64,000 nucleotides of DNA. Source: Bradyrhizobium sp. ORS 285 (GTDB lineage: Bacteria; Pseudomonadota; Alphaproteobacteria; Rhizobiales; Xanthobacteraceae). This document shows, in pieces, positions 1-64,000 of the stretch (position 1 is the stretch's first letter; each line of letters starts with the position of its first letter). Location of the stretch: the NCBI RefSeq assembly GCF_900176205.1, contig NZ_LT859959.1, positions 2,563,001 through 2,627,000 of the forward strand, read 5' to 3'. Both the position numbers and the translations under genes were made by a program. Below the pieces are notes generated by a model. It saw only the letters and a list, made by a program, of their open reading frames with translations. It was not told the DNA's origin and made no database searches.

Positions 1-1849
1 CAAGGTTGGCGCTGCCGGTGACCTGGGCGAGCGAGGCGGTGGCGGGGTTGACCTGCACCAGGTAGATCGCGCCTGACTGGAATGCGAGGTTGCCGGTGAT
101 GGCCATGGACGAGGCCGGGGTGCCGTTGCCGGGTGCGAACGAGCCCGAGACCGTCACATTGGCGCCGGTCACGGCGCCATCGCCGCTCAGCGAGCCGAAC
201 GTCTTGTTGAAGCCGTTGAGATCCAGCGTGGCGCCGGACAGCACGCTGAAGGTCGTGCTGGCGCCGAAAGCATTGGCCGTGCCGGCGCGCAGCGTTCCAC
301 CGATGACGTTGGTGGCGCCCGTGTAGGTGTTCGCGCCCGAGAGCAGCAGGATGCCGCCGCCGTCCTTGACCAAGGTGCCGGCTGACGCGCCGTTGGCGAT
401 GATGCCCTGGAGGGTCGTCGTGGTGGCGCTGGCAATGTTCAGCGTCGACAGCCCGGCGATCTTGAAGTCGCGGCCGTTGGCGAGTGTCGTTGTGCTGGTC
501 AGAGCGAGCTTGCCGCCGTCGGAGATGATCACGTCGTTGTTGACGTTGCCGAGATTGGCGGTCGTCGCCACCTGGAGCGTGCCGGCGGCGATGTTGATGT
601 TGCCGGTGAAATCATTGGTGGCGGAGAGCGTCAGCGTGCCCGTGCCGGTCTTGTTGAGCGCAGTCGTGACGCCGCCCGTGGTCAGGCCGGTGCCGCTGAT
701 CGTGTTGGCGTAGGTGACCGCGCCGCTGGAGACCCCGACATTGACCATGACGCCGTTGAGGTAGAGCGCCGCGCCCAGCCCCGTGCCGGCAGCGCCCGGT
801 GCGCCGTTGAAGTTGTTCGGGCCCTGTCCCGTACCCGCCGCGCCGCCGGTCCCCCCGGTGACAGTGGCGCCCGAGATCGGCGTATCGAGAATGGTCAGGG
901 TGCCGCCGGTGGCGACGTAGATCGCGCCACCCTGTGCCCCGCCGCCGGCCCCGCCGAAGCCGCCATCGGCGCCGGGCCCCTGGGAGCCGTTGTTGTTGGT
1001 GACACCATCGCCGCCAATGCCGCCGGCGCCGGCGCCGGCTCCACCGGCGCCGCCGGCGTTGTTCGGGGTGTAGGTGGTGCTGTTGAGCGTGCCGGAGCCG
1101 CCGCCGCCGCCGCCGCCCGCGCCCGCCGTACCTGCTGTTCCCGACGTGCCCTGCGTGCCGGTGTTGCCGCCGCTGCCGCCTGCACCGCCGCCGCCGATGG
1201 CACCGCCGTTGTTCATGGCGCCGCCGGCGCCGCCATTACCGCCAGTGCCCGACGACGAGACGTTTTGCGCCACACCGCCGGCGCCACCGGCGCCGCCGGT
1301 GGCGCTATTGCCGGTGAACGTGACCGAGGCAAGCGTGACATTGGCGCCGCTGCCGACGAACAAACCGCCGCCGGCACCAAGGCCGCCGCCGCCGCCGCCG
1401 CCGGAGCCGTACGACAGACCGGCGCTCAGATAGCCGGGTTGTCCAGCTCCGCCTGCGCCGCCGATGGCCGCGGTGTTGGTGATCGCCAAATGCGAGATGT
1501 TGACGGTCGGCGCGTTGGCGCCGCTGACCTGAATGCCCTGAAAGGACGCGGAGCCGTCGATGGTCTGGCCGTTACCGGTGATGTTCACCGTGACGTTGCC
1601 GTTCGCGGCCTGCAGTTGCGCCAGCGAACTCGACAGCGTGAAGCCGCTGATGATGTTGATGCTGACGGTGGAGTTGGCGCCGGCGCCTGCAACGGCTGCG
1701 ACGGCCGTATTCCAGTCGGCCTGGTTGGCGACGTCGATCGCCAGAGCCTGCGTGCTGAGCATGGTGCCGGCCAGGAGGAGCGACATGGCCAGCCAGCGCC
1801 GCGGCGTTGCCTTGCGGGCAGCAAAAGGCGTTCTCGCAAAGCAAGCCAT
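1..1849 (-). CDS. Autotransporter/adhesin passenger region, N-terminal part (runs off left edge)
   Basis: An open frame runs leftward from ATG at 1849 to the window edge, about 616 codons, with no stop. GGGGA lies just upstream of the ATG. Residues 1-36 form a long signal peptide (Arg-rich start, hydrophobic core, likely cleavage after TQALA). The mature part is rich in Gly, Ala, Thr and Asn. Residues about 120-300 are extremely Gly/Ala-rich (GGAGGAG-type tracts); beyond that come short beta-strand repeats such as GTLTLSATN and LLLSGANTYTG, the autotransporter-associated beta-strand pattern. The family is secreted or surface-exposed through a C-terminal beta-barrel, which would lie outside the window. 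The exact adhesin class cannot be told from this part. The opposite-strand frames at 327-713 and 1074-1433 are shadows of this gene. Confidence 0.85.
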   Translation of the reverse strand, partial: MACFARTPFAARKATPRRWLAMSLLLAGTMLSTQALAIDVANQADWNTAVAAVAGAGANSTVSINIISGFTLSSSLAQLQAANGNVTVNITGNGQTIDGSASFQGIQVSGANAPTVNISHLAITNTAAIGGAGGAGQPGYLSAGLSYGSGGGGGGGLGAGGGLFVGSGANVTLASVTFTGNSATGGAGGAGGVAQNVSSSGTGGNGGAGGAMNNGGAIGGGGAGGSGGNTGTQGTSGTAGTAGAGGGGGGGSGTLNSTTYTPNNAGGAGGAGAGAGGIGGDGVTNNNGSQGPGADGGFGGAGGGAQGGAIYVATGGTLTILDTPISGATVTGGTGGAAGTGQGPNNFNGAPGAAGTGLGAALYLNGVMVNVGVSSGAVTYANTISGTGLTTGGVTTALNKTGTGTLTLSATNDFTGNINIAAGTLQVATTANLGNVNNDVIISDGGKLALTSTTTLANGRDFKIAGLSTLNIASATTTTLQGIIANGASAGTLVKDGGGILLLSGANTYTGATNVIGGTLRAGTANAFGASTTFSVLSGATLDLNGFNKTFGSLSGDGAVTGANVTVSGSFAPGNGTPASSMAITGNLAFQSGAIYLVQVNPATASLAQVTGSANL

Positions 1850-2173
1850 TTGATTCCCCAGCAATGAAGACGAAGTCAGATCCGAACTGTTGTCGGCATC
1901 AAATAATTCACGCGAAACGTGTAGGCGCCGAGATGAAATGTTGGGAGATGCTTTGTCAAGAACAGCAAAGACACACTGTCCCGCCAATGCTTTTCATCGG
2001 TATCGAGCCACCGGATGAGAGCCGATCTGTGGACCTGCAGGTCGTGTTAGCCCGCGTCAGTGGACGTTACGGAGCATAGCGCGTCACCACGGCCATCGGC
2101 TCGCTTAGGCGATTCCTCTTGCGGGATCGTCGGATCGGCGATTGGGAATCGCCGATCGCCGTACGAAGTGGAT
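1850..2173. other. Intergenic region without a recognised gene
   Basis: This stretch separates the adhesin start from the 3' end of the methyltransferase gene. It must hold the adhesin promoter, but I see no clear -35/-10 pair. A short inverted repeat around 2130-2157 (ATCGGCGATT then GGG then AATCGCCGAT) lies just after the end of the minus-strand gene at 2174. It has no T tract, so it is at best a weak or rho-assisted terminator. Confidence 0.5.
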
Positions 2174-3196
2174 CTATGCGAACCGCTGCCGCGCCAGCTT
2201 GGCGCCGGTGCCGAGCGCCATTAGCTTCGCCTCCGCGACCTCGCGCCGCATCGGCGCCATGCCGCAATTGGTGGTGGCGATGATGTTCTCTTTCGGCACC
2301 ACCTTCATGACGTCCTCTAGCGTCTTGCAGACGTCCTCGGCGGTCTCGATCTCGTCGCTGGCGACGTCGATCACGCCGGCCTGCACGATCTTGTTCTTGA
2401 GCAGCCCGAGCAGCTCGATCGGCACTTTCGAATTGCGGCACTCGACAGCAACCTGCTGAATGCTGCTGGCGTCGATGACCGGGAAGGTCTCCTCGTATTG
2501 CCGCCACTCGCCGCCCAGCGTTTCCTTCCAGTCGGTGTTGGCCTTGATGCCGTAGCCGTAGCAGATGTGGACGGCGGTCGGGCAGGTCAGGCCCTCGGCG
2601 GCGCGCTCCAGCGCCTTGATGCCCCAGTCGCGCACCTCGTCCATGTAGACGTTGAAGGCGGGCTCGTCGAACTGGATCATGTCGATGCCGTCGTCGTGCA
2701 GCGCCTTGGCCTCCTGGTTCAACAACTCGGCAAAGGCGAACGCCATCTTGACGCGGTCGCCATAGTAGTTGTCGGCGATGGTGTCGATGATCGTCATCGG
2801 CCCGGGCAGGGTGAACTTCACGGCGCGTGTGGTGTGCGTACGCGCGATCCGCGCCTCGTCGCCATGGACGCGGCCCTTCAGCGACAGCGGTGCCACGACC
2901 TGCGGCACCATCGCCTTGTAGCGGTCCTTGCGGATGCCCATCTCGACCTTGTGCGCGAAGTCGATGCCCTCGACACGCTCCAGGAAGCCGTGCACGAAAT
3001 GCTGCCGCGACTGTTCGCCCTCGGTGAGGATGTCGATACCGGAATCCTCTTGCAGCTTCAGCGCCAGGATGGTCGCATCGCGCTTGGCGCGCGCGAGCTC
3101 GTCGCCCTTGGACTTCCACGGCGCCCACAGCACGTTCGGCTCGGCCAGCCATTCCGGCTTCGGCAGTGAGCCTGCGATGGTCGATGGAAACAGCAT
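2174..3196 (-). CDS. Core MetE-like cobalamin-independent methionine synthase family protein
   Basis: The 340-residue protein matches only the C-terminal catalytic barrel of MetE, which is about 750 residues in E. coli. Visible signatures are SLPKPEWL near the N-terminus, FDEPAF, the zinc-site HICYG, the Glu-containing segment VECRNSKVPIELLG and TTNCGM near the C-terminus. These correspond to the His-Cys-Glu-Cys zinc site that activates homocysteine thiolate. Start at MLFPST is chosen because the further upstream codons look non-coding. Small core-MetE proteins are known to use methyl donors other than polyglutamyl methylfolate, so the donor is open. No DUF1852 (MesX) partner is adjacent. It could act in methionine synthesis or in another thiol methyl transfer. 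Confidence 0.8.
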   Translation of the reverse strand: MLFPSTIAGSLPKPEWLAEPNVLWAPWKSKGDELARAKRDATILALKLQEDSGIDILTEGEQSRQHFVHGFLERVEGIDFAHKVEMGIRKDRYKAMVPQVVAPLSLKGRVHGDEARIARTHTTRAVKFTLPGPMTIIDTIADNYYGDRVKMAFAFAELLNQEAKALHDDGIDMIQFDEPAFNVYMDEVRDWGIKALERAAEGLTCPTAVHICYGYGIKANTDWKETLGGEWRQYEETFPVIDASSIQQVAVECRNSKVPIELLGLLKNKIVQAGVIDVASDEIETAEDVCKTLEDVMKVVPKENIIATTNCGMAPMRREVAEAKLMALGTGAKLARQRFA

Positions 3197-3345
3197 GGTC
3201 GTACTCTCCGGCTGAGGGGCGGTCAGGCTTGAGCGCCTGTCTGCCATGGCTTAACTGCCAGGTACAGAAAGAACCAAGGCCGGCGCGCGTTCCGCAGCGC
3301 GGCATAATGGTCCGGAACGGTCATTGGGGAAGGACACGGAGAGGC

Positions 3346-4050
3346 ATGATCGACCTCCATTACGCGCCGACGCCGAACGGCTGGAAGATCTCGATCATGC
3401 TCGAGGAACTCGGGCTGCCTTATACGGTCATTCCCGTCGACATCCGGGCCGGCGACCAGTTCAAGCCGGAGTTCCTGGCGATCAGCCCGAACAACCGGAT
3501 CCCTGCGATCGTCGACCATGCGCCGGCCGATGGCGGCGAGCCATTCCCGGTGTTCGAGACCGGTGCCATCCTGATCTATCTCGCCGACAAGACCGGGCGC
3601 TTTCTGCCGCAGGAGATGCGGGCGCGCTCGCGCGTCATCCAATGGGTGATGTGGCAGATGGCCGGGCTCGGGCCGATGATGGGGCAGCATGGTCATTTCG
3701 CGCTGTATGCGGCGGAGAAAGTCCCGTACGCGATCCAGCGATATCGCGACGAGGTCGCGCGGTTGTTTCACGTGCTCGACGTGCAGCTCGGCAAGACCGG
3801 CGCCTTTGTCGCCGGCGACGATTACACCATCGCCGACATCGCCTGTTTCCCCTGGATCATGACGCACAAGGCGCAAGGCTTTACGCTTGAGGACTATCCG
3901 AACATCAAGCGCTGGTACGCGACGTTGCGCGCGCGGCCGAAGCTGCAGGCGGGGCTTGCGATCGGCAAGTTCGTCAAGGAGCCGTTCAACGACGAGACCC
4001 GCCACGTCATGTTCGGTGCGCGGGCGAAAGAGATGACGGGAAGGTCGTGA
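3346..4050 (+). CDS. Glutathione S-transferase (YfcG/Ure2p-like)
   Basis: The 234-residue protein begins with a thioredoxin-fold N-domain (LHYAPTPNGWKISIMLEELGLPYTV, residues 3-28, split by the glutathione-site NGWK) and contains the cis-Pro region NNRIPAIVD and the ETGAILIYLADK helix. The C-terminal helical domain (about 95-215) carries the N-capping box motif YTIADIACFPW. This layout is that of Nu/YfcG-type transferases, which often have disulfide-bond reductase activity. ATG at 3346 is preceded by GGAGAGG. The upstream in-frame extension to 3166 overlaps the promoter of the divergent methyltransferase and is rejected. Confidence 0.85.
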   Translation: MIDLHYAPTPNGWKISIMLEELGLPYTVIPVDIRAGDQFKPEFLAISPNNRIPAIVDHAPADGGEPFPVFETGAILIYLADKTGRFLPQEMRARSRVIQWVMWQMAGLGPMMGQHGHFALYAAEKVPYAIQRYRDEVARLFHVLDVQLGKTGAFVAGDDYTIADIACFPWIMTHKAQGFTLEDYPNIKRWYATLRARPKLQAGLAIGKFVKEPFNDETRHVMFGARAKEMTGRS

Positions 4051-4104
4051 GTGAGTTGCGCGGCGTGGGGGCATGACGATCATCCATCGAGACCGTCCGT
4101 GTAA

Positions 4105-4204
4105 CCCCTGGATTGCTTCGTCGCTTCGCTCCTCGCAATGACGGAGAGAGTGGGGACCCCAGCTCTCTCCCCGTCATTGCGAGCGAAGCGAAGCAATCCA
4201 GGGG
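4105..4204. repeat. Palindromic dispersed repeat, family B (copy 1)
   Basis: Left arm CCCCTGGATTGCTTCG at 4105 is matched in inverse by CGAAGCAATCCAGGGG ending at 4204; the arms also share the CATTGCGAG...CTCGCAATG part. The centre carries a second small GAGAG/CTCTC stem. Diverged copies lie at about 13490-13575 and 61872-61950. It sits between two plus-strand genes. Confidence 0.8.
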
Positions 4205-4273
4205 CCGCACGAATAGTCTGAATGACGCGACGCTCTCGATGACGAACTCATAGAGAATTTGAGGTAACACACG

Positions 4274-4879
4274 ATGATCGAATTCTTCTTCGACTGCTCC
4301 AGCCCCTGGACCTATCTCGCCTTCCACAACATCCAGCCGCTCGCGAAGGAGTTCGGCGTCGACATCGTGTGGCGGCCGATCCTCGTCGGCGGCATCTTCA
4401 ACACCATCAATCCCAGCGTCTATGCACAGCGCGAGAAGCCGGTGCCGGCCAAGGCGGCCTACATGCTGAAGGACCTCGGCGACTGGTCGCGCTCGGCCGG
4501 GCTCAAGATCAAGATGCCGCCTTCGGTGTTTCCGGTGAACAGCGTCAAGGCCATGCGCGGCTGCATCTGGCTTGGGCAGGACATGGTGCCGTTCGCGCGG
4601 GCCGTGTTCGAGATCTACTGGGGCGAGGACCAGGACATCTCGCAGGATGCGGTTCTGACGGAGGTCTGCCGCCGCACGGGCATCGATGCCAAGGCGTTCT
4701 TCGACGGCATCGCGCAACAGGGCATCAAGGATCAGCTCCGCATCAATACCGAGGAGGTCGTGAAGCGCGGCGGCTTCGGTTCGCCGACGATCTTCGTCGA
4801 TTTCAACGACATGTATTTCGGCAATGACCGGCTGCCGCTGATCCGCGAGGCGCTGGCGCGCGCGAAGGGGCGCGCCTGA
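4274..4879 (+). CDS. 2-hydroxychromene-2-carboxylate isomerase-like DsbA-fold protein
   Basis: The 201-residue protein has the thioredoxin-like beta strand IEFFFDCSSPWTYLAF, where SPWTYLA matches the catalytic Ser region of kappa-class GST/HCCA isomerases. It ends with GSPTIFVDFNDMYFGNDRL, the cis-Pro loop and last strand typical of the family. NahD-type members isomerise 2-hydroxychromene-2-carboxylate with glutathione in naphthalene breakdown, but most relatives outside such operons have no known substrate. The stop codon overlaps the next gene by one base (TGATG), so the two are co-transcribed. Confidence 0.8.
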   Translation: MIEFFFDCSSPWTYLAFHNIQPLAKEFGVDIVWRPILVGGIFNTINPSVYAQREKPVPAKAAYMLKDLGDWSRSAGLKIKMPPSVFPVNSVKAMRGCIWLGQDMVPFARAVFEIYWGEDQDISQDAVLTEVCRRTGIDAKAFFDGIAQQGIKDQLRINTEEVVKRGGFGSPTIFVDFNDMYFGNDRLPLIREALARAKGRA

Positions 4880-5856
4880 TGCCGCGTGCGGTTGTCTGCC
4901 GCGAACTCGGTCCGCCGGAAAAATTGCGGCTCGAAGAGCTGCCGCCGCGAGCCCTGGGACAAGGCGAGGTGCGGGTGAAGATCCGCGCCGCCGGCATCAA
5001 CTTTCCGGATATTCTGATGGCGGCTGGCGAGTATCAACTCAAGCCGGAGCTGCCGTTCACGCCCGGCGTCGAGGCGGCGGGCGCCGTCATGGAGCTCGGG
5101 CCCGATGCCACCCGCTTTGCCGTCGGCGACCGCGTGATCGTGCGCATGCGCTTCGGCGCTTACGCCGAGGAGGCGGTGGTCGCGTCGAGTCAGCTCACGC
5201 CGTTGCCGACGCCCTTCGACTACGCAGAGGGCGCGACCTATCTGGCCGGGCACGGCACGGCGCATCACGCGCTGGTCGATCGCGGCCAGCTCAAGCCTGG
5301 CGAGACGCTGCTCGTGCATGGCGCCGGCGGCGGCGTTGGCCTTGCTGCGGTCGAGCTCGGCAAGCTGCTGGGTGCGACCGTGATCGCTGCTGCGTCCTCG
5401 GAGGAGAAGCTCGCGGTGGCCCGCGCGCGCGGCGCCGATCATCTCGTGCTGTACGCCCGCGAGCCGTTCCGCGATGCCGTCAAACGCATCACGAACGGCC
5501 GCGGCGTCGATGTCGTGTTCGATCCGGTCGGCGGCGAGGTGTTCGAGAACAGCGTTCGCTGCATCGCCTGGGGCGCGCGGCTCCTGGTGATCGGCTTCAC
5601 GGGCGGCATTGGACTGGCGCGCACCAATCTGATCCTGATGAAAGGCGCCAGCGTGCTCGGCGTCCGTGCCGGCGAGGCCGTGCGCAAGGATCCCGAACTG
5701 GGTGAACGGCGGATGGCCGCGCTGCTGGACCTTGCGGAGCAGGGCAAGCTGCGTCCCAACGTGTCACATCGCGTGCCGTTCGAGGACTATGCCGCAGCGA
5801 TGCGGCTGCTGATCGACCGCAAAGCCATCGGCCGGGTGGCGTTGGTGATGGAGTGA
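4879..5856 (+). CDS. NADPH:quinone oxidoreductase, zinc-less MDR family
   Basis: The 325-residue protein is a medium-chain reductase of quinone-reductase type. It has the GroES-like N-domain with GVEAAGAVMELGPDA and a Rossmann domain with VHGAGGGVGLAAVELGKLLGA (split as HGAGGGVG and a following helix), then FDPVGGEVFENS. The zinc-ligand Cys/His pattern of alcohol dehydrogenases is absent. It probably reduces quinones or enones with NADPH in the cytoplasm. ATG overlaps the preceding stop by one base, linking it to the isomerase-like gene and probably to a shared detoxification or catabolic role. Confidence 0.87.
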   Translation: MPRAVVCRELGPPEKLRLEELPPRALGQGEVRVKIRAAGINFPDILMAAGEYQLKPELPFTPGVEAAGAVMELGPDATRFAVGDRVIVRMRFGAYAEEAVVASSQLTPLPTPFDYAEGATYLAGHGTAHHALVDRGQLKPGETLLVHGAGGGVGLAAVELGKLLGATVIAAASSEEKLAVARARGADHLVLYAREPFRDAVKRITNGRGVDVVFDPVGGEVFENSVRCIAWGARLLVIGFTGGIGLARTNLILMKGASVLGVRAGEAVRKDPELGERRMAALLDLAEQGKLRPNVSHRVPFEDYAAAMRLLIDRKAIGRVALVME

Positions 5857-5875
5857 AGCAAGGCACCGCCACACT

Positions 5876-6026
5876 CCCCAATGTCGTCCCGGCCTTGAGC
5901 CGGGACCCATACCGCGTGATCCATCTTGTGGCACTCTGAACGTCGTTCTTCGCCTAACAAACCCCTGTGGTTATAGGTCCCGGATCGGCGTGCGCGTGAC
6001 GCGCGCTTGTCCGGGACGACAGAGGA
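5876..6026. repeat. Palindromic dispersed repeat, family C
   Basis: The segment contains CGTCCCGGCCTTGAGCCGGGACC near 5885-5908 (itself a hairpin) and an inverse partner GTCCGGGACGACAG near 6009-6023, with a GTGCGCGTGACGCGCGC hairpin between. It lies between convergent genes. A partial relative is at 52475-52515. Confidence 0.65.
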
Positions 6027-6052
6027 ATATGTCGCGCGAGCGCGGCCGGTAA

Positions 6053-6943
6053 CTACTTGTACTCCCGCTCGTCCCACCACGGGAAATAGTCCGGCATGTC
6101 GGCCGTCACCGTGTTCTTGAATTGCGCCGGTCGCTTTTCCAGGAATGACACCACGCCTTCCTTGACGTCATCGGAGCGTCCGCGTGCGTAGATGCCGCGG
6201 CTGTCGACCTTGTGCGCTTCCATCGGATCGTCGGCGCCCATCATGCGCCACATCATCTGGCGGATCAGCGCGACCGACACCGGCGCGGTCTTGTCGGCGA
6301 TCTCGCGCGCCAGCGCGCGCGCGGTCGGCAGCAGTTCATCCGGCGGCACCACCTTGCTGACGAGACGTCCGGCGAGCGCCTCCTGCGCCGGGAACACGCG
6401 GCCGGTGTAGCACCATTCCAGCGCCTGCGAGATGCCGACGATGCGCGGCAGGAACCAGCTCGACGCCGCCTCCGGCACGATGCCGCGCTGGGAGAACACG
6501 AAGCCGAACCGCGCCGCCTCTGACGCGATGCGGATGTCCATTGCGAGTTGCATCGTCACGCCGATGCCGACGGCAGGGCCGTTCACCGCGGCGATGACCG
6601 GCTTGAGCGACTTGAAGATGCGCAGCGTCACCTGGCCGCCCCCGTCTCGCACCTGCGGATCGGAGTAATCGACGCGGCCATCGGCATGCCGCTTTACCGG
6701 CCCGCGCTTGGCATCGCGGTCGAACGTGTCGGCGCCCGAGGAGAGATCCGCGCCCGCGCAGAACGCGCGGCCCGATCCGGTGACGATGATCGCCCTGACG
6801 CCATCATCCTTGTCAGCGCGATCGAAGGCGTCGATCAACTCTTCCATCATCGTGCCGGTGAAGGCGTTGAGCTTCTCCGGCCGGTTCAACGTGATGGTGA
6901 GGATCTTGTCGGCGACGTCGTAGAGGATGGTCTGATAGGTCAT
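6053..6943 (-). CDS. Enoyl-CoA hydratase/isomerase (crotonase) family protein
   Basis: The 296-residue protein has the crotonase fold with ITLNRPEKLNAF at the N-terminus, the oxyanion loop GRAFCAGADLSSG, NGPAVGIGVTMQLAMD and the catalytic helix segment GIVPEAASSWFLPRIVG. Family members hydrate or isomerise acyl-CoA thioesters in fatty-acid or aromatic acid degradation. Start at MTYQTILYD is chosen because GGAAAC sits upstream and the longer frame runs through a dispersed repeat. It is the last gene of the minus-strand run that begins with the ABC permeases, but a 249-bp repeat-bearing gap separates it from the amidase, so co-transcription is uncertain. Confidence 0.87.
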   Translation of the reverse strand: MTYQTILYDVADKILTITLNRPEKLNAFTGTMMEELIDAFDRADKDDGVRAIIVTGSGRAFCAGADLSSGADTFDRDAKRGPVKRHADGRVDYSDPQVRDGGGQVTLRIFKSLKPVIAAVNGPAVGIGVTMQLAMDIRIASEAARFGFVFSQRGIVPEAASSWFLPRIVGISQALEWCYTGRVFPAQEALAGRLVSKVVPPDELLPTARALAREIADKTAPVSVALIRQMMWRMMGADDPMEAHKVDSRGIYARGRSDDVKEGVVSFLEKRPAQFKNTVTADMPDYFPWWDEREYK

Positions 6944-7048
6944 GAGAGTTTCCTGATGTGTTGTTGTTCTCATTGTTAGAAACGTCATTCCTCGTCGATG
7001 CGCAAGCATCGAACCGCGCCATGCAGCAAGGAGAGCGGCGGGTATTCC

Positions 7049-7185
7049 GTAGGGTGGGCAAAGGCGCCGGGCGCAACGCGCGCGGCGACGTGCCCACCGT
7101 CTCCACGGATGGTGCGGCGGTGGGCACGCGCCATCAAGAGCGGTGCGCGTCGATGGCGCGGTGGGCGCGCCTTTGCCCACCCTAC
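7049..7185. repeat. Nested inverted repeat, family A (copy 1)
   Basis: The outer arms are GTAGGGTGGGCAAAG and CTTTGCCCACCCTAC; inner arms include GTGCCCACC and GGTGGGCAC. It fills most of the gap between the crotonase and amidase genes. Confidence 0.85.
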
Positions 7186-7192
7186 AGTCCGG

Positions 7193-8614
7193 TCACTTGG
7201 CCGGCGGCATCGGCCACGGGCGCTGCTCGCCGCGCAGTCCCTCGAACGTCTTCGCCATGCCGAGCACGCCGACATCGTCGAAGCGGCGGCCGACGATTTG
7301 GAGGCCGATCGGGAAGCCGTCGGAATCATAGCCGGCGTTGACTGATATCGCCGGGTTCTCCGACATGTTCCACGGCACGGTGTAGGTGATGTGCTCGAAC
7401 GGCTTCTCGGGATCGTTGACCGGCGAGGCGAACTCTGCCGGGAATTTCACGCCCGGCGAGACCGGCGAGATGATGTAGTCGAATTCGGTGAACAGTTTTG
7501 CCGCCGCGGCGCGCAGCGCCATCGTGACATTGAATCCACGAACCACTTCCACGCCCGACAGCGCCGCGCCGCGCTCCGCCCATTGCAGGATGTAGGGCAG
7601 GGTTTTCGCGCGCACTTCAGGCGCGAGCCGGACGAGATCGTCCCACAGCCGCGCGCGCCAAAAATTGTCGAGGCCGTCGAGCATCTCGCGGGTGAGAAAG
7701 CCTTTCGTCTCGGTCACGACAGCACCGGCCTCCTCGAAAGCCTTGGCGGCTGCCAGCGTCGTCGCGCGCACCGGCTCCTCCAGCGCCTGGCCGACGCCGC
7801 CGAGATCGAGCATCAGGCCGATGCGCAGCTTGCGCACCGGTTTCTCCGCGATCTTCCAGTGCAGGTCCGACGGCGGCAGGGCGGTGCCGTCGCGGCGGTC
7901 CGGCTTCGACAGCACGCTCATCATCAGCGCGGCATCGTCGACGATGCGCGTCATGGGGCCGGCGACACGGCCGACATAGGGCGGGTCGATCGGCACGCGA
8001 CCGAAGCTCGGCTTGAGGCCAACCAGGCCGCACCACGACGCTGGCAGCCGGATCGAGCCGCCGATATCGGTGCCGACATGCAGCGGGCCATAGCCGGCAG
8101 CCGCCGCGGCGCCCGCACCGGCGCTGGAGCCGCCGGGGTTCATGCGCAGATCCCAGGGATTGCGCGTCAAAGGATGAAAGCTCGACAGGCCCGACGACAG
8201 CATGCCGTAGTCCGGCATGGTGGTCTTGGCGAAGATGATCGCGCCGGCCTCGCGCAGCCGCGCCACCGGTGGCGCATCGGCGGCGAGAGGCGCGCGCGTG
8301 ACGCTGGCCGCGCCGAGCGGCATCGGCTGGCCCTTGGTGGCGATATTGTCCTTCACGGTCGCAGGCACGCCGTCGAGCACGCCGGCCGGCTCGTCATTGG
8401 CCCAGCGGTCTGTCGACGCCTTCGCTGCGGCGCGCGCCGCGTCGACGTCGAGCAGATAGAGGGCCTTGATCTCGGGCTCCCACGCCGCGACATGCGCCAG
8501 CACATCGTCCATCACCTCGGATGGCGAGAACTGGCGCGCGCGGTAGCCGGCGATCAGGTCGACGGCTGAGAGATCGTGCAGCGAGGTGACGTCGTCCGAA
8601 ACAGGCTTGTGCAT
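7193..8614 (-). CDS. Amidase (amidase-signature family)
   Basis: The 473-residue protein has the Ser-cisSer-Lys triad motifs of the amidase-signature family: VPATVKDNIATKG carries the Lys, GGSSAGAGAAAAAGYGP is the signature with the cis-Ser, and GTDIGGSIRLPAS carries the nucleophile Ser. The family hydrolyses carboxamides and aryl or peptide amides. It is not GatA: no gatB/gatC lies nearby and the context is a peptide uptake cluster. It follows the M20 amidohydrolase by 66 bp on the same strand, suggesting one operon. The substrate is unknown. Confidence 0.88.
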   Translation of the reverse strand: MHKPVSDDVTSLHDLSAVDLIAGYRARQFSPSEVMDDVLAHVAAWEPEIKALYLLDVDAARAAAKASTDRWANDEPAGVLDGVPATVKDNIATKGQPMPLGAASVTRAPLAADAPPVARLREAGAIIFAKTTMPDYGMLSSGLSSFHPLTRNPWDLRMNPGGSSAGAGAAAAAGYGPLHVGTDIGGSIRLPASWCGLVGLKPSFGRVPIDPPYVGRVAGPMTRIVDDAALMMSVLSKPDRRDGTALPPSDLHWKIAEKPVRKLRIGLMLDLGGVGQALEEPVRATTLAAAKAFEEAGAVVTETKGFLTREMLDGLDNFWRARLWDDLVRLAPEVRAKTLPYILQWAERGAALSGVEVVRGFNVTMALRAAAAKLFTEFDYIISPVSPGVKFPAEFASPVNDPEKPFEHITYTVPWNMSENPAISVNAGYDSDGFPIGLQIVGRRFDDVGVLGMAKTFEGLRGEQRPWPMPPAK

Positions 8615-8680
8615 GCTGGTCCTCCGTCACCGAACTTCGTCGTTATTGCTGCCCCGCTCATTGACCCATGTCAGGCGGCG

Positions 8681-9844
8681 CTAGGCGGCCGCCAGACGCG
8701 TCTCGATGATCCGCGCGAACATGCTGGCGCCGATCGGCAGGATCTTGTCGTCGAGCACGTAAGCAGGATTGTGCACCGGCACCGAGCCGTCATGGCCGAC
8801 CCAGAAATAGGCGCCCGGGATGGTCTGCAGCATGTCCGCAAAGTCCTCGCTGCCCATCTTCGGCGTCGAGCGCGTCAGCACCTTGGACGGCTCGACCACG
8901 GTGCGCGCGACCTCCTCGACGACCTTCGACTGCTCCTCCTGGTTGACCAGGACGCTGAACACGTCGCGGATGTCGACGTCGATCTCGCAATTGAACGCCG
9001 CCGCCATGCCGGCGCAGATCGCGCGCATGCGCTCGCGCACCAGCGCGCGGACGTTGTCCGAAAACGCACGCACGGTGCCGCACAGCCAGGCGTCGCCCGG
9101 AATGACGTTGTAGGCCGATCCGGCATGGATCTGGGTGATCGAGACAACGGCGGCCTGCAGCGGCTCGACGTTGCGGCTGACGATCGTCTGGATCGCCTGC
9201 GCGACGCTGGTCGCGATCACCACCGCGTCCTTGGAGCGCTCGGGCATCGCGCCATGGGCGCCATAGCCGGAGATCTTGATGTCGAAGAAGTCGGCGCCGG
9301 CCATCGCCGGGCCGGGGAGAATCGCGATCTCGCCATGCGCGAGGTCCGGCGCGTTGTGCAGGCCGTACAGCTCGTCGCAGGGAAATTTCTGGAACAGGCC
9401 GTCCTTGATCATCGCCCGCGCGCCGCCGAGGCCTTCCTCGGCCGGCTGGAAGATGAAGTGCACCGTGCCGTCGAAATTGCGGGTCTCGGCGAGATAGCGC
9501 GCGGTGCCGAGCAGCATCGTGGTGTGGCCGTCATGGCCGCAGCCGTGAAAGCGGCCGGGAATGGTCGAGCGCCAGGGGAGGTTGGTGTTCTCCTCCATCG
9601 GCAGCGCGTCCATGTCGGCGCGCAGGCCGATCTTCTTCGTGCCGGCTCCCTTGCCCTTGAGCACGCCGATCACGCCGGTGCCGCCGAGGCCGCGATGCAC
9701 CTCGATGCCCCATTGCGCGAGCTTCTCGGCGACGATGCCGGAGGTGCGCGTCTCCTCGAAGCCGATCTCGGGATGCGCGTGCAAATCGCGGCGGATGGCG
9801 GTGAGTTCGTCGGCGTAGCCTTGGATGCGGTCGATCGTGGGCAT
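8681..9844 (-). CDS. M20 family amidohydrolase (hippurate hydrolase-like)
   Basis: The 387-residue protein has RRDLHAHPEIGFEE at residues about 16-29, HGCGHDGHTTMLLG with the metal-binding His/Asp residues, QPAEEGLGGA with the catalytic Glu pair, and the late His in MGSEDFADML...GHDGSVPVHNP. This is the M20D/IAA-amino-acid hydrolase group, which splits N-acyl amino acids such as hippurate. No signal peptide is seen. Start at MPTIDRIQG is preferred over the longer frame because the extension lies in a dispersed repeat. It sits between the M81 peptidase and the amidase. Confidence 0.9.
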   Translation of the reverse strand: MPTIDRIQGYADELTAIRRDLHAHPEIGFEETRTSGIVAEKLAQWGIEVHRGLGGTGVIGVLKGKGAGTKKIGLRADMDALPMEENTNLPWRSTIPGRFHGCGHDGHTTMLLGTARYLAETRNFDGTVHFIFQPAEEGLGGARAMIKDGLFQKFPCDELYGLHNAPDLAHGEIAILPGPAMAGADFFDIKISGYGAHGAMPERSKDAVVIATSVAQAIQTIVSRNVEPLQAAVVSITQIHAGSAYNVIPGDAWLCGTVRAFSDNVRALVRERMRAICAGMAAAFNCEIDVDIRDVFSVLVNQEEQSKVVEEVARTVVEPSKVLTRSTPKMGSEDFADMLQTIPGAYFWVGHDGSVPVHNPAYVLDDKILPIGASMFARIIETRLAAA

Positions 9845-9920
9845 GTGTGGGTTGTCCAATGGGCGAGAGAGCGAGTTAGGAGATGGTGTGAACAGGTTTG
9901 TCTGTGACTGAGCTTGCGGC

Positions 9921-10038
9921 CCATCCTTCGAGACGCCCGCCAAGGGGCGGGCTCCTCAGGATGAGGATGTGAGTGTGGCAAGATATTAAATCCTCATGGT
10001 GAGGAGCGCCGTCTTCGGCGCGTCTCGAACCATGAGGC
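9921..10038. repeat. Palindromic dispersed repeat, family D
   Basis: Left arm around CTTCGAGACGCCCGCC...GCTCCTCAGGATGAGG (9926-9966, in parts) is mirrored by TCCTCATGGTGAGGAGC...GCGTCTCGAACC (9991-10030). An A/T-rich spacer with GATATTAAATC separates the arms. It lies between two minus-strand genes of the same probable operon. Confidence 0.7.
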
Positions 10039-10056
10039 CCCGGCTGGAACGACAAT

Positions 10057-11565
10057 CTAGTCATCCTTGGTTCCAAACGCCGGGCCGTTGGGCTTGAGGC
10101 GGATGCCGGGACGCAGCCGCGCCCAGGGCAGGGTGGAGGGATCGGCTGGCATCGCGCCGGGCGCGGCGCAGATCAGCAGCTGCTCGGCGATCGGCTCGAA
10201 ATCGGCGCGGAAATGCACCGAGCTTTTGTTGACCAGGATCGCCTGCTCGGTCGGCTCGATGCCGACGAAGCGGTACATCTCCTGGTCGGCGAGCTGGGAC
10301 TTGTGCGAGGCGACGACGACACGGACCTCGCCGATGCGCAGGCAGGCCGAGGGGCCCATCTCCATCTTGCGGCCGCCGTAGAACGGGCCAGGCGCTGTAA
10401 AGCGGCCGTCGGAAATCTTCTCGACGATAAAACTCTCCTCGAACGGCGCATCGCCGGGAATGCCGCTCTTGCCGCCGAGCGACAGTGTGACGGTCGCGCC
10501 TTCGCCGGCCGCATGCGCGGCCAGCGCGGCCTGCGGATCGTAGATCATGCCGATCGCCGCACGGCTGGCGCGGTTGCGCACCAGCGCGCGCAGCATGCCG
10601 GTTGTGTCGGAATCGCCGCCGGCGCCCGGGTTGTCCTGCGTGTCGGCGATCACGATCGGGCGCGTCGCACTCTTCGCCAGCGTCATCGCGTGCTGCACGC
10701 CCTCATCCGGCGTGTAGATGCGGCCGTCGAAGTCATCCTCGTGACCGCAGACGATCGCGGCGATGGCATCCGCCGCGGCGTCCGCATCGGCCTGCGTGCG
10801 GCCGTAGGCGAACACGCTGGGGCCGCAATGCACGAAGTCGGCGGCCGGGAATCCGGGCGCAAAGGACAGCGTCGGCACGGCCTCGCTCTGCATCGCCGCG
10901 AGCTTCTCGTAGATGCCCTTGGTCGGCTGGTCGTTGGTGCACTGCCAGCTGATCGGAATAAGGAACGACAGCTGCCGGAACGCCTTGGCCAGCGGCTGCT
11001 TCGTGCTCAGCAGCAGCGCGAGATGCTCGGCGCAGGCGCGGCCGGTGTCGGCCATGTCGGTGTGCGGATATTTGCGATAGGCGATCAGCGCGTCCGCATG
11101 CGCGATCATCTCGGGCGTGACGTTGGCGTGCAGATCGAGGCTCGCGACAAGCGGCACGTCAGTGCCGATCGCCTGGCGCACGCGGGCGAGGATCTCGCCT
11201 TCGCCATCGTCGAAATGCTCAGGCACCATCGCGCCGTGCAGGTCGAGATACACGCCATCGAGCGGAAGGGCCGCCTTGATGCGGTCGACCATCACGGTGG
11301 TGATGCGCTCGAACGCATCCTTGGTGACATGGGCCGAGGGGCTTGCCGCGCAGGCGATGGTCGGCACGATCTCCCAGCCATTGGCTTCGGCAACCGCGAT
11401 GAAGCCCGACTGGCCGGCATTGATGCCGCGCATCGTCGTCATGACGCTCGCAGCGTCGGCGATGGAGGCGCGGCCGCCACCATGCATGAAGTCGTCGTAA
11501 TCCGCTTTCGTCGGTGCGAAGGTGTTGGTTTCGTGGAGGAAGCCGCCGATCGCGACGCGCGTCAT
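10057..11565 (-). CDS. M81 family metallopeptidase (MlrC-like)
   Basis: The 502-residue protein begins with VAIGGFLHETNTFAP, whose His-Glu pair is part of the metal site. It also has YLDLHGAMVPEHF and SLDLHANVTPEM, and a C-terminal half with ADTQDNPGAGGDSDTTGML, the typical MlrC arrangement (N-terminal DUF1485 domain followed by the MlrC C-terminal domain). MlrC of sphingomonads cleaves the linear tetrapeptide made from microcystin; most M81 proteins have unknown substrates. Here it lies in a run with two other amide hydrolases and a peptide-type ABC transporter, which fits peptide or lactam breakdown. ATG at 11565 gives the conserved N-terminus directly. Confidence 0.88.
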   Translation of the reverse strand: MTRVAIGGFLHETNTFAPTKADYDDFMHGGGRASIADAASVMTTMRGINAGQSGFIAVAEANGWEIVPTIACAASPSAHVTKDAFERITTVMVDRIKAALPLDGVYLDLHGAMVPEHFDDGEGEILARVRQAIGTDVPLVASLDLHANVTPEMIAHADALIAYRKYPHTDMADTGRACAEHLALLLSTKQPLAKAFRQLSFLIPISWQCTNDQPTKGIYEKLAAMQSEAVPTLSFAPGFPAADFVHCGPSVFAYGRTQADADAAADAIAAIVCGHEDDFDGRIYTPDEGVQHAMTLAKSATRPIVIADTQDNPGAGGDSDTTGMLRALVRNRASRAAIGMIYDPQAALAAHAAGEGATVTLSLGGKSGIPGDAPFEESFIVEKISDGRFTAPGPFYGGRKMEMGPSACLRIGEVRVVVASHKSQLADQEMYRFVGIEPTEQAILVNKSSVHFRADFEPIAEQLLICAAPGAMPADPSTLPWARLRPGIRLKPNGPAFGTKDD

Positions 11566-11677
11566 TACTTCGCCTCAGGTCGTGAGATGGAGTGGCGACG
11601 TTAGACTGTGCCCCGCGGCCCGCGCAAGCGACGGAGCGATGCCGTTTTGCATGCCGCTTGAGCGGATCGTGGAGTTC

Positions 11678-11815
11678 GTAGGGTGGGCAAAGGCGCAGCC
11701 GCGCTGGCTCCACACGTACGCTCGTGGGTGCCGCCGTGCCCACCGTCTCGCCGCTGAGTCCGCTGCTCGACGGTGGGCACGCTGCCGCCTTCGGCGGCTG
11801 CTTTGCCCACCCTAC
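11678..11815. repeat. Nested inverted repeat, family A (copy 2)
   Basis: GTAGGGTGGGCAAAG starts at 11678 and CTTTGCCCACCCTAC ends at 11815, with inner GTGCCCACC and GGTGGGCAC arms. It separates the M81 gene from the ABC ATPase gene. Confidence 0.88.
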
Positions 11816-11824
11816 ATGACGGCC

Positions 11825-13471
11825 TTACGCCACCGCCTCGGACACCGGGCGGAAGTTCGCAAAGTCCCAGTTCCGGCCGGGGGCGGCTTCGAGCAAGGAC
11901 TTGGTGTAGGCCTCCTTCGGGTGCGTCAGGATCTCGCCGGCCGGGCCCTGCTCGACGATGCGGCCCTTCTGCATCACCACGACCTCGTCGCAGATCTGCG
12001 CGGCGACGCGCAGGTCGTGCGTGATGAACAGGATCGCGATGCCGAGGCGGCGCTGGATCTCGTCGAGCAGCTCCAGCACCTGCGCCTGCACGGAGACGTC
12101 GAGCGCGGACACCGCTTCGTCGGCCACCAGCACGTCCGGATCGAGCGCGAGGGCGCGCGCGATCGCGATACGCTGGCGCTGGCCGCCGGAGAACTGGTGC
12201 GGATAGCGCGAGATCGCATCCGCCGGCAGGCCGACCAGCTCGAGCAGTTCGCGCGCCCGCGCCATGGCCTTGTCGGTAGACGTGCCGTAGTTGACCGGGC
12301 CCTCGGCGATGCTCTCGCCGACCGTGAGCCGGGGATTCAGCGAGCGGTAGGGGTCCTGGAACACGATCTGGATGCGCTTGCGGTGCGGCTGCAGCAGCCG
12401 GCGCGTCAGGATCGAGATCTCGTGGCCGGCGAGGCGGACGCCGCCGGAGGTCGGATCGATCAGGCGAACGATGCAGCGCGCCACCGTCGACTTGCCCGAG
12501 CCGCTCTCGCCGACGATGCCGAGCGTGCGGCCCTTGCGCAAGGTGAGCGTGACGTTCTGGGCGGCGACGACCTCGCGCGGTTTGCCGAGGAAGGAGCGCT
12601 CGCGATAGACCTTGCCGAGCTCGTTGGTCTCCAACACCACCGGCTCGGTGCTGTCTGGCCGCGGCGGCCGCGGGATCAGGCTCGGCACCGAGGCGAGCAA
12701 ATTGCGCGTATAGTCCATCTCCGGCTTGCGCAGGATCTTGTCGAGCGCGCCGGTCTCGACCAGGCGGCCCTGGCGCATCACCGCGACGCGGTCGGCGATC
12801 TCGGCGACGACGCCCATGTCGTGGGTGATGAACAGCACCGCGGTGCCGTGATCGCGCTGCAACTCGCGGATCAAGGAGAGAATCTGCTTCTGCGTGGTGA
12901 CGTCGAGCGCGGTGGTCGGCTCGTCGGCGATCAAGAGCTTGGGCTCGAGCACCAGCGCCATCGCGATCATGATGCGCTGGCGCTGGCCGCCGGACAGGCG
13001 GTGCGGGTAGGAGCCGAAGATGCGCTCGACGTCCGGCAGGTGGACCTGCTCCATCATGTCGAGGATGCGCTTGCGCCGCGCGCGACCGTCGAGCGAGGTA
13101 TGCGCGCGCAAGACTTCGTCGATCTGGCGGCCGACCGGCACGACCGGATTGAGTGCGGTCATCGGCTCCTGGAAGATCATCGCCATCCGCGTGGCGCGCA
13201 GCTCGCGCAGGCGGCGATCGCTCGCGGTCAGCAGCTCCTCGCCGACCAGCTTGACGCTGCCGCCGACAGCATGCAGCGCGTTCTTCGGCAACAGGCCCAT
13301 GGTGGTCAGCGACGTCACGGACTTGCCGGAGCCGCTCTCGCCGACGACGCACAGCGTCTCGCCCTTCTCGACCTTGATCGAGACGCCGTCGATGATGCGC
13401 GGGCCGTTCGGGTTCTTGGTCTTGCCGACGGTGACGACGAGATTGTCGATGTCGAGGATGGTGTCAGTCAT
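11825..13471 (-). CDS. Dipeptide/oligopeptide-type ABC transporter, fused double ATP-binding protein
   Basis: The 548-residue protein contains two complete ATPase domains, equivalent to fused DppD and DppF. Domain 1 (about 1-260) has Walker A GESGSGKS, signature LSGGQRQRI and Walker B LLIADEPTTALD. Domain 2 (about 280-535) has GESGSGKST, FSGGQRQRIAIARAL and VLVADEAVSALD, where Ala replaces the usual Pro. The domains power the neighbouring permeases. It lies 112 bp downstream of the DppC-type gene with a family B repeat between them. Confidence 0.93.
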   Translation of the reverse strand: MTDTILDIDNLVVTVGKTKNPNGPRIIDGVSIKVEKGETLCVVGESGSGKSVTSLTTMGLLPKNALHAVGGSVKLVGEELLTASDRRLRELRATRMAMIFQEPMTALNPVVPVGRQIDEVLRAHTSLDGRARRKRILDMMEQVHLPDVERIFGSYPHRLSGGQRQRIMIAMALVLEPKLLIADEPTTALDVTTQKQILSLIRELQRDHGTAVLFITHDMGVVAEIADRVAVMRQGRLVETGALDKILRKPEMDYTRNLLASVPSLIPRPPRPDSTEPVVLETNELGKVYRERSFLGKPREVVAAQNVTLTLRKGRTLGIVGESGSGKSTVARCIVRLIDPTSGGVRLAGHEISILTRRLLQPHRKRIQIVFQDPYRSLNPRLTVGESIAEGPVNYGTSTDKAMARARELLELVGLPADAISRYPHQFSGGQRQRIAIARALALDPDVLVADEAVSALDVSVQAQVLELLDEIQRRLGIAILFITHDLRVAAQICDEVVVMQKGRIVEQGPAGEILTHPKEAYTKSLLEAAPGRNWDFANFRPVSEAVA

Positions 13472-13487
13472 GGGTTCATTTCTCCAC

Positions 13488-13575
13488 CGTCATGGCGAGG
13501 AGCGTCAGCGACGAAGCAATCCAGAGCTCCGGGGTGCGGCCCCTGGATCGCGTCGCTTCGCTCGCGATGACGAAA
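13488..13575. repeat. Palindromic dispersed repeat, family B (copy 2)
   Basis: CGTCATGGCGAGGAGCGTC...GAAGCAATCCAGAGC (13491-13528, in parts) is mirrored imperfectly by GGCCCCTGGATCGCGTCGC...CGCGATGACG (13538-13573). It lies between permease and ATPase genes. Confidence 0.7.
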
Positions 13576-13583
13576 AACCAATT

Positions 13584-14474
13584 TCACTTGCCGGCCTCGC
13601 GCTGCTTCATGCGCGGGTCGAGCGCGTCACGGGCGGCGTCGCCGATCAGGTTGATCGAGAGGATCGCGATCGACAGCAAGAGGCCCGGCCAGAAGATCAG
13701 CGACGGCTTGATTTGGAAGTAAGAGCGGCCCTCGGCCATGATGTTGCCCCAGGTCGGCGTCTCCGGGCTGATGCCGGCGCCGAGGAAGGACAGGATCGCC
13801 TCGGTGAGGATGGCGGCAGCACAGATGTAGGTGCCCTGGACGATCAGCGGCGCAATCGTGTTCGGCATCAGATGCCGCCACATGATCTTGGGCATCGAGG
13901 TGCCCAGCGAAATCGCGGCTTCGACATAGGGCTCCTCGCGCGCGGTCAGGACGACCGAGCGGACCAGCCGCCCGACGCGCGGAATTTCGACGATGGTGAT
14001 CGCGATCATCACCGTGATGACGCTGGCGCCGGACAGCGAGACCACGGCGATGGCGAGGAGGATGCTCGGGATCGCCATCAGGCCGTCCATCACGCGCATC
14101 ATGATGGCGTCGACCCAGCGGAAGAAACCGGAGACCAGGCCGATGACGAGGCCGATCGCGATTGAAATCGCAGCGGCACCGACACCGATGAGGAGCGAAA
14201 TGCGGCCGCCATAGATGGTGCGCGACAACAGGTCGCGGCCATAGGCGTCGGTGCCGAGCAGGAATTGCGCGCTGGCCGGCTTGAGCCGCTGCGCCGGCGC
14301 CAGCAGCACTGGATCATGCGGCGCCAGCAGCGGCGCCAGCACCGACATGATCACGATCAGCGCCAGGCAAACTGTGGCCACGGCGATGATCGGGGTGGAC
14401 GTGAGAAAGCCGAAGCGGGGCCCCAGTCGCGTGGTGACTGGAATCGACGGCTCAGGAGTGGTGACGATTGCCAT
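13584..14474 (-). CDS. Peptide-type ABC transporter permease (DppC/OppC-like)
   Basis: The 296-residue inner-membrane protein has one N-terminal transmembrane helix (about residues 30-52), the OppC-type N-domain segment HDPVLLAPAQRLKPASAQFLLGTD in the periplasm (quoted in part), and about five further helices. The ATPase-coupling EAA loop reads EEPYVEAAISLGTSMPKI. Start at MAIVTTPEPS lies 14 bp after the DppB-type stop, so the two permeases are translationally close. The longer frame to 15068 is a shadow of DppB. Confidence 0.92.
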   Translation of the reverse strand: MAIVTTPEPSIPVTTRLGPRFGFLTSTPIIAVATVCLALIVIMSVLAPLLAPHDPVLLAPAQRLKPASAQFLLGTDAYGRDLLSRTIYGGRISLLIGVGAAAISIAIGLVIGLVSGFFRWVDAIMMRVMDGLMAIPSILLAIAVVSLSGASVITVMIAITIVEIPRVGRLVRSVVLTAREEPYVEAAISLGTSMPKIMWRHLMPNTIAPLIVQGTYICAAAILTEAILSFLGAGISPETPTWGNIMAEGRSYFQIKPSLIFWPGLLLSIAILSINLIGDAARDALDPRMKQREAGK

Positions 14475-14488
14475 CGGAGCTAAGGCCT

Positions 14489-15430
14489 TTAGTAGCGGAT
14501 GCGGGGATCGAGGATCGTGTAGGCGAGGTCGATCAGCAGATTGACCGCGAGGTAGATGAACGATGTCAGCAGGATCATGCCCTGGATGACCGGATAGTCG
14601 CGCGCCAGCACGGCATCGACCGTGAGCCGCCCGATGCCCGGCAGGTTGAACACGCTCTCGGTGACGACGACGCCGGAGATGAGAAGCGCGAAGCCGGAGC
14701 CGATCACGGTGATGACAGGGACTGCCGCATTGCGCAGCGCGTGGCGCAACAGCACCGCGACCTCGCTGACGCCCTTGGCGCGCGCGGTACGTACGAAATC
14801 CTCGCCGAGCACGTCGAGCATGGCGGCGCGCGTCATGCGCGCGATCAGCGCGACGTAGATGAAGGACAGCGCGCAGGTCGGCAGGATGATGCGCTCGAAG
14901 AACGGCCCGAAACCGACGCTGAGACTCTTGAAGCCCTGCACGGGCACCCAGCGCAGATTGATCGCGAACACCTGGATCAGGATGTAGCCGATCACGAAAA
15001 CCGGCACCGAGAAGCCGAGCACCGACAGCGCCATCACGAAGCGATCGATCCAGGTACCGTGCTTCCACGCTGCGATCACGCCGAGCGGGACGGCGACGAG
15101 AATCGACAGGATGATCGTCGACAGTGCGACCGAGATCGACGGCTCGATGCGCTGGCCGATCATCTGCAGCACCGGCACCTTGGAGATCAGCGATACGCCG
15201 AGATCGCCGTGAACGAGCTGATTGATCCAGGTGAAGAATTGGATGTAGAGCGGCTCGTTCAATCCGAGCGTGGTGCGGATGCGCTCGAGCTGCTCGGGCG
15301 TGGCATTATCGCCGGCGAGAATCGCCGCGGGGTCGCCGGGTGTCAGCCGCAGCAGCAGGAAGACGAACAACGCCACCACGCCCATCACCGGGATGGATGC
15401 GAGGATGCGGCGAAACAGATAACCGATCAT
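14489..15430 (-). CDS. Peptide-type ABC transporter permease (DppB/OppB-like)
   Basis: The 313-residue protein has the invariant start MIGYLFRRILASIPVMG, a six-helix pattern and the EAA loop DFVRTARAKGVSE. It pairs with the downstream DppC-type subunit to form the channel. It is the first gene of the minus-strand transporter operon. The divergent region to 15913 should hold its promoter. No solute-binding gene lies in this operon; three candidates are encoded from 17319 onward on the opposite strand. Confidence 0.93.
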   Translation of the reverse strand: MIGYLFRRILASIPVMGVVALFVFLLLRLTPGDPAAILAGDNATPEQLERIRTTLGLNEPLYIQFFTWINQLVHGDLGVSLISKVPVLQMIGQRIEPSISVALSTIILSILVAVPLGVIAAWKHGTWIDRFVMALSVLGFSVPVFVIGYILIQVFAINLRWVPVQGFKSLSVGFGPFFERIILPTCALSFIYVALIARMTRAAMLDVLGEDFVRTARAKGVSEVAVLLRHALRNAAVPVITVIGSGFALLISGVVVTESVFNLPGIGRLTVDAVLARDYPVIQGMILLTSFIYLAVNLLIDLAYTILDPRIRY

Positions 15431-15762
15431 CTTGAGAGAACCGTTGTCATAGTGCGGAGCGCGCGCGCCTGATGTCGTGAGTGAGTGTGCATGTCACCGA
15501 TGGTCATTGCTTGCAAGATTCATCGCTTTCAAGATCTCCGGTGTTCGCTCGTCTGTGCGTGCACGCGGATGACACGGAAGTCGTGATCAGCGATCCATCG
15601 CATTTGCAAACAATGTCGCGGCACTTTGCGGCGAACTTTCGCGCGAAACTTTGCAAGCCGCATGCCATCATGCGCGCGCTGCGAGGTGAATGTCCACTTG
15701 CTCAGCGTGGTCCCGGAAAATGAAACCGTGCTGCTGCGCAACAGCACGTGACGAGTGGTGCT
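15431..15762. other. Upstream region of the permease operon, no gene recognised
   Basis: About 330 bp between the DppB-type start and a family A repeat. Short frames here lack a convincing start or codon pattern. The local sequence is less GC-rich around 15595-15655 (GCATTTGCAAACAATG), which fits a promoter and regulator region for the operon reading leftward, but I could not fix a -35/-10 pair. Confidence 0.45.
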
Positions 15763-15892
15763 GTAGGGTGGGCAAAGGCGCGGCCCGTGCTGCCTCACAC
15801 GAACCAGATCGCGGTTGCGCCGTGCCCACCAGCTTCCAAGCGTCCGAAGGTGGGCACGCTGCCGCCTGCGGCGGCTGCTCTGCCCACCCTAC
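15763..15892. repeat. Nested inverted repeat, family A (copy 3)
   Basis: GTAGGGTGGGCAAAG starts at 15763 and the inverse CTGCCCACCCTAC ends at 15892, with the inner GTGCCCACC and GGTGGGCAC arms. It is downstream of the M20 carboxypeptidase gene. Confidence 0.85.
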
Positions 15893-15913
15893 GGTCATGC
15901 CGCAAGGGCGCGC

Positions 15914-17044
15914 CTACGCCAGGGTCGCAAGCAGACCCGCCATCAGCCGGCCTCTCTCTGCGAGGCTGTCGATCTCGATATACTCGTTGAGAGTGTGCAT
16001 GTCGGCGCCGCGGACGCCGAGGCCGTCGAGAGTGGGAATGCCGAGCGCGCCGGTGAAATTGCCGTCGGAGCCGCCGCCCGCCGAGCCGTGGGGCAGGGAC
16101 ATGCCGAGGTCTGCGGCAATGCGGCGCGCGGTCTCGTACAGCGCCATGGTTCCGGAATCCGGCTCCCACACCGGCCGCGTCACGCCGCGTGTCACGTTGA
16201 AGGCGACGTCGTCGGTGGTGCCGGACAGCGCGAGCATGCGTTCGACGCCGCGGTCGAGATCGGCCTGACGCTTGGCCATGCTGAGCGCTTCGCCGGTGCA
16301 CGTCGTTGCGACGCAATTCACCCATTGGCCGCCATGGACGATGCCAACCGAGAAGGTGCAGTCGTCCGTGGTCATCGCATCGATGGCGAGGATCTGCCGC
16401 GCCATTTCCCGGATTGCGGAACGACCTGCCGCGAGCCGTGCGCCGGCATGGCTGGGACGTCCGGTCGCTTCGAGATTGAAGCGCGCGATGGCATAGCGGC
16501 CGGTGACGACGCCATTGTCCGGACGGCCCGGCTCGGGCACCAGCACGTATTTGTTGCGCCGCGCTTCGGCCTCGATGATGTCGCGGGTCGAGGGCGTGCC
16601 GACCTCTTCGTCGGGCGTGAACAGCACGGTGATCGGCAGCGGCGTCGTGACGCAGGCCTTGATCAGCTGCCGGATCGCTTCCAGCGAGAGATAGTTGCCG
16701 CCCTTCATGTCGCAGATGCCGGGGCCGTGACACCGGCCGCCGTCGCGGCGCCACGGCAGCTTGGCCAGCGTTCCGACAGGATGGACCGTGTCCATGTGGC
16801 CGGCGATCAGGATGCCGGGCTCGCCCTGGCGCGGATGCGGGAAGCGGGCGCGCACGCAGCCCGCAAAGCCCTGCCGACCGGCGATGCGCTCGATCGTCGC
16901 ACCCGAGATCGCCATGTCGCGCGCGGCGAGGTCGAGCATGCGCTCCACGGCACCAGCGTCCCAGGTCGGACTCTCGCATTCCACCCAGCCGCGCAGGCCC
17001 TGCAGCATGGCTTCGGTATCGAAGGGAAGATCGGCTGGGTTCAT
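15914..17044 (-). CDS. M20 family metallopeptidase (CPG2/ArgE-type carboxypeptidase)
   Basis: The 376-residue protein has AGHMDTVHPVGT with the metal-binding His and catalytic Asp, GPGICDMKGG with the bridging Asp, TPDEEVGTPSTR with the catalytic Glu pair, and GSAGGGSDGNF and ADMHTLNEYIEID with the C-terminal His. This is the glutamate carboxypeptidase/acetylornithine deacetylase group, acting on N-acyl or C-terminal residues. ATG at 17044 (MNPADLPF) is preferred to the upstream TTG because GAAGAGAG precedes it. It is divergent from the first solute-binding gene, sharing a 274-bp intergenic region, so co-regulation is likely. Confidence 0.9.
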   Translation of the reverse strand: MNPADLPFDTEAMLQGLRGWVECESPTWDAGAVERMLDLAARDMAISGATIERIAGRQGFAGCVRARFPHPRQGEPGILIAGHMDTVHPVGTLAKLPWRRDGGRCHGPGICDMKGGNYLSLEAIRQLIKACVTTPLPITVLFTPDEEVGTPSTRDIIEAEARRNKYVLVPEPGRPDNGVVTGRYAIARFNLEATGRPSHAGARLAAGRSAIREMARQILAIDAMTTDDCTFSVGIVHGGQWVNCVATTCTGEALSMAKRQADLDRGVERMLALSGTTDDVAFNVTRGVTRPVWEPDSGTMALYETARRIAADLGMSLPHGSAGGGSDGNFTGALGIPTLDGLGVRGADMHTLNEYIEIDSLAERGRLMAGLLATLA

Positions 17045-17173
17045 GTGTGCTCTCTTCAAGGCCTGATCGTTACTCTCGTGTCACGAGACGATAGTCGCGC
17101 GCGGTTTGTAAAGCGAAAGCTGTGCAAGCGTTAACGGCGATCTGAGGCGTAAGCGGCATGCACTGAATGCGGA

Positions 17174-17206
17174 TTGACGCGAAACACGACCTCTGCAACT
17201 GTCGAA
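17174..17206 (+). promoter_or_regulatory. Candidate promoter/conserved upstream block of the first solute-binding gene
   Basis: GATTGACG at 17172 and TGCAACTGT at 17194-17202 match blocks found at similar distance before the two paralogous genes. TTGACG could be a -35 box with AACTGT 17 bp later as a weak -10. The start codon is about 115 bp downstream, implying a long leader. Confidence 0.45.
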
Positions 17207-17318
17207 AGTCCACGACTTACAGCGTGTTAGTTCGCACAAGGATTGATCTGCACGCCCAACGAATGATCTGGATCTGAACAGTTTCAGGTCAAATTCATCC
17301 CGCTAGGAGACTTCTGTA

Positions 17319-18932
17319 ATGTTCCACATCCCGCGCTGGAAAGGTCTGACGCTCGCCACGAGCCTCGCCGTTTCCATGCTTTCGCTTTCCACGGCGCTGA
17401 GCACCCAGGCCATGGCTGCCGGCAAGAAGACGATCACGGCGGTGATGCATTCGGACCTGCGCGTCATCGATCCAGGCTTCACCACGGCCTACATCACCCG
17501 CGACCATGGCTACATGGTTTACGACACCCTGCTGGCGACCGATTCGAGCTTCAAGGTCCAGCCGCAGATGGCGGACTGGAAGGTGTCGGACGACAAGCTG
17601 ACCTACACCTTCACCTTGCGCGACGGCCTGAAGTGGCACGACGGCACGCCGGTGACCGCCGAGGACTGCGTCGCGTCGCTGAAGCGCTGGGGCCGCAATG
17701 ACGGCATGGGCCAGAAGCTGATGGACTTCACGGCGAGCCTGGAGGCGCAGGACGCCAAGACGATCGTGCTCAAGTTGAAGGAGCCCTACGGCCTCGTCCT
17801 GGAGTCGATCGCCAAGCCGTCCTCGCTGGTGCCGTTCATGATGCCGAAGCGTCTTGCGGAGACGCCGCAGGGCCAGCAGATCCCCGAGCAGATCGGTTCG
17901 GGCCCGTTCAAGTTTGTGAAGAGCGAATTCCAGCCGGGCGTGAAGGCGGTGTATGAGAAGAACACCGACTACGTGCCGCGCAAGGAGCCGGCGAGCTGGA
18001 CCTCGGGTGGCAAGGTCGTGAAGGTCGATCGCGTCGAGTGGATCACCATGCCTGACGCGCAGACCGCAGTGAACGCGCTGCAGTCGGGCGACATCGACTT
18101 CATGGAGAACCTTCCCTACGACATGCTGTCGGTGCTGGAGTCGAGCCCCGAGCTCAAGATCGATGTCTTGAACAAGTTCGGCTACCAGACGCTCGGCCGC
18201 ATGAACTTCCTGAACCCGCCCTTCGATAACGTGAAGGTGCGCCGCGCGGCGTTCCTGGCGCTGAACCAGAAGGACGTGCTCGATGCGCTGGTCGGCAATC
18301 CGAAGTACCAGAAGGTCTGCGGCGCGGTGTTCGTGTGCGGCACCCCGCTCGAGACCGACGTCGGCGCCCAGACGCTGATCAAGGGCAACGGCATGGCGGA
18401 GGCGAAGAAGGCGCTCGCCGAGTCCGGCTATGACGGCACGCCGATCGCGATCATGGCGCCCGGCGACGTGACCACGTTGAAGGCGCAGCCGGTCGTCTCG
18501 GCGCAGCTGCTGCGCGAGGCCGGCTTCAAGGTCGACCTGCAGGCGACCGACTGGCAGACCGTGGTGACCCGCCGCGCCAGCCAGAAGCCGGTGAAGGAGG
18601 GCGGCTGGAACATGTTCTTCACCAACTGGGTCGGCGCCGACGTCGCCAATCCCGTCGTGAACGTGTCGGTCGGCGGCCGCGGCACCAAGGGCGGCTGGTT
18701 CGGCTGGGCCGAGGACGCCGAGATCGAGAAGCTGCGCGACGCCTATGCCCGCTCGGCCTCTCCGGAGGAGCAGAAGAAGATCGCCACCGAGATCCAGAAG
18801 CTGAACTACGAGAAGGTGATCTACATCCCGCTCGGCCAGTACCTGCTGCCGAGCGGCTGGCGCAAGTCGCTGACCGGCGTGCTCGACGGTCCGGCGACGC
18901 CGGTGTTCTGGAACATCGACAAGAGCGAATAA
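17319..18932 (+). CDS. ABC transporter substrate-binding protein, family 5 (paralogue 1 of 3)
   Basis: The 537-residue protein has a Sec signal peptide (residues 1 to about 35, ending TQAMAAG) and the DppA/OppA-type periplasmic fold. Recognisable parts are ITRDHGYMVYDTLLATD near the N-terminus, LRDGLKWHDGTPVTAEDCV and the late NKFGYQTLGRMNF and VRRAAFLALNQKDV segments typical of family 5 receptors. GGAGACT lies before ATG. The gene is transcribed away from the carboxypeptidase and ends in a strong terminator at 18966. By hand count it differs from paralogue 2 at roughly 37 positions over about 505 mature residues. It probably feeds the permease pair at 13584-15430, since no other permease is close. 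Confidence 0.93.
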   Translation: MFHIPRWKGLTLATSLAVSMLSLSTALSTQAMAAGKKTITAVMHSDLRVIDPGFTTAYITRDHGYMVYDTLLATDSSFKVQPQMADWKVSDDKLTYTFTLRDGLKWHDGTPVTAEDCVASLKRWGRNDGMGQKLMDFTASLEAQDAKTIVLKLKEPYGLVLESIAKPSSLVPFMMPKRLAETPQGQQIPEQIGSGPFKFVKSEFQPGVKAVYEKNTDYVPRKEPASWTSGGKVVKVDRVEWITMPDAQTAVNALQSGDIDFMENLPYDMLSVLESSPELKIDVLNKFGYQTLGRMNFLNPPFDNVKVRRAAFLALNQKDVLDALVGNPKYQKVCGAVFVCGTPLETDVGAQTLIKGNGMAEAKKALAESGYDGTPIAIMAPGDVTTLKAQPVVSAQLLREAGFKVDLQATDWQTVVTRRASQKPVKEGGWNMFFTNWVGADVANPVVNVSVGGRGTKGGWFGWAEDAEIEKLRDAYARSASPEEQKKIATEIQKLNYEKVIYIPLGQYLLPSGWRKSLTGVLDGPATPVFWNIDKSE

Positions 18933-18965
18933 GTCACGCCGGGTTCAAGCCGGCAAAGCGATCAG

Positions 18966-18994
18966 GCGGCGGAGGCAACTCCGCCGCTTTTTTT
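18966..18994 (+). terminator. Rho-independent terminator of the first solute-binding gene
   Basis: A 9-bp perfect stem (GCGGCGGAG/CTCCGCCGC) with GCAA loop is followed by seven T residues, 33 bp after the stop codon. It ends transcription before paralogue 2, which therefore has its own promoter. Confidence 0.92.
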
Positions 18995-19020
18995 CATTCG
19001 AGGGCGCGCGGTGCGTTGCC

Positions 19021-19150
19021 GTCGGGTGGCCAAAGCAGCCGCCGCAGCGCGCCCACGGTCGGGCGGCATGCTCGGCGGAGAGATGGTGGGCACGGCGCCT
19101 CAACACGTTTGCCCGTACAAATAGCACCACCGCGGCTTTGCCTACCCTAC
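19021..19150. repeat. Nested inverted repeat, family A (copy 4, degenerate)
   Basis: GTCGGGTGGCCAAAG at 19021 and GGCTTTGCCTACCCTAC ending at 19150 are diverged outer arms; the inner GGTGGGCAC is kept. It occupies the gap between solute-binding paralogues 1 and 2. Confidence 0.7.
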
Positions 19151-19208
19151 GGGAGCAGCACTGGTAATTAGATGCACGGCGGCCGGCGAAAGGCGACAGC
19201 AAAGCCGA

Positions 19209-19237
19209 TTGACGGGCGCTGCAACTGTTGCAAGTCT
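19209..19237 (+). promoter_or_regulatory. Candidate promoter/conserved upstream block of the second solute-binding gene
   Basis: TTGACG at 19209, a 17-bp spacer containing the odd palindrome GCAACTGTTGC (19221-19231), and AAGTCT as candidate -10. The same order and spacing occur before paralogue 3. The start codon is 120 bp further on. Confidence 0.5.
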
Positions 19238-19356
19238 TTCGCCCGCGGAATGAACGCTGGGCGAAGACCCTGAACGCGATGGTGCTGCTCCCAGCGGTCA
19301 CCGTGTCTCGATTACGCCCGAGGCCGTCGTTCACCCGTCACGTCAAGAGAGCTCGC

Positions 19357-20970
19357 ATGTCACCTCATCCGCGCCGGGCCCGTTCCGCGCTCGCGTCTTG
19401 GCTTGTTGCCTCCGCCGTTCTGCTGTCACCGTGGCTTGCGCCGCAGGCGATTGCGGCCGGCAAGAAAACGATCACCGCAGTGATGCATTCCGACCTGCGC
19501 GTCATCGACCCCGGTTTCACGACGGCCTACATCACCCGCGATCACGGCTACATGGTCTATGACACGCTGGTCGCCACGGATGCGAACTTCAAGATTCAGC
19601 CGCAGATGGCGGACTGGAAAGTCTCCGACGACAAGCTGACCTACACCTTCACCTTGCGCGACGGCTTGAGGTGGCACGACGGTACAGATGTCACCGCGGA
19701 GGACTGCGTCGCTTCGCTCAAGCGCTGGGGCCGCAACGACGGCATGGGCCAGAAGCTGATGGACTTCACCGCGAGCCTTGAGGCTCCGGATGCCAAGACG
19801 ATCGTGCTCAAGTTGAAGGAGCCCTATGGCCTGGTGCTGGAGTCCATCGGCAAGCCCTCGTCCTACGTGCCGTTCATGATGCCGAAGCGACTTGCCGAGA
19901 CGCCGCAGGGCCAGCAGATCGCGGAGCAGATCGGTTCGGGCCCGTTCAAATTCGTCAAGGCGGAATTCCAGCCGGGCGTGAAGGCGGTCTACGAGAAGAA
20001 CACCGACTACGTGCCGCGCAAGGAGCCGGCGAGCTGGACGGCGGGCGGCAAGGTGGTGAAGGTCGATCGCGTCGAGTGGATCACCATGCCGGATGCGCAG
20101 ACCGCTGCGAACGCGCTGCAGTCGGGCGACATCGACTTCATGGAGGCTCCGCCTTATGAGCTGCTGTCGGTGCTGGAGGCCAACCCCGAGCTCAAGACCG
20201 AGGTGCTGAACAAGTTCGGCTACCAGACGCTCGGCCGCATGAACTTCCTCAACCCGCCGTTCGACAATGTGAAGGTGCGCCGCGCGGCCTTCCTCGCGCT
20301 GAACCAGAAGGACGTGCTCGACGCGCTGGTCGGCAACCCGAAGTACCAGAAGATCTGCGGCGCGGTGTTCGTGTGCGGCACGCCGCTCGAGACCGATGTC
20401 GGCGCCGAGACGCTGATCAAGGGCAACGGCATGGCGGAGGCGAAGAAGGCGCTCGCCGAATCCGGCTATGACGGCACGCCCATCGCGATCATGGCGCCCG
20501 GTGACGTGATCGCGCTCAAGGCGCAGCCGATCGTGTCGGCGCAGCTGTTGCGGGAGGCCGGCTTCAAGGTCGACCTGCAGGCGACGGACTGGCAGACCGT
20601 GGTGACCCGCCGCGCCAGCCAGAAGCCGGTCAAAGAGGGCGGCTGGAACATGTTCTTCACCAACTGGGTCGGCGCCGACGTCGCCAATCCCGTGGCCAAT
20701 GTCTCGGTCGGCGGGCGCGGCACCAAGGGCGGCTGGTTCGGCTGGGCCGAGGATGCCGACATCGAGAAGCTGCGCGACGCTTATGCCCGCTCATCCTCTC
20801 CGGAGGAGCAGAAGAAGATCGCCACCGAGATCCAGAAGCTGAACTATGAGCGGGTGATCTATGTGCCGCTGGGGCAGTATCTGCAGCCGAGTGTCTGGCG
20901 CAAGACGCTGACCGGGGTGCTCGACGGGCCGGCGACACCGATCTTCTGGAACATCGAGAAGAAGGAGTAG
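19357..20970 (+). CDS. ABC transporter substrate-binding protein, family 5 (paralogue 2 of 3)
   Basis: The 537-residue protein is equal in length to paralogue 1. Its signal peptide (to about APQAIAAG) is unrelated in sequence, but from GKKTITAV onward the two proteins are about 93% identical by hand count. The differences cluster at residues about 262-285 (EAPPYELLSVLEANPELKTE, against ENLPYDMLSVLESSPELKID in paralogue 1), in the region between lobes where family 5 receptors contact ligand; that placement is inference. ATG at 19357 is chosen because it starts the signal peptide; the longer frame adds an uncharacteristic basic stretch. No terminator is evident after the stop. Confidence 0.92.
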   Translation: MSPHPRRARSALASWLVASAVLLSPWLAPQAIAAGKKTITAVMHSDLRVIDPGFTTAYITRDHGYMVYDTLVATDANFKIQPQMADWKVSDDKLTYTFTLRDGLRWHDGTDVTAEDCVASLKRWGRNDGMGQKLMDFTASLEAPDAKTIVLKLKEPYGLVLESIGKPSSYVPFMMPKRLAETPQGQQIAEQIGSGPFKFVKAEFQPGVKAVYEKNTDYVPRKEPASWTAGGKVVKVDRVEWITMPDAQTAANALQSGDIDFMEAPPYELLSVLEANPELKTEVLNKFGYQTLGRMNFLNPPFDNVKVRRAAFLALNQKDVLDALVGNPKYQKICGAVFVCGTPLETDVGAETLIKGNGMAEAKKALAESGYDGTPIAIMAPGDVIALKAQPIVSAQLLREAGFKVDLQATDWQTVVTRRASQKPVKEGGWNMFFTNWVGADVANPVANVSVGGRGTKGGWFGWAEDADIEKLRDAYARSSSPEEQKKIATEIQKLNYERVIYVPLGQYLQPSVWRKTLTGVLDGPATPIFWNIEKKE

Positions 20971-21304
20971 TCGGCCGTCATCCGGGACGTCGACCTGGGC
21001 GCGGCGAGCGCATCATCGTCGCGCTCTTTCGCTCGCTCGGCCGACTGCCGTCAGCAATGCGTATCGCGGACGGCTTCCAGCCCATCGACCATCAATGGTG
21101 GCCTGAGTTGATCCTGCGACAGCTTCTTGCTTGCATGGATCGGCGCGGCGGCTGGGGTCTTGCACTGTGGTTGGGCGGCTGTTTCGGTCGGCATTGGCAT
21201 GCTCCCTGGTCGCGCTGCTAACGGGCGAGGACGTTGCCAGTTCCAGGAGTCGGCACCGGGGGCGGACTGCGCATGAGGCGACGGTTGCCATGCGTCGGTG
21301 CCGA
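20971..21304. other. Leader region before the third solute-binding gene, no gene recognised
   Basis: About 330 bp with short frames on both strands that show no family resemblance. The region differs from the leader of paralogue 2 except for the conserved block starting at 21305. Confidence 0.45.
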
Positions 21305-21333
21305 TTGACGCGCAGTGGAACTGCTGCAAGTCT
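21305..21333 (+). promoter_or_regulatory. Candidate promoter/conserved upstream block of the third solute-binding gene
   Basis: TTGACG at 21305, a 17-bp spacer with GGAACTGCTGC and AAGTCT at 21328 repeat the arrangement at 19209-19237. The start codon is about 112 bp downstream. Confidence 0.5.
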
Positions 21334-21444
21334 GCATTCCGCAAGCTTGTTTGCTCCGCGCATCTGAGGTGCGCGGCATGGCGGCTTGCCGGCCTTGATT
21401 GCGATCGGGACCGTCGGATGAAAGCTCACATCAAGAGATATTGC

Positions 21445-23055
21445 ATGTCACATCCTTTGCGGCGGACCTCATCCGCGCTGGTGTCCTGCCTGATTGCTGC
21501 GGCGATGGCCATGTCGCTCGGTGCAACACCCAAGGCGTTTGCCGCTGGCAAGAAGACGATCACGGCGGTGATGCATTCCGATCTGCGCGTGATCGATCCG
21601 GTGTTCACGCCCGCCTACATCACCCGCGATCATGGTTACATGGTCTATGACACGCTGCTCGGGACCGACGCCAAGTTTCAGGTCCAGCCGCAGATGGCGG
21701 AGTGGAAGGTCTCCGACGACAAGCTGAGCTACACCTTCACCCTGCGCGACGGCCTGAAGTGGCACGATGGCTCCCCAGTGACCGCCGAGGACTGCGTCGC
21801 CTCGCTGAAGCGCTGGAGCCGCAACGACAGCATGGGCCAGAAGCTCATGGAGGCCACGGCCTCGCTCGAGGCCACCGATGCAAAAACGATCACTCTGAAG
21901 CTGAAGGAGCCGTACGGCCTAGTGCTGGAGTCGATCGGCAAGCCGTCCTCCTACGTGCCGTTCATGATGCCGAAGCGTCTCGCCGAGACGCCTGCGAATG
22001 CGCAGATCTCGGAGCAGATCGGATCGGGCCCATTCAAATTCGTCAAGGCTGAATTCCAGCCGGGCGTGAAGGCGGTCTACGAGAAGAACACCGACTACGT
22101 GCCGCGCAAGGAGCCGCCGAGCTGGACCGCTGGCGGCAAGGTGGTGAAGGTCGATCGTGTCGAGTGGATCTCGATGCCGGACGCGCAGACCGCGGTCAAC
22201 GCCCTGCAATCCGGCGACATCGACTTCATGGAGTTTCCGCCGCTCGACCTCGAGCCGGTGCTGTCCGCCAGTCCCGACCTGACGATGAACGTGCTGAACA
22301 AGTTCGGCTACCAGACCTTGGGCCGGATGAACTTCCTGTTTCCGCCGTTCGACAATGTGAAGATCCGCCGCGCGGCCTTCCTGGCGCTGAACCAGAAGGA
22401 CGTGCTCGACGCGCTCACGGGCAACCCCAAATACTACACGATCTGCGGCGCCGTGTTCGGCTGCGGCACGCCGCTGGAAAGCGACGTCGGCTCGGAGACG
22501 CTGGTGAAGGGCAACGGCATGGAGCAGGCCAAGAAGCTGCTCGCCGAGTCCGGCTATGACGGCACGCCGGTGGTGATCCTGGCGCCGGGCGACGCGATCA
22601 CGCTGAAGGCGCAGCCGGTCGTCGCCGCGCAGCTGCTGCGCTCCGCCGGCTTCAAGGTCGACCTGCAGACGACGGATTGGCAGACCGTGGTGACGCGGCG
22701 CGCCAGCCAGAAGCCGCCGAAGGAGGGCGGCTGGAACATGTTCTTCACCAATTCGGTGATCGCAGACTCGGGCAATCCGATTGGCAGCACCTTCGTCGGC
22801 GCGCGTGGTCAGAAGAGCCCGTTCGGCTGGCCCGACGATCCGAAGATGGAGGAGCTGCGCGACGCCTTCGCGAAGGCCGGAACGCCAGAGGATCAGAAGC
22901 GCATCGCTGGCGAGATCCAGAAGGAAATCTATGACCAGGTGATCTACGTGCCGCTCGGCCAATGGTTCATGCCGAGCGCCTGGCGCAAGTCCATCACCGG
23001 CGTGCTGGAAGGGCAGGCGGTACCGGTGTTCTGGAACGTCGACAAGAGCGAGTAG
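21445..23055 (+). CDS. ABC transporter substrate-binding protein, family 5 (paralogue 3 of 3)
   Basis: The 536-residue protein has its own signal peptide (to about TPKAFAAG) and then follows paralogues 1 and 2 closely. It is more diverged: the 262-285 patch reads EFPPLDLEPVLSASPDLTMN, and the segment after NMFFTN reads SVIADSGNPIGSTFVGARG instead of WVGADVANPVVNVSVGGRG. The C-terminal portion (FGWPDDPKMEELRDAFAKAG) is also distinct. Start at MSHPLRR is chosen for the signal peptide. The pattern suggests an older duplication than that of paralogues 1 and 2 and a shifted ligand range. Confidence 0.92.
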   Translation: MSHPLRRTSSALVSCLIAAAMAMSLGATPKAFAAGKKTITAVMHSDLRVIDPVFTPAYITRDHGYMVYDTLLGTDAKFQVQPQMAEWKVSDDKLSYTFTLRDGLKWHDGSPVTAEDCVASLKRWSRNDSMGQKLMEATASLEATDAKTITLKLKEPYGLVLESIGKPSSYVPFMMPKRLAETPANAQISEQIGSGPFKFVKAEFQPGVKAVYEKNTDYVPRKEPPSWTAGGKVVKVDRVEWISMPDAQTAVNALQSGDIDFMEFPPLDLEPVLSASPDLTMNVLNKFGYQTLGRMNFLFPPFDNVKIRRAAFLALNQKDVLDALTGNPKYYTICGAVFGCGTPLESDVGSETLVKGNGMEQAKKLLAESGYDGTPVVILAPGDAITLKAQPVVAAQLLRSAGFKVDLQTTDWQTVVTRRASQKPPKEGGWNMFFTNSVIADSGNPIGSTFVGARGQKSPFGWPDDPKMEELRDAFAKAGTPEDQKRIAGEIQKEIYDQVIYVPLGQWFMPSAWRKSITGVLEGQAVPVFWNVDKSE

Positions 23056-23066
23056 CTCATGGCCTC

Positions 23067-23205
23067 GTAGGGGGGGTAAACTGGCCGCCCGTCAGGGCGG
23101 CGGCGTGCCCACCGTCTCGCTGCGAGTTCTGAAATGAGTTGGTGGGCACGGCGCCTCTGCGACCTTCTTTGGAGATGCAGCTTGCTGCGCCTTTGCCCAC
23201 CCTAC
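23067..23205. repeat. Nested inverted repeat, family A (copy 5)
   Basis: The right arm CTTTGCCCACCCTAC ends at 23205 and the inner GTGCCCACC/GGTGGGCAC arms are intact; the left outer arm is degenerate (GTAGGGGGGGTAAAC). It lies between two convergent genes. Confidence 0.8.
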
Positions 23206-23233
23206 GATTACGATGGCCGATGTAGCTCGGCCA

Positions 23234-24637
23234 TCACGTCTTGATATCGTCGAGCGCCGCCAGCACCTCGGTCGAGGCCACCTCGACCCGTCCGATTTCG
23301 TTGAGCGCTTCGTCGATCCGGCCGGAGCTGAACAGGCGCGCGGCCTCCTTGCCGTGACGATGCACCGCCTCGTGCGGGCGTTCGAGCCGGCGGAACGCCG
23401 CGTCGCCGGCGAGGCGCTGGCCGCCTTCGCCGTAGTACCATTTGCCCAGCCGGCAATTGTGATGATCGGTGAGTTCGTCGGCGCGCAGCTGCAGCCGGCC
23501 AACCGACATGTCGACCAGCCGCTTCTTCCAGATCACATGGTCGGCTTTGGCGAGGCGCACGACCTGATTGTCGAGCGAGAGCTTGGCGATCTCGCCCAGC
23601 ATCTTGCCGACCTTTGCGTCGGTCCGGCCCATGGTATCGGCGAGCGACATGACCTCGTTGGCGTTGGCCGTCGCGAGATCGGCGATGATGGTGATGCCTT
23701 GCGCCACCTCGTCGGTCGCGGCGGTCTGCTCGGCGAGAATGCCGGAGATCTCGTCCATCTTGGTGCTGACGACAGCGGTGCGGCTGCCGGCCTGGTCGAT
23801 CGTCTGCGCCAGATCGTTCATCTCGGACATGCCGACCTCGACCGCCTTGGCGCCACCCGCCATTGCCTCGACGATGCCGCTCATCTCGGCCTGCAGCCGC
23901 TCGATGCGCCCCTTGATGTCCTCGGTCGCCTTGGTCGTCTGCTGCGACAGGTTCTTCACCTCGGCGGCGACCACCGCAAAGCCCTTGCCGAACTCGCCGG
24001 CCCGCGCGGCCTCGATCGTCGCGTTGAGCGCCAGCAGATTTGTCTGGTTGGCGATCGCGTCGATGGTGCCGACGATGGAGCCGATCTCCGCCGAGGCCGC
24101 ACTGAGGTCGGCGATTTTGGACGAGGTGTCGCGCACCGAGCTCGCGATGCCGTTCATGGTCTGCAACGTCCGGCGGACCGCGGTGACGCTGTTCTCGACC
24201 GCTTGGCGCGTCGCCGCCGCCTCGGCAGCCGCTTCGGTCGATGTCGAGCGGATGGTGTGCACCGAGGCCTGCATCTCGACCGAGGCCGAGGCGAGGCTCT
24301 GGCAGCGCTCGCACTGATTGTTGGAGGCGCCGATCAGCCGCGCTGCGCTGATGGAGGCCTCGTTGCTGTTGATGCAGAGGTCGACGATGGAGTCGAGGTC
24401 CTGGGATGCGCGGCCTGCGAGCGCAATGCCGAGACGATGGATCGCCTCGATCAGTTGCGGCTTGAGTTTCGCGCGCAGCGCGGCGGCATCGAGGCTCGCG
24501 ACTTCGCGGTTGAGCTTGCCGGCAGCCCAGTCGTCCAGGCATTGCGCCAGCGCGTCCTGAAATGCCTCGTGCGCGGCCGTATCGAAGACGGGCAGGGCAT
24601 CCTGATGATCAGTGTTGCGGCTGCGGAATCCCAGCAT
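23234..24637 (-). CDS. Cytoplasmic methyl-accepting chemotaxis protein with C-terminal CZB domain
   Basis: The 467-residue protein lacks any transmembrane segment. Residues about 1-110 are a helical N-domain; 110-330 form the MCP signalling coiled coil with the conserved hairpin tip, here [20 protein letters not shown] and [19 protein letters not shown]. Residues about 345-465 carry a chemoreceptor zinc-binding (CZB) domain: [25 protein letters not shown] and PHEAVHRHG supply the His3-Cys zinc ligands. CZB domains sense zinc and hypochlorite in other species. No che genes are nearby. An additional HNQCERCQ-like segment ([10 protein letters not shown], about 104-113) adds two Cys near the start of the signalling domain. 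Confidence 0.92.
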
Positions 24638-24796
24638 CGTGTCTCTCGGTTCAAATCGAGCGCGGCCGGTCTCGCGCCGGATGTCGGCGCACCGGCGTGG
24701 CGGCGGTCAGCGGAACTTTGCGCGCGCTATGGTTAATGGTGCGTTTCCCGCCGCAACCGGCGGTAGGGGCCGCTCGGCCGCTGTGCTTGACGAGAT

Positions 24797-24829
24797 GTAA
24801 GCACTGGCTTACGGTAAGCCATGGCTTAC
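24797..24829 (+). promoter_or_regulatory. Double palindromic operator overlapping the arsR-type start codon
   Basis: GTAAGCACTGGCTTAC (24797-24812, imperfect) and GTAAGCCATGGCTTAC (24814-24829, perfect) are arrayed 17 bp centre to centre. The ATG of the regulator gene lies in the centre of the second palindrome. This is a natural binding site for the dimeric ArsR-type product, implying strict autorepression. No Shine-Dalgarno is seen before the ATG, so translation may be leaderless. Confidence 0.8.
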
Positions 24830-25156
24830 GAGACGGCATTGGCGGTCCTGGCAGATCCCACGCGGCGACAGGTGTTCGAGCGCCTGCGCAGCGGACCCAG
24901 TCCGGTGCATGCGATCGCCCAGGGCATGCCGGTGTCGCGGCCGGCGGTGTCGCAGCATCTGAAGGTGCTGAAGGATGCCGGCCTGGTCGAGGAGCGCAGC
25001 GAGGGGGTTCGGCGCATCTACTCCTTGCGCCGTGAGGGGCTGGCCGAGCTGCGCGACTGGCTCGACAGCTTCTGGGACGACGCGCTGCTGGCCTTCAAGA
25101 TCGAGGCCGAGCGGACGCACCGGCATGCGAAAGGACAGGGGACGGGGAATGAGTGA
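24821..25156 (+). CDS. ArsR-family winged-helix transcriptional regulator
   Basis: The 111-residue protein has the winged-helix core: LADPTRRQVFERL, then the recognition helix SRPAVSQHLKVLKDAGLV and the wing ERSEGVRRIYSLRREGL. It lacks the CVC metal site of ArsR/SmtB, matching the non-metal group found next to AHSA1-type genes. It heads a three-gene operon and overlaps the next gene by 8 bp. It probably represses its own operon through the palindromes covering its start codon. Confidence 0.92.
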   Translation: MAYETALAVLADPTRRQVFERLRSGPSPVHAIAQGMPVSRPAVSQHLKVLKDAGLVEERSEGVRRIYSLRREGLAELRDWLDSFWDDALLAFKIEAERTHRHAKGQGTGNE

Positions 25157-25631
25157 GCGCGTCGTCATAGCGCCGGTCGAGAAGCAGGTCCGTGTCCGCG
25201 CACCGATCGACCATGCCTTCACCGTGTTCACCAGGGGGCTGACCCGGTGGTGGCCGCATACGCATGGCGTCGGCGGCAAGCCGATCGCGAAGGTCCTGCT
25301 CGAGCCCAAGCTCGGCGGCCGCTGGCTGGAGATCGCCGAGGACGGCACGCGGACGGTGGTCGCGACCATCACGCGATGGGAGCCGCCGCAGCGCTTCGTC
25401 ATGCTGTGGCAGGTCAATGCGCAGTGGAAGCCGGATGCCGCGATGCGCTCGGAAGTCGACGTCCGGTTCTTCGCCGAAGGCAACGACGCAACGCGCGTCG
25501 AGCTCGTGCATCATAAGTTCGAGACCATGGGCGAGGAGGGCGGCGCCTCGATGCGCCGGGATGTCGATGGCGGCTGGCCTGGCCTGTTGCAGCGCTTCGT
25601 GGCCGAGGCCGAAGGGCCCGCGTCCTCGTAA
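25149..25631 (+). CDS. SRPBCC (AHSA1-type) domain protein
   Basis: The 160-residue protein has a START-like/Aha1 C-domain fold: RVRAPIDHAFTVFTRGLTRWW at the N-terminus (first strand and helix), LEPKLGGRWLEIAEDG, and ITRWEPPQRFVMLWQV in the central sheet. Members paired with ArsR regulators are common and mostly uncharacterised small-ligand-binding proteins. ATG at 25149 overlaps the regulator stop by 8 bp, so translation is coupled. Confidence 0.87.
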   Translation: MSERVVIAPVEKQVRVRAPIDHAFTVFTRGLTRWWPHTHGVGGKPIAKVLLEPKLGGRWLEIAEDGTRTVVATITRWEPPQRFVMLWQVNAQWKPDAAMRSEVDVRFFAEGNDATRVELVHHKFETMGEEGGASMRRDVDGGWPGLLQRFVAEAEGPASS

Positions 25632-25664
25632 GCCCACATCAATCATCACAGGGGGAGAAACGTC

Positions 25665-26324
25665 ATGTCCGAGTTCGTCGTCCATTCGGTGCCGGGAAGC
25701 CCGTTCGGCCGCAGCGTGCTGGCCACGCTGGAGGAAAAGGGGGCGAGCTATCGGCTTGCGCCGCTGGCGCCCGGAGATTCGAAATCGGCGGCGCATCTCG
25801 CGCGGCATCCGTTCGGCCGCGTGCCGGCGCTCGGCCATGACGGCTTCGAGCTGTACGAGACCCAGGCGATCCTGCGCTATCTCGACCGCGTGCTGCCGCA
25901 GCCGGCGCTGACGCCGGACGACGCGAAGCAGGCGGCACGCATGGACCAGGTGATGAACATCAGCGACTGGTACCTGTTTCAGGGCGTGTGCAACGTCATC
26001 ATCTTCCAGCGCATCATCGGCCCGCAATTCTTCGGCACGGCGACGGACGAAGCCGCCATCGCCAGCGCGATGCCGAAGGCGAGGACTGTTATCGCCGAGC
26101 TGTCGCGGCTGCTCGGCGAGCAGCCCTTCATGGCCGGCGACCGGTTGTCGCTGGCGGACCTTCAGGCCGGCCCGCAGGCGAGCTTCCTGTCGCTGACGCC
26201 GGAATGGGCCGAGCTGACGTCAGCTCATCCCAACCTCGTTGCGTGGGTCGAACGGCTGGAAGCGCGGCCGAGTTTCCAGGCAACGACGATGACGCAACTG
26301 ATGGCGCGCGCGCAGGCAGCGTAG
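25665..26324 (+). CDS. Glutathione S-transferase family protein
   Basis: The 219-residue protein has a thioredoxin-fold N-domain (VHSVPGSPFGRSVLATLEEKG, split at SPFGRS, then GRVPALGHDG and YETQAILRYLDR) and a helical C-domain with GDRLSLADLQAGPQ, the N-capping box. SPFGRS suggests Ser as the thiol-activating residue. It follows the SRPBCC gene by 33 bp with a GGGGGAGA ribosome site, making it the third gene of the ArsR-controlled operon. The operon is probably a response to an electrophile or other small organic compound. Confidence 0.88.
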   Translation: MSEFVVHSVPGSPFGRSVLATLEEKGASYRLAPLAPGDSKSAAHLARHPFGRVPALGHDGFELYETQAILRYLDRVLPQPALTPDDAKQAARMDQVMNISDWYLFQGVCNVIIFQRIIGPQFFGTATDEAAIASAMPKARTVIAELSRLLGEQPFMAGDRLSLADLQAGPQASFLSLTPEWAELTSAHPNLVAWVERLEARPSFQATTMTQLMARAQAA

Positions 26325-26467
26325 CGGCTTGGCTCGTGATGGGTCACCTGCAAACAGAAAGAGGCAGAGGGCTGTTCGGATCGATATCGGTCGCCACGCC
26401 GCAGGCGATCCACGTTGGTCTGTTGAACCTAACCTTCGTCTGGATCGCTTGAGCCGGGAGCATAAAA

Positions 26468-26482
26468 TGCTACATTGTGCTA
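26468..26482 (+). promoter_or_regulatory. Candidate operator of the toxin-antitoxin operon
   Basis: A direct repeat TGCTA-N5-TGCTA with one helical turn spacing lies 10 bp before the antitoxin start. Type II antitoxins usually bind such repeats over their own promoter. The assignment is from position only. Confidence 0.35.
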
Positions 26483-26492
26483 GAGAGGTTCC

Positions 26493-26753
26493 ATGGCCAG
26501 CGGCTACACCATCGGCAAGCACTACGAGGAGTTCATCAAGGGCCTGGTGGACAGCGGTCGCTATTCGACCGCCAGCGAGGTCATGCGCGAGGGACTGCGG
26601 CTGATCGAAGAGAAGGAAGAGCGACGGAAGGCCAAGCTCGAAGCTCTTCGCAGCGCGATCAAGGACGGTCTGGACAGCGGTCCCGCCGAGAGCTGGGACG
26701 TCGAAGACCTTATCGCCGAGGGGAAACGTCGGAAGGCGGCGCGTGCAGAGTAG
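26493..26753 (+). CDS. Type II antitoxin, ParD/CC2985 family
   Basis: The 86-residue protein has an N-terminal ribbon-helix-helix (YTIGKHYEEFIKGLVDSGRY, then STASEVMREGLRLIEEKEER) and a charged C-terminal tail that would wrap the toxin. It overlaps the next gene by 11 bp, the usual arrangement of parDE. AGAGAGG precedes the ATG. Confidence 0.9.
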   Translation: MASGYTIGKHYEEFIKGLVDSGRYSTASEVMREGLRLIEEKEERRKAKLEALRSAIKDGLDSGPAESWDVEDLIAEGKRRKAARAE

Positions 26754-27039
26754 CCGCCTGCTGCGCCCGCAGGCCAGGGAAGACGCGCTGGAGATCTGGC
26801 AGTACATCGCCGCCGATAACGAGACGGCGGCAAGCGCGCTCCTCCACCGCTTCGATCGTGCGGTCCAGACGCTTGCGACCAATCCGTTCGCCGGACGAGA
26901 GCGTGCCGAGCTCGGCCCCGGCATCCGCAGCTTTCCGGTCGGCAACTACATCCTCTTTTACGTTCCGGCCGCAAACGCCGTTGAAGTCGTCCGAATCCTG
27001 CACGCGGCCCGGGACATCACGACTGAAGATCTGGGCTAG
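26743..27039 (+). CDS. Type II toxin, RelE/ParE superfamily
   Basis: The 98-residue protein has the RelE/ParE fold pattern: LRPQAREDALEIWQYIAADN, the FDRAVQTLATNPFAGRERAEL segment (split here), GIRSFPVGNYILFYVP and VEVVRILHAARDI. The last pattern is typical of ParE, whose members poison DNA gyrase. The start is GTG inside the antitoxin frame, so its synthesis is probably limited by coupling. It lies 111 bp from a tRNA gene. Confidence 0.9.
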   Translation: MQSSRLLRPQAREDALEIWQYIAADNETAASALLHRFDRAVQTLATNPFAGRERAELGPGIRSFPVGNYILFYVPAANAVEVVRILHAARDITTEDLG

Positions 27040-27149
27040 CCGACGCCAGCCTATCCGCTGTGCCGGCCCAATCCTCCGGCTGAGGGACATCTTCGGCGAC
27101 GGCGTGTCCGGGTGCCCGGTGGGCGGCGCGCTTTGAGGATTGCGGACTT

Positions 27150-27236
27150 TGGTGCGGACGGTGGGACTCGAACCCACACGACGTTGCCATCGAGGGATTT
27201 TAAGTCCCTTGCGTCTACCGATTCCGCCACGTCCGC
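27150..27236 (-). tRNA. tRNA-Leu (anticodon UAA)
   Basis: The minus strand folds as a class II tRNA with acceptor stem GCGGACG/CGTCCGC, encoded 3' ACCA, anticodon stem GGGA/TCCC around loop CTTAAAA (anticodon TAA), a long variable arm (TCGATGGCAACGTCG region) and T-arm GTGGG TTCGAGT CCCAC. The long variable arm and TAA anticodon identify tRNA-Leu. Confidence 0.97.
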
Positions 27237-27650
27237 CTTTGTGATCAGAGACCTAGCGCATCATTCGCCAAGACGGAATGAGCTTGCATGCGGCCTCTCG
27301 GCTCACCTTGTGCTTAAGCCAGCGCGGCTGCCTTGGTAAAGCCTCAATCCGGCCGTCACCAGCTGCTTTGAAAGCGTGTCTGCCGTGCCGCACTGGACCA
27401 CGACCAATCGGGTGCGAGACATTGTGCAGGACATGAGCGAGGTTGTCGGTGTAAGCCTCGCCGCCGTCAGCGGAAAACGATTCTGGCGGACCGCGGCGCC
27501 AGCTGTCGGCACCGGCTGAGGTCCGCGAAGCGGTTGCGCAAGGTGGCGTCCTACGGCGTGGATCGCCGTTCGAATGGGCGGCATCGTTGACCGGTCCGTC
27601 TCCGGTCGTCGATGGCGGGAAGATTAGGACGGGTGGATGATCGAGGCCTC
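27237..27650. other. Intergenic region after tRNA-Leu, no gene recognised
   Basis: About 410 bp. A frame at 27355-27522 gives a protein-like segment (TNRVRDIVQDMSEVVGVSLA) but is closed upstream by TAA at 27337 and has no good start, so it may be a decayed gene fragment. No repeat of the tRNA 3' end, which would mark an attachment site, is visible in the window. Confidence 0.4.
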
Positions 27651-28109
27651 ATGACGACCGACTGCCATCGCCTGGGCTATCACCGCCTCGCGCTTGCCGC
27701 GGGATTGTTCGCGCTTGCGTCGCTGCTGTCGGGGTGCGCCGGCATGAGCGACACCGTGTCGACCGCGTTCGCCGATCCCGCCAAATACGACCTCTACGAC
27801 TGCAAGCAGCTCGAGGCGGAGCGCAAGGCGCTCGCGGCGCGGGCCGCCGAGTTACAAGGTTTGATGGCCAAAGCGGAGACCGGGGCTGGCGGCGCTGTCG
27901 TCGCCGAGGTCGCCTATCGCAACGATTACGTCGCGATCCGCGGCCAGTCGCAATTCGCCGAAGAGGCTTGGCGCCGCAACAAATGCGTCGAGACGCCGCC
28001 GACGCCGGTCGCGGCCAAGGGCAAGCCGGCGAAGCCCGCGCGCACTGCGCGGCCGATGGCGAGCTCCGGCGGATCGTCGACTTTGCCGCGCGACGGCTCG
28101 GTTTATTGA
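27651..28109 (+). CDS. Predicted lipoprotein of unknown function
   Basis: The 152-residue protein has a signal peptide with lipobox LLSGC followed by AGM, so Cys is the likely lipidation site around residue 30. The mature part has DPAKYDLYDCKQLEAERKAL, a short coiled coil (ERKALAARAAELQGLMAKAE) and RNDYVAIRGQSQ, ending in a basic Pro/Ala-rich tail. It resembles small conserved lipoproteins of Bradyrhizobium with no assigned role. Start at MTTDCHRL is chosen to give a normal signal peptide. Confidence 0.8.
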   Translation: MTTDCHRLGYHRLALAAGLFALASLLSGCAGMSDTVSTAFADPAKYDLYDCKQLEAERKALAARAAELQGLMAKAETGAGGAVVAEVAYRNDYVAIRGQSQFAEEAWRRNKCVETPPTPVAAKGKPAKPARTARPMASSGGSSTLPRDGSVY

Positions 28110-28137
28110 GGCTCAGTGCCTTGAGGAGGGGCGGCGC

Positions 28138-29337
28138 CTACAGCCGCCAATCGTAGATCCAGCTCTGTCGCTCCGAGAGCCGCTGCGGCCCCAGCGCCTG
28201 GATGCTGAGGTCGCGGGCGAGCGCCAATGGCCCGGCCATGTGATAGATCCGGCCCTGGCTGCGAGCGGTGCGCTGCACGCGGCCGACCCGGGGGCGGCGG
28301 AGCTTGGCATAAAGTTTCAGCGCGCCCTCGACCGCGGCCGGCCCATTTGGGCGCGCCTCGCTCAGCGTCTTGGCGAGCACCGCCGCATCCTCGATCGCCA
28401 TGCCGGCGCCCTGTGCGGCGAACGGCAGCATCGCGTGGGCGGCATCGCCCAGAAGGCCGATATTGCCCTTGGTCCATTCGATGCCATCGGGCACGCCGAA
28501 CAGCGCCCATTTGCGCCAGCCGTCGACCGCGTTGAGCAGAAGCCTTGCCGACGCGGGCCAGCGCGGCGGTCCGAATGCTGCCTTCAGCTCGTTCGGATCG
28601 CCCTCGGTGCTCCAGCCCGGTCGGTTCCAGGTGCCGGGCACCACGGCCACCACATTGACCTGGCGGCCGGCGGAGATCGGGTAGGCGACGAGATGGGCGT
28701 CCGGCCCCATCCACAGCTGGACCCGCGCGCTGGTAAAATCGCGCGGCAATTGCCGGGCGTCGAGCGTGCCGCGCCAGGCGATCAGGCCGGAGAATTCGGC
28801 GCGGACCTGCGGAAACAGATGGTGCCGCACCGCCGACCAGACGCCGTCGGCGCCGATCAGCGCCAGCACCACATCCTGTCGCCGCTCGTTGCCCTGGCGA
28901 TGCACCACGGTCAGCCCCTTGGCGTGAGCGGCGACGTCCTCGAACTGGCAGCCGAGCTTGAGCTCGATGTCCGGATGCGCCATCGCCTCCGCGGCCAAGG
29001 CCGCCTGAAGGTCGGCGCGGTGGATCACCCAATAGGGCGCACCGGCGGCCTCGCTGGCGGCCGATCCGAGCGGCAGCCGGGCGATCTCGCCGCCCGCCCG
29101 TGCGCTCATGATGCTGACGGCCTCGGGTACAACAGCGCGCGCCGAGAGCCGGGGCCCCAGGCCGAGATCGAGCAGGATGCGGCTGGCATTGGGCGAGAGC
29201 TGCAGGCCGGCGCCGACCTCTTCGAGCCGCTCGGCCTTCTCCAGCACGACGACGCGAAAGCCCTTGGTGGCAAGCGCCAGCGCGGCGGTCAGGCCGCCGA
29301 TCCCGGCCCCCGCGACGGTGACGGTACGCAGTGCCAC
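28138..29337 (-). CDS. FAD-dependent monooxygenase (salicylate hydroxylase-like)
   Basis: The 399-residue flavoprotein has VAGAGIGGLTAALALATKG (FAD dinucleotide fold), EEVGAGLQLSPNASRIL, the DG motif GADGVWSAVR and the second FAD motif GLLGDAAHAMLPFAAQGAGM. This is the class A aromatic hydroxylase family (NahG/UbiH-like), which inserts one oxygen using NAD(P)H. The substrate is not evident, since no aromatic pathway genes are adjacent. GTG at 29337 is the start that gives the canonical N-terminus. It is 10 bp from the zinc-finger gene and co-directional. Confidence 0.88.
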   Translation of the reverse strand: MALRTVTVAGAGIGGLTAALALATKGFRVVVLEKAERLEEVGAGLQLSPNASRILLDLGLGPRLSARAVVPEAVSIMSARAGGEIARLPLGSAASEAAGAPYWVIHRADLQAALAAEAMAHPDIELKLGCQFEDVAAHAKGLTVVHRQGNERRQDVVLALIGADGVWSAVRHHLFPQVRAEFSGLIAWRGTLDARQLPRDFTSARVQLWMGPDAHLVAYPISAGRQVNVVAVVPGTWNRPGWSTEGDPNELKAAFGPPRWPASARLLLNAVDGWRKWALFGVPDGIEWTKGNIGLLGDAAHAMLPFAAQGAGMAIEDAAVLAKTLSEARPNGPAAVEGALKLYAKLRRPRVGRVQRTARSQGRIYHMAGPLALARDLSIQALGPQRLSERQSWIYDWRL

Positions 29338-29347
29338 GACGCGCCGG

Positions 29348-29590
29348 TCAGGCGACGTCCTTCAGCACGCATTCCGGCGGCCGAGCCTCGCCCGCGGCGA
29401 GATCGGGCGCATAGCGGTACAGCGTCGAGCAGTACGGGCAGATGATCTCTTTGTCGTTGCCGAGATCGAGGAAGACGTGCGGATGGTCGAACGGCGGATT
29501 GGCGCCCACGCACATGAACTCATGCGAGCCGATTTCGATGACGGGCACACCGGCATCGTTGTGGAAATGCGGGACGATGTTATCGGCCAT
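29348..29590 (-). CDS. Zinc-finger domain protein (CHCC/NDUFS6-like)
   Basis: The 80-residue protein has HEFMCVGANPPFDHPHVFLD, then ICPYCSTLYRY, giving a Cys/His/Cys-X2-Cys metal site of the zf-CHCC type. In mitochondria and alphaproteobacteria this family is associated with NADH dehydrogenase (NDUFS6). Here it precedes a flavin monooxygenase, which is transcribed just after it. Confidence 0.88.
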   Translation of the reverse strand: MADNIVPHFHNDAGVPVIEIGSHEFMCVGANPPFDHPHVFLDLGNDKEIICPYCSTLYRYAPDLAAGEARPPECVLKDVA

Positions 29591-29916
29591 CGGTTTACCT
29601 CGAGTGGCAGGAAGCAGGAAGAGAGAGTGGAATCAGCACGGGGAAGCGGCCGACGGGACAGAACTGGAAGGCGCCGGGCCGTCGTGGGACGGCGGCGCAC
29701 CATGCTGAGCCATAAGGCCAATTCCTCGGGTTGGGAACCTCGTGGGGCGCGACGCACGCCGATATTTTTGCGCTTGTGGATTCGACACAAACGGGCCCTC
29801 GCCGAGAAGCCCTTCTTTCGTCGGGGCCGTTGTCTCCCGGGCCGGATATCCTATGTCTTGGGATGGATCGATGCGCGAAAACGTGAAGGCGGCGTGATCT
29901 CGATGCGGTTCAAGTG
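29591..29916. other. Divergent promoter region, no gene recognised
   Basis: About 325 bp between the zinc-finger gene and a plus-strand gene. I see no clear promoter pair and no small frame with recognisable content. Confidence 0.45.
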
Positions 29917-31059
29917 ATGCGAATCAATTGGAGGCTCAGCCTGGCCGTGACCGGCCTTGCCGTCAGCGCCGCGATCGGCGCTGCGCTGTGGCCGCATGCG
30001 CAGGCCTCGCTGGCCGTCGTCGCGGCCCAGGAGGATCCGGCACGGCTGTCGGAGCTTCAGGTCGCGTCCATGCTGCGGACCGATCCGGTGCTCATCGCAC
30101 GCAATATCGACGACGCGCTCGCTGCCGGCGATCCCGACCTCGCCGAGAGCTTCGTCGCGCTCGCGAGGGAGCATCAGGTTACGCTCGATGACGCGCGGGT
30201 CCAGCGGGTGAGCGATGCCGTTGCTACGGAGAAGGCGCCGACGAGCGTCGCTAAGCGGTTTGCGACCGGGCTCGTCACCGGCCAAGCCGACGATGTCGCC
30301 AGCCTGTCCGGTACGGTGGCCGGCGATCTCTTTGTGTTCGGCGACATCCGCGACGCCATTCGCGAGGGCAAGCATCTGGTGATGGGCGAGGAGACCGACC
30401 GCCTCGTGCTCGGCCTGGCCACCGCCGGACTGGCCGTGACCGCAGCGACCTATGTCTCGGCCGGCGGCGCCGCGCCGGTGCGGGCCGGCCTCACGCTGGT
30501 CAAGGATGCCCGCAAGGTCGGTCGGCTCGGCGAGGGGCTGGCGGCCTGGGCCGGACGGTCCGCGCGTGAAGTGGTCGATGCGCCGCTGCTGCAGCAGGCG
30601 GTCGCCTCCGGCTCGGTGCTGCGTCCCGGCGAGACGGCGACCGCGATCCGCGCCGCGTTCCGGGCCGAGAAGGCCGGGGCACTGGTGCGGCTGGCCAAGG
30701 ATGTCGGCCGCATCACCGAGAAGGCGGGCACGCGTGGCGCGCTCGATTCCCTCAAGCTCGCCGACGGGCCGAAGGACATCGCCCGCGCCGCCCGCCTCGC
30801 AGAGGCCAAGGGCGGCCAGACCCGGGCGATCCTGAAGCTGCTCGGCCGTGGCGCGCTGCTGCTCACGGCCGGCGCGTTCAATCTCGCGCTCTGGCTGTTC
30901 GGTGCCCTCATGACGCTGTTCAGCGCCGTCGCTTCGCTGAAGGCGATGACCGAACGCGCGACGCAAAGCGTCATCGATCGCGGCAAGCGGCGGCGGCTGC
31001 GCCGGATGCAGGCCGCTGCAGCGAGCGGGCAACTGGTCGCCGCAGCGCCTTGCGGCTAG
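29917..31059 (+). CDS. Membrane protein of unknown function
   Basis: The 380-residue protein has an N-terminal hydrophobic segment (LAVTGLAVSAAIGAALW, residues about 7-23), a glycine/alanine-rich middle segment (VLGLATAGLAVTAATYVSAG, about 167-186) that may be membrane-associated, and a C-terminal pair of hydrophobic stretches (ALLLTAGAFNLALWLFGALM, about 311-330, and a following one), ending with a basic tail. The rest is Ala/Arg/Glu-rich and helical. No family is recognised. ATG at 29917 is used; a GTG directly before it adds one residue. Alpha/beta hydrolase follows 46 bp later. Confidence 0.75.
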   Translation: MRINWRLSLAVTGLAVSAAIGAALWPHAQASLAVVAAQEDPARLSELQVASMLRTDPVLIARNIDDALAAGDPDLAESFVALAREHQVTLDDARVQRVSDAVATEKAPTSVAKRFATGLVTGQADDVASLSGTVAGDLFVFGDIRDAIREGKHLVMGEETDRLVLGLATAGLAVTAATYVSAGGAAPVRAGLTLVKDARKVGRLGEGLAAWAGRSAREVVDAPLLQQAVASGSVLRPGETATAIRAAFRAEKAGALVRLAKDVGRITEKAGTRGALDSLKLADGPKDIARAARLAEAKGGQTRAILKLLGRGALLLTAGAFNLALWLFGALMTLFSAVASLKAMTERATQSVIDRGKRRRLRRMQAAAASGQLVAAAPCG

Positions 31060-31105
31060 ACTTCACCGCATCATCATCACTCCAGATTTTTCGGGACCAG
31101 GTCCG

Positions 31106-31855
31106 ATGCCGAGCTTTTCCAACGGCGCCGTCGAAATCGCCTTCGTCGATGAGGGAGAGGGCGATCCGATCGTGCTCGTGCACGGCTTCGCCTCGACCAA
31201 GACCGTCAACTGGATCTATCCGGGATGGGTCACCGAGCTGCGAAAGGCCGGCCGCCGCGTCATCGCGCTCGACAATCGCGGTCATGGCGACTCGGCCAAG
31301 CTGTACGATCCCGCGCAATATTCCATTGCCGAGATGGCGAGCGACGTCACCGCGCTGATGGATCATCTCGGGCTCGCGAGCGCCGACGTGATGGGCTACT
31401 CGCTCGGCGGCCGCATCGCCGCGCATATCGCGCTGACCACGCCGGAGCGCCTGCGCTCGGCGATCTTCGGCGGCATCGGCATGGCGATGATCGAGGGCGG
31501 TGGTCCCGGCGAGAACGTCGCCGCGGCGCTGGAGGCCCCGTCGCTCGACGACGTCACCGATCCCGTCGGCAAGACCTTCCGCGCCTTCGCCGACCAGACC
31601 CGCTCCGATCGTCTTGCGCTCGCCGCCTGCATGCGCGGCTCGCGCGGCCTGATCTCGCGCGAGGACGCCGGCCGCATCGGCGTGCCGGTGCTCGTCGCCG
31701 TCGGCACGACCGACGAAGTGTCCGGCTCGGGGCCCGCGCTCGGCGCGCTCATCCCGGGCGCCGAGGTGCTCGACATCCCCAACCGCGACCACATGCGCGC
31801 CGTCGGCGACAAGGTCTACAAGGCCGGCGTGGTGGATTTCCTGGCGCGGCGTTGA
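31106..31855 (+). CDS. Alpha/beta-fold hydrolase
   Basis: The 249-residue protein has the oxyanion region VLVHGFASTKTVNW, ALDNRGHGDSAK, the nucleophile elbow GYSLGGRIAA (Ser about 97), the acid in VAVGTTDEVSGSG and the His in IPNRDHMRAVGD. It is the esterase/lactonase type seen beside many catabolic genes. The substrate is unknown. No signal peptide is seen. Confidence 0.88.
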   Translation: MPSFSNGAVEIAFVDEGEGDPIVLVHGFASTKTVNWIYPGWVTELRKAGRRVIALDNRGHGDSAKLYDPAQYSIAEMASDVTALMDHLGLASADVMGYSLGGRIAAHIALTTPERLRSAIFGGIGMAMIEGGGPGENVAAALEAPSLDDVTDPVGKTFRAFADQTRSDRLALAACMRGSRGLISREDAGRIGVPVLVAVGTTDEVSGSGPALGALIPGAEVLDIPNRDHMRAVGDKVYKAGVVDFLARR

Positions 31856-31867
31856 AAACACCCTGCT

Positions 31868-32004
31868 GTAAGGTGGGCAAAGGCGCAGTCGCGCTCTCTC
31901 AACAGACGAGCTTCCGGTGGCGCCGTGCCCACCATCTCACCGCGGAATACGCTGCCCGACGGTGGGCACGCTGCCGCCTGCGGCGGCCGCTTTGCCCACC
32001 CTAC
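31868..32004. repeat. Nested inverted repeat, family A (copy 6)
   Basis: Outer arms GTAAGGTGGGCAAAG (31868) and CTTTGCCCACCCTAC (ends 32004), with inner GTGCCCACC and GGTGGGCAC. It lies between two convergent genes. Confidence 0.87.
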
Positions 32005-32007
32005 AGA

Positions 32008-33405
32008 TTACGTCTGTGTCGTCCGCTCGGCTCCGAACCAGCGCGCGACCGCAATCAGCACCGTGAACGTCGCGATCCACACCAGCCGGGCGCCGTAGCG
32101 GTCGTGCGGGCCGGAGATGATGCCGCAGATCACGGCGTTGCCGAGCAGCGCGAGCGTCACGGTGGTGGCAAGCAAGGTGATGTCGTCGCGGCGGCGGCGC
32201 CAGATCGCGTGGGCCGCGATCGCGGCCGCTGCCAGCATCGAGCCCAGCGCCACCGGCACATGCAGCCAGTTCACGACAGCGAAATTGATCTCCCAATGCT
32301 GCTGATGCGCCGCGCGCATCTGCCGGACCTGGGAGGGGATGTAGCGCTCGATGATGCCATAGGTGTGCGGCACCCAGCCGCTGGTGCCTTCGCCGGTCGC
32401 CACATGCATCAGCTGCTCGCCGGTGGCGATCGCCGCCGCCTTGGCCTGCCACAGCGGATAGGCGGCGAGCGACTGCTTGACGATGAAGCCCATCTCCTCG
32501 TTCATGCCCTCGAAGCGGCCGAGCTTGTTGAACATGGAGTTGCCCCACAGGAAGTCGTCCGCGGTCGGCGGCAGCTCGTTGCGATAGGGGCAGAGCTTGA
32601 GCTTCTCGCGCCCGCAATGGTCGTTGAGATATTGCGCGACGATGCCGTCCTGGAGCATGCGGCCGAAGGCAACGCCGGTGCCGCCCGGCGTCCACGCCAA
32701 CTGGCCCGACAGAGCGAAGTTGGCGGCGAGCAGCATGGCCGCGCCGGCGACGATGGTCAGGCTGGATTGGATCAGCCCGGACAGCGCGATCTGCCGGCGC
32801 CGCCACGGATAGGCGATCCAGCCGGCGGAGCACAGTCCGAGCAGCACGCCGAGCGTGGCGCTGTGGGTGGCCGAGGCAAACGCCACGAAGCCGAACAGCG
32901 CGGCTTTCTCCAGCACCGAGATCCGGCGCGCCTGCGTCACCAGAAGGAATAGCGCGAGCACCGACAGCCCGGCGAAGATGTCGGTCAGCAGCATGCTGGC
33001 GAGCCAGGGCAGGGCGGTGGTCAAGATCAGCAGCAGGCCGATCCAGAGCAAGCGCAGCGGCTGATAGAGTCCGAGGACGCGCAGCGTGAGCTGCAGGATC
33101 CACAACGTAGCCAGCGCCTGCAGGCCGAGATTGAGCCAGAAGCTGGAGCCTTCGCCATAGTGCAGATAGAGCCCGAACACGGTCGAGCGGCTCGGCACCA
33201 GATAGCCTTCGTACCAGCGCGCGAGATAGCCGCCGGTGTCCCACTGCAGCAGCGGGTAGCCGTTCCACAGCGCGGGCGCGACCAGGAAGAGGGGGATGAC
33301 GATAACGGGAAGCCAGGCAGAACCGGCCTCACTTGCGCGTTCGTCCAGGATCTGAGTGTTACTGATGCCTGTGTCCCCCGGTTCGGAGCACCGTGGCCAA
33401 AACAT
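32008..33405 (-). CDS. Polytopic membrane protein of unknown function
   Basis: The 465-residue protein has about nine to eleven hydrophobic helices, for example VIVIPLFLVAPALW, LLWIGLLLILTTALPWLASM, AIAAHAIW and VTLALLGNAVICGII. An aqueous loop after the first helix contains WDTGGYLARWYEGYLVPSRS, a pattern reminiscent of GT-C-like integral glycosyltransferases (WDxxxY), but the family is not certain. Cys-containing loops (CGREKLKLCPYRNELPP) lie in the periplasmic portion. ATG at 33405 is preferred to an upstream TTG at 33456. Confidence 0.75.
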   Translation of the reverse strand: MFWPRCSEPGDTGISNTQILDERASEAGSAWLPVIVIPLFLVAPALWNGYPLLQWDTGGYLARWYEGYLVPSRSTVFGLYLHYGEGSSFWLNLGLQALATLWILQLTLRVLGLYQPLRLLWIGLLLILTTALPWLASMLLTDIFAGLSVLALFLLVTQARRISVLEKAALFGFVAFASATHSATLGVLLGLCSAGWIAYPWRRRQIALSGLIQSSLTIVAGAAMLLAANFALSGQLAWTPGGTGVAFGRMLQDGIVAQYLNDHCGREKLKLCPYRNELPPTADDFLWGNSMFNKLGRFEGMNEEMGFIVKQSLAAYPLWQAKAAAIATGEQLMHVATGEGTSGWVPHTYGIIERYIPSQVRQMRAAHQQHWEINFAVVNWLHVPVALGSMLAAAAIAAHAIWRRRRDDITLLATTVTLALLGNAVICGIISGPHDRYGARLVWIATFTVLIAVARWFGAERTTQT

Positions 33406-33787
33406 GGTCAAGGCGGTATTTACCAATAGACGCAGGCTGATGGATGGTAAAGCCAACCCCGTGATCCAGCGGGGGACGAGCCTCTCTCTGAGGCCGAGTG
33501 GTTCCTTTTTGCCTCAGGACGGTATCGATTGCTTGCGGTTATCCCGGGGAACCCGGAGGTCTCGTCGCGCGACCGCCTTGATTTCCGGTTCCCGCTGACC
33601 ACCTTGAGCCGACCGCGGCCTTCCGGCTGGCGGGGTCACCTTGCGCGTAACGGAAATGTCTCAATCCCGTGGTCTCCTGGCAGCGCGGCCGGAGAGAAGG
33701 GATCGATGGCCTCGCGCAGCGTGCAGAGGACATCATTCCACGCGCCGTGCTATATTGCCTGCCCACTGAACTCCGCGAGACGCTGCC
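33406..33787. other. Divergent promoter region before cysE, no gene recognised
   Basis: About 380 bp with no recognisable gene. The cysE promoter should lie in its right part; ATTCCACGCGCCGTGCTATATTG near 33733-33755 (quoted in parts) includes TATATT, a possible -10. Confidence 0.4.
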
Positions 33788-34615
33788 ATGGCTATGCATC
33801 AGACCCATCCCCAGAGCGGGAAGCTGGCGACGCTCGATCCGATCTGGGATCGGATCCGCAGCGAGGCCGAAGAGATCGTCCGCCGCGAGCCGGAGCTTGC
33901 GACCTTCATCTATTCGACGGTGCTGCATCACAGCCGGCTCGAGGATTCGGTCGTGCATCGCGTGGCGGATCGGCTCGATCATTCGGCGCTCTCGGGCGAC
34001 CTGATCCGCCAGACCTTCGACGATGCGCTGCGCGACGAGCCGGATCTCGGCCACGCCTTCCGCGCCGATCTCGTCGCGGTCTATGATCGCGATCCCGCGA
34101 CCTCGCGCTTCATCGACCCCTTGCTCTACTTCAAGGGCTTCCACGCGTTGCAGACGCATCGCCTCGCGCATTGGCTCTATCGCAAGAACCGCAAGGATTT
34201 CTCGTTCTACCTGCAGAGCCGCTCCTCGGCGGTGTTCCAGACCGACATCAATCCGGCGGCGCGCATCGGCCGCGGTATCTTCCTCGATCACGCCACCGGC
34301 TTCGTCTGCGGTGAGACCGCTATCATCGAGGACAATGTCTCGATCCTGCATGGCGTGACGCTCGGCGGGACCGGCAAGGAGAACGAGGATCGTCATCCGA
34401 AGATTCGTCATGGCGTGCTGATCGGTGCCGGCGCCAAGGTGCTCGGCAACATCGAGGTCGGTCATTGCGCGCGCATCGCCGCCGGATCGGTGGTGGTGAA
34501 ACCCGTGCCTAACAACGTCACGGTGGCCGGCGTGCCGGCCAAGATCGTCGGCGAGGCCGGTTGCGCCGAGCCGTCGCGCACCATGGACCAGATGATCAAC
34601 GCGATCGGCATCTGA
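33788..34615 (+). CDS. cysE: Serine O-acetyltransferase
   Basis: The 275-residue protein has the SATase N-terminal helical domain (IRSEAEEIVRREPELATFIY; then LADRL-type helices) and a left-handed beta-helix of hexapeptide repeats from about residue 150. Key parts are GIFLDHATGFVCGET (His-Asp of the active site), LHGVTLGGTGKE and DRHPKIRHGVLIGAGAKVLG. It acetylates serine as the first step of cysteine synthesis. DUF3126 gene downstream is a common neighbour in alphaproteobacteria. Confidence 0.96.
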   Translation: MAMHQTHPQSGKLATLDPIWDRIRSEAEEIVRREPELATFIYSTVLHHSRLEDSVVHRVADRLDHSALSGDLIRQTFDDALRDEPDLGHAFRADLVAVYDRDPATSRFIDPLLYFKGFHALQTHRLAHWLYRKNRKDFSFYLQSRSSAVFQTDINPAARIGRGIFLDHATGFVCGETAIIEDNVSILHGVTLGGTGKENEDRHPKIRHGVLIGAGAKVLGNIEVGHCARIAAGSVVVKPVPNNVTVAGVPAKIVGEAGCAEPSRTMDQMINAIGI

Positions 34616-34885
34616 GCCGCGGAGCGCGCTCGCTCAATCTCGGAGTCAAGAGCTTTTCAACCACGGGATTTCGTGCGAACACATCGCTGATCTGTGGATC
34701 TGACGATCCGCCATTGCCGCGGCGGACTGAATGTGAGATCCACTCCGTCCCTTTTCAGATGCGTTCGATGACGCTGGTGTCAGTGCCCGGCATCGACCGG
34801 CTGAACTAACAAGCTTCGAGGACACGGACGTGCCGCGCTGTCACGTCCTGAACAACAAGCAACCCGCTGCAATTGGAGATCTCCC

Positions 34886-35098
34886 GTGGACGTTCAGGAA
34901 GTCAGGAAGCTCGACGCGTATCTGAAGCGCGTGTTCGGCAATCCCAAGATCCGCGTCGTGCCGCGGCCGAAGAAGGAAGATTCCGCCGAGGTCTATATCG
35001 GCGAGGAGTTCATCGGCGTCCTGTTCGTCGACGACGAAGACGACGATCGCTCGTTCCAGTTCCAGATGGCGATTCTGGAAGACGATCTGGTCGAGTAG
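34886..35098 (+). CDS. DUF3126 family protein
   Basis: The 70-residue protein begins MDVQEVRKLDAYLKRVFG and contains KIRVVPRPKKEDSAEVYIG and DDRSFQFQMAILEDDL, matching DUF3126. The start is GTG, preceded by GGAGAT. Function is unknown; linkage to cysE is recurrent in Rhizobiales. Confidence 0.9.
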   Translation: MDVQEVRKLDAYLKRVFGNPKIRVVPRPKKEDSAEVYIGEEFIGVLFVDDEDDDRSFQFQMAILEDDLVE

Positions 35099-35146
35099 GG
35101 CTTATCTGCGCTTGAGAATGCACGAGCAGGTGCGGTGCAAGTGACT

Positions 35147-35306
35147 GTGCCCTCTCCCCTTGCGGGAGAGGGCTGCACCGGCCCATCAGCATGCTCGCTT
35201 GGGTGAGGGGTATCTCTCCGCGAGCTGCGCACTTCGAGAGATACCCCTCACCCAAGAGCGTTTGCGGATCTGTCCTACATGCCCTCTCCCGCAAGGGGAG
35301 AGGGCA
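35147..35306. repeat. Long palindromic repeat, family E
   Basis: Outer arms CCCTCTCCCCTTGCGGGAG (35149) and CTCCCGCAAGGGGAGAGGG (ends about 35305) are inverse. Inner arms CTTGGGTGAGGGGTATCTCT and AGAGATACCCCTCACCCAAG enclose TCCGCGAGCTGCGCACTTCG. The whole would fold into a stem of over 60 bp. It fills most of the gap after the DUF3126 gene and could act as terminator. Confidence 0.9.
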
Positions 35307-35451
35307 CATTCATGAGCACCGGGCTCATTGCCGACGTGCGCGTAGCTTGTATAGCTACCAGCGAGATGCGGGGTTACGCGCGCTGCACTTGGAGGCCGGA
35401 CGTCGCGGCGACCATCCGTGCGCAGTCATTCGTCAGAACGGCTAGCATGAA

Positions 35452-36150
35452 CTACTTCACCGCATGCATCTGCGCGGTCAGCCTATCCATCGCGGTCGCG
35501 ACGTCCTGCCATTGCGACAGCCAGCTGCGCGGGAAGCGAAACACGAGGTCGGCGCCGTCGATGCGGCGCTCGCTCAGGCACATGCCGGGGGTGGCCGCAT
35601 CGCGGGTGCAACGCGCCACCAGCGCCGGCTGGTCCGCCATGAACAGGTCCTCGACATCGTAAGGCGTGCCGGCGCGGAAGCCGCGCATCGTCAAGCCATC
35701 CTGCACCGAGACGGGTGCGGGATTCAGATAGCGCGGATAGATCGTCTTCAGCCGCGCTTCCGGTGACAGCGCGTCGTGATGCGCCGCGATCGACACGAAG
35801 ATGCGATCAATCGGATGCGGCGCCTGATCCACCTGGTCGGCAGAGACGTGATGCGGCGCTTCGGGCGGGGTGAGCGCGGGGTAGTCGAAGCCGAGATCGA
35901 CCCGCTCCTGCGGGCCGGTGTGGCGCTGGATCTTCACCCGGATGGCGGCCGAGGGCACGTTGAAGATGGTGCCGCCGATGCTGACCGGCAGGCGTTCGGG
36001 CCCCTTGAAGGCGCCGGCCCGCCATGTCGGCCACAGTAAATAGGCGACTACAGCCACGGCGGACGCCGCCAGCACGCAGCCGATCAGGATCGGCACGGCG
36101 TGGCCATGTCCGTTCGAAGGGCGGGCACTGCGGACCGAAAACATCGTCAT
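35452..36150 (-). CDS. Membrane-anchored protein of unknown function
   Basis: The 232-residue protein has one N-terminal transmembrane helix (AVPILIGCVLAASAVAVVAYLLW, about 18-40, split here) and a periplasmic part of about 190 residues. The latter has IGGTIFNVPSAAIRVKIQRH, FDYPALTPPEAPHHV and two Cys (VARCTRDAATPGMCLSERR) that could pair. It looks like a conserved Bradyrhizobium protein without assigned function. ATG at 36150 gives a normal anchor; an upstream start would add 16 residues. Confidence 0.75.
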   Translation of the reverse strand: MTMFSVRSARPSNGHGHAVPILIGCVLAASAVAVVAYLLWPTWRAGAFKGPERLPVSIGGTIFNVPSAAIRVKIQRHTGPQERVDLGFDYPALTPPEAPHHVSADQVDQAPHPIDRIFVSIAAHHDALSPEARLKTIYPRYLNPAPVSVQDGLTMRGFRAGTPYDVEDLFMADQPALVARCTRDAATPGMCLSERRIDGADLVFRFPRSWLSQWQDVATAMDRLTAQMHAVK

Positions 36151-36253
36151 GTCGGGCAGGGATCTCAGCGGCGAATCAGCGGGACTATGCCACGGCAATG
36201 CGATTTTCTGCAGAATCTTACCGGCGCGGATCGCACATTTGCCGCAGGCTGGA

Positions 36254-36268
36254 TTAACCCTTTCTTAA
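36254..36268. promoter_or_regulatory. CtrA-like half-site pair (near-consensus)
   Basis: TTAA-CCCTTTC-TTAA matches the TTAA-N7-TTAA core bound by the cell-cycle regulator CtrA; the consensus final C is replaced by G (or T read from the other strand). It lies 76 bp before the gene at 36344 and about 104 bp before the divergent gene at 36150. Confidence 0.45.
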
Positions 36269-36343
36269 GGATAATGTGGCGGGCGGTGCGGGATTTTGCC
36301 AAACCAGCATCGGGCAGTTCTGCAAGTTGAGTGAGTGCGTACG

Positions 36344-36673
36344 ATGTCGGCAGAGGCGTTCAATTCCCTGTTCTCGCTCCTGATCGGTTTTGCCTTGGCC
36401 GGTGCCTTGGCCAGCGGCTATCAGGCCTATGCCGAGCGGCCCCCGGGCTTCGAGCTGCTGCAGGAGGGGGTGACGCCACGCCGTTTCGCCGCCGTGCCGT
36501 TCCTGGTCTTTGCCGCGCCCTTCATCATCATGCGCAATACGCTGCGCGGCGCCCGCATCGAGCGCCGCCGTTTCGAGTTCGTGATGCTCGCGACCGTGAT
36601 CGCCGGTTTCTGGAGCATGATGTCCGGCACCTTCATCGTGATGACGCTGCGCGCCGCCGGCGTGCTGGCCTGA
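36344..36673 (+). CDS. Small inner-membrane protein (DUF6949-like)
   Basis: The 109-residue protein has three hydrophobic helices: FSLLIGFALAGALASGYQAY, FAAVPFLVFAAPFIIM and FVMLATVIAGFWSMMSG. Loop residues RNTLRGARIERRRFEF are basic and lie in the cytoplasm by the positive-inside rule. I recognise it only as a small conserved Bradyrhizobium membrane family; the DUF name is tentative. ATG at 36344 is preferred to a GTG nine bases upstream. Confidence 0.8.
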   Translation: MSAEAFNSLFSLLIGFALAGALASGYQAYAERPPGFELLQEGVTPRRFAAVPFLVFAAPFIIMRNTLRGARIERRRFEFVMLATVIAGFWSMMSGTFIVMTLRAAGVLA

Positions 36674-36759
36674 GTTCCTCATCGGAACGCGCAAGCGCCG
36701 CGATTGCTTGAATTCGCTGTCCTGGCCGTGCCAAGGTCGCCCGCGAACGGGAGACCTCC

Positions 36760-37290
36760 ATGGCCATCTACGAACTTGACGGGCAGGCGCCCGAGCTGCC
36801 GGCGGACGGCAACTATTACATCGCCGACAATGCCACCGTGATCGGCCGCGTGAAGCTGGCCCGCGAGGTCACCGTGTGGTTCGGCGCGGTCATCCGCGGC
36901 GACAATGACGTGATCGAGATCGGCGAGAGCTCCAACATCCAGGACAATGCCACCTGTCACGTCGATCCCGGCTTTCCGCTGCGCGTCGGCCGCAACGTCA
37001 CCGTGGGCCATAACGTCATCCTGCACGGCTGCACGGTCGAGGACGACGCGCTGATCGGCATGGGCTCCATCATCATGAACGGTGCGCACATCCGCCGCGG
37101 CAGCGTGGTCGGCGCCGGCGCGATCATCACTGAGGGCAAGGACTTTCCGGACTATTCGCTGATCATCGGCGCGCCAGCCCGCGTCGTGCGCACGCTCGAG
37201 CCGGCGCAGGTCGAGCGCATGGGCATCGCGGCCAAGGCCTATGTCGCCAAGGGGCCGCGCTACACCAAGGGCCTGAAGAAGATCGGCTGA
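36760..37290 (+). CDS. Gamma-class carbonic anhydrase family protein (YrdA/CaiE-like)
   Basis: The 176-residue protein is a left-handed beta-helix of hexapeptide repeats, with metal-site residues in NATCHVDPG, GHNVILHGCTV and MNGAHIRRG (His ligands) and RGDNDVIEIGESSNIQD. Trimeric bacterial members bind zinc or iron; catalytic activity varies. GGGAGACC precedes the ATG. Confidence 0.93.
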   Translation: MAIYELDGQAPELPADGNYYIADNATVIGRVKLAREVTVWFGAVIRGDNDVIEIGESSNIQDNATCHVDPGFPLRVGRNVTVGHNVILHGCTVEDDALIGMGSIIMNGAHIRRGSVVGAGAIITEGKDFPDYSLIIGAPARVVRTLEPAQVERMGIAAKAYVAKGPRYTKGLKKIG

Positions 37291-37321
37291 GTTGATCGAC
37301 GCGGCGCGCGCGGAGGGTTCG

Positions 37322-37489
37322 TCACGTCCCCTCGGACTCGCTGGCCTCGCGCGCGCTGGCGATCCGCTCATGGCCGCTCGCCCACAGCGCATGCTGCTCG
37401 CTGCCGTCCTGATACGGATTGGCCTCGGCCGGAATATTCTCGCGCGCGGCGCGCTCACCCTGTTCGAACGGATCGGGGTCGGTGCTCAT
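37322..37489 (-). CDS. Small Rmf/CrpP-like protein (55 aa)
   Basis: This short gene is translated from ATG at 37489 to TGA at 37322. The product has the RMF/CrpP-type pattern FEQGERAARENIPAEANPY followed by SEQHALWASGHERIASA, with the characteristic NPY and W-x2-GH. RMF packs 70S ribosomes into inactive dimers in stationary phase; CrpP-like relatives are small and of mixed function. ATGA overlap with the preceding gene shows translational coupling. It is below common gene-length cut-offs and easily missed. Confidence 0.75.
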   Translation of the reverse strand: MSTDPDPFEQGERAARENIPAEANPYQDGSEQHALWASGHERIASAREASESEGT

Positions 37490-37776
37490 GCTGAGATCTT
37501 GCTCCTCTGCTTGCGTTTGGGGTGGGCTCTGGTTTTCGGTTTGGCCTTGTGCGCAGGCGGGGTGTCGTCGTCGGTCGCGTCCTCTGCCGCGCTTCGGCGC
37601 AGCGCGTCCTTCAGGTCGGCCGGCACGCCGTGCTTCTCGAGCAGGTCCATGAACGCTTCATCTGCGAGATCCTGCAGGCTGAGCATCTGATCGCGGCCCA
37701 ATTGCTTGAGCTTGTCGAACGTGTCCTCGTCGAAGGCGATCAGCTTGCGCACCTGTCCTTGCTCTCCTCGCGCCAT
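37486..37776 (-). CDS. Small basic protein, probable ribbon-helix-helix type
   Basis: The 96-residue protein has VRKLIAFDEDTFDKLKQLGR, then MLSLQDLADEAFMDLLEKHG, a strand-helix-helix arrangement like RHH regulators. The C-terminal third is a Lys/Arg-rich tail (KAKPKTRAHPKRKQRSK) that would bind nucleic acid. It is conserved-looking but no exact family is known to me. GGAGAGC precedes ATG at 37776. It shares an ATGA overlap with the Rmf-like gene. Confidence 0.75.
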   Translation of the reverse strand: MARGEQGQVRKLIAFDEDTFDKLKQLGRDQMLSLQDLADEAFMDLLEKHGVPADLKDALRRSAAEDATDDDTPPAHKAKPKTRAHPKRKQRSKISA

Positions 37777-37851
37777 CAATCCGCTCCCGTCAGCGTTGGT
37801 TCCGGAACGCGGTCTGCCCGGTCGGGTTGAAGCGTAAAGGGAGAGCCTCCG

Positions 37852-38439
37852 ATGACCAGACATTCCTTGCGCGCCTTGATTGTGATTGCAGGTCTCACGA
37901 CGGCGACGGCCGTCTTCGCCCAGAGCGGCGGTGGTGGTGGTGGCGGCGCAGGCGGCGCAGGCGGCGGAGCGAGCGCTGGCGGTGCGGCCAGCGGTGGCGC
38001 AGCAGGCGGCGGCGCTGCGAGCAGCGGGGCAGGCGGCACCAGCTCCAGCTCGGTCGGCGCGCCCCATGCCGGCACCGGCACCTCAGGTACCGGGACGAAC
38101 GGCATCGGCGGCGCTGCCTCCGGAAATGCCGCCGGCCTCGGCAACACGGCAAACAACCCCAACGGCAGCAACAATGGCACGCAGCTGTCGCAACCCGGGG
38201 CGGCCGGCGCCAACGGCACCAACAGCCTCGGCACCGCGCAGTCGACCGGCTCGGGCGCCAGCGGATCCGGCTCCGCCTCGGGCAATTCCGGCGTGACGAC
38301 CGGCGCAGGCCGCGGGGCCGCCGGCGGCACCGGGGCGACGGGACCTAACCGGCCGGGCGATGCCACTGACGATGCCGAGATCCAGCGGGAGAACCAGAAG
38401 GTCGATCAGAAAGTGAAGAGCATCTGCCGCGGTTGCTGA
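37852..38439 (+). CDS. Exported glycine/alanine-rich low-complexity protein
   Basis: The 195-residue protein has a signal peptide (MTRHSLRALIVIAGLTTATA, cleavage after VFAQ) followed by about 150 residues of Gly/Ala/Ser/Asn repeats (GGGGAGGAGGG, SGSGASGSGSASGNSG). The last 25 residues are charged, with ENQKVDQKVKSICRGC, ending in two Cys. Function is unknown; the composition suggests a disordered envelope or matrix protein. The start ATG is preceded by GAGAGCC. Confidence 0.8.
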   Translation: MTRHSLRALIVIAGLTTATAVFAQSGGGGGGGAGGAGGGASAGGAASGGAAGGGAASSGAGGTSSSSVGAPHAGTGTSGTGTNGIGGAASGNAAGLGNTANNPNGSNNGTQLSQPGAAGANGTNSLGTAQSTGSGASGSGSASGNSGVTTGAGRGAAGGTGATGPNRPGDATDDAEIQRENQKVDQKVKSICRGC

Positions 38440-38595
38440 GTATTGCCGCGGCTGGTCGATGTGACGTTCAGACATCAGATCGCGCAGATGTGAGCGCTTC
38501 TGCCCGCGAGCTGTTCCAAATCAGGCCTTAAGACATCTGCGTTGCAATGACCGCGATCATTGCCGCTTAAGCGGGCTGAATTTGGAGACGGATCG

Positions 38596-38895
38596 ATGCG
38601 TAAGACTTGGATAGGATTGCTGGCGGCCGCCGCGATTGCGTTGATCGTGGCGCCTGGCACGGCGTCGGCCCGCGGCGGCTTCCATTACGGTGGCTTCCAT
38701 CACGGCTTCTATCACCACGGCTTTGGCCCGGGCTTCGGAATCGGCTTTGGCTTCGGCTATCCCTATTATTACGGCGGCTATCCCTACGACTACTACCCCT
38801 ACACCTATGAAGACCTCGGCGGCTGCTACGTAATCAAGAAGCGCGTGCGGACAGCGCACGGCTGGCGCCTTCGTCCCGTGGAAGTCTGTGAGTGA
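38596..38895 (+). CDS. Exported Gly/Tyr/His-rich small protein
   Basis: The 99-residue protein has a signal peptide (cleavage after GTASA) and a low-complexity mature part rich in Gly, Phe, His and Tyr (GGFHYGGFHHGFYHH; GYPYYYGGYPYDYYPY), ending in CYVIKKRVRTAHGWRLRPVEVC with two Cys. This is a widespread type in Bradyrhizobium, with no assigned role. Start at MRKTW follows GGAGACGG. Confidence 0.85.
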   Translation: MRKTWIGLLAAAAIALIVAPGTASARGGFHYGGFHHGFYHHGFGPGFGIGFGFGYPYYYGGYPYDYYPYTYEDLGGCYVIKKRVRTAHGWRLRPVEVCE

Positions 38896-39033
38896 GCGGT
38901 GAACCTGCTGGCGGGGTGACGCGTTGGCCAGTCACTTCGCCTTAACGATATCCCGGTCACCATTTCCTGCCGCTGCGGTGCACGAGGCGGCCATGGAGCA
39001 AGAGCTGGCGCAACGCTTGCATGGATTCCAGGC

Positions 39034-39174
39034 ATGATGAACTCACTCACATCCCCTGAACTCACCTTCGTCTTCATGGGCGTCGTCGTCAGTCTCGGCG
39101 CCGCTTTGGTCTGGATGGCCTGGGAGCTCGAACAGGGCGCCCGGCAGCCGGCGAGGGTGCGCCGGCGGCGCTAG
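39034..39174 (+). CDS. Possible small membrane protein (46 aa)
   Basis: ATG at 39034 opens a frame with one hydrophobic helix (FVFMGVVVSLGAALVWMAW, about residues 12-30) and a basic tail (ARVRRRR). CCAGG lies just upstream. The helix and the positive-inside tail are consistent with a real single-span protein, but no family is recognised. Confidence 0.4.
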   Translation: MMNSLTSPELTFVFMGVVVSLGAALVWMAWELEQGARQPARVRRRR

Positions 39175-39188
39175 GCCTGACGCTCAAG

Positions 39189-39314
39189 CGTCGGGTGGGA
39201 AGGCACGCCTGTGCCGTCTCGGCACGCGGCGCCGTGCCAACCATTCTGCTGACGAGTTCGCGAACCTACGGTGGGCACGCTGCCGCCTCACGGCGGCTGC
39301 TTTGCCCACCATAC
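39189..39314. repeat. Nested inverted repeat, family A (copy 7, diverged)
   Basis: GTCGGGTGGGAAGG (39190) and CTTTGCCCACCATAC (ends 39314) are diverged outer arms. The inner right arm GGTGGGCACGCTGCC is conserved. It lies next to the 3' end of the dienelactone hydrolase gene. Confidence 0.7.
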
Positions 39315-39321
39315 TTTCGTG

Positions 39322-40209
39322 TCAGCTCAGCACGCCATACGTCTTGAACCACGTCTGCATCTGCGACCACGCATCCTCCGCAGCCTCCTTGCGGTAGCTC
39401 GGGCGATAGTCGGCGTGGAAGCCGTGCGGAGCGCCGGGATAGAGCTTGAACTCGGCGGTCTTCTTGTTCTCCGCGAGCGCAGCCTTCATCGCCTCGACGC
39501 TGGCGACCGGAATGCCGGTGTCGGCCTCGCCGTAGAGACCGAGCACGGGCGCTTTGATCTCGGGCGCGAGCTGTGTCGGGCTCTTCGGCCAGAGCGGGTT
39601 CGGCGCATCGGTGAGGGGGCCGTAGAACGCCACTGCGGCCTTCAGGCCGGCATTGTGGGCGGCGTATTCCCACACATTGCGGCCGCCGCGGCAGAAGCCG
39701 ACGATGCCGAGCCGCGAGGTGTCGCCGCCCTGTGACTTGGCCCAGGCCACCGTGGCGTCGAGATCCGACAGCAGCTCGGCATCAGGCTTTGCATTCACGA
39801 TCGGCAGCAGGTCCTTGATGTCGCTGATCTTGGTGAGGTCGGTGCCGCTGCGGAAGTAGTAGTCGGGCGCCACCGCGAGCGCGCCGAGCTTGGCGAGGCG
39901 GCGCGTTACATCCTTGATGTATTGGTGCAGGCCGAAGATCTCCATCGCGACCAGGATCACGGGCGGATTGCTGGCGCTGGCGGGCCTGGCGAAATACACC
40001 GGCATCTCGCCGTCGGCGACCTTCACCTTGGCATCGCCGGCATTGAGGCCGCTGCTGTCGGTGGTGATGGCCTCGGCCCGGACGGGGCCTGCAGCGAGCG
40101 TGTAGCCGGCCGTGACGGCTGCGGACGCGGTCATGAAGCCGCGGCGGGAGAACGGGGCGACTTTGGTCAGTCCGATCACGTCGGACGTCAGTATGGGGGC
40201 ATCGGACAT
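39322..40209 (-). CDS. Dienelactone hydrolase family protein, Tat-exported
   Basis: The 295-residue protein has a Tat signal (SRRGFMTASAAVTAGYTLAA, twin Arg at about 22-23). The catalytic domain has MEIFGLHQYIKDVTRRL, GFCRGGRNVWEYA with the nucleophile Cys, LYGEADTGIPV with Asp and GAPHGFHADYRPSY with His, a Cys-Asp-His triad. Dienelactone hydrolase opens chlorocatechol lactones, but many exported members act on unknown esters. It is divergent from a region rich in repeats. Confidence 0.92.
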   Translation of the reverse strand: MSDAPILTSDVIGLTKVAPFSRRGFMTASAAVTAGYTLAAGPVRAEAITTDSSGLNAGDAKVKVADGEMPVYFARPASASNPPVILVAMEIFGLHQYIKDVTRRLAKLGALAVAPDYYFRSGTDLTKISDIKDLLPIVNAKPDAELLSDLDATVAWAKSQGGDTSRLGIVGFCRGGRNVWEYAAHNAGLKAAVAFYGPLTDAPNPLWPKSPTQLAPEIKAPVLGLYGEADTGIPVASVEAMKAALAENKKTAEFKLYPGAPHGFHADYRPSYRKEAAEDAWSQMQTWFKTYGVLS

Positions 40210-40330
40210 GGTGGCTTCTCTCCACAGGTGAGGCGTGCATTGAGCGGAGAAGCGGCGGTGAAAAGCAAGTCACCAGCAGGAGAGGGCGCTGTGCGCGCGG
40301 CGCAGTTCCGAAGTCATCCTGCGCTCGAGG

Positions 40331-40377
40331 GTACACGACCTCACGCGTACACTACCTCAAGCGTACACTACAAAGAA
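40331..40377. repeat. Short tandem repeat (16-bp unit, nearly three copies)
   Basis: GTACACGACCTCACGC, GTACACTACCTCAAGC and GTACACTACAAAGAAC run head to tail. They lie about 120-170 bp before the dienelactone hydrolase start, on its upstream side, and could be regulator binding sites. Confidence 0.75.
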
Positions 40378-40413
40378 CAAGGTCGTCGGCGCAGTATGGC
40401 GCCAACGACCTTG
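40378..40413. repeat. Perfect hairpin next to the tandem repeat
   Basis: CAAGGTCGT-C-GGCGC and GCGCC-A-ACGACCTTG form a stem of about 14 bp with one mismatch and a short AGTATG loop. No T tract follows, so it is probably a protein site or stable RNA structure and not a terminator. Confidence 0.65.
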
Positions 40414-40567
40414 CCAGCCCCGGATCGAAATTGGCCCTGCGCCATCCTGAAATTGGCTCGCCATCCGGTGATCACAAGATGGCCCGAATCTGCGGCGCGC
40501 TGTGTGAAGCACTTCACAAGCCACCGGGAATTTTCGGCAGGGATTGTACAGGCTCTACGACGAACGA

Positions 40568-40672
40568 CTAAAGCGCGATGAGATCAGGATGCATCGTCAT
40601 CGCGCTTTAGGTTATGTTTGCGCATGATCTTTTCGGAAAACCGCTGCGCACTTTTCCGGATCATGCTTTAGC
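40568..40672. repeat. Dispersed double-hairpin repeat, family F
   Basis: Two adjacent inverted repeats: CTAAAGCGCGATGA/TCATCGCGCTTTAG (40569-40612) and GCATGATCTTTTCGGAAAA/TTTTCCGGATCATGC (40623-40668). Such paired hairpins are known as frequent intergenic elements in this group of bacteria. It abuts the 3' end of the minus-strand gene that follows. Confidence 0.8.
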
Positions 40673-41189
40673 CGCGGCTGCGGCGATGCCGGTGTCCGCT
40701 GCGGTTCGCATGGGCGCGCGCGCGAATGCTGCGATTGCGCGGGGACGGTGAGGCCTGCTCGGAGGATTGCGTGCTGGCAAAGGATTGGCGCAGTCCCTCG
40801 ATCGACTCCTTCAGCGTCGAGACCTGGTCGGACAGACGCTTGTTGTCGGCCTGCTGGACAGCGAGCAGCTGGCGCATGCCCTGCAGTTGCTCCTGCATCA
40901 TCTGCAGCTGGTCGATCGATTCCTGCTGGGTGGCCTCCAGCCCCTTGGTCTTCTCCACCAATTGCTCGGAGGCCTGCACCGTCCGCGCCTGCAGCTGCCG
41001 CGTCACCGCGCCGCGTTCTGGCTCGACCGGTGAACCGCCATAGGCGCGCCACAGCAGGATGCCGCCGATGCCGGCGACCAGCACGAGCAGGGTGGCTGCG
41101 GCGAGCGCAATCGGCTGCGCGCTCTTGACGGCGCTGGCGCCGGACTTCTCGAGATAACGTCTGGTGTCGCGCGTCACCGGGTCCATCAC
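40668..41189 (-). CDS. Membrane-anchored coiled-coil protein of unknown function
   Basis: The 173-residue protein has a transmembrane segment (IALAAATLLVLVAGIGGILLW, about 26-46) and a coiled coil of about 90 residues rich in Gln/Glu/Leu (QEQLQGMRQLLAVQQADNK, SDQVSTLKESIEGLRQSF). The C-terminus is Arg/His/Ser-rich and basic (RNRSIRARAHANRSGHRHRR), like a nucleic-acid or surface-charge tail. No family is recognised. Confidence 0.8.
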   Translation of the reverse strand: MMDPVTRDTRRYLEKSGASAVKSAQPIALAAATLLVLVAGIGGILLWRAYGGSPVEPERGAVTRQLQARTVQASEQLVEKTKGLEATQQESIDQLQMMQEQLQGMRQLLAVQQADNKRLSDQVSTLKESIEGLRQSFASTQSSEQASPSPRNRSIRARAHANRSGHRHRRSRG

Positions 41190-41450
41190 GAAACCACCCT
41201 AACCAAAAAGCTTCGAAAGGCCGCTCCGAAAATTGGAGCGGCGGAAAAGGCCTGCTCGGCAGGAGCAGCCCATGAGCAGCAAAACGCATGCCGTGGGAGG
41301 CCGATCCCGACCACCGGACTTTATTAGCAAATCTGACGAAAGCGAGGCCGGCCAGCCGCAAAAACGCCGCCGGCAAGATCCCGGCCGGTCGCGTCGGCCA
41401 GCCGTCGGCCGGTCCCGGACGATGTGCTGAACCCTAGACGGGTCAGAGGG

Positions 41451-41873
41451 TTACTGGCCCGTGTTGCAGTTCCGGCAGATATTGAGCTTCTGCTTGAGGC
41501 GGGCCTCGTCGGCGAGGTCCGCCGCCTGTTCCTCTTCCCAGCTCATCCGGCCGCGAGAGCCCGCGCTCGACTGCGAGGACATCGCGTCGACGCGCGAGTC
41601 GCCACGCCGCTTGCCGGTCTTGCGTGGGGCGGCGCCGATGTCGGGCTCCATCACCATGTCGGTATCGACTTCGGAGGAGGCGACCCGGCCGTCCCAGTCC
41701 GCCGTCGACTGCGATGCAGCCATTGCGGCGGGTGTGGCCACGGGCGTTGCGGCGGCCATCGCCGGCGTGTTGGCCGAGGCCAGCGGGCCCGAGCAGCCGG
41801 TGCCGGACATGCAGCAGTTCGAAAGGGTCAGGGCCGCGGCCACGAGCGCCGCGCTTCGCAGGATCATCATCAT
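41451..41873 (-). CDS. Predicted small lipoprotein
   Basis: The 140-residue protein has a signal peptide with lipobox-like LTLSNC and extra Cys close by (CCMSGTGC). The middle is Ala/Thr-rich, and the C-terminus is charged with a Cys pair (LNICRNCNTGQ) that could bind metal. Unknown function. It lies 190 bp from the 5' side of the downstream terminator of the VWA gene. Confidence 0.72.
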   Translation of the reverse strand: MMMILRSAALVAAALTLSNCCMSGTGCSGPLASANTPAMAAATPVATPAAMAASQSTADWDGRVASSEVDTDMVMEPDIGAAPRKTGKRRGDSRVDAMSSQSSAGSRGRMSWEEEQAADLADEARLKQKLNICRNCNTGQ

Positions 41874-41962
41874 GCCGACAACCTAAACCCGACGGTCGAG
41901 GGAAAACAAGGTTGGCCGGCCCGCGCCGCGCCCCGCCTGCGAGATATCGTCAAAGCAAGGCC

Positions 41963-42002
41963 AAAAAAAGTTGCGGCCAGACCTTGGGGAAGGCCTGGCC
42001 GC
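41963..42002 (-). terminator. Rho-independent terminator of the VWA gene
   Basis: On the minus strand the stem GCGGCCAGGCCTTCC.../...AAGGTCTGGCCGC is followed by AACTTTTTTT, about 95 bp after the stop codon at 42098. It closes the sigma/VWA operon. Confidence 0.88.
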
Positions 42003-42097
42003 GCTCGACGGCGCTGGCGAGTTTCATTCGCCTGACGCTTTTCGCCTGCGCGGGTCGCAAGTTGCGCACCGATGCCGTGGTCGAGAATCGCAGATCA

Positions 42098-44257
42098 TCA
42101 AGGTCGCAGTGGCTGCATTGCACTCGCGGTTTTGGCCGCGCGCACCAACTGAAGGAACTCGGCGCGATAGGCGTAAGGATCGTCTCCGCGTGCTGCGGAG
42201 GCGATACGCAGCACGTCGTCGTAGCCGAACTGGCCGGTATGCTTTCCACCACGCAGAATCTCTCCGAACGCGGCGACACCGGTTGCAAAGCGGGCATCGA
42301 GTGGCGCCTCCTCGAAGCGAGCGCTTTCGGACCCGCGATCGACGGGTGTGCTGATCACCACGCTTCGATCGGATCGCGGCAGCTTGTAACGGATCTTGAC
42401 AAAGGCATATTCGGCCGGCGACGGAGCGCCGCTCGCCGCGGCCCGCGCCCCGTATCTGAGATCGTCGACCGTTCGAGGGCCGCCGACAGGCACGATGTCG
42501 TAGAGCGCCGTGACGGTTTGCCCCGAGCCGACGTCGCCAGCGTCGACCTTGTCGTTTGTGAAATCGTCACGATTGAGACGTCGCGTCTCGTAGCCGATGA
42601 GCCGATATTCGGCGACGGCTGCGGGATTGAACTCGACCTGAATCTTCACATCCTTGCCGATCGGAAACAGCGTCGAACTCGCCTCTTCGACCAGCACCTT
42701 GCGCGCCTCGTTGATCGTATCGATGTAGGCGGCGACGCCGTTGCCGTTCTGCGCCAGCGCCTGCGCCAACGCGTCATTATAATTGCCGGCGCCGACGCCA
42801 AGCACGGACAGGAAAATGCCCTTTTCGCGCTGACGCTCGACAAAGCCTTTCAGTTCATCCTTGTTGGTGATCCCGACATTGAAATCGCCGTCAGTCGCGA
42901 GGATGACGCGGTTGACGCCGTTGGCGTCAAAGTTCTGCTCGGCAAGCGCATAGGCGCGCCTGATGCCTTCGGCGCCCGCCGTGCTGCCGCCCGCCTCAAG
43001 CCGGTCGATCGTCGCCAGGATTTTCGCCTTCTCGGACACGGACGTCGGTTCAAGCGCCGTGCCGGCATTCCCTGCATAGGTGACGATTGCGATGCGGTCC
43101 TCGGGTTGCAACTGGGTCACGAGCATCGCGAGCGACTGCTTCACCAGCGGCAACCGGTTCAGCGGCTGCATCGATCCCGATGTATCGATCAGGAAAACCA
43201 GATTCGCGCGCGGCCGGTTTGTCTGTTGCAGCGCATAGCCCTTGATGCCAATGCGAATGAGCTTGCGGCCTTCCGCCCAAGGGTTCGGAAACACGGCAAC
43301 ATTGGCCCGGAACGGCTCGTCCGGCGATGCCGGCGCTTCATAGTCATAGGGAAAGTAATTGATCAGCTCCTCGGTCCGCACGGACGCTGCCGGCGGCAGG
43401 ACATTGCGGTTGAGCTGGGCGCGGACAAATGCGTACGACGCCGTATCGACATCGATGGAGAATGTCGAGACCGGTGCATCGCGCGCGATCTGGAAGGCGT
43501 TTTCGGGCGCATTCGCGAACTTGTCGCGGCCGGCAGGCTCGGCGAGACCAGGAACGCGCTCGCGCTGTGTGTGGTCGGGCAGGCTTTCGGCCGGCGCCAT
43601 CTGCTGGGCAAAGGCTGGCGGCGACGCGCGGTTGAATCCGTCATCGGTCCTGTAGTCCCCGCGGCTCCGAGCGGAATAAGGCGACGACGTCCCCGGCATG
43701 AAGCCCTGCACCCGGTCGGTCGCGGCAGGCGCCTGCGGAGCCACCCGGCTGAGGATCCGATCTTCCACATGCGGCGTGGCGGGAGGCGGCGCCGCGGCTG
43801 CCGAGCGCGCGGCGGCTTCCGGGTTGGGCTTTGCGGCCGGAGTGGCGGTTGGGATTTGTGTTTGCGGCTGGGCCTGGCTTTCGCTTTCCTTCTTTGCTTG
43901 CACTGTCGGCTCAACCCGAGCGGCCTCGTTGCTCGCCAGCTTCTGTTCCACGGGCGGAGCGAACTGCGCCACCTGCGGTGACCGCATGAGATGGAGATAG
44001 GCGCCTGATCCGGCAACAAGGCAGGCCAGGCTGGCAGCCAGGAGATATCGCGTTCGCTTCATGACAGGCCTCTCGCGTGACGGCCGCAGGGACGCGGCAG
44101 TTCGCTCGATGAGACGGATGTCGGTCGAGATTCCTTGGGCGGTTGCTGCGCTTTTTCGATCGAAGCGCAGCAGCGCCTGTTGCACGGCCGCGTCACGCGC
44201 GTCCGGCGGGGGCGGCGGGGAGGCGGGCAAACGCGTGATGTCGGGATCAGAACTCAT
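42098..44257 (-). CDS. Membrane VWA-domain protein, YfbK-type, coupled to an ECF sigma factor
   Basis: The 719-residue protein has a 65-residue N-terminal cytoplasmic segment, one transmembrane helix (YLLAASLACLVAGSGAYL, about 70-87), a disordered Ala/Pro/Gln region to about 180, and then the YfbK-type module: FSIDVDTASYAFVRAQLNRN, a VWA domain with MIDAS VFLIDTSGSMQ and a C-terminal DUF3520-like region to the end. It overlaps the sigma gene stop by 11 bp. The N-segment before the membrane could be an anti-sigma domain, linking a periplasmic VWA sensor to the sigma factor; this is inference. Similar sigma-VWA pairs occur in other proteobacteria. Confidence 0.88.
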   Translation of the reverse strand: MSSDPDITRLPASPPPPPDARDAAVQQALLRFDRKSAATAQGISTDIRLIERTAASLRPSRERPVMKRTRYLLAASLACLVAGSGAYLHLMRSPQVAQFAPPVEQKLASNEAARVEPTVQAKKESESQAQPQTQIPTATPAAKPNPEAAARSAAAAPPPATPHVEDRILSRVAPQAPAATDRVQGFMPGTSSPYSARSRGDYRTDDGFNRASPPAFAQQMAPAESLPDHTQRERVPGLAEPAGRDKFANAPENAFQIARDAPVSTFSIDVDTASYAFVRAQLNRNVLPPAASVRTEELINYFPYDYEAPASPDEPFRANVAVFPNPWAEGRKLIRIGIKGYALQQTNRPRANLVFLIDTSGSMQPLNRLPLVKQSLAMLVTQLQPEDRIAIVTYAGNAGTALEPTSVSEKAKILATIDRLEAGGSTAGAEGIRRAYALAEQNFDANGVNRVILATDGDFNVGITNKDELKGFVERQREKGIFLSVLGVGAGNYNDALAQALAQNGNGVAAYIDTINEARKVLVEEASSTLFPIGKDVKIQVEFNPAAVAEYRLIGYETRRLNRDDFTNDKVDAGDVGSGQTVTALYDIVPVGGPRTVDDLRYGARAAASGAPSPAEYAFVKIRYKLPRSDRSVVISTPVDRGSESARFEEAPLDARFATGVAAFGEILRGGKHTGQFGYDDVLRIASAARGDDPYAYRAEFLQLVRAAKTASAMQPLRP

Positions 44258-44837
44258 CGCTGATGTCCTTCGCGAGACTCGCTCGTCGCCTCACCTCGTG
44301 CATGCGGCCGGAGATCGTCGACTCGGAGACACCGAGGGCCGTCGCCGCCTCCGCGTGGGTCATGCCTTCGCCGACCACAAGCACGACCGTCTCGCGCAGC
44401 AGCGGCGAAAGCTGCGCCAGCTCGCTCGCGAGCCAACTGCGACGAAAGAGATCCCTGCCATCGGGCAGCGCCGCCATTCGCGCAAGCACGGCGAGGTGGC
44501 CTTTCAGACGCGCCAACGTCGAATGGCGCCGATGGTGATCATGACAGGCGTTGCGGACGATTCCGATCAGCCAGGTCGTGAACTTGGCGTCCCCCCTGAA
44601 GGAAGCGATCCGCTCCACGAGCGCGCAGCAGACATCCTGGCAGATGTCCTGCGCGTCCGTCCGGGAGCCGGTCATGCGCCAGGCAACGCGGTGCATGAGG
44701 TCGTAGTGACGCCGTAACAAGGCTTCGAACGCGGCCCGGTTGCCCTGTGTGGCCAGCCAGACGAGGTCGTCATCCGTGGCGTCGCTGCCCGACGGCTCAG
44801 TCACCTCTGCTGTCACGCGCTGAATGACGCCCCCCAT
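44247..44837 (-). CDS. ECF-type RNA polymerase sigma factor
   Basis: The 196-residue protein has region 2 (DDLVWLATQGNRAAFEALLRRHYDLMHRVAWRM, quoted only as landmarks DDLVWLATQ and DAQDICQDVCCALV, FTTWLIGIVRNACHD) and region 4 (ELAQLSPLLRETVVLVVGEG, then MTHAEAATALGVSESTISGRM). Regions 1.1 and 3 are absent, as in ECF factors. It directs RNA polymerase to stress or envelope promoters. It is translationally overlapped with the downstream membrane VWA protein, the probable anti-sigma. ATG at 44837 lies at the head of the operon. Confidence 0.93.
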   Translation of the reverse strand: MGGVIQRVTAEVTEPSGSDATDDDLVWLATQGNRAAFEALLRRHYDLMHRVAWRMTGSRTDAQDICQDVCCALVERIASFRGDAKFTTWLIGIVRNACHDHHRRHSTLARLKGHLAVLARMAALPDGRDLFRRSWLASELAQLSPLLRETVVLVVGEGMTHAEAATALGVSESTISGRMHEVRRRASLAKDISDEF

Positions 44838-45282
44838 GTCCTTTCCTCAGGGCCGACGAGATTGAGCAAGACAACCGGGACGGTCACCCGGCCCCTCGTC
44901 CAGTCCCGTCCAGGACGGCGATCGCATGTGCCCTATCGCTACCATCGTCGTTCCACCCATACACCGGACACTGGGAAAGAGATTTTCCCGGTATTCACCC
45001 CTTGAGACGAACGGAACAGCGGAATCCTTGGGCCAGGTCAGGAAGAATTTTGGACCGCGCAAGCCAGAGCCTTACGGCGCTCTGCGGAGGGGGCAACCCA
45101 AACAGCGGGACGTTGCGGGCGCATGCGAGCAAAACGATCGCCTGCCGCATAGTTTCGTGGTTTCACCGGGCGGGCAGCCGAGTTGGCCGGGCCATGCGGG
45201 ATGCGCAAACATCGCGAGCAGCGGGGTGGTTTCCGGTTGTCGCTGGAGCCCGTTGGAATCGCGCCTTTTTTCGGGCCGTCTC
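44838..45282. other. Upstream region of the sigma factor operon, no gene recognised
   Basis: About 445 bp. The leftmost part must hold the promoter of the sigma/VWA operon; an autoregulated ECF promoter is expected, but I could not fix a clear -35 of AAC type. Short frames on the plus strand (44926-45360) have poor codon pattern and overlap the structures at 45283-45354, so I do not call them. Confidence 0.45.
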
Positions 45283-45324
45283 GAAAAAGGTGCGGCCAGC
45301 TCTTGGGGGAGAGCTGGCCGCGCG
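45283..45324 (-). terminator. Rho-independent terminator of the BTLCP peptidase gene
   Basis: On the minus strand the stem GCGGCCAGCTCTCCC.../...AGAGCTGGCCGC is followed by ACCTTTTTCGAG. It is about 75 bp downstream of the peptidase stop at 45399, and the stem closely resembles the VWA terminator at 41963. Confidence 0.8.
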
Positions 45325-45335
45325 CGAACCGGTCT

Positions 45336-45354
45336 GGGACGGGGAGGGGTGGGG
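45336..45354 (+). other. G-quadruplex motif
   Basis: Four G runs with loops of 2, 1 and 1 base (GGG-AC-GGGG-A-GGGG-T-GGGG) satisfy the canonical intramolecular quadruplex rule. It lies between the peptidase stop and its terminator; on the peptidase mRNA strand it reads as C-runs. Similar G-tracts recur at 47988-48001. Confidence 0.6.
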
Positions 45355-45398
45355 ATGTGACCGGGTCGCGTAACTCGAATTCGTGTCTCGCCTCTCTC

Positions 45399-46025
45399 TC
45401 AGCGTTCTCTGGCGCTGGCGGTGGCCACTGCCGGGCGACCGTCGCCGAGCGAGACCCAGACGTTCGGGTCGCTCTGCGACTGCCGCTTGACGAAGCGGTA
45501 GCCGGTCTCGGTCCAGGCGACGACGTTCTCGTTCTGATTATCGAGCACGTATTCGCCCTTGTCGGTCTTCACGGTGAGGACGGCATGTCCCTCACCCTTC
45601 TTGTCGCGCACCACCGTGATCAGCAGCGCCTCGCGGGGCCAGCCGGCATCGATCAGCAGCTTGCGCTTCAGCAGCACATAATCCTCGCAGTCGCCGTAAC
45701 CATCGGTCGGCAGCGACCATTTCTCGACCACGCCCCAATGGTCCATGTCGGTGATGGGCTTGACGTTCTCGTTGACCCAGCGATTGACCTTTAGCAGATC
45801 GCGCCAGGCCGTCTGGGACAGCACGATGTCGCGGGGCTGCGACGCGCCGCCGCGGCATTCCTCGGGAGTCTCGGTGCAGAACTCGATCCAACCGATCGGC
45901 GCTCGCGTCGTGTCGCCAAGGCTCGCATAGAGCACCCGGTCATCACCGGCATGCGCCATCGTCCCCATCGCCATCAGGAAGGCTGCGACCGCCCATCCCT
46001 TTGCCTGTCCCGTCCGCTTGACCAT
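45399..46025 (-). CDS. BTLCP transglutaminase-like cysteine peptidase (LapG-like)
   Basis: The 208-residue protein has a signal peptide (MAAFLMAMGTMAHA region) and a catalytic Cys-His-Asp: GYGDCEDYVLLKR, KGEGHAVLTVKT and YVLDNQNENVVAW. These match the DUF920/BTLCP family, whose best-known member LapG cleaves the surface adhesin LapA when cyclic di-GMP falls. A LapD homologue is not present in the window. Start at MVKRTG is chosen since GGGGG precedes it; a longer GTG/ATG start exists. Its promoter region carries a GANTC cluster. Confidence 0.88.
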   Translation of the reverse strand: MVKRTGQAKGWAVAAFLMAMGTMAHAGDDRVLYASLGDTTRAPIGWIEFCTETPEECRGGASQPRDIVLSQTAWRDLLKVNRWVNENVKPITDMDHWGVVEKWSLPTDGYGDCEDYVLLKRKLLIDAGWPREALLITVVRDKKGEGHAVLTVKTDKGEYVLDNQNENVVAWTETGYRFVKRQSQSDPNVWVSLGDGRPAVATASARER

Positions 46026-46133
46026 TTTGGCCCCCGTTTTCGTTGGGACCATGTGTCTCACAAAGATTTTTCGCTGCCGCTAAATCGCCACGATGGATTT
46101 GACGAAAACCCAATTCAAACAAGGCGCTAATTC

Positions 46134-46186
46134 GAATCCTTGTTGAATCGAATTCGCTTAAAATTTGAATCGATCGGAGTTGATTC
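46134..46186. promoter_or_regulatory. Cluster of four GANTC (CcrM-type) sites
   Basis: GAATC at 46134, 46145 and 46167, and GATTC at 46182, lie in 53 bp of AT-rich DNA, 109-161 bp upstream of the peptidase start. GANTC is the target of the cell-cycle methyltransferase CcrM of alphaproteobacteria and is otherwise rare in GC-rich DNA. The repeated TTGAATC/GATTCAA flanks may be regulator half-sites. Confidence 0.6.
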
Positions 46187-46357
46187 AAATGCTGCGCATT
46201 AAGTCGGGAACCGCTGCCGTTGCAGGCTCGGCGGCGCTTTTCAGGCGGCACATTAACTGCGCCGGACGCTGCGTGCGGTCGCCGAACGGCACACGGCGCC
46301 CGTGGTGGCGGGCGCCGTGTGCTCCGTGGAGTTGCGGGATTTGCGCGAGTTGCGGCT

Positions 46358-46972
46358 TTACCGCGCGGTAACGCTCTCTTCGAGCGTTTCGGCGAGCTGC
46401 GCGTGGATGAACTCGATGGCGAAGCCGCCTTCGAGATTTCGCACCACCCGCGCCTGCACGCGGCCGAGCATGACCTGCGATTTCATCGGCGGCTTGGTCT
46501 CTGCCGCGATGGCCGCGCCCGACAGCGACATGTCGATGATGCGGCAGGTCATCTTGGTGCCGTCCTCGAGCGTCAGCACCGCGATCGGGTTGCGCGGGAT
46601 GATACGGTCGTGGCGGCGATCCTCCGGCAGGTTGAGGATGTCGCGGTTGGCGAGCCAGGTCAGCTGCGCGGCGAGCTTGTCGCGCTTGCGGGCGGTGGCC
46701 CCGATCGTCATCGCGAAGCCGTTGTCGATGATGCGGGTGATCTTGCCCTCGACGCGGCCAATATGGTCGAGATAGGCGATCACGCGGTCGCCGACATTGC
46801 CGATGCCGGGCGCGAGCAGCGCCAGGCCGCCTGGCGACATGTTGATCACTTGGCAGGGAAACTCACGGCGATCCGGCAGCATGTAGCGGCCGAGCAGGTG
46901 GACCTTGACCCGCTGGAAACGGCGGCGCTCCTCGGCGGCCGGAAGAGATTGTTTGATGTTCGGCAACGCCAT
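46358..46972 (-). CDS. Protein with two PilZ domains
   Basis: The 204-residue protein has two consecutive PilZ-like domains. Domain 1 has RRRFQRVKVHLLGRYML and NMSPGGLAL (RxxxR and [DN]xSxxG). Domain 2 has RRHDRIIPRNPIAV and DMSLSGAAI. These motifs bind cyclic di-GMP; domain 1 has the basic RRRFQR and NxSxxG needed, and domain 2 has R(H)DRxxxR and DxSxxG. It probably links the second messenger to an envelope or motility output. Gene neighbours are a LapG-like peptidase and a PAS protein. Confidence 0.9.
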   Translation of the reverse strand: MALPNIKQSLPAAEERRRFQRVKVHLLGRYMLPDRREFPCQVINMSPGGLALLAPGIGNVGDRVIAYLDHIGRVEGKITRIIDNGFAMTIGATARKRDKLAAQLTWLANRDILNLPEDRRHDRIIPRNPIAVLTLEDGTKMTCRIIDMSLSGAAIAAETKPPMKSQVMLGRVQARVVRNLEGGFAIEFIHAQLAETLEESVTAR

Positions 46973-47142
46973 GTTTCGCCACTCAAAGCCGGCTCTTTAC
47001 AGGACCGGACGATCCAGCAACGAAACTAAATGCTGCACGGTTAATTCAGCGTTATCGCAGCGCCGCGGGCGTTCATGTTGTTCGCGCTTTGCGGGAGGCG
47101 CACGCCGCATGTCGCAGCTCGTCTGCAAGCTGCGACGACAGA

Positions 47143-47700
47143 TCAGCGCAGGCCCTCATACACCATCAGCCCACGCGCCAGCGCCAGCTTGCGCAGCGCG
47201 CGCGGCACGATCGGCTGGACGGGCGGATGGATGTAGCGCCACGACACCATCTCCAGCGGCCCGAGCGCGCCCTGCGGCGTCTCGAACGGGGCGAGCAGGC
47301 CGGTCAGGCTGATCGGCTCATGCGCGCGCATGGCGAACGGCAGCAGCAACAGCTCGAAATGCGCCGTGGTGCGATCGGGCGCCACAGCCGTCACGCCGGC
47401 GATGGCCGGAAGCGTCTCCTCGCAGACCACGGACGCGATCTCTTCGATCTCGTGGCGGCTGGCCGACGAGAACTGTGCGGCGAAGCTCTTGTCCTTCACA
47501 TCGCCGCCGAGCAGGGCGCACAGCCGCGTGCCGGCCATCCGGAACGGAAAGCCGCTGTCGGGATCGCAGGACAGCACGAAGATGTCGCCGAGCAGCTCGC
47601 GCACGGCCTGTGGCTCGAAGTCGCCGCGCTCCGGCGCCTTCGCATGGCCGCGTCTGTCGTTCCAATAGGCGAAGAGCTCGCGATTGGACGGATGTTTCAT
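47143..47700 (-). CDS. PAS-domain protein (PAS_5 type)
   Basis: The 185-residue protein has a PAS-like core with FVLSCDPDSGFPFRMAGTRL, GGDVKDKSFAAQFSSASR and HFELLLLPFAMR. It has no output domain; in alphaproteobacteria such stand-alone PAS_5 proteins are common and uncharacterised. Its upstream region contains a perfect CtrA-type site. The N-terminus begins MKHPSNRELFAYWNDRRG, as in this family. Confidence 0.83.
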   Translation of the reverse strand: MKHPSNRELFAYWNDRRGHAKAPERGDFEPQAVRELLGDIFVLSCDPDSGFPFRMAGTRLCALLGGDVKDKSFAAQFSSASRHEIEEIASVVCEETLPAIAGVTAVAPDRTTAHFELLLLPFAMRAHEPISLTGLLAPFETPQGALGPLEMVSWRYIHPPVQPIVPRALRKLALARGLMVYEGLR

Positions 47701-47848
47701 CGGATAGATCCCTCGCGCCCTCGACGTTGTCAGGACATCGCTGTCCCGCTTTCGTCCAGGCGCCTCCCTGGTTGTTTGTGCAGGAGGGGCTGTGCAGCGT
47801 CCATGCCGATGGTGCGATCGTGCCGGCTTTACCCCGACCTTCCGCGCG

Positions 47849-47864
47849 TTAAGGTTAAATTAAC
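47849..47864. promoter_or_regulatory. CtrA binding-site consensus
   Basis: TTAA-GGTTAAA-TTAAC matches the full CtrA consensus TTAA-N7-TTAAC. It lies 149 bp upstream of the PAS gene start and to the left of the candidate small RNA region. Confidence 0.6.
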
Positions 47865-48050
47865 GATGTACTTGGCGGCGGCCACGGGATCGTTAAGAAA
47901 GCGTTCATGCCATAGCGGCCGGACGAGATCCGCCGCGATCCGGCGAGGTACACGAAGGCGGCGTCAAACAAGTCCGGTCGTCGCGACGGGGAGGGGTGGG
48001 GAACATAACCCTGGGCTCTCCGGACGCGCAAACAAACCGGCGGATCTCAT
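47865..48050 (+). ncRNA. Candidate small RNA region ending in orphan terminator
   Basis: Between the CtrA-like site and the terminator at 48051 there is no recognisable gene, yet a strong plus-strand terminator closes the region. The interval holds GACGGGGAGGGGTGGGGAAC at 47985 and GC-rich stems. The 5' end is unknown; this is a positional inference only. Confidence 0.35.
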
Positions 48051-48088
48051 GAGGGAGAGCTTTCTCAGGGCTCTCCCTCTTTTCTTTT
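48051..48088 (+). terminator. Rho-independent terminator with no upstream gene
   Basis: The stem GAGGGAGAG/CTCTCCCTC, with an internal TTTCTCAGG loop, is followed by T-rich TTTTCTTTT. No plus-strand gene ends nearby, so it may end a small RNA or limit transcription into the rhomboid gene. Confidence 0.7.
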
Positions 48089-48139
48089 CTGGATCGCCGT
48101 CGTTTTCGGGCCATCAAGCCGCACATCAACTCTGCATGT

Positions 48140-49006
48140 GTGCGCTTGCACAGATCCGCCAAAGCCGCCTATCTGACAGGCCTGTTCCTCTCGTCGAAGG
48201 CGTGCGGCCCGTTGGATTCCTCGTCAGACGTCACCCAAGATCCGCCGCTGCAGGCCGCGCGCGAGCCGGTCCTCAACCTGCCGGGCGCGCTGACGGCCTA
48301 TATCGCCCTGATCGCCCTGATCCATCTGCGCGTGCTGCTGCCTGAGGAATGGGACGGCTGGATCCTGGACCTGTTCGCCTTTGTCCCGAAACGATACGAC
48401 CAGACGCTGCTCGATGGCGCCTTCCCCGGCGGCACGCCGGCCAAGATCTGGACCTTCGTCAGCTACTCGCTGCTGCATGCCAATCTGACGCATATCGGCT
48501 TCAACGTGCTGTGGCTGCTGCCGTTCGGCAGCGCGCTGGCGCGGCGCTTCGGTGCCTTGAGGTTCTATCTGTTCATGGCGGTAACGGCGGCGGCGGGCGC
48601 GCTCGCCCATCTCGTCACCCATGAGCATGCACTGGCGCCGATGATCGGCGCCTCGGCCTCGGTGTCCGGGGCGATGGCGGCGGCGATGCGCTTCGCCTTC
48701 GTGAAAGGCGGCTTCCTGTCGTTCGGCCGCGGCGATGCCGATGCGGCCGCCAAGGTGCCGGCCCTGTCGCTGTCGCGTGCGCTGCGCAATCCGCGGGTGC
48801 TCGGTTTTCTCGGCGTGTGGTTCGGCGTCAACATCCTGTTCGGCGCCTTCGGCCTCACGCCCGGCGCCGAGGGGGCCGATGTCGCCTGGCAGGCGCATAT
48901 CGGCGGCTTCGTCGCCGGGCTGGTGCTGTTTGCGCTGTTCGATCCGATCCCGCATGTGCGTGAAGATGCTGCACCTGCGTTGCCGTCGGAGCCGGTCGAC
49001 AGTTAG
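48140..49006 (+). CDS. Rhomboid family intramembrane serine protease
   Basis: The 288-residue protein has six or seven transmembrane helices. Conserved rhomboid parts are HANLTHIGFNVLWLLPFGSA (His and Asn of the active centre region), GASASVSGAMAAAMRFAF with the Ser of the GxSG site (here SVSG) and the late His in WQAHIGGFVAGLVLF. It would cleave membrane proteins inside the bilayer. A TTG at 48212 preceded by GAAGG is an alternative start giving 264 residues. No helper domains are seen. A candidate small RNA and terminator lie just upstream. Confidence 0.82.
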   Translation: MRLHRSAKAAYLTGLFLSSKACGPLDSSSDVTQDPPLQAAREPVLNLPGALTAYIALIALIHLRVLLPEEWDGWILDLFAFVPKRYDQTLLDGAFPGGTPAKIWTFVSYSLLHANLTHIGFNVLWLLPFGSALARRFGALRFYLFMAVTAAAGALAHLVTHEHALAPMIGASASVSGAMAAAMRFAFVKGGFLSFGRGDADAAAKVPALSLSRALRNPRVLGFLGVWFGVNILFGAFGLTPGAEGADVAWQAHIGGFVAGLVLFALFDPIPHVREDAAPALPSEPVDS

Positions 49007-49281
49007 TTGCCGCTCAACTGCGCTTGCGGGCGCGGGTGATTTCATTCATCATTTACATCCCATGCAACCGGAACACGATTCCGGGCAAATAAGGCAGGCT
49101 GTTTTTCGTGGCCGTCCGCCGGCCTGCCGAGCGCACTGCAACCAGAACGCGACTGGTGCATTGCCACCTGTTGATTGGCACTCGTGACTATCGAACTCGC
49201 TTGAACTGAAGACTTCTGCAGGCATCGGCCGCAACGACGCCTCGCTCAAGAAGGCGCATCGGCCTCTCAAGGAGACGAGCA

Positions 49282-49710
49282 ATGACAGTACGTGCGATCC
49301 TCGACATCAAGGGCCATCAGGTCGAGAGCGTCGACCCCCAGACCTCACTCGCCGACGCCGCCAGGCTGCTCGCCGACCGCAAGATCGGCGCGGTGCTGGT
49401 GATGTCGGGCACGCGGATGGAGGGCATCCTCTCCGAGCGCGACATCGTGCGCGCGCTGGGCGAGCGCGGCGCTTCTGTCCTCACCGAGCCGGTCTCGGAT
49501 GTGATGACGCGCCGGGTCGTCAGCTGCAAGCCGGCTGACACGGTCGCCTCGCTCATGGAGACGATGACCAACGGCAAGTTCCGCCATCTGCCGGTGATCG
49601 AAGGCGGCCTCGTGGTCGGCCTGATCTCGATCGGCGACGTCGTGAAGTGGCGCGTCCAGGAATACGAGACCGAGCAGGAAGCGCTGCGCCAATACATCAA
49701 GACGGCGTAG
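49282..49710 (+). CDS. CBS-pair protein
   Basis: The 142-residue protein has two CBS motifs: IKGHQVESVDPQTSLADAAR with GILSERDIVRAL, and VSDVMTRRVVSCKPADTVASL with GLISIGDVVKWRV. CBS pairs bind adenine nucleotides and regulate partners. GGAGACGAGC precedes ATG. Its 3' end overlaps the 3' end of the convergent patatin gene by 14 bp. Confidence 0.9.
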   Translation: MTVRAILDIKGHQVESVDPQTSLADAARLLADRKIGAVLVMSGTRMEGILSERDIVRALGERGASVLTEPVSDVMTRRVVSCKPADTVASLMETMTNGKFRHLPVIEGGLVVGLISIGDVVKWRVQEYETEQEALRQYIKTA

Positions 49711-50830
49711 GCGCTCCGCCGGCGGCCGGCGCCGTTGCGCCGATCGCCTCATGGATCGAATCCAGCGCGCGTTCGGCCGCCTTGGTGCCGAACGCGATGA
49801 GATCGGCCGCGCGGTGAAAATCGAACCAGCCGATCTGGCCGACGCGCGGCGAGATCAAGAGGTCCGGCGGATCGCCGGCGAGCCGCGCGCGCGTGATGCG
49901 GTCCTGCATGATGTTGAAGGCATCGACCATGACCGAGGAGATCCCCGGCCGGCCGCCTTCGCCGAAGAATTGCCGCTTCACCGCGCGCTCCGGCGAGAAC
50001 AGCCGGCGGAAGCGCCGCTTCTGCGGCGCGCTTTCCATCACCGTCTCCGGCACCTCGACCGGCTGGCCATGCGAATAGATCGTCGTCGAATGCGTGAACA
50101 CGTCGCTCGACAGATTCGCGGCAATCACGATCTCGGCGCCGAGCGCGCGCGCTGCCGACACCGGCACGGGATTGACCATCGCGCCGTCAACCAGCCAGCG
50201 GTCGCCGATCAGGACCGGCGCGAAAATGCCGGGCAGGGCGTAGGAGGCGCGCATCGCATCCACCAGGCTGCCATGCGTCAGCCAGATCTCGTGCCCGGTG
50301 CGGATCTCGGTCGCCACGGTCGCGACCTTCATCGGCAGCTCCTCGATCGTGACGCGGCCGAGCGAAGCTTCCAGTTGCGCGGCCAGTTTCTCGCCGCCGA
50401 TCAGGCCGGAACCGTTGAGCCGGATGTCGAGATAGCCGAGCACGTTGCGCATCTGCAGGCTGCGCGCCCATTCCTCCAAAGTGTCGAGCTGGCCGGCCGC
50501 ATAGGCGCCACCGACGACCGCGCCGATCGAGGTTCCGACGACCACGTCGGGCACGATGCCATGCGCCATCAGGGTGCGGATCACACCGATATGGGCAAAG
50601 CCGCGCGCCGCGCCGCCGCCCAGCGCCAACCCGATCACCGGCTTGCGGATCGTCCCGAGCCCGACATTCGTGCCGTCTGTTCCGCCCTGACGGCGTCCCA
50701 TCAACATGTCCAGCACCATCATCTCCACGCATACGCCATTCGGCGACGAAGCGGCTCCACCGTGTTCCGTCGTCGCGATTCCGGACATCAACCTAGCAGA
50801 AGCATCCTTCATGCCGGTTGACGGCTCCAT
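49697..50830 (-). CDS. Patatin-like phospholipase
   Basis: The 377-residue protein has the patatin fold: oxyanion GLALGGGAARGFAHIGV, GTSIGAVVGG with the nucleophile Ser and VDGAMVNPVPVSAARALGAE with the catalytic Asp (DGA). This is the RssA/YchK-like group, often membrane-associated acyl hydrolases. Residues 1-70 are a variable leader; the exact start is uncertain because several in-frame ATG codons precede MEPSTGMKD, which I use. Confidence 0.88.
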   Translation of the reverse strand: MEPSTGMKDASARLMSGIATTEHGGAASSPNGVCVEMMVLDMLMGRRQGGTDGTNVGLGTIRKPVIGLALGGGAARGFAHIGVIRTLMAHGIVPDVVVGTSIGAVVGGAYAAGQLDTLEEWARSLQMRNVLGYLDIRLNGSGLIGGEKLAAQLEASLGRVTIEELPMKVATVATEIRTGHEIWLTHGSLVDAMRASYALPGIFAPVLIGDRWLVDGAMVNPVPVSAARALGAEIVIAANLSSDVFTHSTTIYSHGQPVEVPETVMESAPQKRRFRRLFSPERAVKRQFFGEGGRPGISSVMVDAFNIMQDRITRARLAGDPPDLLISPRVGQIGWFDFHRAADLIAFGTKAAERALDSIHEAIGATAPAAGGAPTPS

Positions 50831-50980
50831 GAGATGCCGCCGATGTGATGTTTGCGCGACGTCCACGACGATCATGCTGCGGCATAACGGCTGCGGCCAG
50901 GCCGCGCGCCACGCCCCACCATTCCCGGATCGGTTCAGTACAGGCTTGAATTTGCCCCGTTTTCGGTCAAAACCAGCGTG

Positions 50981-52060
50981 ATGACGAGAGGTCGCGGTTT
51001 CTTCGGAGTCCGGCATGGCGTGCGGCAATGGCCGGCGCTCGTGCTGTCGTGTCTGGTTGCCGTCTCCGGCGTCTCGGCCGCGCAGGCGCAGCTGTTCAGC
51101 GACCGACCGCCGCCGATTCCGCCAGCCTCAGTGCCGGATCCCGGCGCGGCCGTCAGCCTCGCGCCGCCCTCCGGGCCCGGAGCGGGGCCCGCGGTTCCGC
51201 CGCCGCCTGCGCCGCAGGCCATCCCGGGCCCGCCGGTGGCCGCGATCCCGCCGGGCGCACCCGCCGCCATTCCGCCGGTCGCTGCTCCCCCCGCGGCACC
51301 GAACCAGGGCGTGCTGTCGCTGTCGGCGCGCTACGGCAAGGACCTGCCGAACATCAATGGCGGGCTCGTCTGGCGCGTGTTCGCCGACCGGCCCGACGAG
51401 ACCGGCGCCTTCAAGATGCTGCGCGAAGATCGCGGCGCCACGCCGAACATCGTGCTGCCGCCTGGCAACTACGTCGTCCACGTCGCGCTCGGCCTCGTCA
51501 GCGCCGTCCGGACGGTGAGCCTGAAGACCGACACCGATCGCGAATCCTTCCTGCTGCCGGCCGGTGGCCTGCGGCTCGAGGGCCGGGTCGGCTCCAGCAA
51601 GATTCCGCAGAACCAGATCTCGTTCGCGATCTACAAGGGCAGCCAGTTCGACGGCCGCGAGCGCCCGCCGCTGGTGCCGAACGTCGCCGCCGGCGACATG
51701 CTGATGCTGCCCGAGGGCACCTATTACATCGTCTCCAACTATGGCGACGCCAACTCGGTGGTGCGCTCCGACATCCGCGTCCAGGCCAGCAAGCTCACCG
51801 ACGTCACGGTGACGCATCGCGCCGCGGTCATCACCCTGAAGCTCGTCTCCGACAAGGGCGGCGAGGCGCTCGCTAACACCGCCTGGTCGGTCATCAACCC
51901 CGGCGGCGACGTCATCAAGGAATCGGTCGGCGCCTTCCCCAAGGTCGTGCTGTCCGAAGGCGACTACCGCGCCATCGCCAAATACGAAGGCAAGGTGTTC
52001 GAACGCTCCTTCAACGTCGTCAACGGCGTCGACGGCGAGGTCGAGGTGCTCGCGCGCTGA
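50981..52060 (+). CDS. Exported protein of unknown function with proline-rich linker
   Basis: The 359-residue protein has a signal peptide (cleavage about VSAAQA), a Pro/Ala-rich segment (about 40-110, PPPPAPQAIPGPPVAAIPP), and a C-terminal region of several beta-rich modules: SLKTDTDRESFLLPAGGLRL, YYIVSNYGDANSVVRSDIRV and ALANTAWSVINPGGDVI. These look like repeated transthyretin/Ig-like or carboxypeptidase-regulatory folds that handle attached peptides. No enzyme motif is seen. A family A repeat follows directly. Confidence 0.8.
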   Translation: MTRGRGFFGVRHGVRQWPALVLSCLVAVSGVSAAQAQLFSDRPPPIPPASVPDPGAAVSLAPPSGPGAGPAVPPPPAPQAIPGPPVAAIPPGAPAAIPPVAAPPAAPNQGVLSLSARYGKDLPNINGGLVWRVFADRPDETGAFKMLREDRGATPNIVLPPGNYVVHVALGLVSAVRTVSLKTDTDRESFLLPAGGLRLEGRVGSSKIPQNQISFAIYKGSQFDGRERPPLVPNVAAGDMLMLPEGTYYIVSNYGDANSVVRSDIRVQASKLTDVTVTHRAAVITLKLVSDKGGEALANTAWSVINPGGDVIKESVGAFPKVVLSEGDYRAIAKYEGKVFERSFNVVNGVDGEVEVLAR

Positions 52061-52069
52061 GCAGGTGCC

Positions 52070-52211
52070 GTAGGGTGGGCAAAGCAGCCGCCGCGAAAGC
52101 GGCGGCAGCGTGCCCACCATGGCTCAGCAAACACATCAGCGCCATGGTGGGCACGGCGCCATTGCGATCACGCGAGGGGAGAGAGCAGGGCCGCGCCTTT
52201 GCCCACCCTAC
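52070..52211. repeat. Nested inverted repeat, family A (copy 8)
   Basis: GTAGGGTGGGCAAAG at 52070 and CTTTGCCCACCCTAC ending at 52211, with inner GTGCCCACC and GGTGGGCAC. The sigma-1.1 gene begins about 50 bp further on. Confidence 0.88.
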
Positions 52212-52259
52212 GACATCGACTCGTCCCTAGGTATGAGAGCCACTGATCGGGAGAGGCGC

Positions 52260-52430
52260 ATGCACGTGTCCGGAATCATCCGACGCGCAATCGAAATCGG
52301 GGAGCGTAAAGGCTGGATCACGTTCGACGAACTCAACGCCATCTGTGCGGGCAGCACCGTCGCGCCCGAGGACATCGAGCGGGTCATGCAGGCACTCAGC
52401 GACGCTGAGATTCGCCTGGAGGAAGACTGA
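52260..52430 (+). CDS. Stand-alone sigma-70 region 1.1-like protein (56 aa)
   Basis: The protein MHVSGIIRRAIEIGERKGWI, then TFDELNAIC and APEDIERVMQALSDAEIRLE matches region 1.1 of primary sigma factors (helix, then TxDEL, then a second helix pair and IRL-E end). In full sigma factors region 1.1 gates promoter DNA; as a free protein it may bind polymerase or act as a decoy. GGGAGAGG before 52260 supports this start; ATG at 52233 would add nine residues. Confidence 0.75.
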   Translation: MHVSGIIRRAIEIGERKGWITFDELNAICAGSTVAPEDIERVMQALSDAEIRLEED

Positions 52431-52474
52431 CACAATGGTGGAGTTTCTGCATGGGCGGGGTCTGATCACCAGTC

Positions 52475-52530
52475 GTCCCGACGAACGCCGGGACCCATGC
52501 CGCGGAATCCATCGAGGAACGTTCTATCAG
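52475..52530. repeat. Partial dispersed repeat, family C
   Basis: CGTCCCGACGAACGCCGGGACCC resembles the arm at 5885-5908 (GTCCCGG...CCGGGACC). Only one arm is clear. Confidence 0.4.
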
Positions 52531-52594
52531 TGGCCTTCCTTCGTCGCGGCTGGTGCCACGTGCAAGAGCAGGCGACGAGCCTGTCTTGATTGCC

Positions 52595-53248
52595 TTAAGC
52601 TGAGCGCTTTCCCGGTCGCGGTGACGGCGGGCCCGATTTTCCGTCGTCATGTCCTCGGCCATGCAGCAGTCCCGTTCCCGCCAGCGTCAACACCCGGCGG
52701 ATGATGTCCTCGAGGTCGCCGTCCCGGACGATCTGGCGATCGACGAGCAGCAGCCCCAGGCCGTGCACGAGCGCCCATAGAAACAATCCGGCAATCGGCA
52801 GCTCCGACGCCGGCAGGCGCGGTTCGAGACTCGCCTTCATGATCTCGTAGCTGCGCGTCCGCAGCGCGCGGATCGCTGTGCTGTGCTGTGAGACTTCCGG
52901 AAAACCTTCACCGAACATCAGCCGGTAGAGCGCCGGATTGGCACGCACGAACGCGACATAGGCCTCGCCATAGGTCAGCAGCGAGCCGCCGGCATTCGGG
53001 GGCGCAGCGGCGAGGCATGCGGCAAGCTCCGTGGCGCCTTGCTCGGCAAGGCCGAGCGCGATGGCATCGCGGCTCGGGAAATGATGATAGGCGGATGGCG
53101 CTGACACGCCGACCCGGCGCGAGATTTCGCGCAGGCCGAGGAATGATGGGCCGCGCTCTTCCAGCACCTCGCGCGCCGCCGTCAGCAGCGCGTTGCGCAG
53201 GTCGCCATGATGATAGCTTTTGCGCGGCTTCCTCGCTGGCCTCGCCAT
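52595..53248 (-). CDS. TetR/AcrR-family transcriptional regulator
   Basis: The 217-residue protein has an N-terminal HTH (YHHGDLRNALLTAAREVLEE, LREISRRVGVSAPSAYHHF) and a C-domain of the WHG type (WALVHGLGLLLVD). A basic N-terminus precedes it. ATG at 53248 is preferred to the TTG at 53263. It is divergent from a SAM methyltransferase gene, with a short intergenic region that probably holds its operator. Confidence 0.9.
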   Translation of the reverse strand: MARPARKPRKSYHHGDLRNALLTAAREVLEERGPSFLGLREISRRVGVSAPSAYHHFPSRDAIALGLAEQGATELAACLAAAPPNAGGSLLTYGEAYVAFVRANPALYRLMFGEGFPEVSQHSTAIRALRTRSYEIMKASLEPRLPASELPIAGLFLWALVHGLGLLLVDRQIVRDGDLEDIIRRVLTLAGTGLLHGRGHDDGKSGPPSPRPGKRSA

Positions 53249-53344
53249 CCGGACCTCGATCAAATCTTTACAGTGTTAGGATTATGCGCTATCTCGCTAG
53301 GATGCGCAACCGGAGGCCTCGGTTTCAGAAGGGGACTATTCGTC

Positions 53345-54187
53345 ATGCAGATGGGACAGCCCAGCCGGACCGCGTTGGGGGCGGCGGTTCACCGCGCCAC
53401 ACATCAGACGGTCGACGGCGCCAGCATCTTTGCCGATCCGCTGGCCCGTGTGCTTCTCGGCGACGAGGCCGACGCGCTCATCGCCGCTGCCTCAGCGGAC
53501 GAGAGCAGGCATCGCCTGCGGTTGTTCATCGCCGCGCGCAGCCGTTTCGCCGAGGATGCCCTGGCCATGGCCGTGTCCCGCGACGTTCGTCAGGTCGCGG
53601 TCATTGGCGCCGGCCTCGATACGTTCAGCCTGCGCAATCCGCACGCAGCCGATGGGCTGCGCGTGTTTGAGGTCGACCATCCGGCCACTCAGGCGTGGAA
53701 GCGGGAGCGCATCGCTGCCGCCGGCCTCACTTTGCCTGCCTCGCTTGTCTTCGTACCGGTCGATTTCGAGCGGCAAAATCTCGGCGATGCGTTGGCTGAC
53801 GCCGGCTTCCGAACCAGCGAGCCCGCTTTCTTTCCCTGGCTCGGGGTCGTGCCCTATCTCAGGCGCGAGGCGATCCTGGCGGTGCTGACGTTCATGGCGA
53901 GCGTGCCCGGCGCGGAGGTCGTGTTCGACTACACGGAGCCGCTCGACAACTACGCTCCGGCGCGCCGCGCCAATGTCGCCGCGCTCGCCGCGCGCACCGC
54001 CGCGATCGGCGAACCCTGGCTGAGCCGGTTCGATCCTTCGGATCTGCGCCGCGACCTGCTGGGCTGTGGCTTCAATGAGATCGAGGACATCGGTCTCGCC
54101 GACATCATCGGCCGCTACCTCGGCGCGCCCGTCGGCAGCGCAAGAGAAGCAGGACCGCATGTCGTGCACGCGCGACGAGTCGTGTAG
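53345..54187 (+). CDS. SAM-dependent methyltransferase, PPM/TIGR00027 type
   Basis: The 280-residue protein has an N-terminal cap (SRTALGAAVHRATHQ), the SAM-site GVVPYLRREAILAVLTF and VAVIGAGLDTFSLRNPHAAD (split), and EVDHPATQAWKRERI, the acidic ribose site of the leucine carboxyl methyltransferase/PPM-like group. Such genes next to a TetR regulator suggest a methylation step under its control, substrate unknown. ATG at 53345 precedes a second ATG at 53351. Confidence 0.88.
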   Translation: MQMGQPSRTALGAAVHRATHQTVDGASIFADPLARVLLGDEADALIAAASADESRHRLRLFIAARSRFAEDALAMAVSRDVRQVAVIGAGLDTFSLRNPHAADGLRVFEVDHPATQAWKRERIAAAGLTLPASLVFVPVDFERQNLGDALADAGFRTSEPAFFPWLGVVPYLRREAILAVLTFMASVPGAEVVFDYTEPLDNYAPARRANVAALAARTAAIGEPWLSRFDPSDLRRDLLGCGFNEIEDIGLADIIGRYLGAPVGSAREAGPHVVHARRVV

Positions 54188-54305
54188 GGCGGAGCCGGAG
54201 CGCATCGGTCGAAGCAACAGGCGCGTCACCCGGATGAGCGCCGCGACATCCGGGGTCTCACCCGCAGCCCGTTGAATATGCGCGTCCGCCGAAACGCATC
54301 ATGAT

Positions 54306-54776
54306 CTAGGGCACGCAGCCCCACAACATCGACGTCTTACCTTTGCCCAGCGCCTTTGCCGCGCCGGCAAGCGAAAAAGTTTCCACCAGACCGTATTTGG
54401 GAAATTCGACCGTGAACGATTTTGCACGGCTCGCAGCGAGGGCTGCGACCAGCGCCTGGAAGTCCTGCATGCCGGGACGTGACTCAGCTTTGAATTGCTG
54501 CTCATCGAGGTCGAACGCATAGTTGTGACCATCAACGATGATCCGCGCCGCCACACGCTCGCCCGCTGCCGGATGAAGTCCACTCGCGGTGATGAACATG
54601 CCTGGTGTGTGGTCCTCCTGCCCGCTTGGGCAGTAGATGTTGAGGTTCGATCCGCGCGCGTTCCTGATGATCGCCTCCACCGTTCCCTGCGCGAAGCCCG
54701 CTGTCCAGCGATAGTCCTCGGCCTGCGCGTCGGCTGCACCGAGGCAAATTGCCAACAGAACGATTTTGCTCCTCAT
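54306..54776 (-). CDS. Exported protein of unknown function
   Basis: The 156-residue protein has a signal peptide (MRSKIVLLAICLGAADAQA) and a mature part with NLNIYCPSGQEDHTPGMFIT, IIVDGHNYAFDLDEQQF, FTVEFPKYGLVETFSLAGAA and a final CVP, giving two Cys that may pair. No family is recognised. It is well formed and not linked to neighbours. Confidence 0.75.
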   Translation of the reverse strand: MRSKIVLLAICLGAADAQAEDYRWTAGFAQGTVEAIIRNARGSNLNIYCPSGQEDHTPGMFITASGLHPAAGERVAARIIVDGHNYAFDLDEQQFKAESRPGMQDFQALVAALAASRAKSFTVEFPKYGLVETFSLAGAAKALGKGKTSMLWGCVP

Positions 54777-55046
54777 ATCACTTTCCCCTTAGCGCGCTCG
54801 CGATGCTCGTGGCGATGAACCAGATCCTCTGTATCATCGCTCGCGCGCGTGTACAGCCTCGTTTTGCGTTCAGAAGTTGAATTGCAGCATCCGAACCCGG
54901 CACAGTCGGAAGACAGGATCTTAGCTTGAGCCGTCAGTGTTGCGTCACGTTGGATGACGTCGCATCTCGCGTGAAGTTCGCCGCAACTCCAATCCCGCAA
55001 ACGTCAGCATCTGCCCGTCGGGTTACTTTGTCGCACTTATTAGTGC

Positions 55047-56754
55047 TTGCCTCGACGAGGCTGGGCAAGAATCTCGGGCGTTTTGCGTGGCGGGATGTAC
55101 GATTCGGCTTATGACGAATCGCCCGTTCAAGAGCGGTGAGAGCCGCGAGCAAGCCAGCCTGTTTCCACCGCGGATCGAGGATTACGTATCTGCGGACAAT
55201 CCGGTTCGTGCGATCGATGGCTATGTCGATGCGCTCGACCTTGCCAAGCTTGGATTTCGGCACGCCGACCGGCGCGCGGCGGGAGCGGGACAGCCGCCAT
55301 ACGCCCCGTCCGATCTGCTGAAGCTGTACCTGTATGGCTATATCAACCAGATCCGGTCATCACGCCGGCTGGAGCGTGAAGCCTGCCGCAATCTGGAACT
55401 GATCTGGCTGCTGAAGTCTCTCAAGCCCGGCTACCGGACGATCGCCAATTTCCGCAAGGAGAACTGGGCGGCCCTGAAGGCCGCGAACCGCAGTTTCGTG
55501 CTGCTGCTTCGCGAACTCGATCTGATCGGCGGGACCCTGGTCGCGGTCGACGGGGCGCTATTCCACGGCAATGCCAGCAAGGACAGCATCTTCACGCGCG
55601 GGAAGCTCGCCAAACAGATCGCCAAGCTCGATGAGGAGATCGAGGCGTACGGCAAGTCCCTCGACACCAACGATGCAGCAGAAGCCAAGCGGCCCGACAA
55701 CGGCAAGGATGGCAATGGCGGCGGCGATGTCGGGGACAGGATCAAGGAACTGATGGCGCGGCGTGAGCGCGCTCAGTCCGATCTGGAGAACCTTGACAAA
55801 AACGACAAGGGACAGGTGTCGAAGACCGACCCCGATGCGCGGCTGCTGAGCAAGGGCGATCAGACGATTGCAGGCTACAACGTCCAGAGCGTCGTTGACG
55901 ACAAGAACAAGCTGATCGTCGCCAGCGAGGTCGTCAATCGCAGCGATGTCCGACACCTGCATATGATGGCGATAGCGGCCAAGGAGAACCTGGAGGTCTC
56001 GTCGCTGCAGATATTGGCCGATGTCGGCTACTACAACAGCGAGGATATCAAGGCTTGCGAGGATGATGGCATCACCGCCTATGTCCCGCTGCATCACGGC
56101 AATGGCAAGAAGCACACGCGCTTCACGCGAGCTGACTTCACCTACGATTCCGCAACCGACACCTACCGGTGTCCCGCAGGCCAGGCGCTGCATCCCACGA
56201 AGAAGCTCTGGAAGAATACGAGCGGCAGAATGGAACGCCGTTACCTGGGCTCAGTGCCGACCTGCAGCGTCTGCCCCCTCAAGGCGTCTTGCCTCTCCGC
56301 GAAGGCCAAAAGCCGCAACGTCTCTCGGTGGGAGCACGAGGAGGTGCTGGATCGTCACCGCCAGAGAATGGCGAGCGAACAGGCTGGCCAGCTGATGCGT
56401 CGCCGCTCAGCCCTCGTCGAACATCCGTTCGGCACACTCAAGTGCCGCGCCGGGTATCAGCATTTCCTCGTCCGCAGCTTCGACAAGGTTCGCGGGGAAT
56501 GGAGCCTCATGGCGCTCTCTTACAACTTTAGCCGCGTCCTCAACATTCTCGGCCTGAACGACTTCCTCGCCCGCATCACCGCGTGGGCTATTGCAGCTCA
56601 ACACGCCGCCTCTGCCGAGGCCAACGCCGCACGAGAGGCGATTCCGCTTGCCTTGATACGAAACTGGACGATGATACGGCTATGGCTCGAAGTCGCACCG
56701 CGCCGAGCCCTCCTAGCCTCCTAATTTGGATTCTTGCCCAGCCTCGTCGGGCAA
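55047..56754. mobile_element. IS1182-family insertion sequence, complete
   Basis: A single transposase gene is flanked by imperfect terminal inverted repeats: TTGCCTCGACGAGGCTGGGC at 55047 and the inverse of GCCCAGCCTCGTCGGGCAA at 56736-56754, differing by one base in the first part. Each terminal repeat also contains a small internal palindrome (TTGCC...GGCAA). Length about 1,708 bp. I see no clear target-site duplication. Confidence 0.9.
55111..56724 (+). CDS. IS1182-family transposase
   Basis: The 537-residue protein has the N-terminal DUF772 region (SLFPPRIEDYVSADNPVRAI), DKFLRREARNLELIWLL-like helices, the DDE region with LVAVDGALFHGNASKDS, IAGYNVQSVVDDKNKLI and ILADVGYYNSEDIKACED, and the C-terminal HPFGTLKCRAGYQHFLVRSF (H..GT.K pattern) typical of IS1182. 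The frame is intact, so the element may be active. The GTG start upstream (55087) is not used; MTNRPFKSG is the family start. Confidence 0.95.
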   Translation: MTNRPFKSGESREQASLFPPRIEDYVSADNPVRAIDGYVDALDLAKLGFRHADRRAAGAGQPPYAPSDLLKLYLYGYINQIRSSRRLEREACRNLELIWLLKSLKPGYRTIANFRKENWAALKAANRSFVLLLRELDLIGGTLVAVDGALFHGNASKDSIFTRGKLAKQIAKLDEEIEAYGKSLDTNDAAEAKRPDNGKDGNGGGDVGDRIKELMARRERAQSDLENLDKNDKGQVSKTDPDARLLSKGDQTIAGYNVQSVVDDKNKLIVASEVVNRSDVRHLHMMAIAAKENLEVSSLQILADVGYYNSEDIKACEDDGITAYVPLHHGNGKKHTRFTRADFTYDSATDTYRCPAGQALHPTKKLWKNTSGRMERRYLGSVPTCSVCPLKASCLSAKAKSRNVSRWEHEEVLDRHRQRMASEQAGQLMRRRSALVEHPFGTLKCRAGYQHFLVRSFDKVRGEWSLMALSYNFSRVLNILGLNDFLARITAWAIAAQHAASAEANAAREAIPLALIRNWTMIRLWLEVAPRRALLAS

Positions 56755-57380
56755 ATCAGATCGATGCTCTTGCGCATCCCGTCCCGGGATGAGGGGCGTA
56801 TCGCGGTCGTCACGGCACGCGGGGCGGGGAGCGGTGGGCGTGGTGGATTGCAGCGCGGGGGAGCTCGCGCCGACGAACAATTCGCTGCGCACGGTCAAGT
56901 CGCGCGGTCCTGATATCCCGAAGCTGATATCACCCGTGCAAGGCGGGTGAGCGCATTGTCACGGCATGGTGGCCAGAAAGCCCGGCGCACCAGGGAGAAC
57001 GCGAAGCAGCCGTTAAGGCCATCGCGCAGGGAGGGCCGGGTCTGTCCGGCTGAACCTGTGGTACCTGCCGCCTGCATTTTTTTCCGCAGGCGGGCCACGG
57101 GCCTCAGTCGAGGTCCGGTCCTCCTTGCGCCCTCACATCACGTGAGGGTCTCGCCGATGCATCGCTCGGGCGGATCTCCGCCGCGGGATCGCTTCCTCAC
57201 GTCAGGTTGTCGCAACTCATCGCAACGAGCGCAGGATGTTGCGCATCGGGCGATCGCAGGCGCGACGCGGCTGTCATAGTCTCTAATGCGCGATAACCAT
57301 GGAACGACTTCGAACTGTCATATTTGCTGCGCGCGGTTGCACGGCAATCTGGATTCACAACCCGTTAAAAACAAATCTGC
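56755..57380. other. Intergenic region with dispersed repeat, no gene recognised
   Basis: About 625 bp. The stretch 56960-57150 contains GGCCAGAAAGCCCGGCGCACC, CAGGGAGGGCCGGG and CCTGC-ATTTTTTTCC-GCAGG, a GC hairpin with T-rich loop. I recall this kind of segment as a recurrent intergenic repeat in Bradyrhizobium genomes, often mis-annotated as small proteins. GTGAGGG repeats near 57140-57160 also occur. The promoter of the GGDEF-EAL gene must lie in the right part. Confidence 0.45.
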
Positions 57381-59897
57381 ATGGGATACCACTTCGAGAA
57401 GCTGGCGATTGAGTACGATGCGATGAGTGCCGCGAAGAAGAAGACGTCCGCGACGATCAGCAATGATCTGTTCGAGGACATTCCGGTGCTGAAGCGCAAA
57501 TGGCACGCCGCATTGAAGCCCGGCCAGAGCCTGCCTCGCTACGAAGACGTGATGCTCGGAAGCCTCGGCCGTCTCGCCGACCATGTCGCGCTGCTGCGCG
57601 AAGAGGACGACCGGCTGGAAATCACCCGCAGCGGCCGTTACGTCCAGCAATGGCTCCAGAACGACGGCTGGGACATTCCCGTCGAATGTGTCTCGCCGGA
57701 TTGCGCGACGGTGCTGACCGAAGCCGCGATCTGTGCGGCGTCGAGCTGCAAGCCGCATCTGTCGACCGCGCATTGTGTGCGGGACGGCATGGTGCGTACC
57801 TACGATGTGCTGGCGCTACCGACCTGCTCGCGCTGGGGCAGGACCCTCGTCGGCGTGTATATCAACGAGCGCGCCACGCAGTACAATCTGCTCGACTCGA
57901 TCTTCTCCACCACAGAGGATGGCGTCGTCTCGCTTGCGACCATTCGTGATAGCACAGGCCACCCCTGCGACTTCCAGGTCGTGCATCACAATCAGTCTGC
58001 GGCGAACCTCCTCAAGCTGTCAGCGGCCGAGCTGCAATGGCGCCGGCTGCGGCAAGGCGGGACGATGCTCGGCACCGCCGAGGTGCTCGCGCGCCTGTTC
58101 GCCGTGGTGACGCAAAGCGGCCGCGATCAGCTCGAGCTCGATTGCGACGATCGCAGCCTGCGGCTCGGCGTGCATGCGTTCGGCGACATCGTCTCGCTGA
58201 CCGTCTCGGACGTCACCGCGCTGAAGCGCCGCGAGGCGTCGTTCCGGCTGCTGTTCGATGCGAACCCGCTGCCGATGGGCATCTTCGATACGGAGACCGG
58301 ACGCATCCTGAAGATCAACGCCGCGGCGGAGGAGCATTACGGCTACGACCGGAGCAGCCTGCTGGAGATGACGATCTGGGATCTCTGGCCAGAGAGCAAT
58401 ACGTCGAATCTCGATGAGGCGATGGCTCGCCTGACGGCGCGGGACGATTTTCATCGCGAATGGCAGCACTACAAGGCCGACCGCTCGCTGATTGACGTGC
58501 TGGCCTATGGCCGCAGGATTCGCTACGACGGACGCGACGGCTTTCTCGTCGCCATCGTCGACATCACCGAGCGCCGCAAGGTCGAAGCCCGCATTGCGCA
58601 TATGGCGCATCATGACGGCCTGACCAATCTGCCCAATCGCGAGTTCTATCAGGAGCGCCTGAGGCAGGCGCTGGAGCCGGGGCCGGCCGGCAACAAGCCC
58701 GTCGCGGTGCTGTGCATCGATCTCGACCTGTTCAAGAACGTCAACGACTCGTTCGGCCATCCGATGGGCGACCGGCTGCTGCAGGCGGTGGCCGATCGCC
58801 TGAGGGAGCGTGTCAGCGGCGGCAATCTGGCGGCCCGGCTCGGCGGCGACGAATTCGCGGTCATCCTCGGTGATGCGCCCTCCGTGAACGAGGCGAGCGA
58901 TGTCGCGGCCAGGCTGATCCAGGCCTTGAGCGCGCCGTATGAAATCGACGGTCAGGAGCTGGTGATCGGCGCCTCGATCGGCATTGCGCTTTCGCCATCC
59001 GACGGCGAGACCAGCGAAGAGCTGATGAAGAATGCCGACATGGCGCTGTACCGCGCCAAGGAGGAGGGCGGCGGGGTTCACCGCTTCTTCGAGAAGGAGA
59101 TGGACCTGCAGGCGCAGAAGCGCCGCGACATGGAGCACGATTTGCGCCATGCCTTTGCGCAAGGTGAGTTCGAGCTGCACTACCAGCCGCTGGTCGACGT
59201 CGCGAGCAACGCGATCTCCGGCTTCGAATGCCTGCTGCGCTGGCGGCATCCGGAGAAGGGCATGATCTCGCCGGCCGACTTCATTCCGGTGGCCGAGGAT
59301 ATCGGCCTGATCGTGCCGCTCGGCGAATGGGTGCTGCGCGAGGCCTGCCGCGAGGCGGCGCGCTGGCCGGACGGCATCACGGTCGCGGTGAACCTGTCGG
59401 CGGTGCAATTCCGCAGCCGCAACCTGGTGCAGGTCGTGATGCAGGCGCTGGCGCAATCCGGGCTGGCGCCGGATCGGCTGGAGCTGGAGATCACCGAGTC
59501 GATCCTGCTCGCCGAGACCGAGGCCAATCTGGCCATCCTGCATCAGCTGCGCGGGCTCGGCATCCGCATCTCGATGGATGATTTCGGCACCGGCTATTCC
59601 AGCCTCAGCTATCTCCGCAGCTTCCCGTTCGACAAGATCAAGATCGACCGCTCCTTCGTGAAGGACCTGGCGCAGCGCTCGGACTGCCTCGCCATCGTCC
59701 GCGCCATCTCCGGCCTCGGCAAGAGCCTCAACATCACCACCACGGCGGAGGGCGTCGAGACCTCCGACCAGCTCGACTGGCTGCGCGCCGAAGGCTGCAA
59801 CCAGGTGCAGGGCTATCTGTTCAGCGCGGCACGGCCCGCCTCGGAGATCGCGGGCCTCCTGGCGCAGTTCGGCGCGAGAGCGTCGAAAGCGGCGTGA
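57381..59897 (+). CDS. PAS-GGDEF-EAL cyclic di-GMP metabolism protein
   Basis: The 838-residue protein has a 270-residue N-region with HCVRDGMVRTYDVLALPTCS (PAS-like sensor portion, several Cys), a PAS domain at about 285-400 (DANPLPMGIFDTETGRILKI), GGDEF at about 488-492 (RLGGDEFAVIL, intact catalytic motif, no clear RxxD inhibitory site), and EAL at about 580-830 with FECLLRWRHP (ExLxR), NLSAVQFRSRNL and DDFGTGYSSLSYLRSFP. Both halves keep catalytic residues, so it could make and degrade the second messenger. No transmembrane segment is seen, which places it in the cytoplasm. Confidence 0.93.
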   Translation: MGYHFEKLAIEYDAMSAAKKKTSATISNDLFEDIPVLKRKWHAALKPGQSLPRYEDVMLGSLGRLADHVALLREEDDRLEITRSGRYVQQWLQNDGWDIPVECVSPDCATVLTEAAICAASSCKPHLSTAHCVRDGMVRTYDVLALPTCSRWGRTLVGVYINERATQYNLLDSIFSTTEDGVVSLATIRDSTGHPCDFQVVHHNQSAANLLKLSAAELQWRRLRQGGTMLGTAEVLARLFAVVTQSGRDQLELDCDDRSLRLGVHAFGDIVSLTVSDVTALKRREASFRLLFDANPLPMGIFDTETGRILKINAAAEEHYGYDRSSLLEMTIWDLWPESNTSNLDEAMARLTARDDFHREWQHYKADRSLIDVLAYGRRIRYDGRDGFLVAIVDITERRKVEARIAHMAHHDGLTNLPNREFYQERLRQALEPGPAGNKPVAVLCIDLDLFKNVNDSFGHPMGDRLLQAVADRLRERVSGGNLAARLGGDEFAVILGDAPSVNEASDVAARLIQALSAPYEIDGQELVIGASIGIALSPSDGETSEELMKNADMALYRAKEEGGGVHRFFEKEMDLQAQKRRDMEHDLRHAFAQGEFELHYQPLVDVASNAISGFECLLRWRHPEKGMISPADFIPVAEDIGLIVPLGEWVLREACREAARWPDGITVAVNLSAVQFRSRNLVQVVMQALAQSGLAPDRLELEITESILLAETEANLAILHQLRGLGIRISMDDFGTGYSSLSYLRSFPFDKIKIDRSFVKDLAQRSDCLAIVRAISGLGKSLNITTTAEGVETSDQLDWLRAEGCNQVQGYLFSAARPASEIAGLLAQFGARASKAA

Positions 59898-59907
59898 GAG
59901 AGGGGCC

Positions 59908-60043
59908 GTAGGGTGGGCAAAGGCGCACACACCACTGCTTCATCCGAGCGAGATCGCTGTGGCGCCGTGCCCACCGTCGGGCCGCGGATGGGTGGCCCGA
60001 CGGTGGGCACGCGTCGCCTGCGGCGCCGCTTTGCCCATCCTGC
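59908..60043. repeat. Nested inverted repeat, family A (copy 9)
   Basis: GTAGGGTGGGCAAAG at 59908 and CTTTGCCCATCCTGC ending at 60043 with inner GTGCCCACC and GGTGGGCAC. It is between two convergent genes. Confidence 0.85.
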
Positions 60044-60062
60044 GGCAGGGGGCCCGTGGCGT

Positions 60063-60626
60063 TCAGAATCGCGTCACGATGTCCGCCAGCGCCGGACGCG
60101 GGCGATCCTCGCTCGGCTTGGTGGGCTTGCCGATATGAATGAGCCCGGCGAGCTTCTCCTCCGGCCTCAAGCCGAAGCCATCCATCACGTCGCGGTCGAA
60201 CATGAACCAGCCGGACAGCCAGCAGCCGCCATAGCCGAGCGCGGTCGCAGCCGTCAGGATGTTCATCGCGCTGGCGCCAGCCGAGAGCTCCTGCTCATAG
60301 GCGGGCACCTTGGGATGCGGCTTGGTGAAGCTGACAAGCCCGATCACCAGCGGCGCCTCCATGAAGCGGTTCTTCTCCACCTCGAGCTCGGCGGCGCTCG
60401 CCTGCGGGTTCTTCCTGGCAAAGGCAGCAGCGATCATCTCGCCGGCGCGGCGGCGGCTATCGCCCTCGAACACGATGAAGCGCCACGGCGCGAGCTTGCC
60501 GTGGTCCGGCACGCGGGCGCCGATGGTCAGGATGGTGTCGAGCTCGCTGGGCGAGGGGCCGGGGCCGCTCATCTCGCGCGGCTTCACGGAACGGCGGGTC
60601 TTCAGGAGTTCAATCGCGTCGGGCAC
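60063..60626 (-). CDS. Nitroreductase family protein (YdjA-like)
   Basis: The 187-residue protein has IELLKTRRSVKPREM (N-terminal FMN-binding Arg-Arg-Ser), GARVPDHGKLAPWRFIVFEG and GASAMNILTAATALGYGGCW (FMN site), and a late LIHIGKPTKPSEDRPRP. It fits the small nitroreductase group that uses FMN. GTG at 60626 is used; another GTG 24 bases upstream is possible. It is divergent from the helix-turn-helix-like gene. Confidence 0.88.
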   Translation of the reverse strand: MPDAIELLKTRRSVKPREMSGPGPSPSELDTILTIGARVPDHGKLAPWRFIVFEGDSRRRAGEMIAAAFARKNPQASAAELEVEKNRFMEAPLVIGLVSFTKPHPKVPAYEQELSAGASAMNILTAATALGYGGCWLSGWFMFDRDVMDGFGLRPEEKLAGLIHIGKPTKPSEDRPRPALADIVTRF

Positions 60627-60927
60627 GTCGGTGGATCTCGTTCGTTGCACGCGGAACAGATAGCACGCGCCTCCACCTGCAACGAGGCCGCGGCACGGCG
60701 TTTTGATCGGTTCTACCGGCTTGGTATCAGCGGCTTTCCGACCACGCCGCATCCTGCAGCTTGGGCGGGTTCCGGCGAAGGGCTTCGCGGAATGCGCGGC
60801 GGCGGAGCGGCTGCGGCCATCTGTCCAAAACGGCACTATCTCGTGCGAATTGTCGAACCTGAGGGAGACCGGTAAAAACATAGTGTTGAGACCGAGGGCT
60901 GCATCACTTGCAAGATCTGACGTGCCG
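60627..60927. other. Divergent promoter region, no gene recognised
   Basis: About 300 bp shared by the nitroreductase gene and the gene at 60928. A right-side AT-rich part (GGTAAAAACATAGTGTTGAG at 60871-60890) may hold a promoter for the plus-strand gene; no repeat is seen. Confidence 0.4.
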
Positions 60928-61830
60928 ATGACCGCACTGAGACCGTCACCTGATGCCGTCGCACGGCTGCGCGGGATGCCCGGCTTCGACCAGGCGATGC
61001 GGGCCTCGACGGCCGCCGCCGTCCGGCTGTACCGCGGCGACCGCATCCTCAATGCGCTGCTGAGCGACCGGGCGCGGGCGCTGTTTCCGCATGTCGCGCT
61101 GTATCTGCACTTCGCCGAGCAGCGCGATGGCGAGCTCGGCCTCACCGTCGGCGCGATGAAGGAGATGTGCGCGAGACTCGACCTGTGCAGCGCCGGCCGC
61201 TGCGAGGCGATGCTGGCCTTGATGCGCGCGACAGGCTTGGTGGCTGCGGCCGCGAACCTCGACCGCCGCAGGCGGCCGCTGGTGCCGACCGACAAGCTGA
61301 TCGCGTTGCATCGGGAGCGGTGGGGCGTGCAGTTCGATGCGATGAGCGCGGTGCTGCCGGCTGCCGTGGCCTATCGGGCCGGGTTGAACGACCCGGCCTT
61401 CGTGAAGCACTTCGTGCTCGAGCTCGGGCGCCGCTTCATCGCGGGCGCGCGGGTGCTCGACGGCGCGCCGGAGCTCGAGCCGTTTGCCGAGCGCACCGCC
61501 GGAATGGTGATCCTGTTCAGCCTGGCCCAGAGCGCCGGGCCGGACGACGCGTTCCCGCCCGACAGTCCCGTGCCGTACTCCATCAACGGTCTGGCGACGC
61601 GCTTTTCGGTGTCGCGCAAGCACGTGCTGACCTTGCTGCGCGTGGCCGAAGAGAAGGGCCTGCTCGTCCGCGGCACCGACGCCATGTCCATCCTGCCGCT
61701 CGGCCGCGATGCGATCGAGCGGATGCTGGCGACGATGTTTCTCTACATGGCCGAATGCGCCGACGTGGCGCTGCAGGCTGCGGGCAGGGAGGGACATGCG
61801 ACGGATGCCGTTGCCACTCTGTCCGCGTAG
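60928..61830 (+). CDS. Protein of unknown function with winged-helix-like segment
   Basis: The 300-residue protein has a helical N-domain (VGAMKEMCARLDLCSAGRCE and MLALMRATGLVAAAANLDRR) and a C-terminal segment with INGLATRFSVSRKHVLTLLR, VAEEKGLLVRGTD, which resembles a helix-turn-helix plus wing. It has no recognisable sensor domain. It may be a MarR-like regulator, but the family is unsure. Start at MTALRPSPD is used. Confidence 0.7.
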   Translation: MTALRPSPDAVARLRGMPGFDQAMRASTAAAVRLYRGDRILNALLSDRARALFPHVALYLHFAEQRDGELGLTVGAMKEMCARLDLCSAGRCEAMLALMRATGLVAAAANLDRRRRPLVPTDKLIALHRERWGVQFDAMSAVLPAAVAYRAGLNDPAFVKHFVLELGRRFIAGARVLDGAPELEPFAERTAGMVILFSLAQSAGPDDAFPPDSPVPYSINGLATRFSVSRKHVLTLLRVAEEKGLLVRGTDAMSILPLGRDAIERMLATMFLYMAECADVALQAAGREGHATDAVATLSA

Positions 61831-61871
61831 CAGCTCGCGACAGCCGGCGCGTTGGCAAGCGATGTTTCTCG

Positions 61872-61951
61872 GCGCGTCATTGCGAGCGCAGCGAAGAAGT
61901 CCAGGGTCTTTCCGCAGAGGCGGTCTGGATTGCTTCGCTGCGCTCGAAAAG
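61872..61951. repeat. Palindromic dispersed repeat, family B (copy 3)
   Basis: GCGTCATTGCGAGCGCAGCG...AAGTCCAGGG and the inverse GTCTGGATTGCTTCGCTGCGC (61924-61944, in parts) match the arms at 4105-4204. It lies between two convergent genes. Confidence 0.75.
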
Positions 61952-62047
61952 GCGGGAAGAGAGAGCGGCGCGTTTCGAAGTGCAAGCGGCACCCGGGCAT
62001 GCTGTCCCCGGGTGCCGCTGCGCTCATTCAGCCGGCGAGCTGCGACG

Positions 62048-64000
62048 TCAGGCCGCGTCGCGCTGCCTGCGTCGCACGTCGGGCGGCATCGCCTCGTCGA
62101 CCAGGGCGGCGATCGCATCCGCGGTCGGCATCACCGTCTGGCCGTCGCGGCCGAGGCGGCGGACGGAGACCGAATGCGTCTCGGCCTCCTTCTTGCCGAC
62201 CACGAGCAGCGCCGGGATCTTCTGCAGCGAGTGCTCGCGGACCTTGTAGTTGATCTTCTCGTTGCGAAGATCGATCTCGGCTCGCAAGCCGGCCCGCCGC
62301 AGGGCCGCCAGCACCTGCTTGGCGTATTCGTCGCCCTCGGAGGTGATGGTGGTGACGACGACCTGGGTCGGCGCCAGCCACAGCGGGAAGCTGCCGGCAT
62401 AGTGCTCGATCAGGATGCCGATATAGCGCTCCATCGAGCCGCAGATCGCGCGATGCACCATCACGGGCGCCTTCTTGGCGCCGTCGGCATCGATATAGAA
62501 CGCGCCGAACCGCTCCGGCAGGTTGAAGTCGACCTGCGTGGTGCCGCACTGCCAGTCGCGGCCGATGGCGTCGCGCAGCACATATTCGAACTTGGGCCCG
62601 TAGAACGCGCCTTCGCCCGGATTGATCTCGGTGCGGATGTGGTTGTTCTGCGCCTTGATCTCGTTCAGCACGGTCGCCATCACGCGCTCGGCGTGATCCC
62701 ACATCTCGTCGGTGCCGACGCGCTTCTCCGGCCGGGTCGACAGCTTCACCGTCAACTCGCCCTCGAACCCGAAATCGGAGTAGGTCGAGAGGATCAGATC
62801 GTTGATCTTCAGGCACTCCTCGGCGAGCTGATCCTCGGTGCAGAACACATGCGCGTCGTCCTGGGTGAAGCCACGCACCCGCATGAGGCCGTGCATGGCG
62901 CCGGAGGCCTCGTAGCGGTGCACGACGCCGAACTCGGCCAGCCGCATCGGCAGGTCGCGGTAGCTCTTCAGGCCATGCTTGAAGATCTGCACGTGACCCG
63001 GGCAGTTCATCGGCTTGAGCGCGAACCAGCGCTTGTCCTCGGCCTCGTCGCCGGCGGACTGCGCCGCGAACATGTTCTCGCGATACCAGTTCCAGTGGCC
63101 CGAGGTCTCCCACAGCGACTTGTCGAGGATCTGCGGCGCATTCACCTCGTCATAGTCACCCGCCAGACGCCGGCGCATATAGGCGATCAGCGCCTGGAAG
63201 ATGCTCCAGCCCTTGGGGTGCCAGAACACGACGCCAGGGCCTTCCTCCTGGAAGTGGAACAGGTCGAGCTCGCGGCCGAGCTTGCGGTGGTCGCGCTTCT
63301 CGGCCTCCTCGATCTGCTTCAGATAGGCGTCGAGCTGCTCCTGCTTGGCGAAGGCGGTGCCGTAGATGCGGGTCAGCATCGGGTTGTTGCTATCGCCGCG
63401 CCAATACGCGCCCGCCACCTTCATCAGCTTGAAGGCGTTGCCGATCTTCCCCGTCGAGGTCATGTGCGGGCCGCGGCACAGGTCGAACCAGTCGCCCTGG
63501 TAGTAGATCTTGATCGGCTCGTTGCCGGGAATGGCGTCGACCAGCTCGACCTTGAACGCCTCGCCCTTGTCGCGGAACACCTGCTTGGTCTTCTCGCGGT
63601 CCCACACCTCCTTGGTGAAGGGTTTGTCGCGGCCGATGATCTCGCGCATCTTCTTCTCGATGGCGGCGAAGTCCTCGGGCGTGAACGGCTCGTTGCGGAA
63701 GAAGTCGTAGTAGAAGCCGTTCTCGATCACGGGGCCGATCGTGACCTGGGTGCCCGGCCACAAGGCCTGCACGGCTTCGGCGAGCACGTGCGCGCAATCG
63801 TGCCGGATCAATTCCAGCGCGCGCGGATCGTCGCGGTCGACGAGCTCGAGCTTGGCATCTTCTTCAATGGGGTCGTTGAGGTCGACGACGTCGCCGTTCA
63901 GCGCCATCGCGACGGTGCGCTTGGCGAGCGAGGGCGAGATGCCCTTGGCGATGTCGAAGCCGGTGGTGCCCCTGGGATATTCGCGCTTGGCGCCGTCGGG
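62048..64000 (-). CDS. thrS: Threonyl-tRNA synthetase, C-terminal and catalytic part (N-terminus cut by right edge)
   Basis: The open frame continues to the window edge; 650 codons are present, so only the first few tens of residues of the TGS domain are missing. TGS end ([20 protein letters not shown]) leads into the editing domain with [17 protein letters not shown] (His-x3-His of editing site) and SAD region GYFYDF-like (ENGFYYDFF). The class II catalytic core has [13 protein letters not shown] (Cys of the zinc site), motif 2 [25 protein letters not shown] (in parts) and motif 3 region [22 protein letters not shown]. The C-terminal anticodon domain ends [12 protein letters not shown]. It charges tRNA-Thr. 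Confidence 0.97.

What the first reader, a model, noticed from the sequence alone, without database searches (positions are those of the whole stretch)
6053..23055. Peptide/amide scavenging island: four hydrolase families, one ABC transporter, three tandem receptors
The minus strand encodes DppB, DppC and fused DppDF-type subunits, then an M81 (MlrC-like) peptidase, an M20 amidohydrolase, an amidase and a crotonase. An M20 carboxypeptidase is divergent to three tandem family 5 receptors. Each hydrolase attacks a different kind of amide bond. This suggests stepwise breakdown of a blocked, cyclic or N-acylated peptide-like compound after import. No such island with three receptors sharing one permease pair is known to me, though parts occur in other genomes.
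Basis: partly seen in the sequence, partly recalled or inferred. Interest (0 to 1): 0.75.

Follow-up and report, generated by a model that had tools for sequence, protein, structure and literature searches.

The report
Peptide uptake cluster with diversified receptors
A soil bacterium that lives with legumes carries a gene cluster that appears to import short, unusual peptides with one pump fed by three near-copy receptors and then break them down; the cluster is widespread rather than unique, but its receptors seem to have changed mainly where they touch their cargo.

Summary
The genome is apparently a Bradyrhizobium close to BTAi1. One strand encodes M20b (carboxypeptidase G2-like), DppB, DppC, fused DppDF, M81, an M20 aminoacylase, an amidase and a crotonase; the other encodes three family 5 receptors. 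The island is not unique: of 80 related loci 67 keep the order, 9 keep the hydrolases with another transporter, 4 are contig fragments. The core also lies on Agrobacterium, Nitratireductor, Paracoccus and Sulfitobacter plasmids. Tandem receptor triplets have a precedent (Borrelia OppA1-3).

New here: (1) In 12 of 67 native loci a D-amino acid dehydrogenase sits inside the cluster; D-serine ammonia-lyase adjoins M81 on two plasmids, so D-residue peptides are a better substrate guess than microcystin. (2) S1 and S2 differ by five fixed residues; two align with OppA ligand residues, and that loop stays different although gene conversion homogenised the copies in 3 of 5 genomes. (3) Each receptor has its own copy of a conserved upstream element. 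(4) Hairpin-rich dispersed repeats lie in the gaps, so a single operon is doubtful.

Substrate and function are inferred. Novelty: new variant of a known kind.

The parts
15914..17059 (-). M20b: M20/M25/M40 metallo-hydrolase, carboxypeptidase G2-like, divergent to the receptors
   Evidence: PF01546+PF07687; NF005678 771 bits over cut-off 386; best PDB match 1cg2 carboxypeptidase G2
14489..15430 (-). DppB-type permease
   Evidence: PF00528 and PF19300; Opp2B 322 bits, below its equivalog cut-off of 350
13584..14474 (-). DppC-type permease (ORF opens at 15068; start placed at the Met of MAIVTTPEPS)
   Evidence: PF00528 at residues 306-488 of the long ORF; start
11825..13471 (-). fused DppD-DppF ATPase
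   Evidence: two ABC_tran stretches plus oligo_HPY; NCBIfam matches in both halves
10057..11565 (-). M81 (MlrC-like) metallopeptidase; predicted metal ligands Asp144, His146, His168
   Evidence: PF07364 and PF07171; aligned to 3iuu and 7ylq; motif positions
8681..9844 (-). M20a: M20 aminoacylase-type amidohydrolase (ORF opens at 9943; start placed at the Met of MPTIDRI)
   Evidence: TIGR01891 382 bits over cut-off 154; PDB 1ysj YxeP and 1xmb ILL2; start
7193..8614 (-). amidase-signature hydrolase
   Evidence: PF01425; PRK07042 794 bits over cut-off 458
6053..6943 (-). crotonase / enoyl-CoA hydratase; present in 63 of 67 native loci, operon membership uncertain
   Evidence: PRK08260 524 bits over cut-off 320
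17319..18932 (+). S1, family 5 receptor, proximal; ligand loop FMENLPYDML at 18099-18128
   Evidence: PF00496 244 bits; loop
19357..20970 (+). S2, family 5 receptor (ORF opens at 19228); ligand loop FMEAPPYELL at 20137-20166
   Evidence: PF00496
21445..23055 (+). S3, family 5 receptor (ORF opens at 21298; ATG at 21418 or 21445); ligand loop FMEFPPLDLE at 22225-22254
   Evidence: PF00496
17174..17201 (+). promoter-like element of S1, TTGACG-N14-TGCAACTG (two mismatches)
   Evidence: the same element before 68 of 68 proximal receptors in relatives, 61 strict and 7 loose
19209..19236 (+). promoter-like element of S2, TTGACG-N14-TGCAAGTC (exact)
   Evidence: one of only two exact matches in the 7.8 Mb genome
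21305..21332 (+). promoter-like element of S3, TTGACG-N14-TGCAAGTC (exact)
   Evidence: the other exact match
18964..18989 (+). terminator-like hairpin after S1 (11 pairs, then a T run)
   Evidence: as a class, terminator-like sites are not enriched here (10 found, 7.5 expected)

Best explanation
This is a chromosomal uptake-and-breakdown cluster for short, non-standard peptides or peptide-like amides. Three periplasmic receptors capture different members of one compound class and hand them to one DppBC-DppDF pump. In the cytoplasm, M81 cleaves the amide bond at an unusual residue, M20b removes a C-terminal acidic or other amino acid, M20a removes an N-acyl group and the amidase hydrolyses a leftover amide. 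The compounds probably contain D-amino acids or other non-protein residues, because some relatives keep a D-amino acid dehydrogenase or D-serine ammonia-lyase in the cluster. The receptors arose by tandem duplication of gene plus promoter and diverged with a focus on ligand-contact loops. Shown: gene content, conserved order, transporter swap, loop-focused divergence, gene conversion in three genomes, copies of the upstream element. Inferred: ligands, order of hydrolysis, D-residue specificity, sharing of one pump, that the element is a promoter.
For: Families and motifs. Order kept in 67 of 80 loci. In 9 of 80 loci the transporter is replaced by a cassette (receptor 49-51%, DppB 63-65%, DppDF 59-60% identical) in the opposite orientation while the hydrolases stay; none of the 9 genomes has the native receptor elsewhere. 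D-amino acid dehydrogenase (L046 protein: NF009074, 722 bits over cut-off 494; the other 11 are 79-97% identical to it) between M20b and dppB in 12 of 67 native loci, 6 changes on a hydrolase tree of 69 rows; in 12 genomes searched, copies of 80% identity or more occur only at this locus. D-serine ammonia-lyase beside M81 on two plasmids. S1-S2: five fixed differences in five genomes, at 229, 230, 234, 351 and 501; 229 and 230 align with OppA 246 and 247, listed as ligand residues. Gene conversion p 0.0002-0.0004 in 3 of 5 genomes. Codons 226-240: pN 0.16-0.26 against 0.02-0.05 elsewhere. S1-S3: 16 of 56 fixed differences in two pocket segments. Fold search finds peptide, opine, sialic acid and nickel receptors.
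Against: The D-amino acid genes are absent from this window, and the D-amino acid dehydrogenase gave no match in its genome at E 1e-30, so the D-residue link comes from relatives only; 55 of 67 native loci lack it. M81 orthologs are not tied to the transporter everywhere: 0 of 60 stretches fetched from other orders of the class (some cut by contig ends) show the permeases. The ligand loop is also more variable than average among 53 single-copy orthologs (entropy 0.76 against 0.37), so divergence there is partly general; weighting by that variability leaves P 0.0006 for S1-S2 but only 0.058 for the independent duplication. pN/pS in the loop stays below 1 in all five comparisons (0.99 in G002). 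The window genome itself and G001 show no significant conversion (p 0.23 and 0.71). The fused ATPase passes nickel and staphylopine-transporter cut-offs (NikD, NikE, CntD, CntF). Gaps with hairpin repeats argue against one operon. S1 model pLDDT is only 66, with most of the second pocket segment under 50.
Confidence: 0.5

Rival explanations
1. Ordinary scavenging of L-di- and oligopeptides: a Dpp-type pump with housekeeping peptidases, without D-residue or acyl specialisation; the receptors broaden the range.
For: Permeases and ATPase score as general Opp/Dpp/Gsi members, the ATPase over the PRK11308 dipeptide-transporter cut-off (501 against 408); the fold search returns DppA and OppA; 25 family 5 receptor matches exist in this genome.
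Against: M81, M20 aminoacylase and amidase are not standard L-dipeptidases (family knowledge); D-amino acid dehydrogenase or D-serine ammonia-lyase in relatives.
Confidence: 0.25
2. Uptake and breakdown of an opine, metallophore, nickel complex or other amino acid conjugate rather than a peptide.
For: Among the top PDB folds are AgaA with agropinic acid, MoaA with mannopinic acid, NikA and CntA; nickel receptor models are among the best NCBIfam matches of S1 and S3; DppB comes near the Opp2B nickel permease cut-off (322 against 350) and the fused ATPase passes NikD, NikE, CntD and CntF cut-offs (two domains add up in one score); M20a is like IAA-amino acid hydrolase ILL2.
Against: Receptor scores are far below cut-off (S1 NikA 114 against 393; S2 was not scanned with NCBIfam); the hydrolase set is much larger than an opine or metal needs (inference).
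Confidence: 0.15
3. The three receptors are redundant copies kept for dosage; loop differences are drift at a variable site.
For: S1 and S2 differ at only five fixed residues; the loop is variable in single-copy orthologs too; pN/pS is below 1.
Against: The loop remains different in all five genomes while other parts are homogenised in three of them; S1, S2 and S3 form separate groups; S3 is changed in two pocket segments and has Ser in place of Trp402.
Confidence: 0.25
4. Degradation of microcystin-like cyclic peptides.
For: M81 is the MlrC family.
Against: MlrC model 160 bits against cut-off 999; sequence match to microcystinase 7ylq weaker than to 3iuu; M81 is widespread and often lacks this transporter nearby. 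MlrA and MlrB were not searched for in the genome.
Confidence: 0.03

Closest known systems
Borrelia burgdorferi Opp system (OppA1-OppA3 tandem receptors, OppBC, OppDF)
   Same: Three tandemly encoded family 5 receptors for a peptide pump; the paper reports that receptor variability is highest in the ligand-binding region (passages of PMC5736914).
   Different: There the receptors are lipid-modified, five in all, with two permease pairs; no amide-hydrolase set is described in the passages seen. Here the hydrolases are in the cluster and a shared upstream element precedes each receptor.
E. coli Dpp / Opp / Gsi transporters
   Same: Receptor plus two permeases plus two ATPase domains; GsiB and OppA align with S1; 1uqw (YliB, now GsiB by recall) is the second-best PDB entry.
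   Different: ATPase fused as DppDF; hydrolases attached; equivalog cut-offs missed by S1, S3 and both permeases, while the fused ATPase passes several cut-offs.
MlrABCD microcystin cluster
   Same: M81 metallopeptidase with the same metal motif.
   Different: MlrD is an MFS transporter and MlrA and MlrB are other enzymes (passages of PMC12474180); the genes of this island include none of them.
Unnamed SBP-B-C-DF-M81-M20-M20 clusters on plasmids of Nitratireductor, Agrobacterium, Paracoccus, Sulfitobacter, Paroceanicella and Haematobacter
   Same: Same core genes, 52-76% identical in the five measured; Haematobacter by annotation.
   Different: One receptor; M81 comes first in 4 of these 6; an IclR-type regulator beside M81 in 4 of 6; amidase not seen or only 27% identical (Agrobacterium); a penicillin acylase follows in Haematobacter.

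Membership tests
Peptide/opine/nickel (family 5, PepT) ABC importer | family 5 receptor, two BPD permeases, two ABC ATPase domains | tested here: met
Peptide/opine/nickel (family 5, PepT) ABC importer | imports a peptide | not testable with these tools
   no binding or transport data; family members bind peptides, opines and metals
Equivalog Dpp, Opp, Gsi or Nik system | score over the curated equivalog cut-off for receptor and permeases | tested here: not met
   Opp2B 322 against 350, Opp4C 262 against 350, GsiB 114 against 594 (S1); S2 not scanned
Equivalog Dpp, Opp, Gsi or Nik system | score over the curated cut-off for the ATPase | tested here: inconclusive
   NikD 460 against 319, NikE 426 against 333, CntF 445 against 385, PRK11308 501 against 408 passed; GsiA, DppF, OppD missed; a two-domain protein sums two matches
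M81 peptidase | DUF1485 plus MlrC_C domains and Asp-x-His ... His metal motif | tested here: met
   the metal ligands of 3iuu are given in PMC4810221
Microcystinase MlrC | score over NF041767 cut-off (999) | tested here: not met
   160 bits
M20 aminoacylase (TIGR01891) | score over cut-off and intact Cys-Gly-His metal motif | tested here: met
   382 against 153.75 bits; motif visible
D-peptide catabolic system | D-amino acid enzyme in the cluster | tested here: inconclusive
   not found in the window's gap or its genome at E 1e-30; present in 12 of 67 native relatives
Tandem-receptor (multi-SBP) importer | several receptors use one permease | not testable with these tools
   only one permease pair lies at the locus; interaction not tested

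The most novel reading that the evidence does not exclude
A dedicated import-and-hydrolysis system for D-residue peptides, in which M81 enzymes act as D-residue-tolerant amidohydrolases and a receptor array is kept functionally distinct by selection on a ten-residue ligand loop against ongoing gene conversion; the whole transporter can be exchanged for another while the hydrolytic core stays.
Probability: 0.25. Interest if true: 0.62.

Novelty: new variant of a known kind. Interest (0 to 1): 0.42.

Why it matters
M81 enzymes are common, but literature on them is thin in the library held: one search lists six papers, and the two of which I saw passages give a substrate for MlrC alone. A conserved neighbourhood with D-amino acid enzymes in some lineages would give the family a testable general role. 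The S1/S2 pair, nearly identical outside a few residues, is a natural loop-swap experiment for how cluster C receptors change specificity. The locus may also help explain how Bradyrhizobium uses unusual nitrogen compounds in soil or nodules.

Tried and rejected
Microcystin or cyclic peptide breakdown: rejected on the MlrC cut-off. A chance neighbourhood: rejected by 67 of 80 conserved loci. A known structured RNA in receptor leaders: Rfam gives only the tRNA in the window. M81 context in other orders of the class: 60 stretches examined, no permeases; the recurrent neighbours that I printed looked like housekeeping genes (an IlvD-like and aminoacyl-tRNA synthetase sequences, recognised from memory and by no search), uninformative. 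A remnant of the D-amino acid dehydrogenase in the window: none in the M20b-dppB gap (its only weak hit lies at 29236-29322). A genome-wide regulon of the receptor element: only two exact sites, both here, so no regulon can be read from it. Papers: nine searches listed no paper whose title or shown abstract start describes this cluster; subscription papers are missing. The predicted S1 structure (pLDDT 66) was used only for the strand-loop-helix around residues 261-274 and for the fold search.

Weak points kept in view: the two pocket segments (226-235 and 400-425) were chosen by alignment with OppA after the differences had been seen; the gene-conversion test is a simple run-length permutation of my own; trees are quick ones. 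Rows dropped: 21 SBP fragments under 430 residues, and identical rows; alternative-transporter loci and three short contigs; L031 and L046 distal copies (incomplete). In one search two short contigs without visible transporter were counted as native (3 changes); without them it is 2 changes. Only the 80 best of 126 M81 loci were kept by the tool.
Full report
What is there. The window lies in a 7.8 Mb single-contig genome, unnamed, whose closest relatives at this locus are Bradyrhizobium SRS-191, B. aeschynomenes, STM 3809, SSBR45G and BTAi1, at 92-97% identity in M81; that these form the photosynthetic clade is recalled. On the minus strand, read right to left, lie M20b, dppB, dppC, fused dppDF, M81, M20a, an amidase and a crotonase; on the plus strand lie receptors S1, S2 and S3. 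M81 keeps the metal motif of solved homologs: Asp144, His146 and His168 align with the 3iuu zinc ligands Asp138, His140 and His162 named in PMC4810221 (passages; alignment, whose chain numbering runs one higher). M20a is closest to YxeP and the plant IAA-amino acid hydrolase ILL2, M20b to carboxypeptidase G2, and the amidase to general amidase-signature enzymes. The crotonase is not an amide hydrolase, so three amide-hydrolase families are present, M20 twice.

How common it is. The tool found 126 M81 loci and kept the best 80. Of these 80, 67 have the complete order receptor | M20b-B-C-DF-M81-M20a-amidase with no order violation; the crotonase follows in 63 of these 67; 9 have another transporter; 4 are contig fragments. 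Nearly all are Bradyrhizobium. In a sample of 297 genomes of the order, 39 have M81 at E 1e-100 or better. I fetched 20 of the 38 other than the window's own (none of the 8 of the same genus; some cut by contig ends): by my count, 15 show both permeases and the ATPase at 50% identity or more, and 11 show both M20 enzymes. In the class sample, 80 of 385 genomes match at E 1e-120, but 0 of the 60 stretches that I fetched show the permeases. On plasmids 313 records match. I opened 15 regions, of which one bore no annotation. By annotation, eleven of the other 14 have receptor, two permeases and ATPase next to M81; six of these also list both M20 enzymes. In the Agrobacterium plasmid the order is receptor-B-C-DF-M81-M20-M20-amidase. 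The island is therefore a widespread unit, and the claim of uniqueness fails.

Transporter swap. In 9 of 80 loci the hydrolases are 64-90% identical to the window's, but the transporter is a divergent cassette (receptor 49-51%, DppB 63-65%, DppDF 59-60% identical) in the opposite orientation at the same place. None of the 9 genomes has the native receptor: the best match in each is the cassette receptor itself, and the next are 38-44% identical. The swap needs 2 changes on a tree of the hydrolases (79 rows; 3 when two short contigs are counted as native). Related cassettes stand beside more distant M81 genes in the order sample (L182, L184, L186). A hydrolytic core that keeps a peptide-type transporter beside it even when the transporter changes is the best evidence that the two work together.

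D-amino acid link. In 12 of the 67 native loci a gene lies between M20b and dppB on the same strand. The L046 copy is a D-amino acid dehydrogenase (NF009074, 722 bits over a cut-off of 494); the other 11 are 79-97% identical to it. It comes or goes 6 times on the hydrolase tree (69 rows). In 12 genomes searched, 3 of them carrying it here, copies of 80% identity or more are found only at this locus; others of 33-70% occur elsewhere. Four loci have an ArgE/DapE deacylase in the same gap, three of them together with the dehydrogenase (the L067 protein was the one scanned). On the Diaphorobacter plasmid a D-serine ammonia-lyase precedes a related transporter and M81, and on a Mesorhizobium plasmid one lies next to M81 beside another transporter; both pass the PRK02991 cut-off, the second just misses TIGR02035 (364 against 368). 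MlrC, the characterised M81 enzyme, cuts the Adda-Glu bond (passages of PMC12474180 and PMC4810221; that this Glu is a D-residue is recalled). I infer that the substrates include D-residues. Against it: the dehydrogenase was not found in the window's genome, and 55 of 67 native loci lack it.

Receptors. Three complete tandem copies are present in 4 of 5 clade relatives; in the fifth, one complete copy and fragments at contig ends. S1, S2 and S3 form separate groups (SH-aLRT 85, 99 and 100). A second, independent duplication occurred in the B. japonicum group (8 distal rows, support 100). S1 and S2 differ at five fixed residues in five genomes: 229, 230, 234, 351 and 501. Positions 229 and 230 align with OppA 246 and 247; Asn246 and Asn247 are among 13 ligand residues of Yersinia OppA (figure legend passage in PMC7442780, and passage in PMC9967938). 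Two of five in such a set has hypergeometric P 0.006. In G002, G004 and G005 the pattern of S1-S2 differences shows gene conversion (p 0.0002-0.0004), in the window and G001 not (p 0.23 and 0.71). The 25-codon window from 226 has the most differences in 4 of 5 genomes and is tied third in G002. pN in codons 226-240 is 0.16-0.26 against 0.02-0.05 elsewhere, with pN/pS below 1 (0.99 in G002). S1-S3: 16 of 56 fixed differences fall in 36 residues of two segments aligned with OppA pocket regions (P 1e-7 uniform; 4e-4 weighted by variability in single-copy orthologs), including Trp402 to Ser at the place of OppA Trp416. In the independent duplication 6 of 25 fixed differences fall there (P 0.006 uniform; 0.058 weighted). 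The loop is variable among 53 single-copy orthologs as well. I read this as diversified specificity, not proven positive selection. The predicted S1 model places the loop between strand 261-263 and helix 267-274, while most of the second segment has pLDDT under 50; it matches family 5 receptors, best 8vdx of Bordetella bronchiseptica, then 1uqw (YliB) and AgaA.

Expression units. An element TTGACG-N14-TGCAAGTC lies 148 nt before the S2 start and 140 nt before the S3 start (ATG at 21445), and with two mismatches 145 nt before S1. Its exact form occurs twice in the genome, at S2 and S3. It precedes 68 of 68 proximal receptors in relatives (61 strict, 7 loose; 71 loci looked at, 3 without a receptor on the contig); 10 of 10 distal copies of the B. 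japonicum group lack it, so those are probably co-transcribed with the proximal copy. A terminator-like hairpin follows S1. The minus-strand gaps at 7049-7185, 11678-11815 and 15763-15892 hold a dispersed repeat of about 130-140 nt with strong predicted RNA folding (z -5.55 to -7.55), so one long transcript should not be assumed.

Comparison. Works like: Dpp/Opp import coupled to intracellular hydrolysis, with multiple receptors as in Borrelia (three tandem receptors on the chromosome and two on plasmids, two permease pairs, one ATPase pair; passages of PMC5736914). Membership: it is a family 5 ABC importer. S1, S3 and both permeases miss the equivalog cut-offs of Dpp, Opp, Gsi and Nik, whereas the fused ATPase passes several, nickel and staphylopine ones included, so a metal or opine substrate is not excluded. 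Its M81 is not an MlrC equivalog. Novelty: new variant of a known kind. Nine literature searches listed no paper that, by title and shown abstract start, describes the cluster; of five papers I saw passages only.

Noticed in passing
window 7049-7185, 11678-11815, 15763-15892, 19021-19150, 31868-32004, 52070-52211, 59908-60043: A dispersed repeat of about 130-140 nt bounded by inverted arms GTAGGGTGGGCAAAG, with strong multi-hairpin folding in three of the four copies folded (z -5.55 to -7.55; the fourth -1.29). The exact 15-mer occurs 239 times in the genome (122 forward, 117 reverse). Arms (15 bases, one position A or G) are found in 24 of 80 related loci, among them L001 and L003 but not L002, L004 or L005.
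   Followed up: partly
L014, L016, L022, L034, L061, L066, L069, L070, L073: The whole transporter is exchanged for a divergent cassette in opposite orientation while the hydrolases remain.
   Followed up: yes
L033, L067, L074, L075 between M20b and dppB: An ArgE/DapE family deacylase (PRK06837 for the L067 copy) inserted in the cluster, a third M20 enzyme.
   Followed up: partly
L162, L166, L168, L174-L181, L286, L287, L289: An IclR-type regulator lies next to M81 in 14 non-Bradyrhizobium loci (48-100% identity to the query, its own locus included; one more hit at 31% in L164); 0 of the 80 loci L001-L080 gave a hit at E 1e-25.
   Followed up: partly
window 23234-24637, minus strand: A soluble chemoreceptor with a zinc-binding CZB domain adjoins S3; a 72% identical copy lies near the receptor in L010. 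A link to the receptors was not tested.
   Followed up: no
L171 (same family, other genus): Two tandem receptors at 76% and 74% identity to S1, with crotonase but no amidase detected in the fetched stretch.
   Followed up: no
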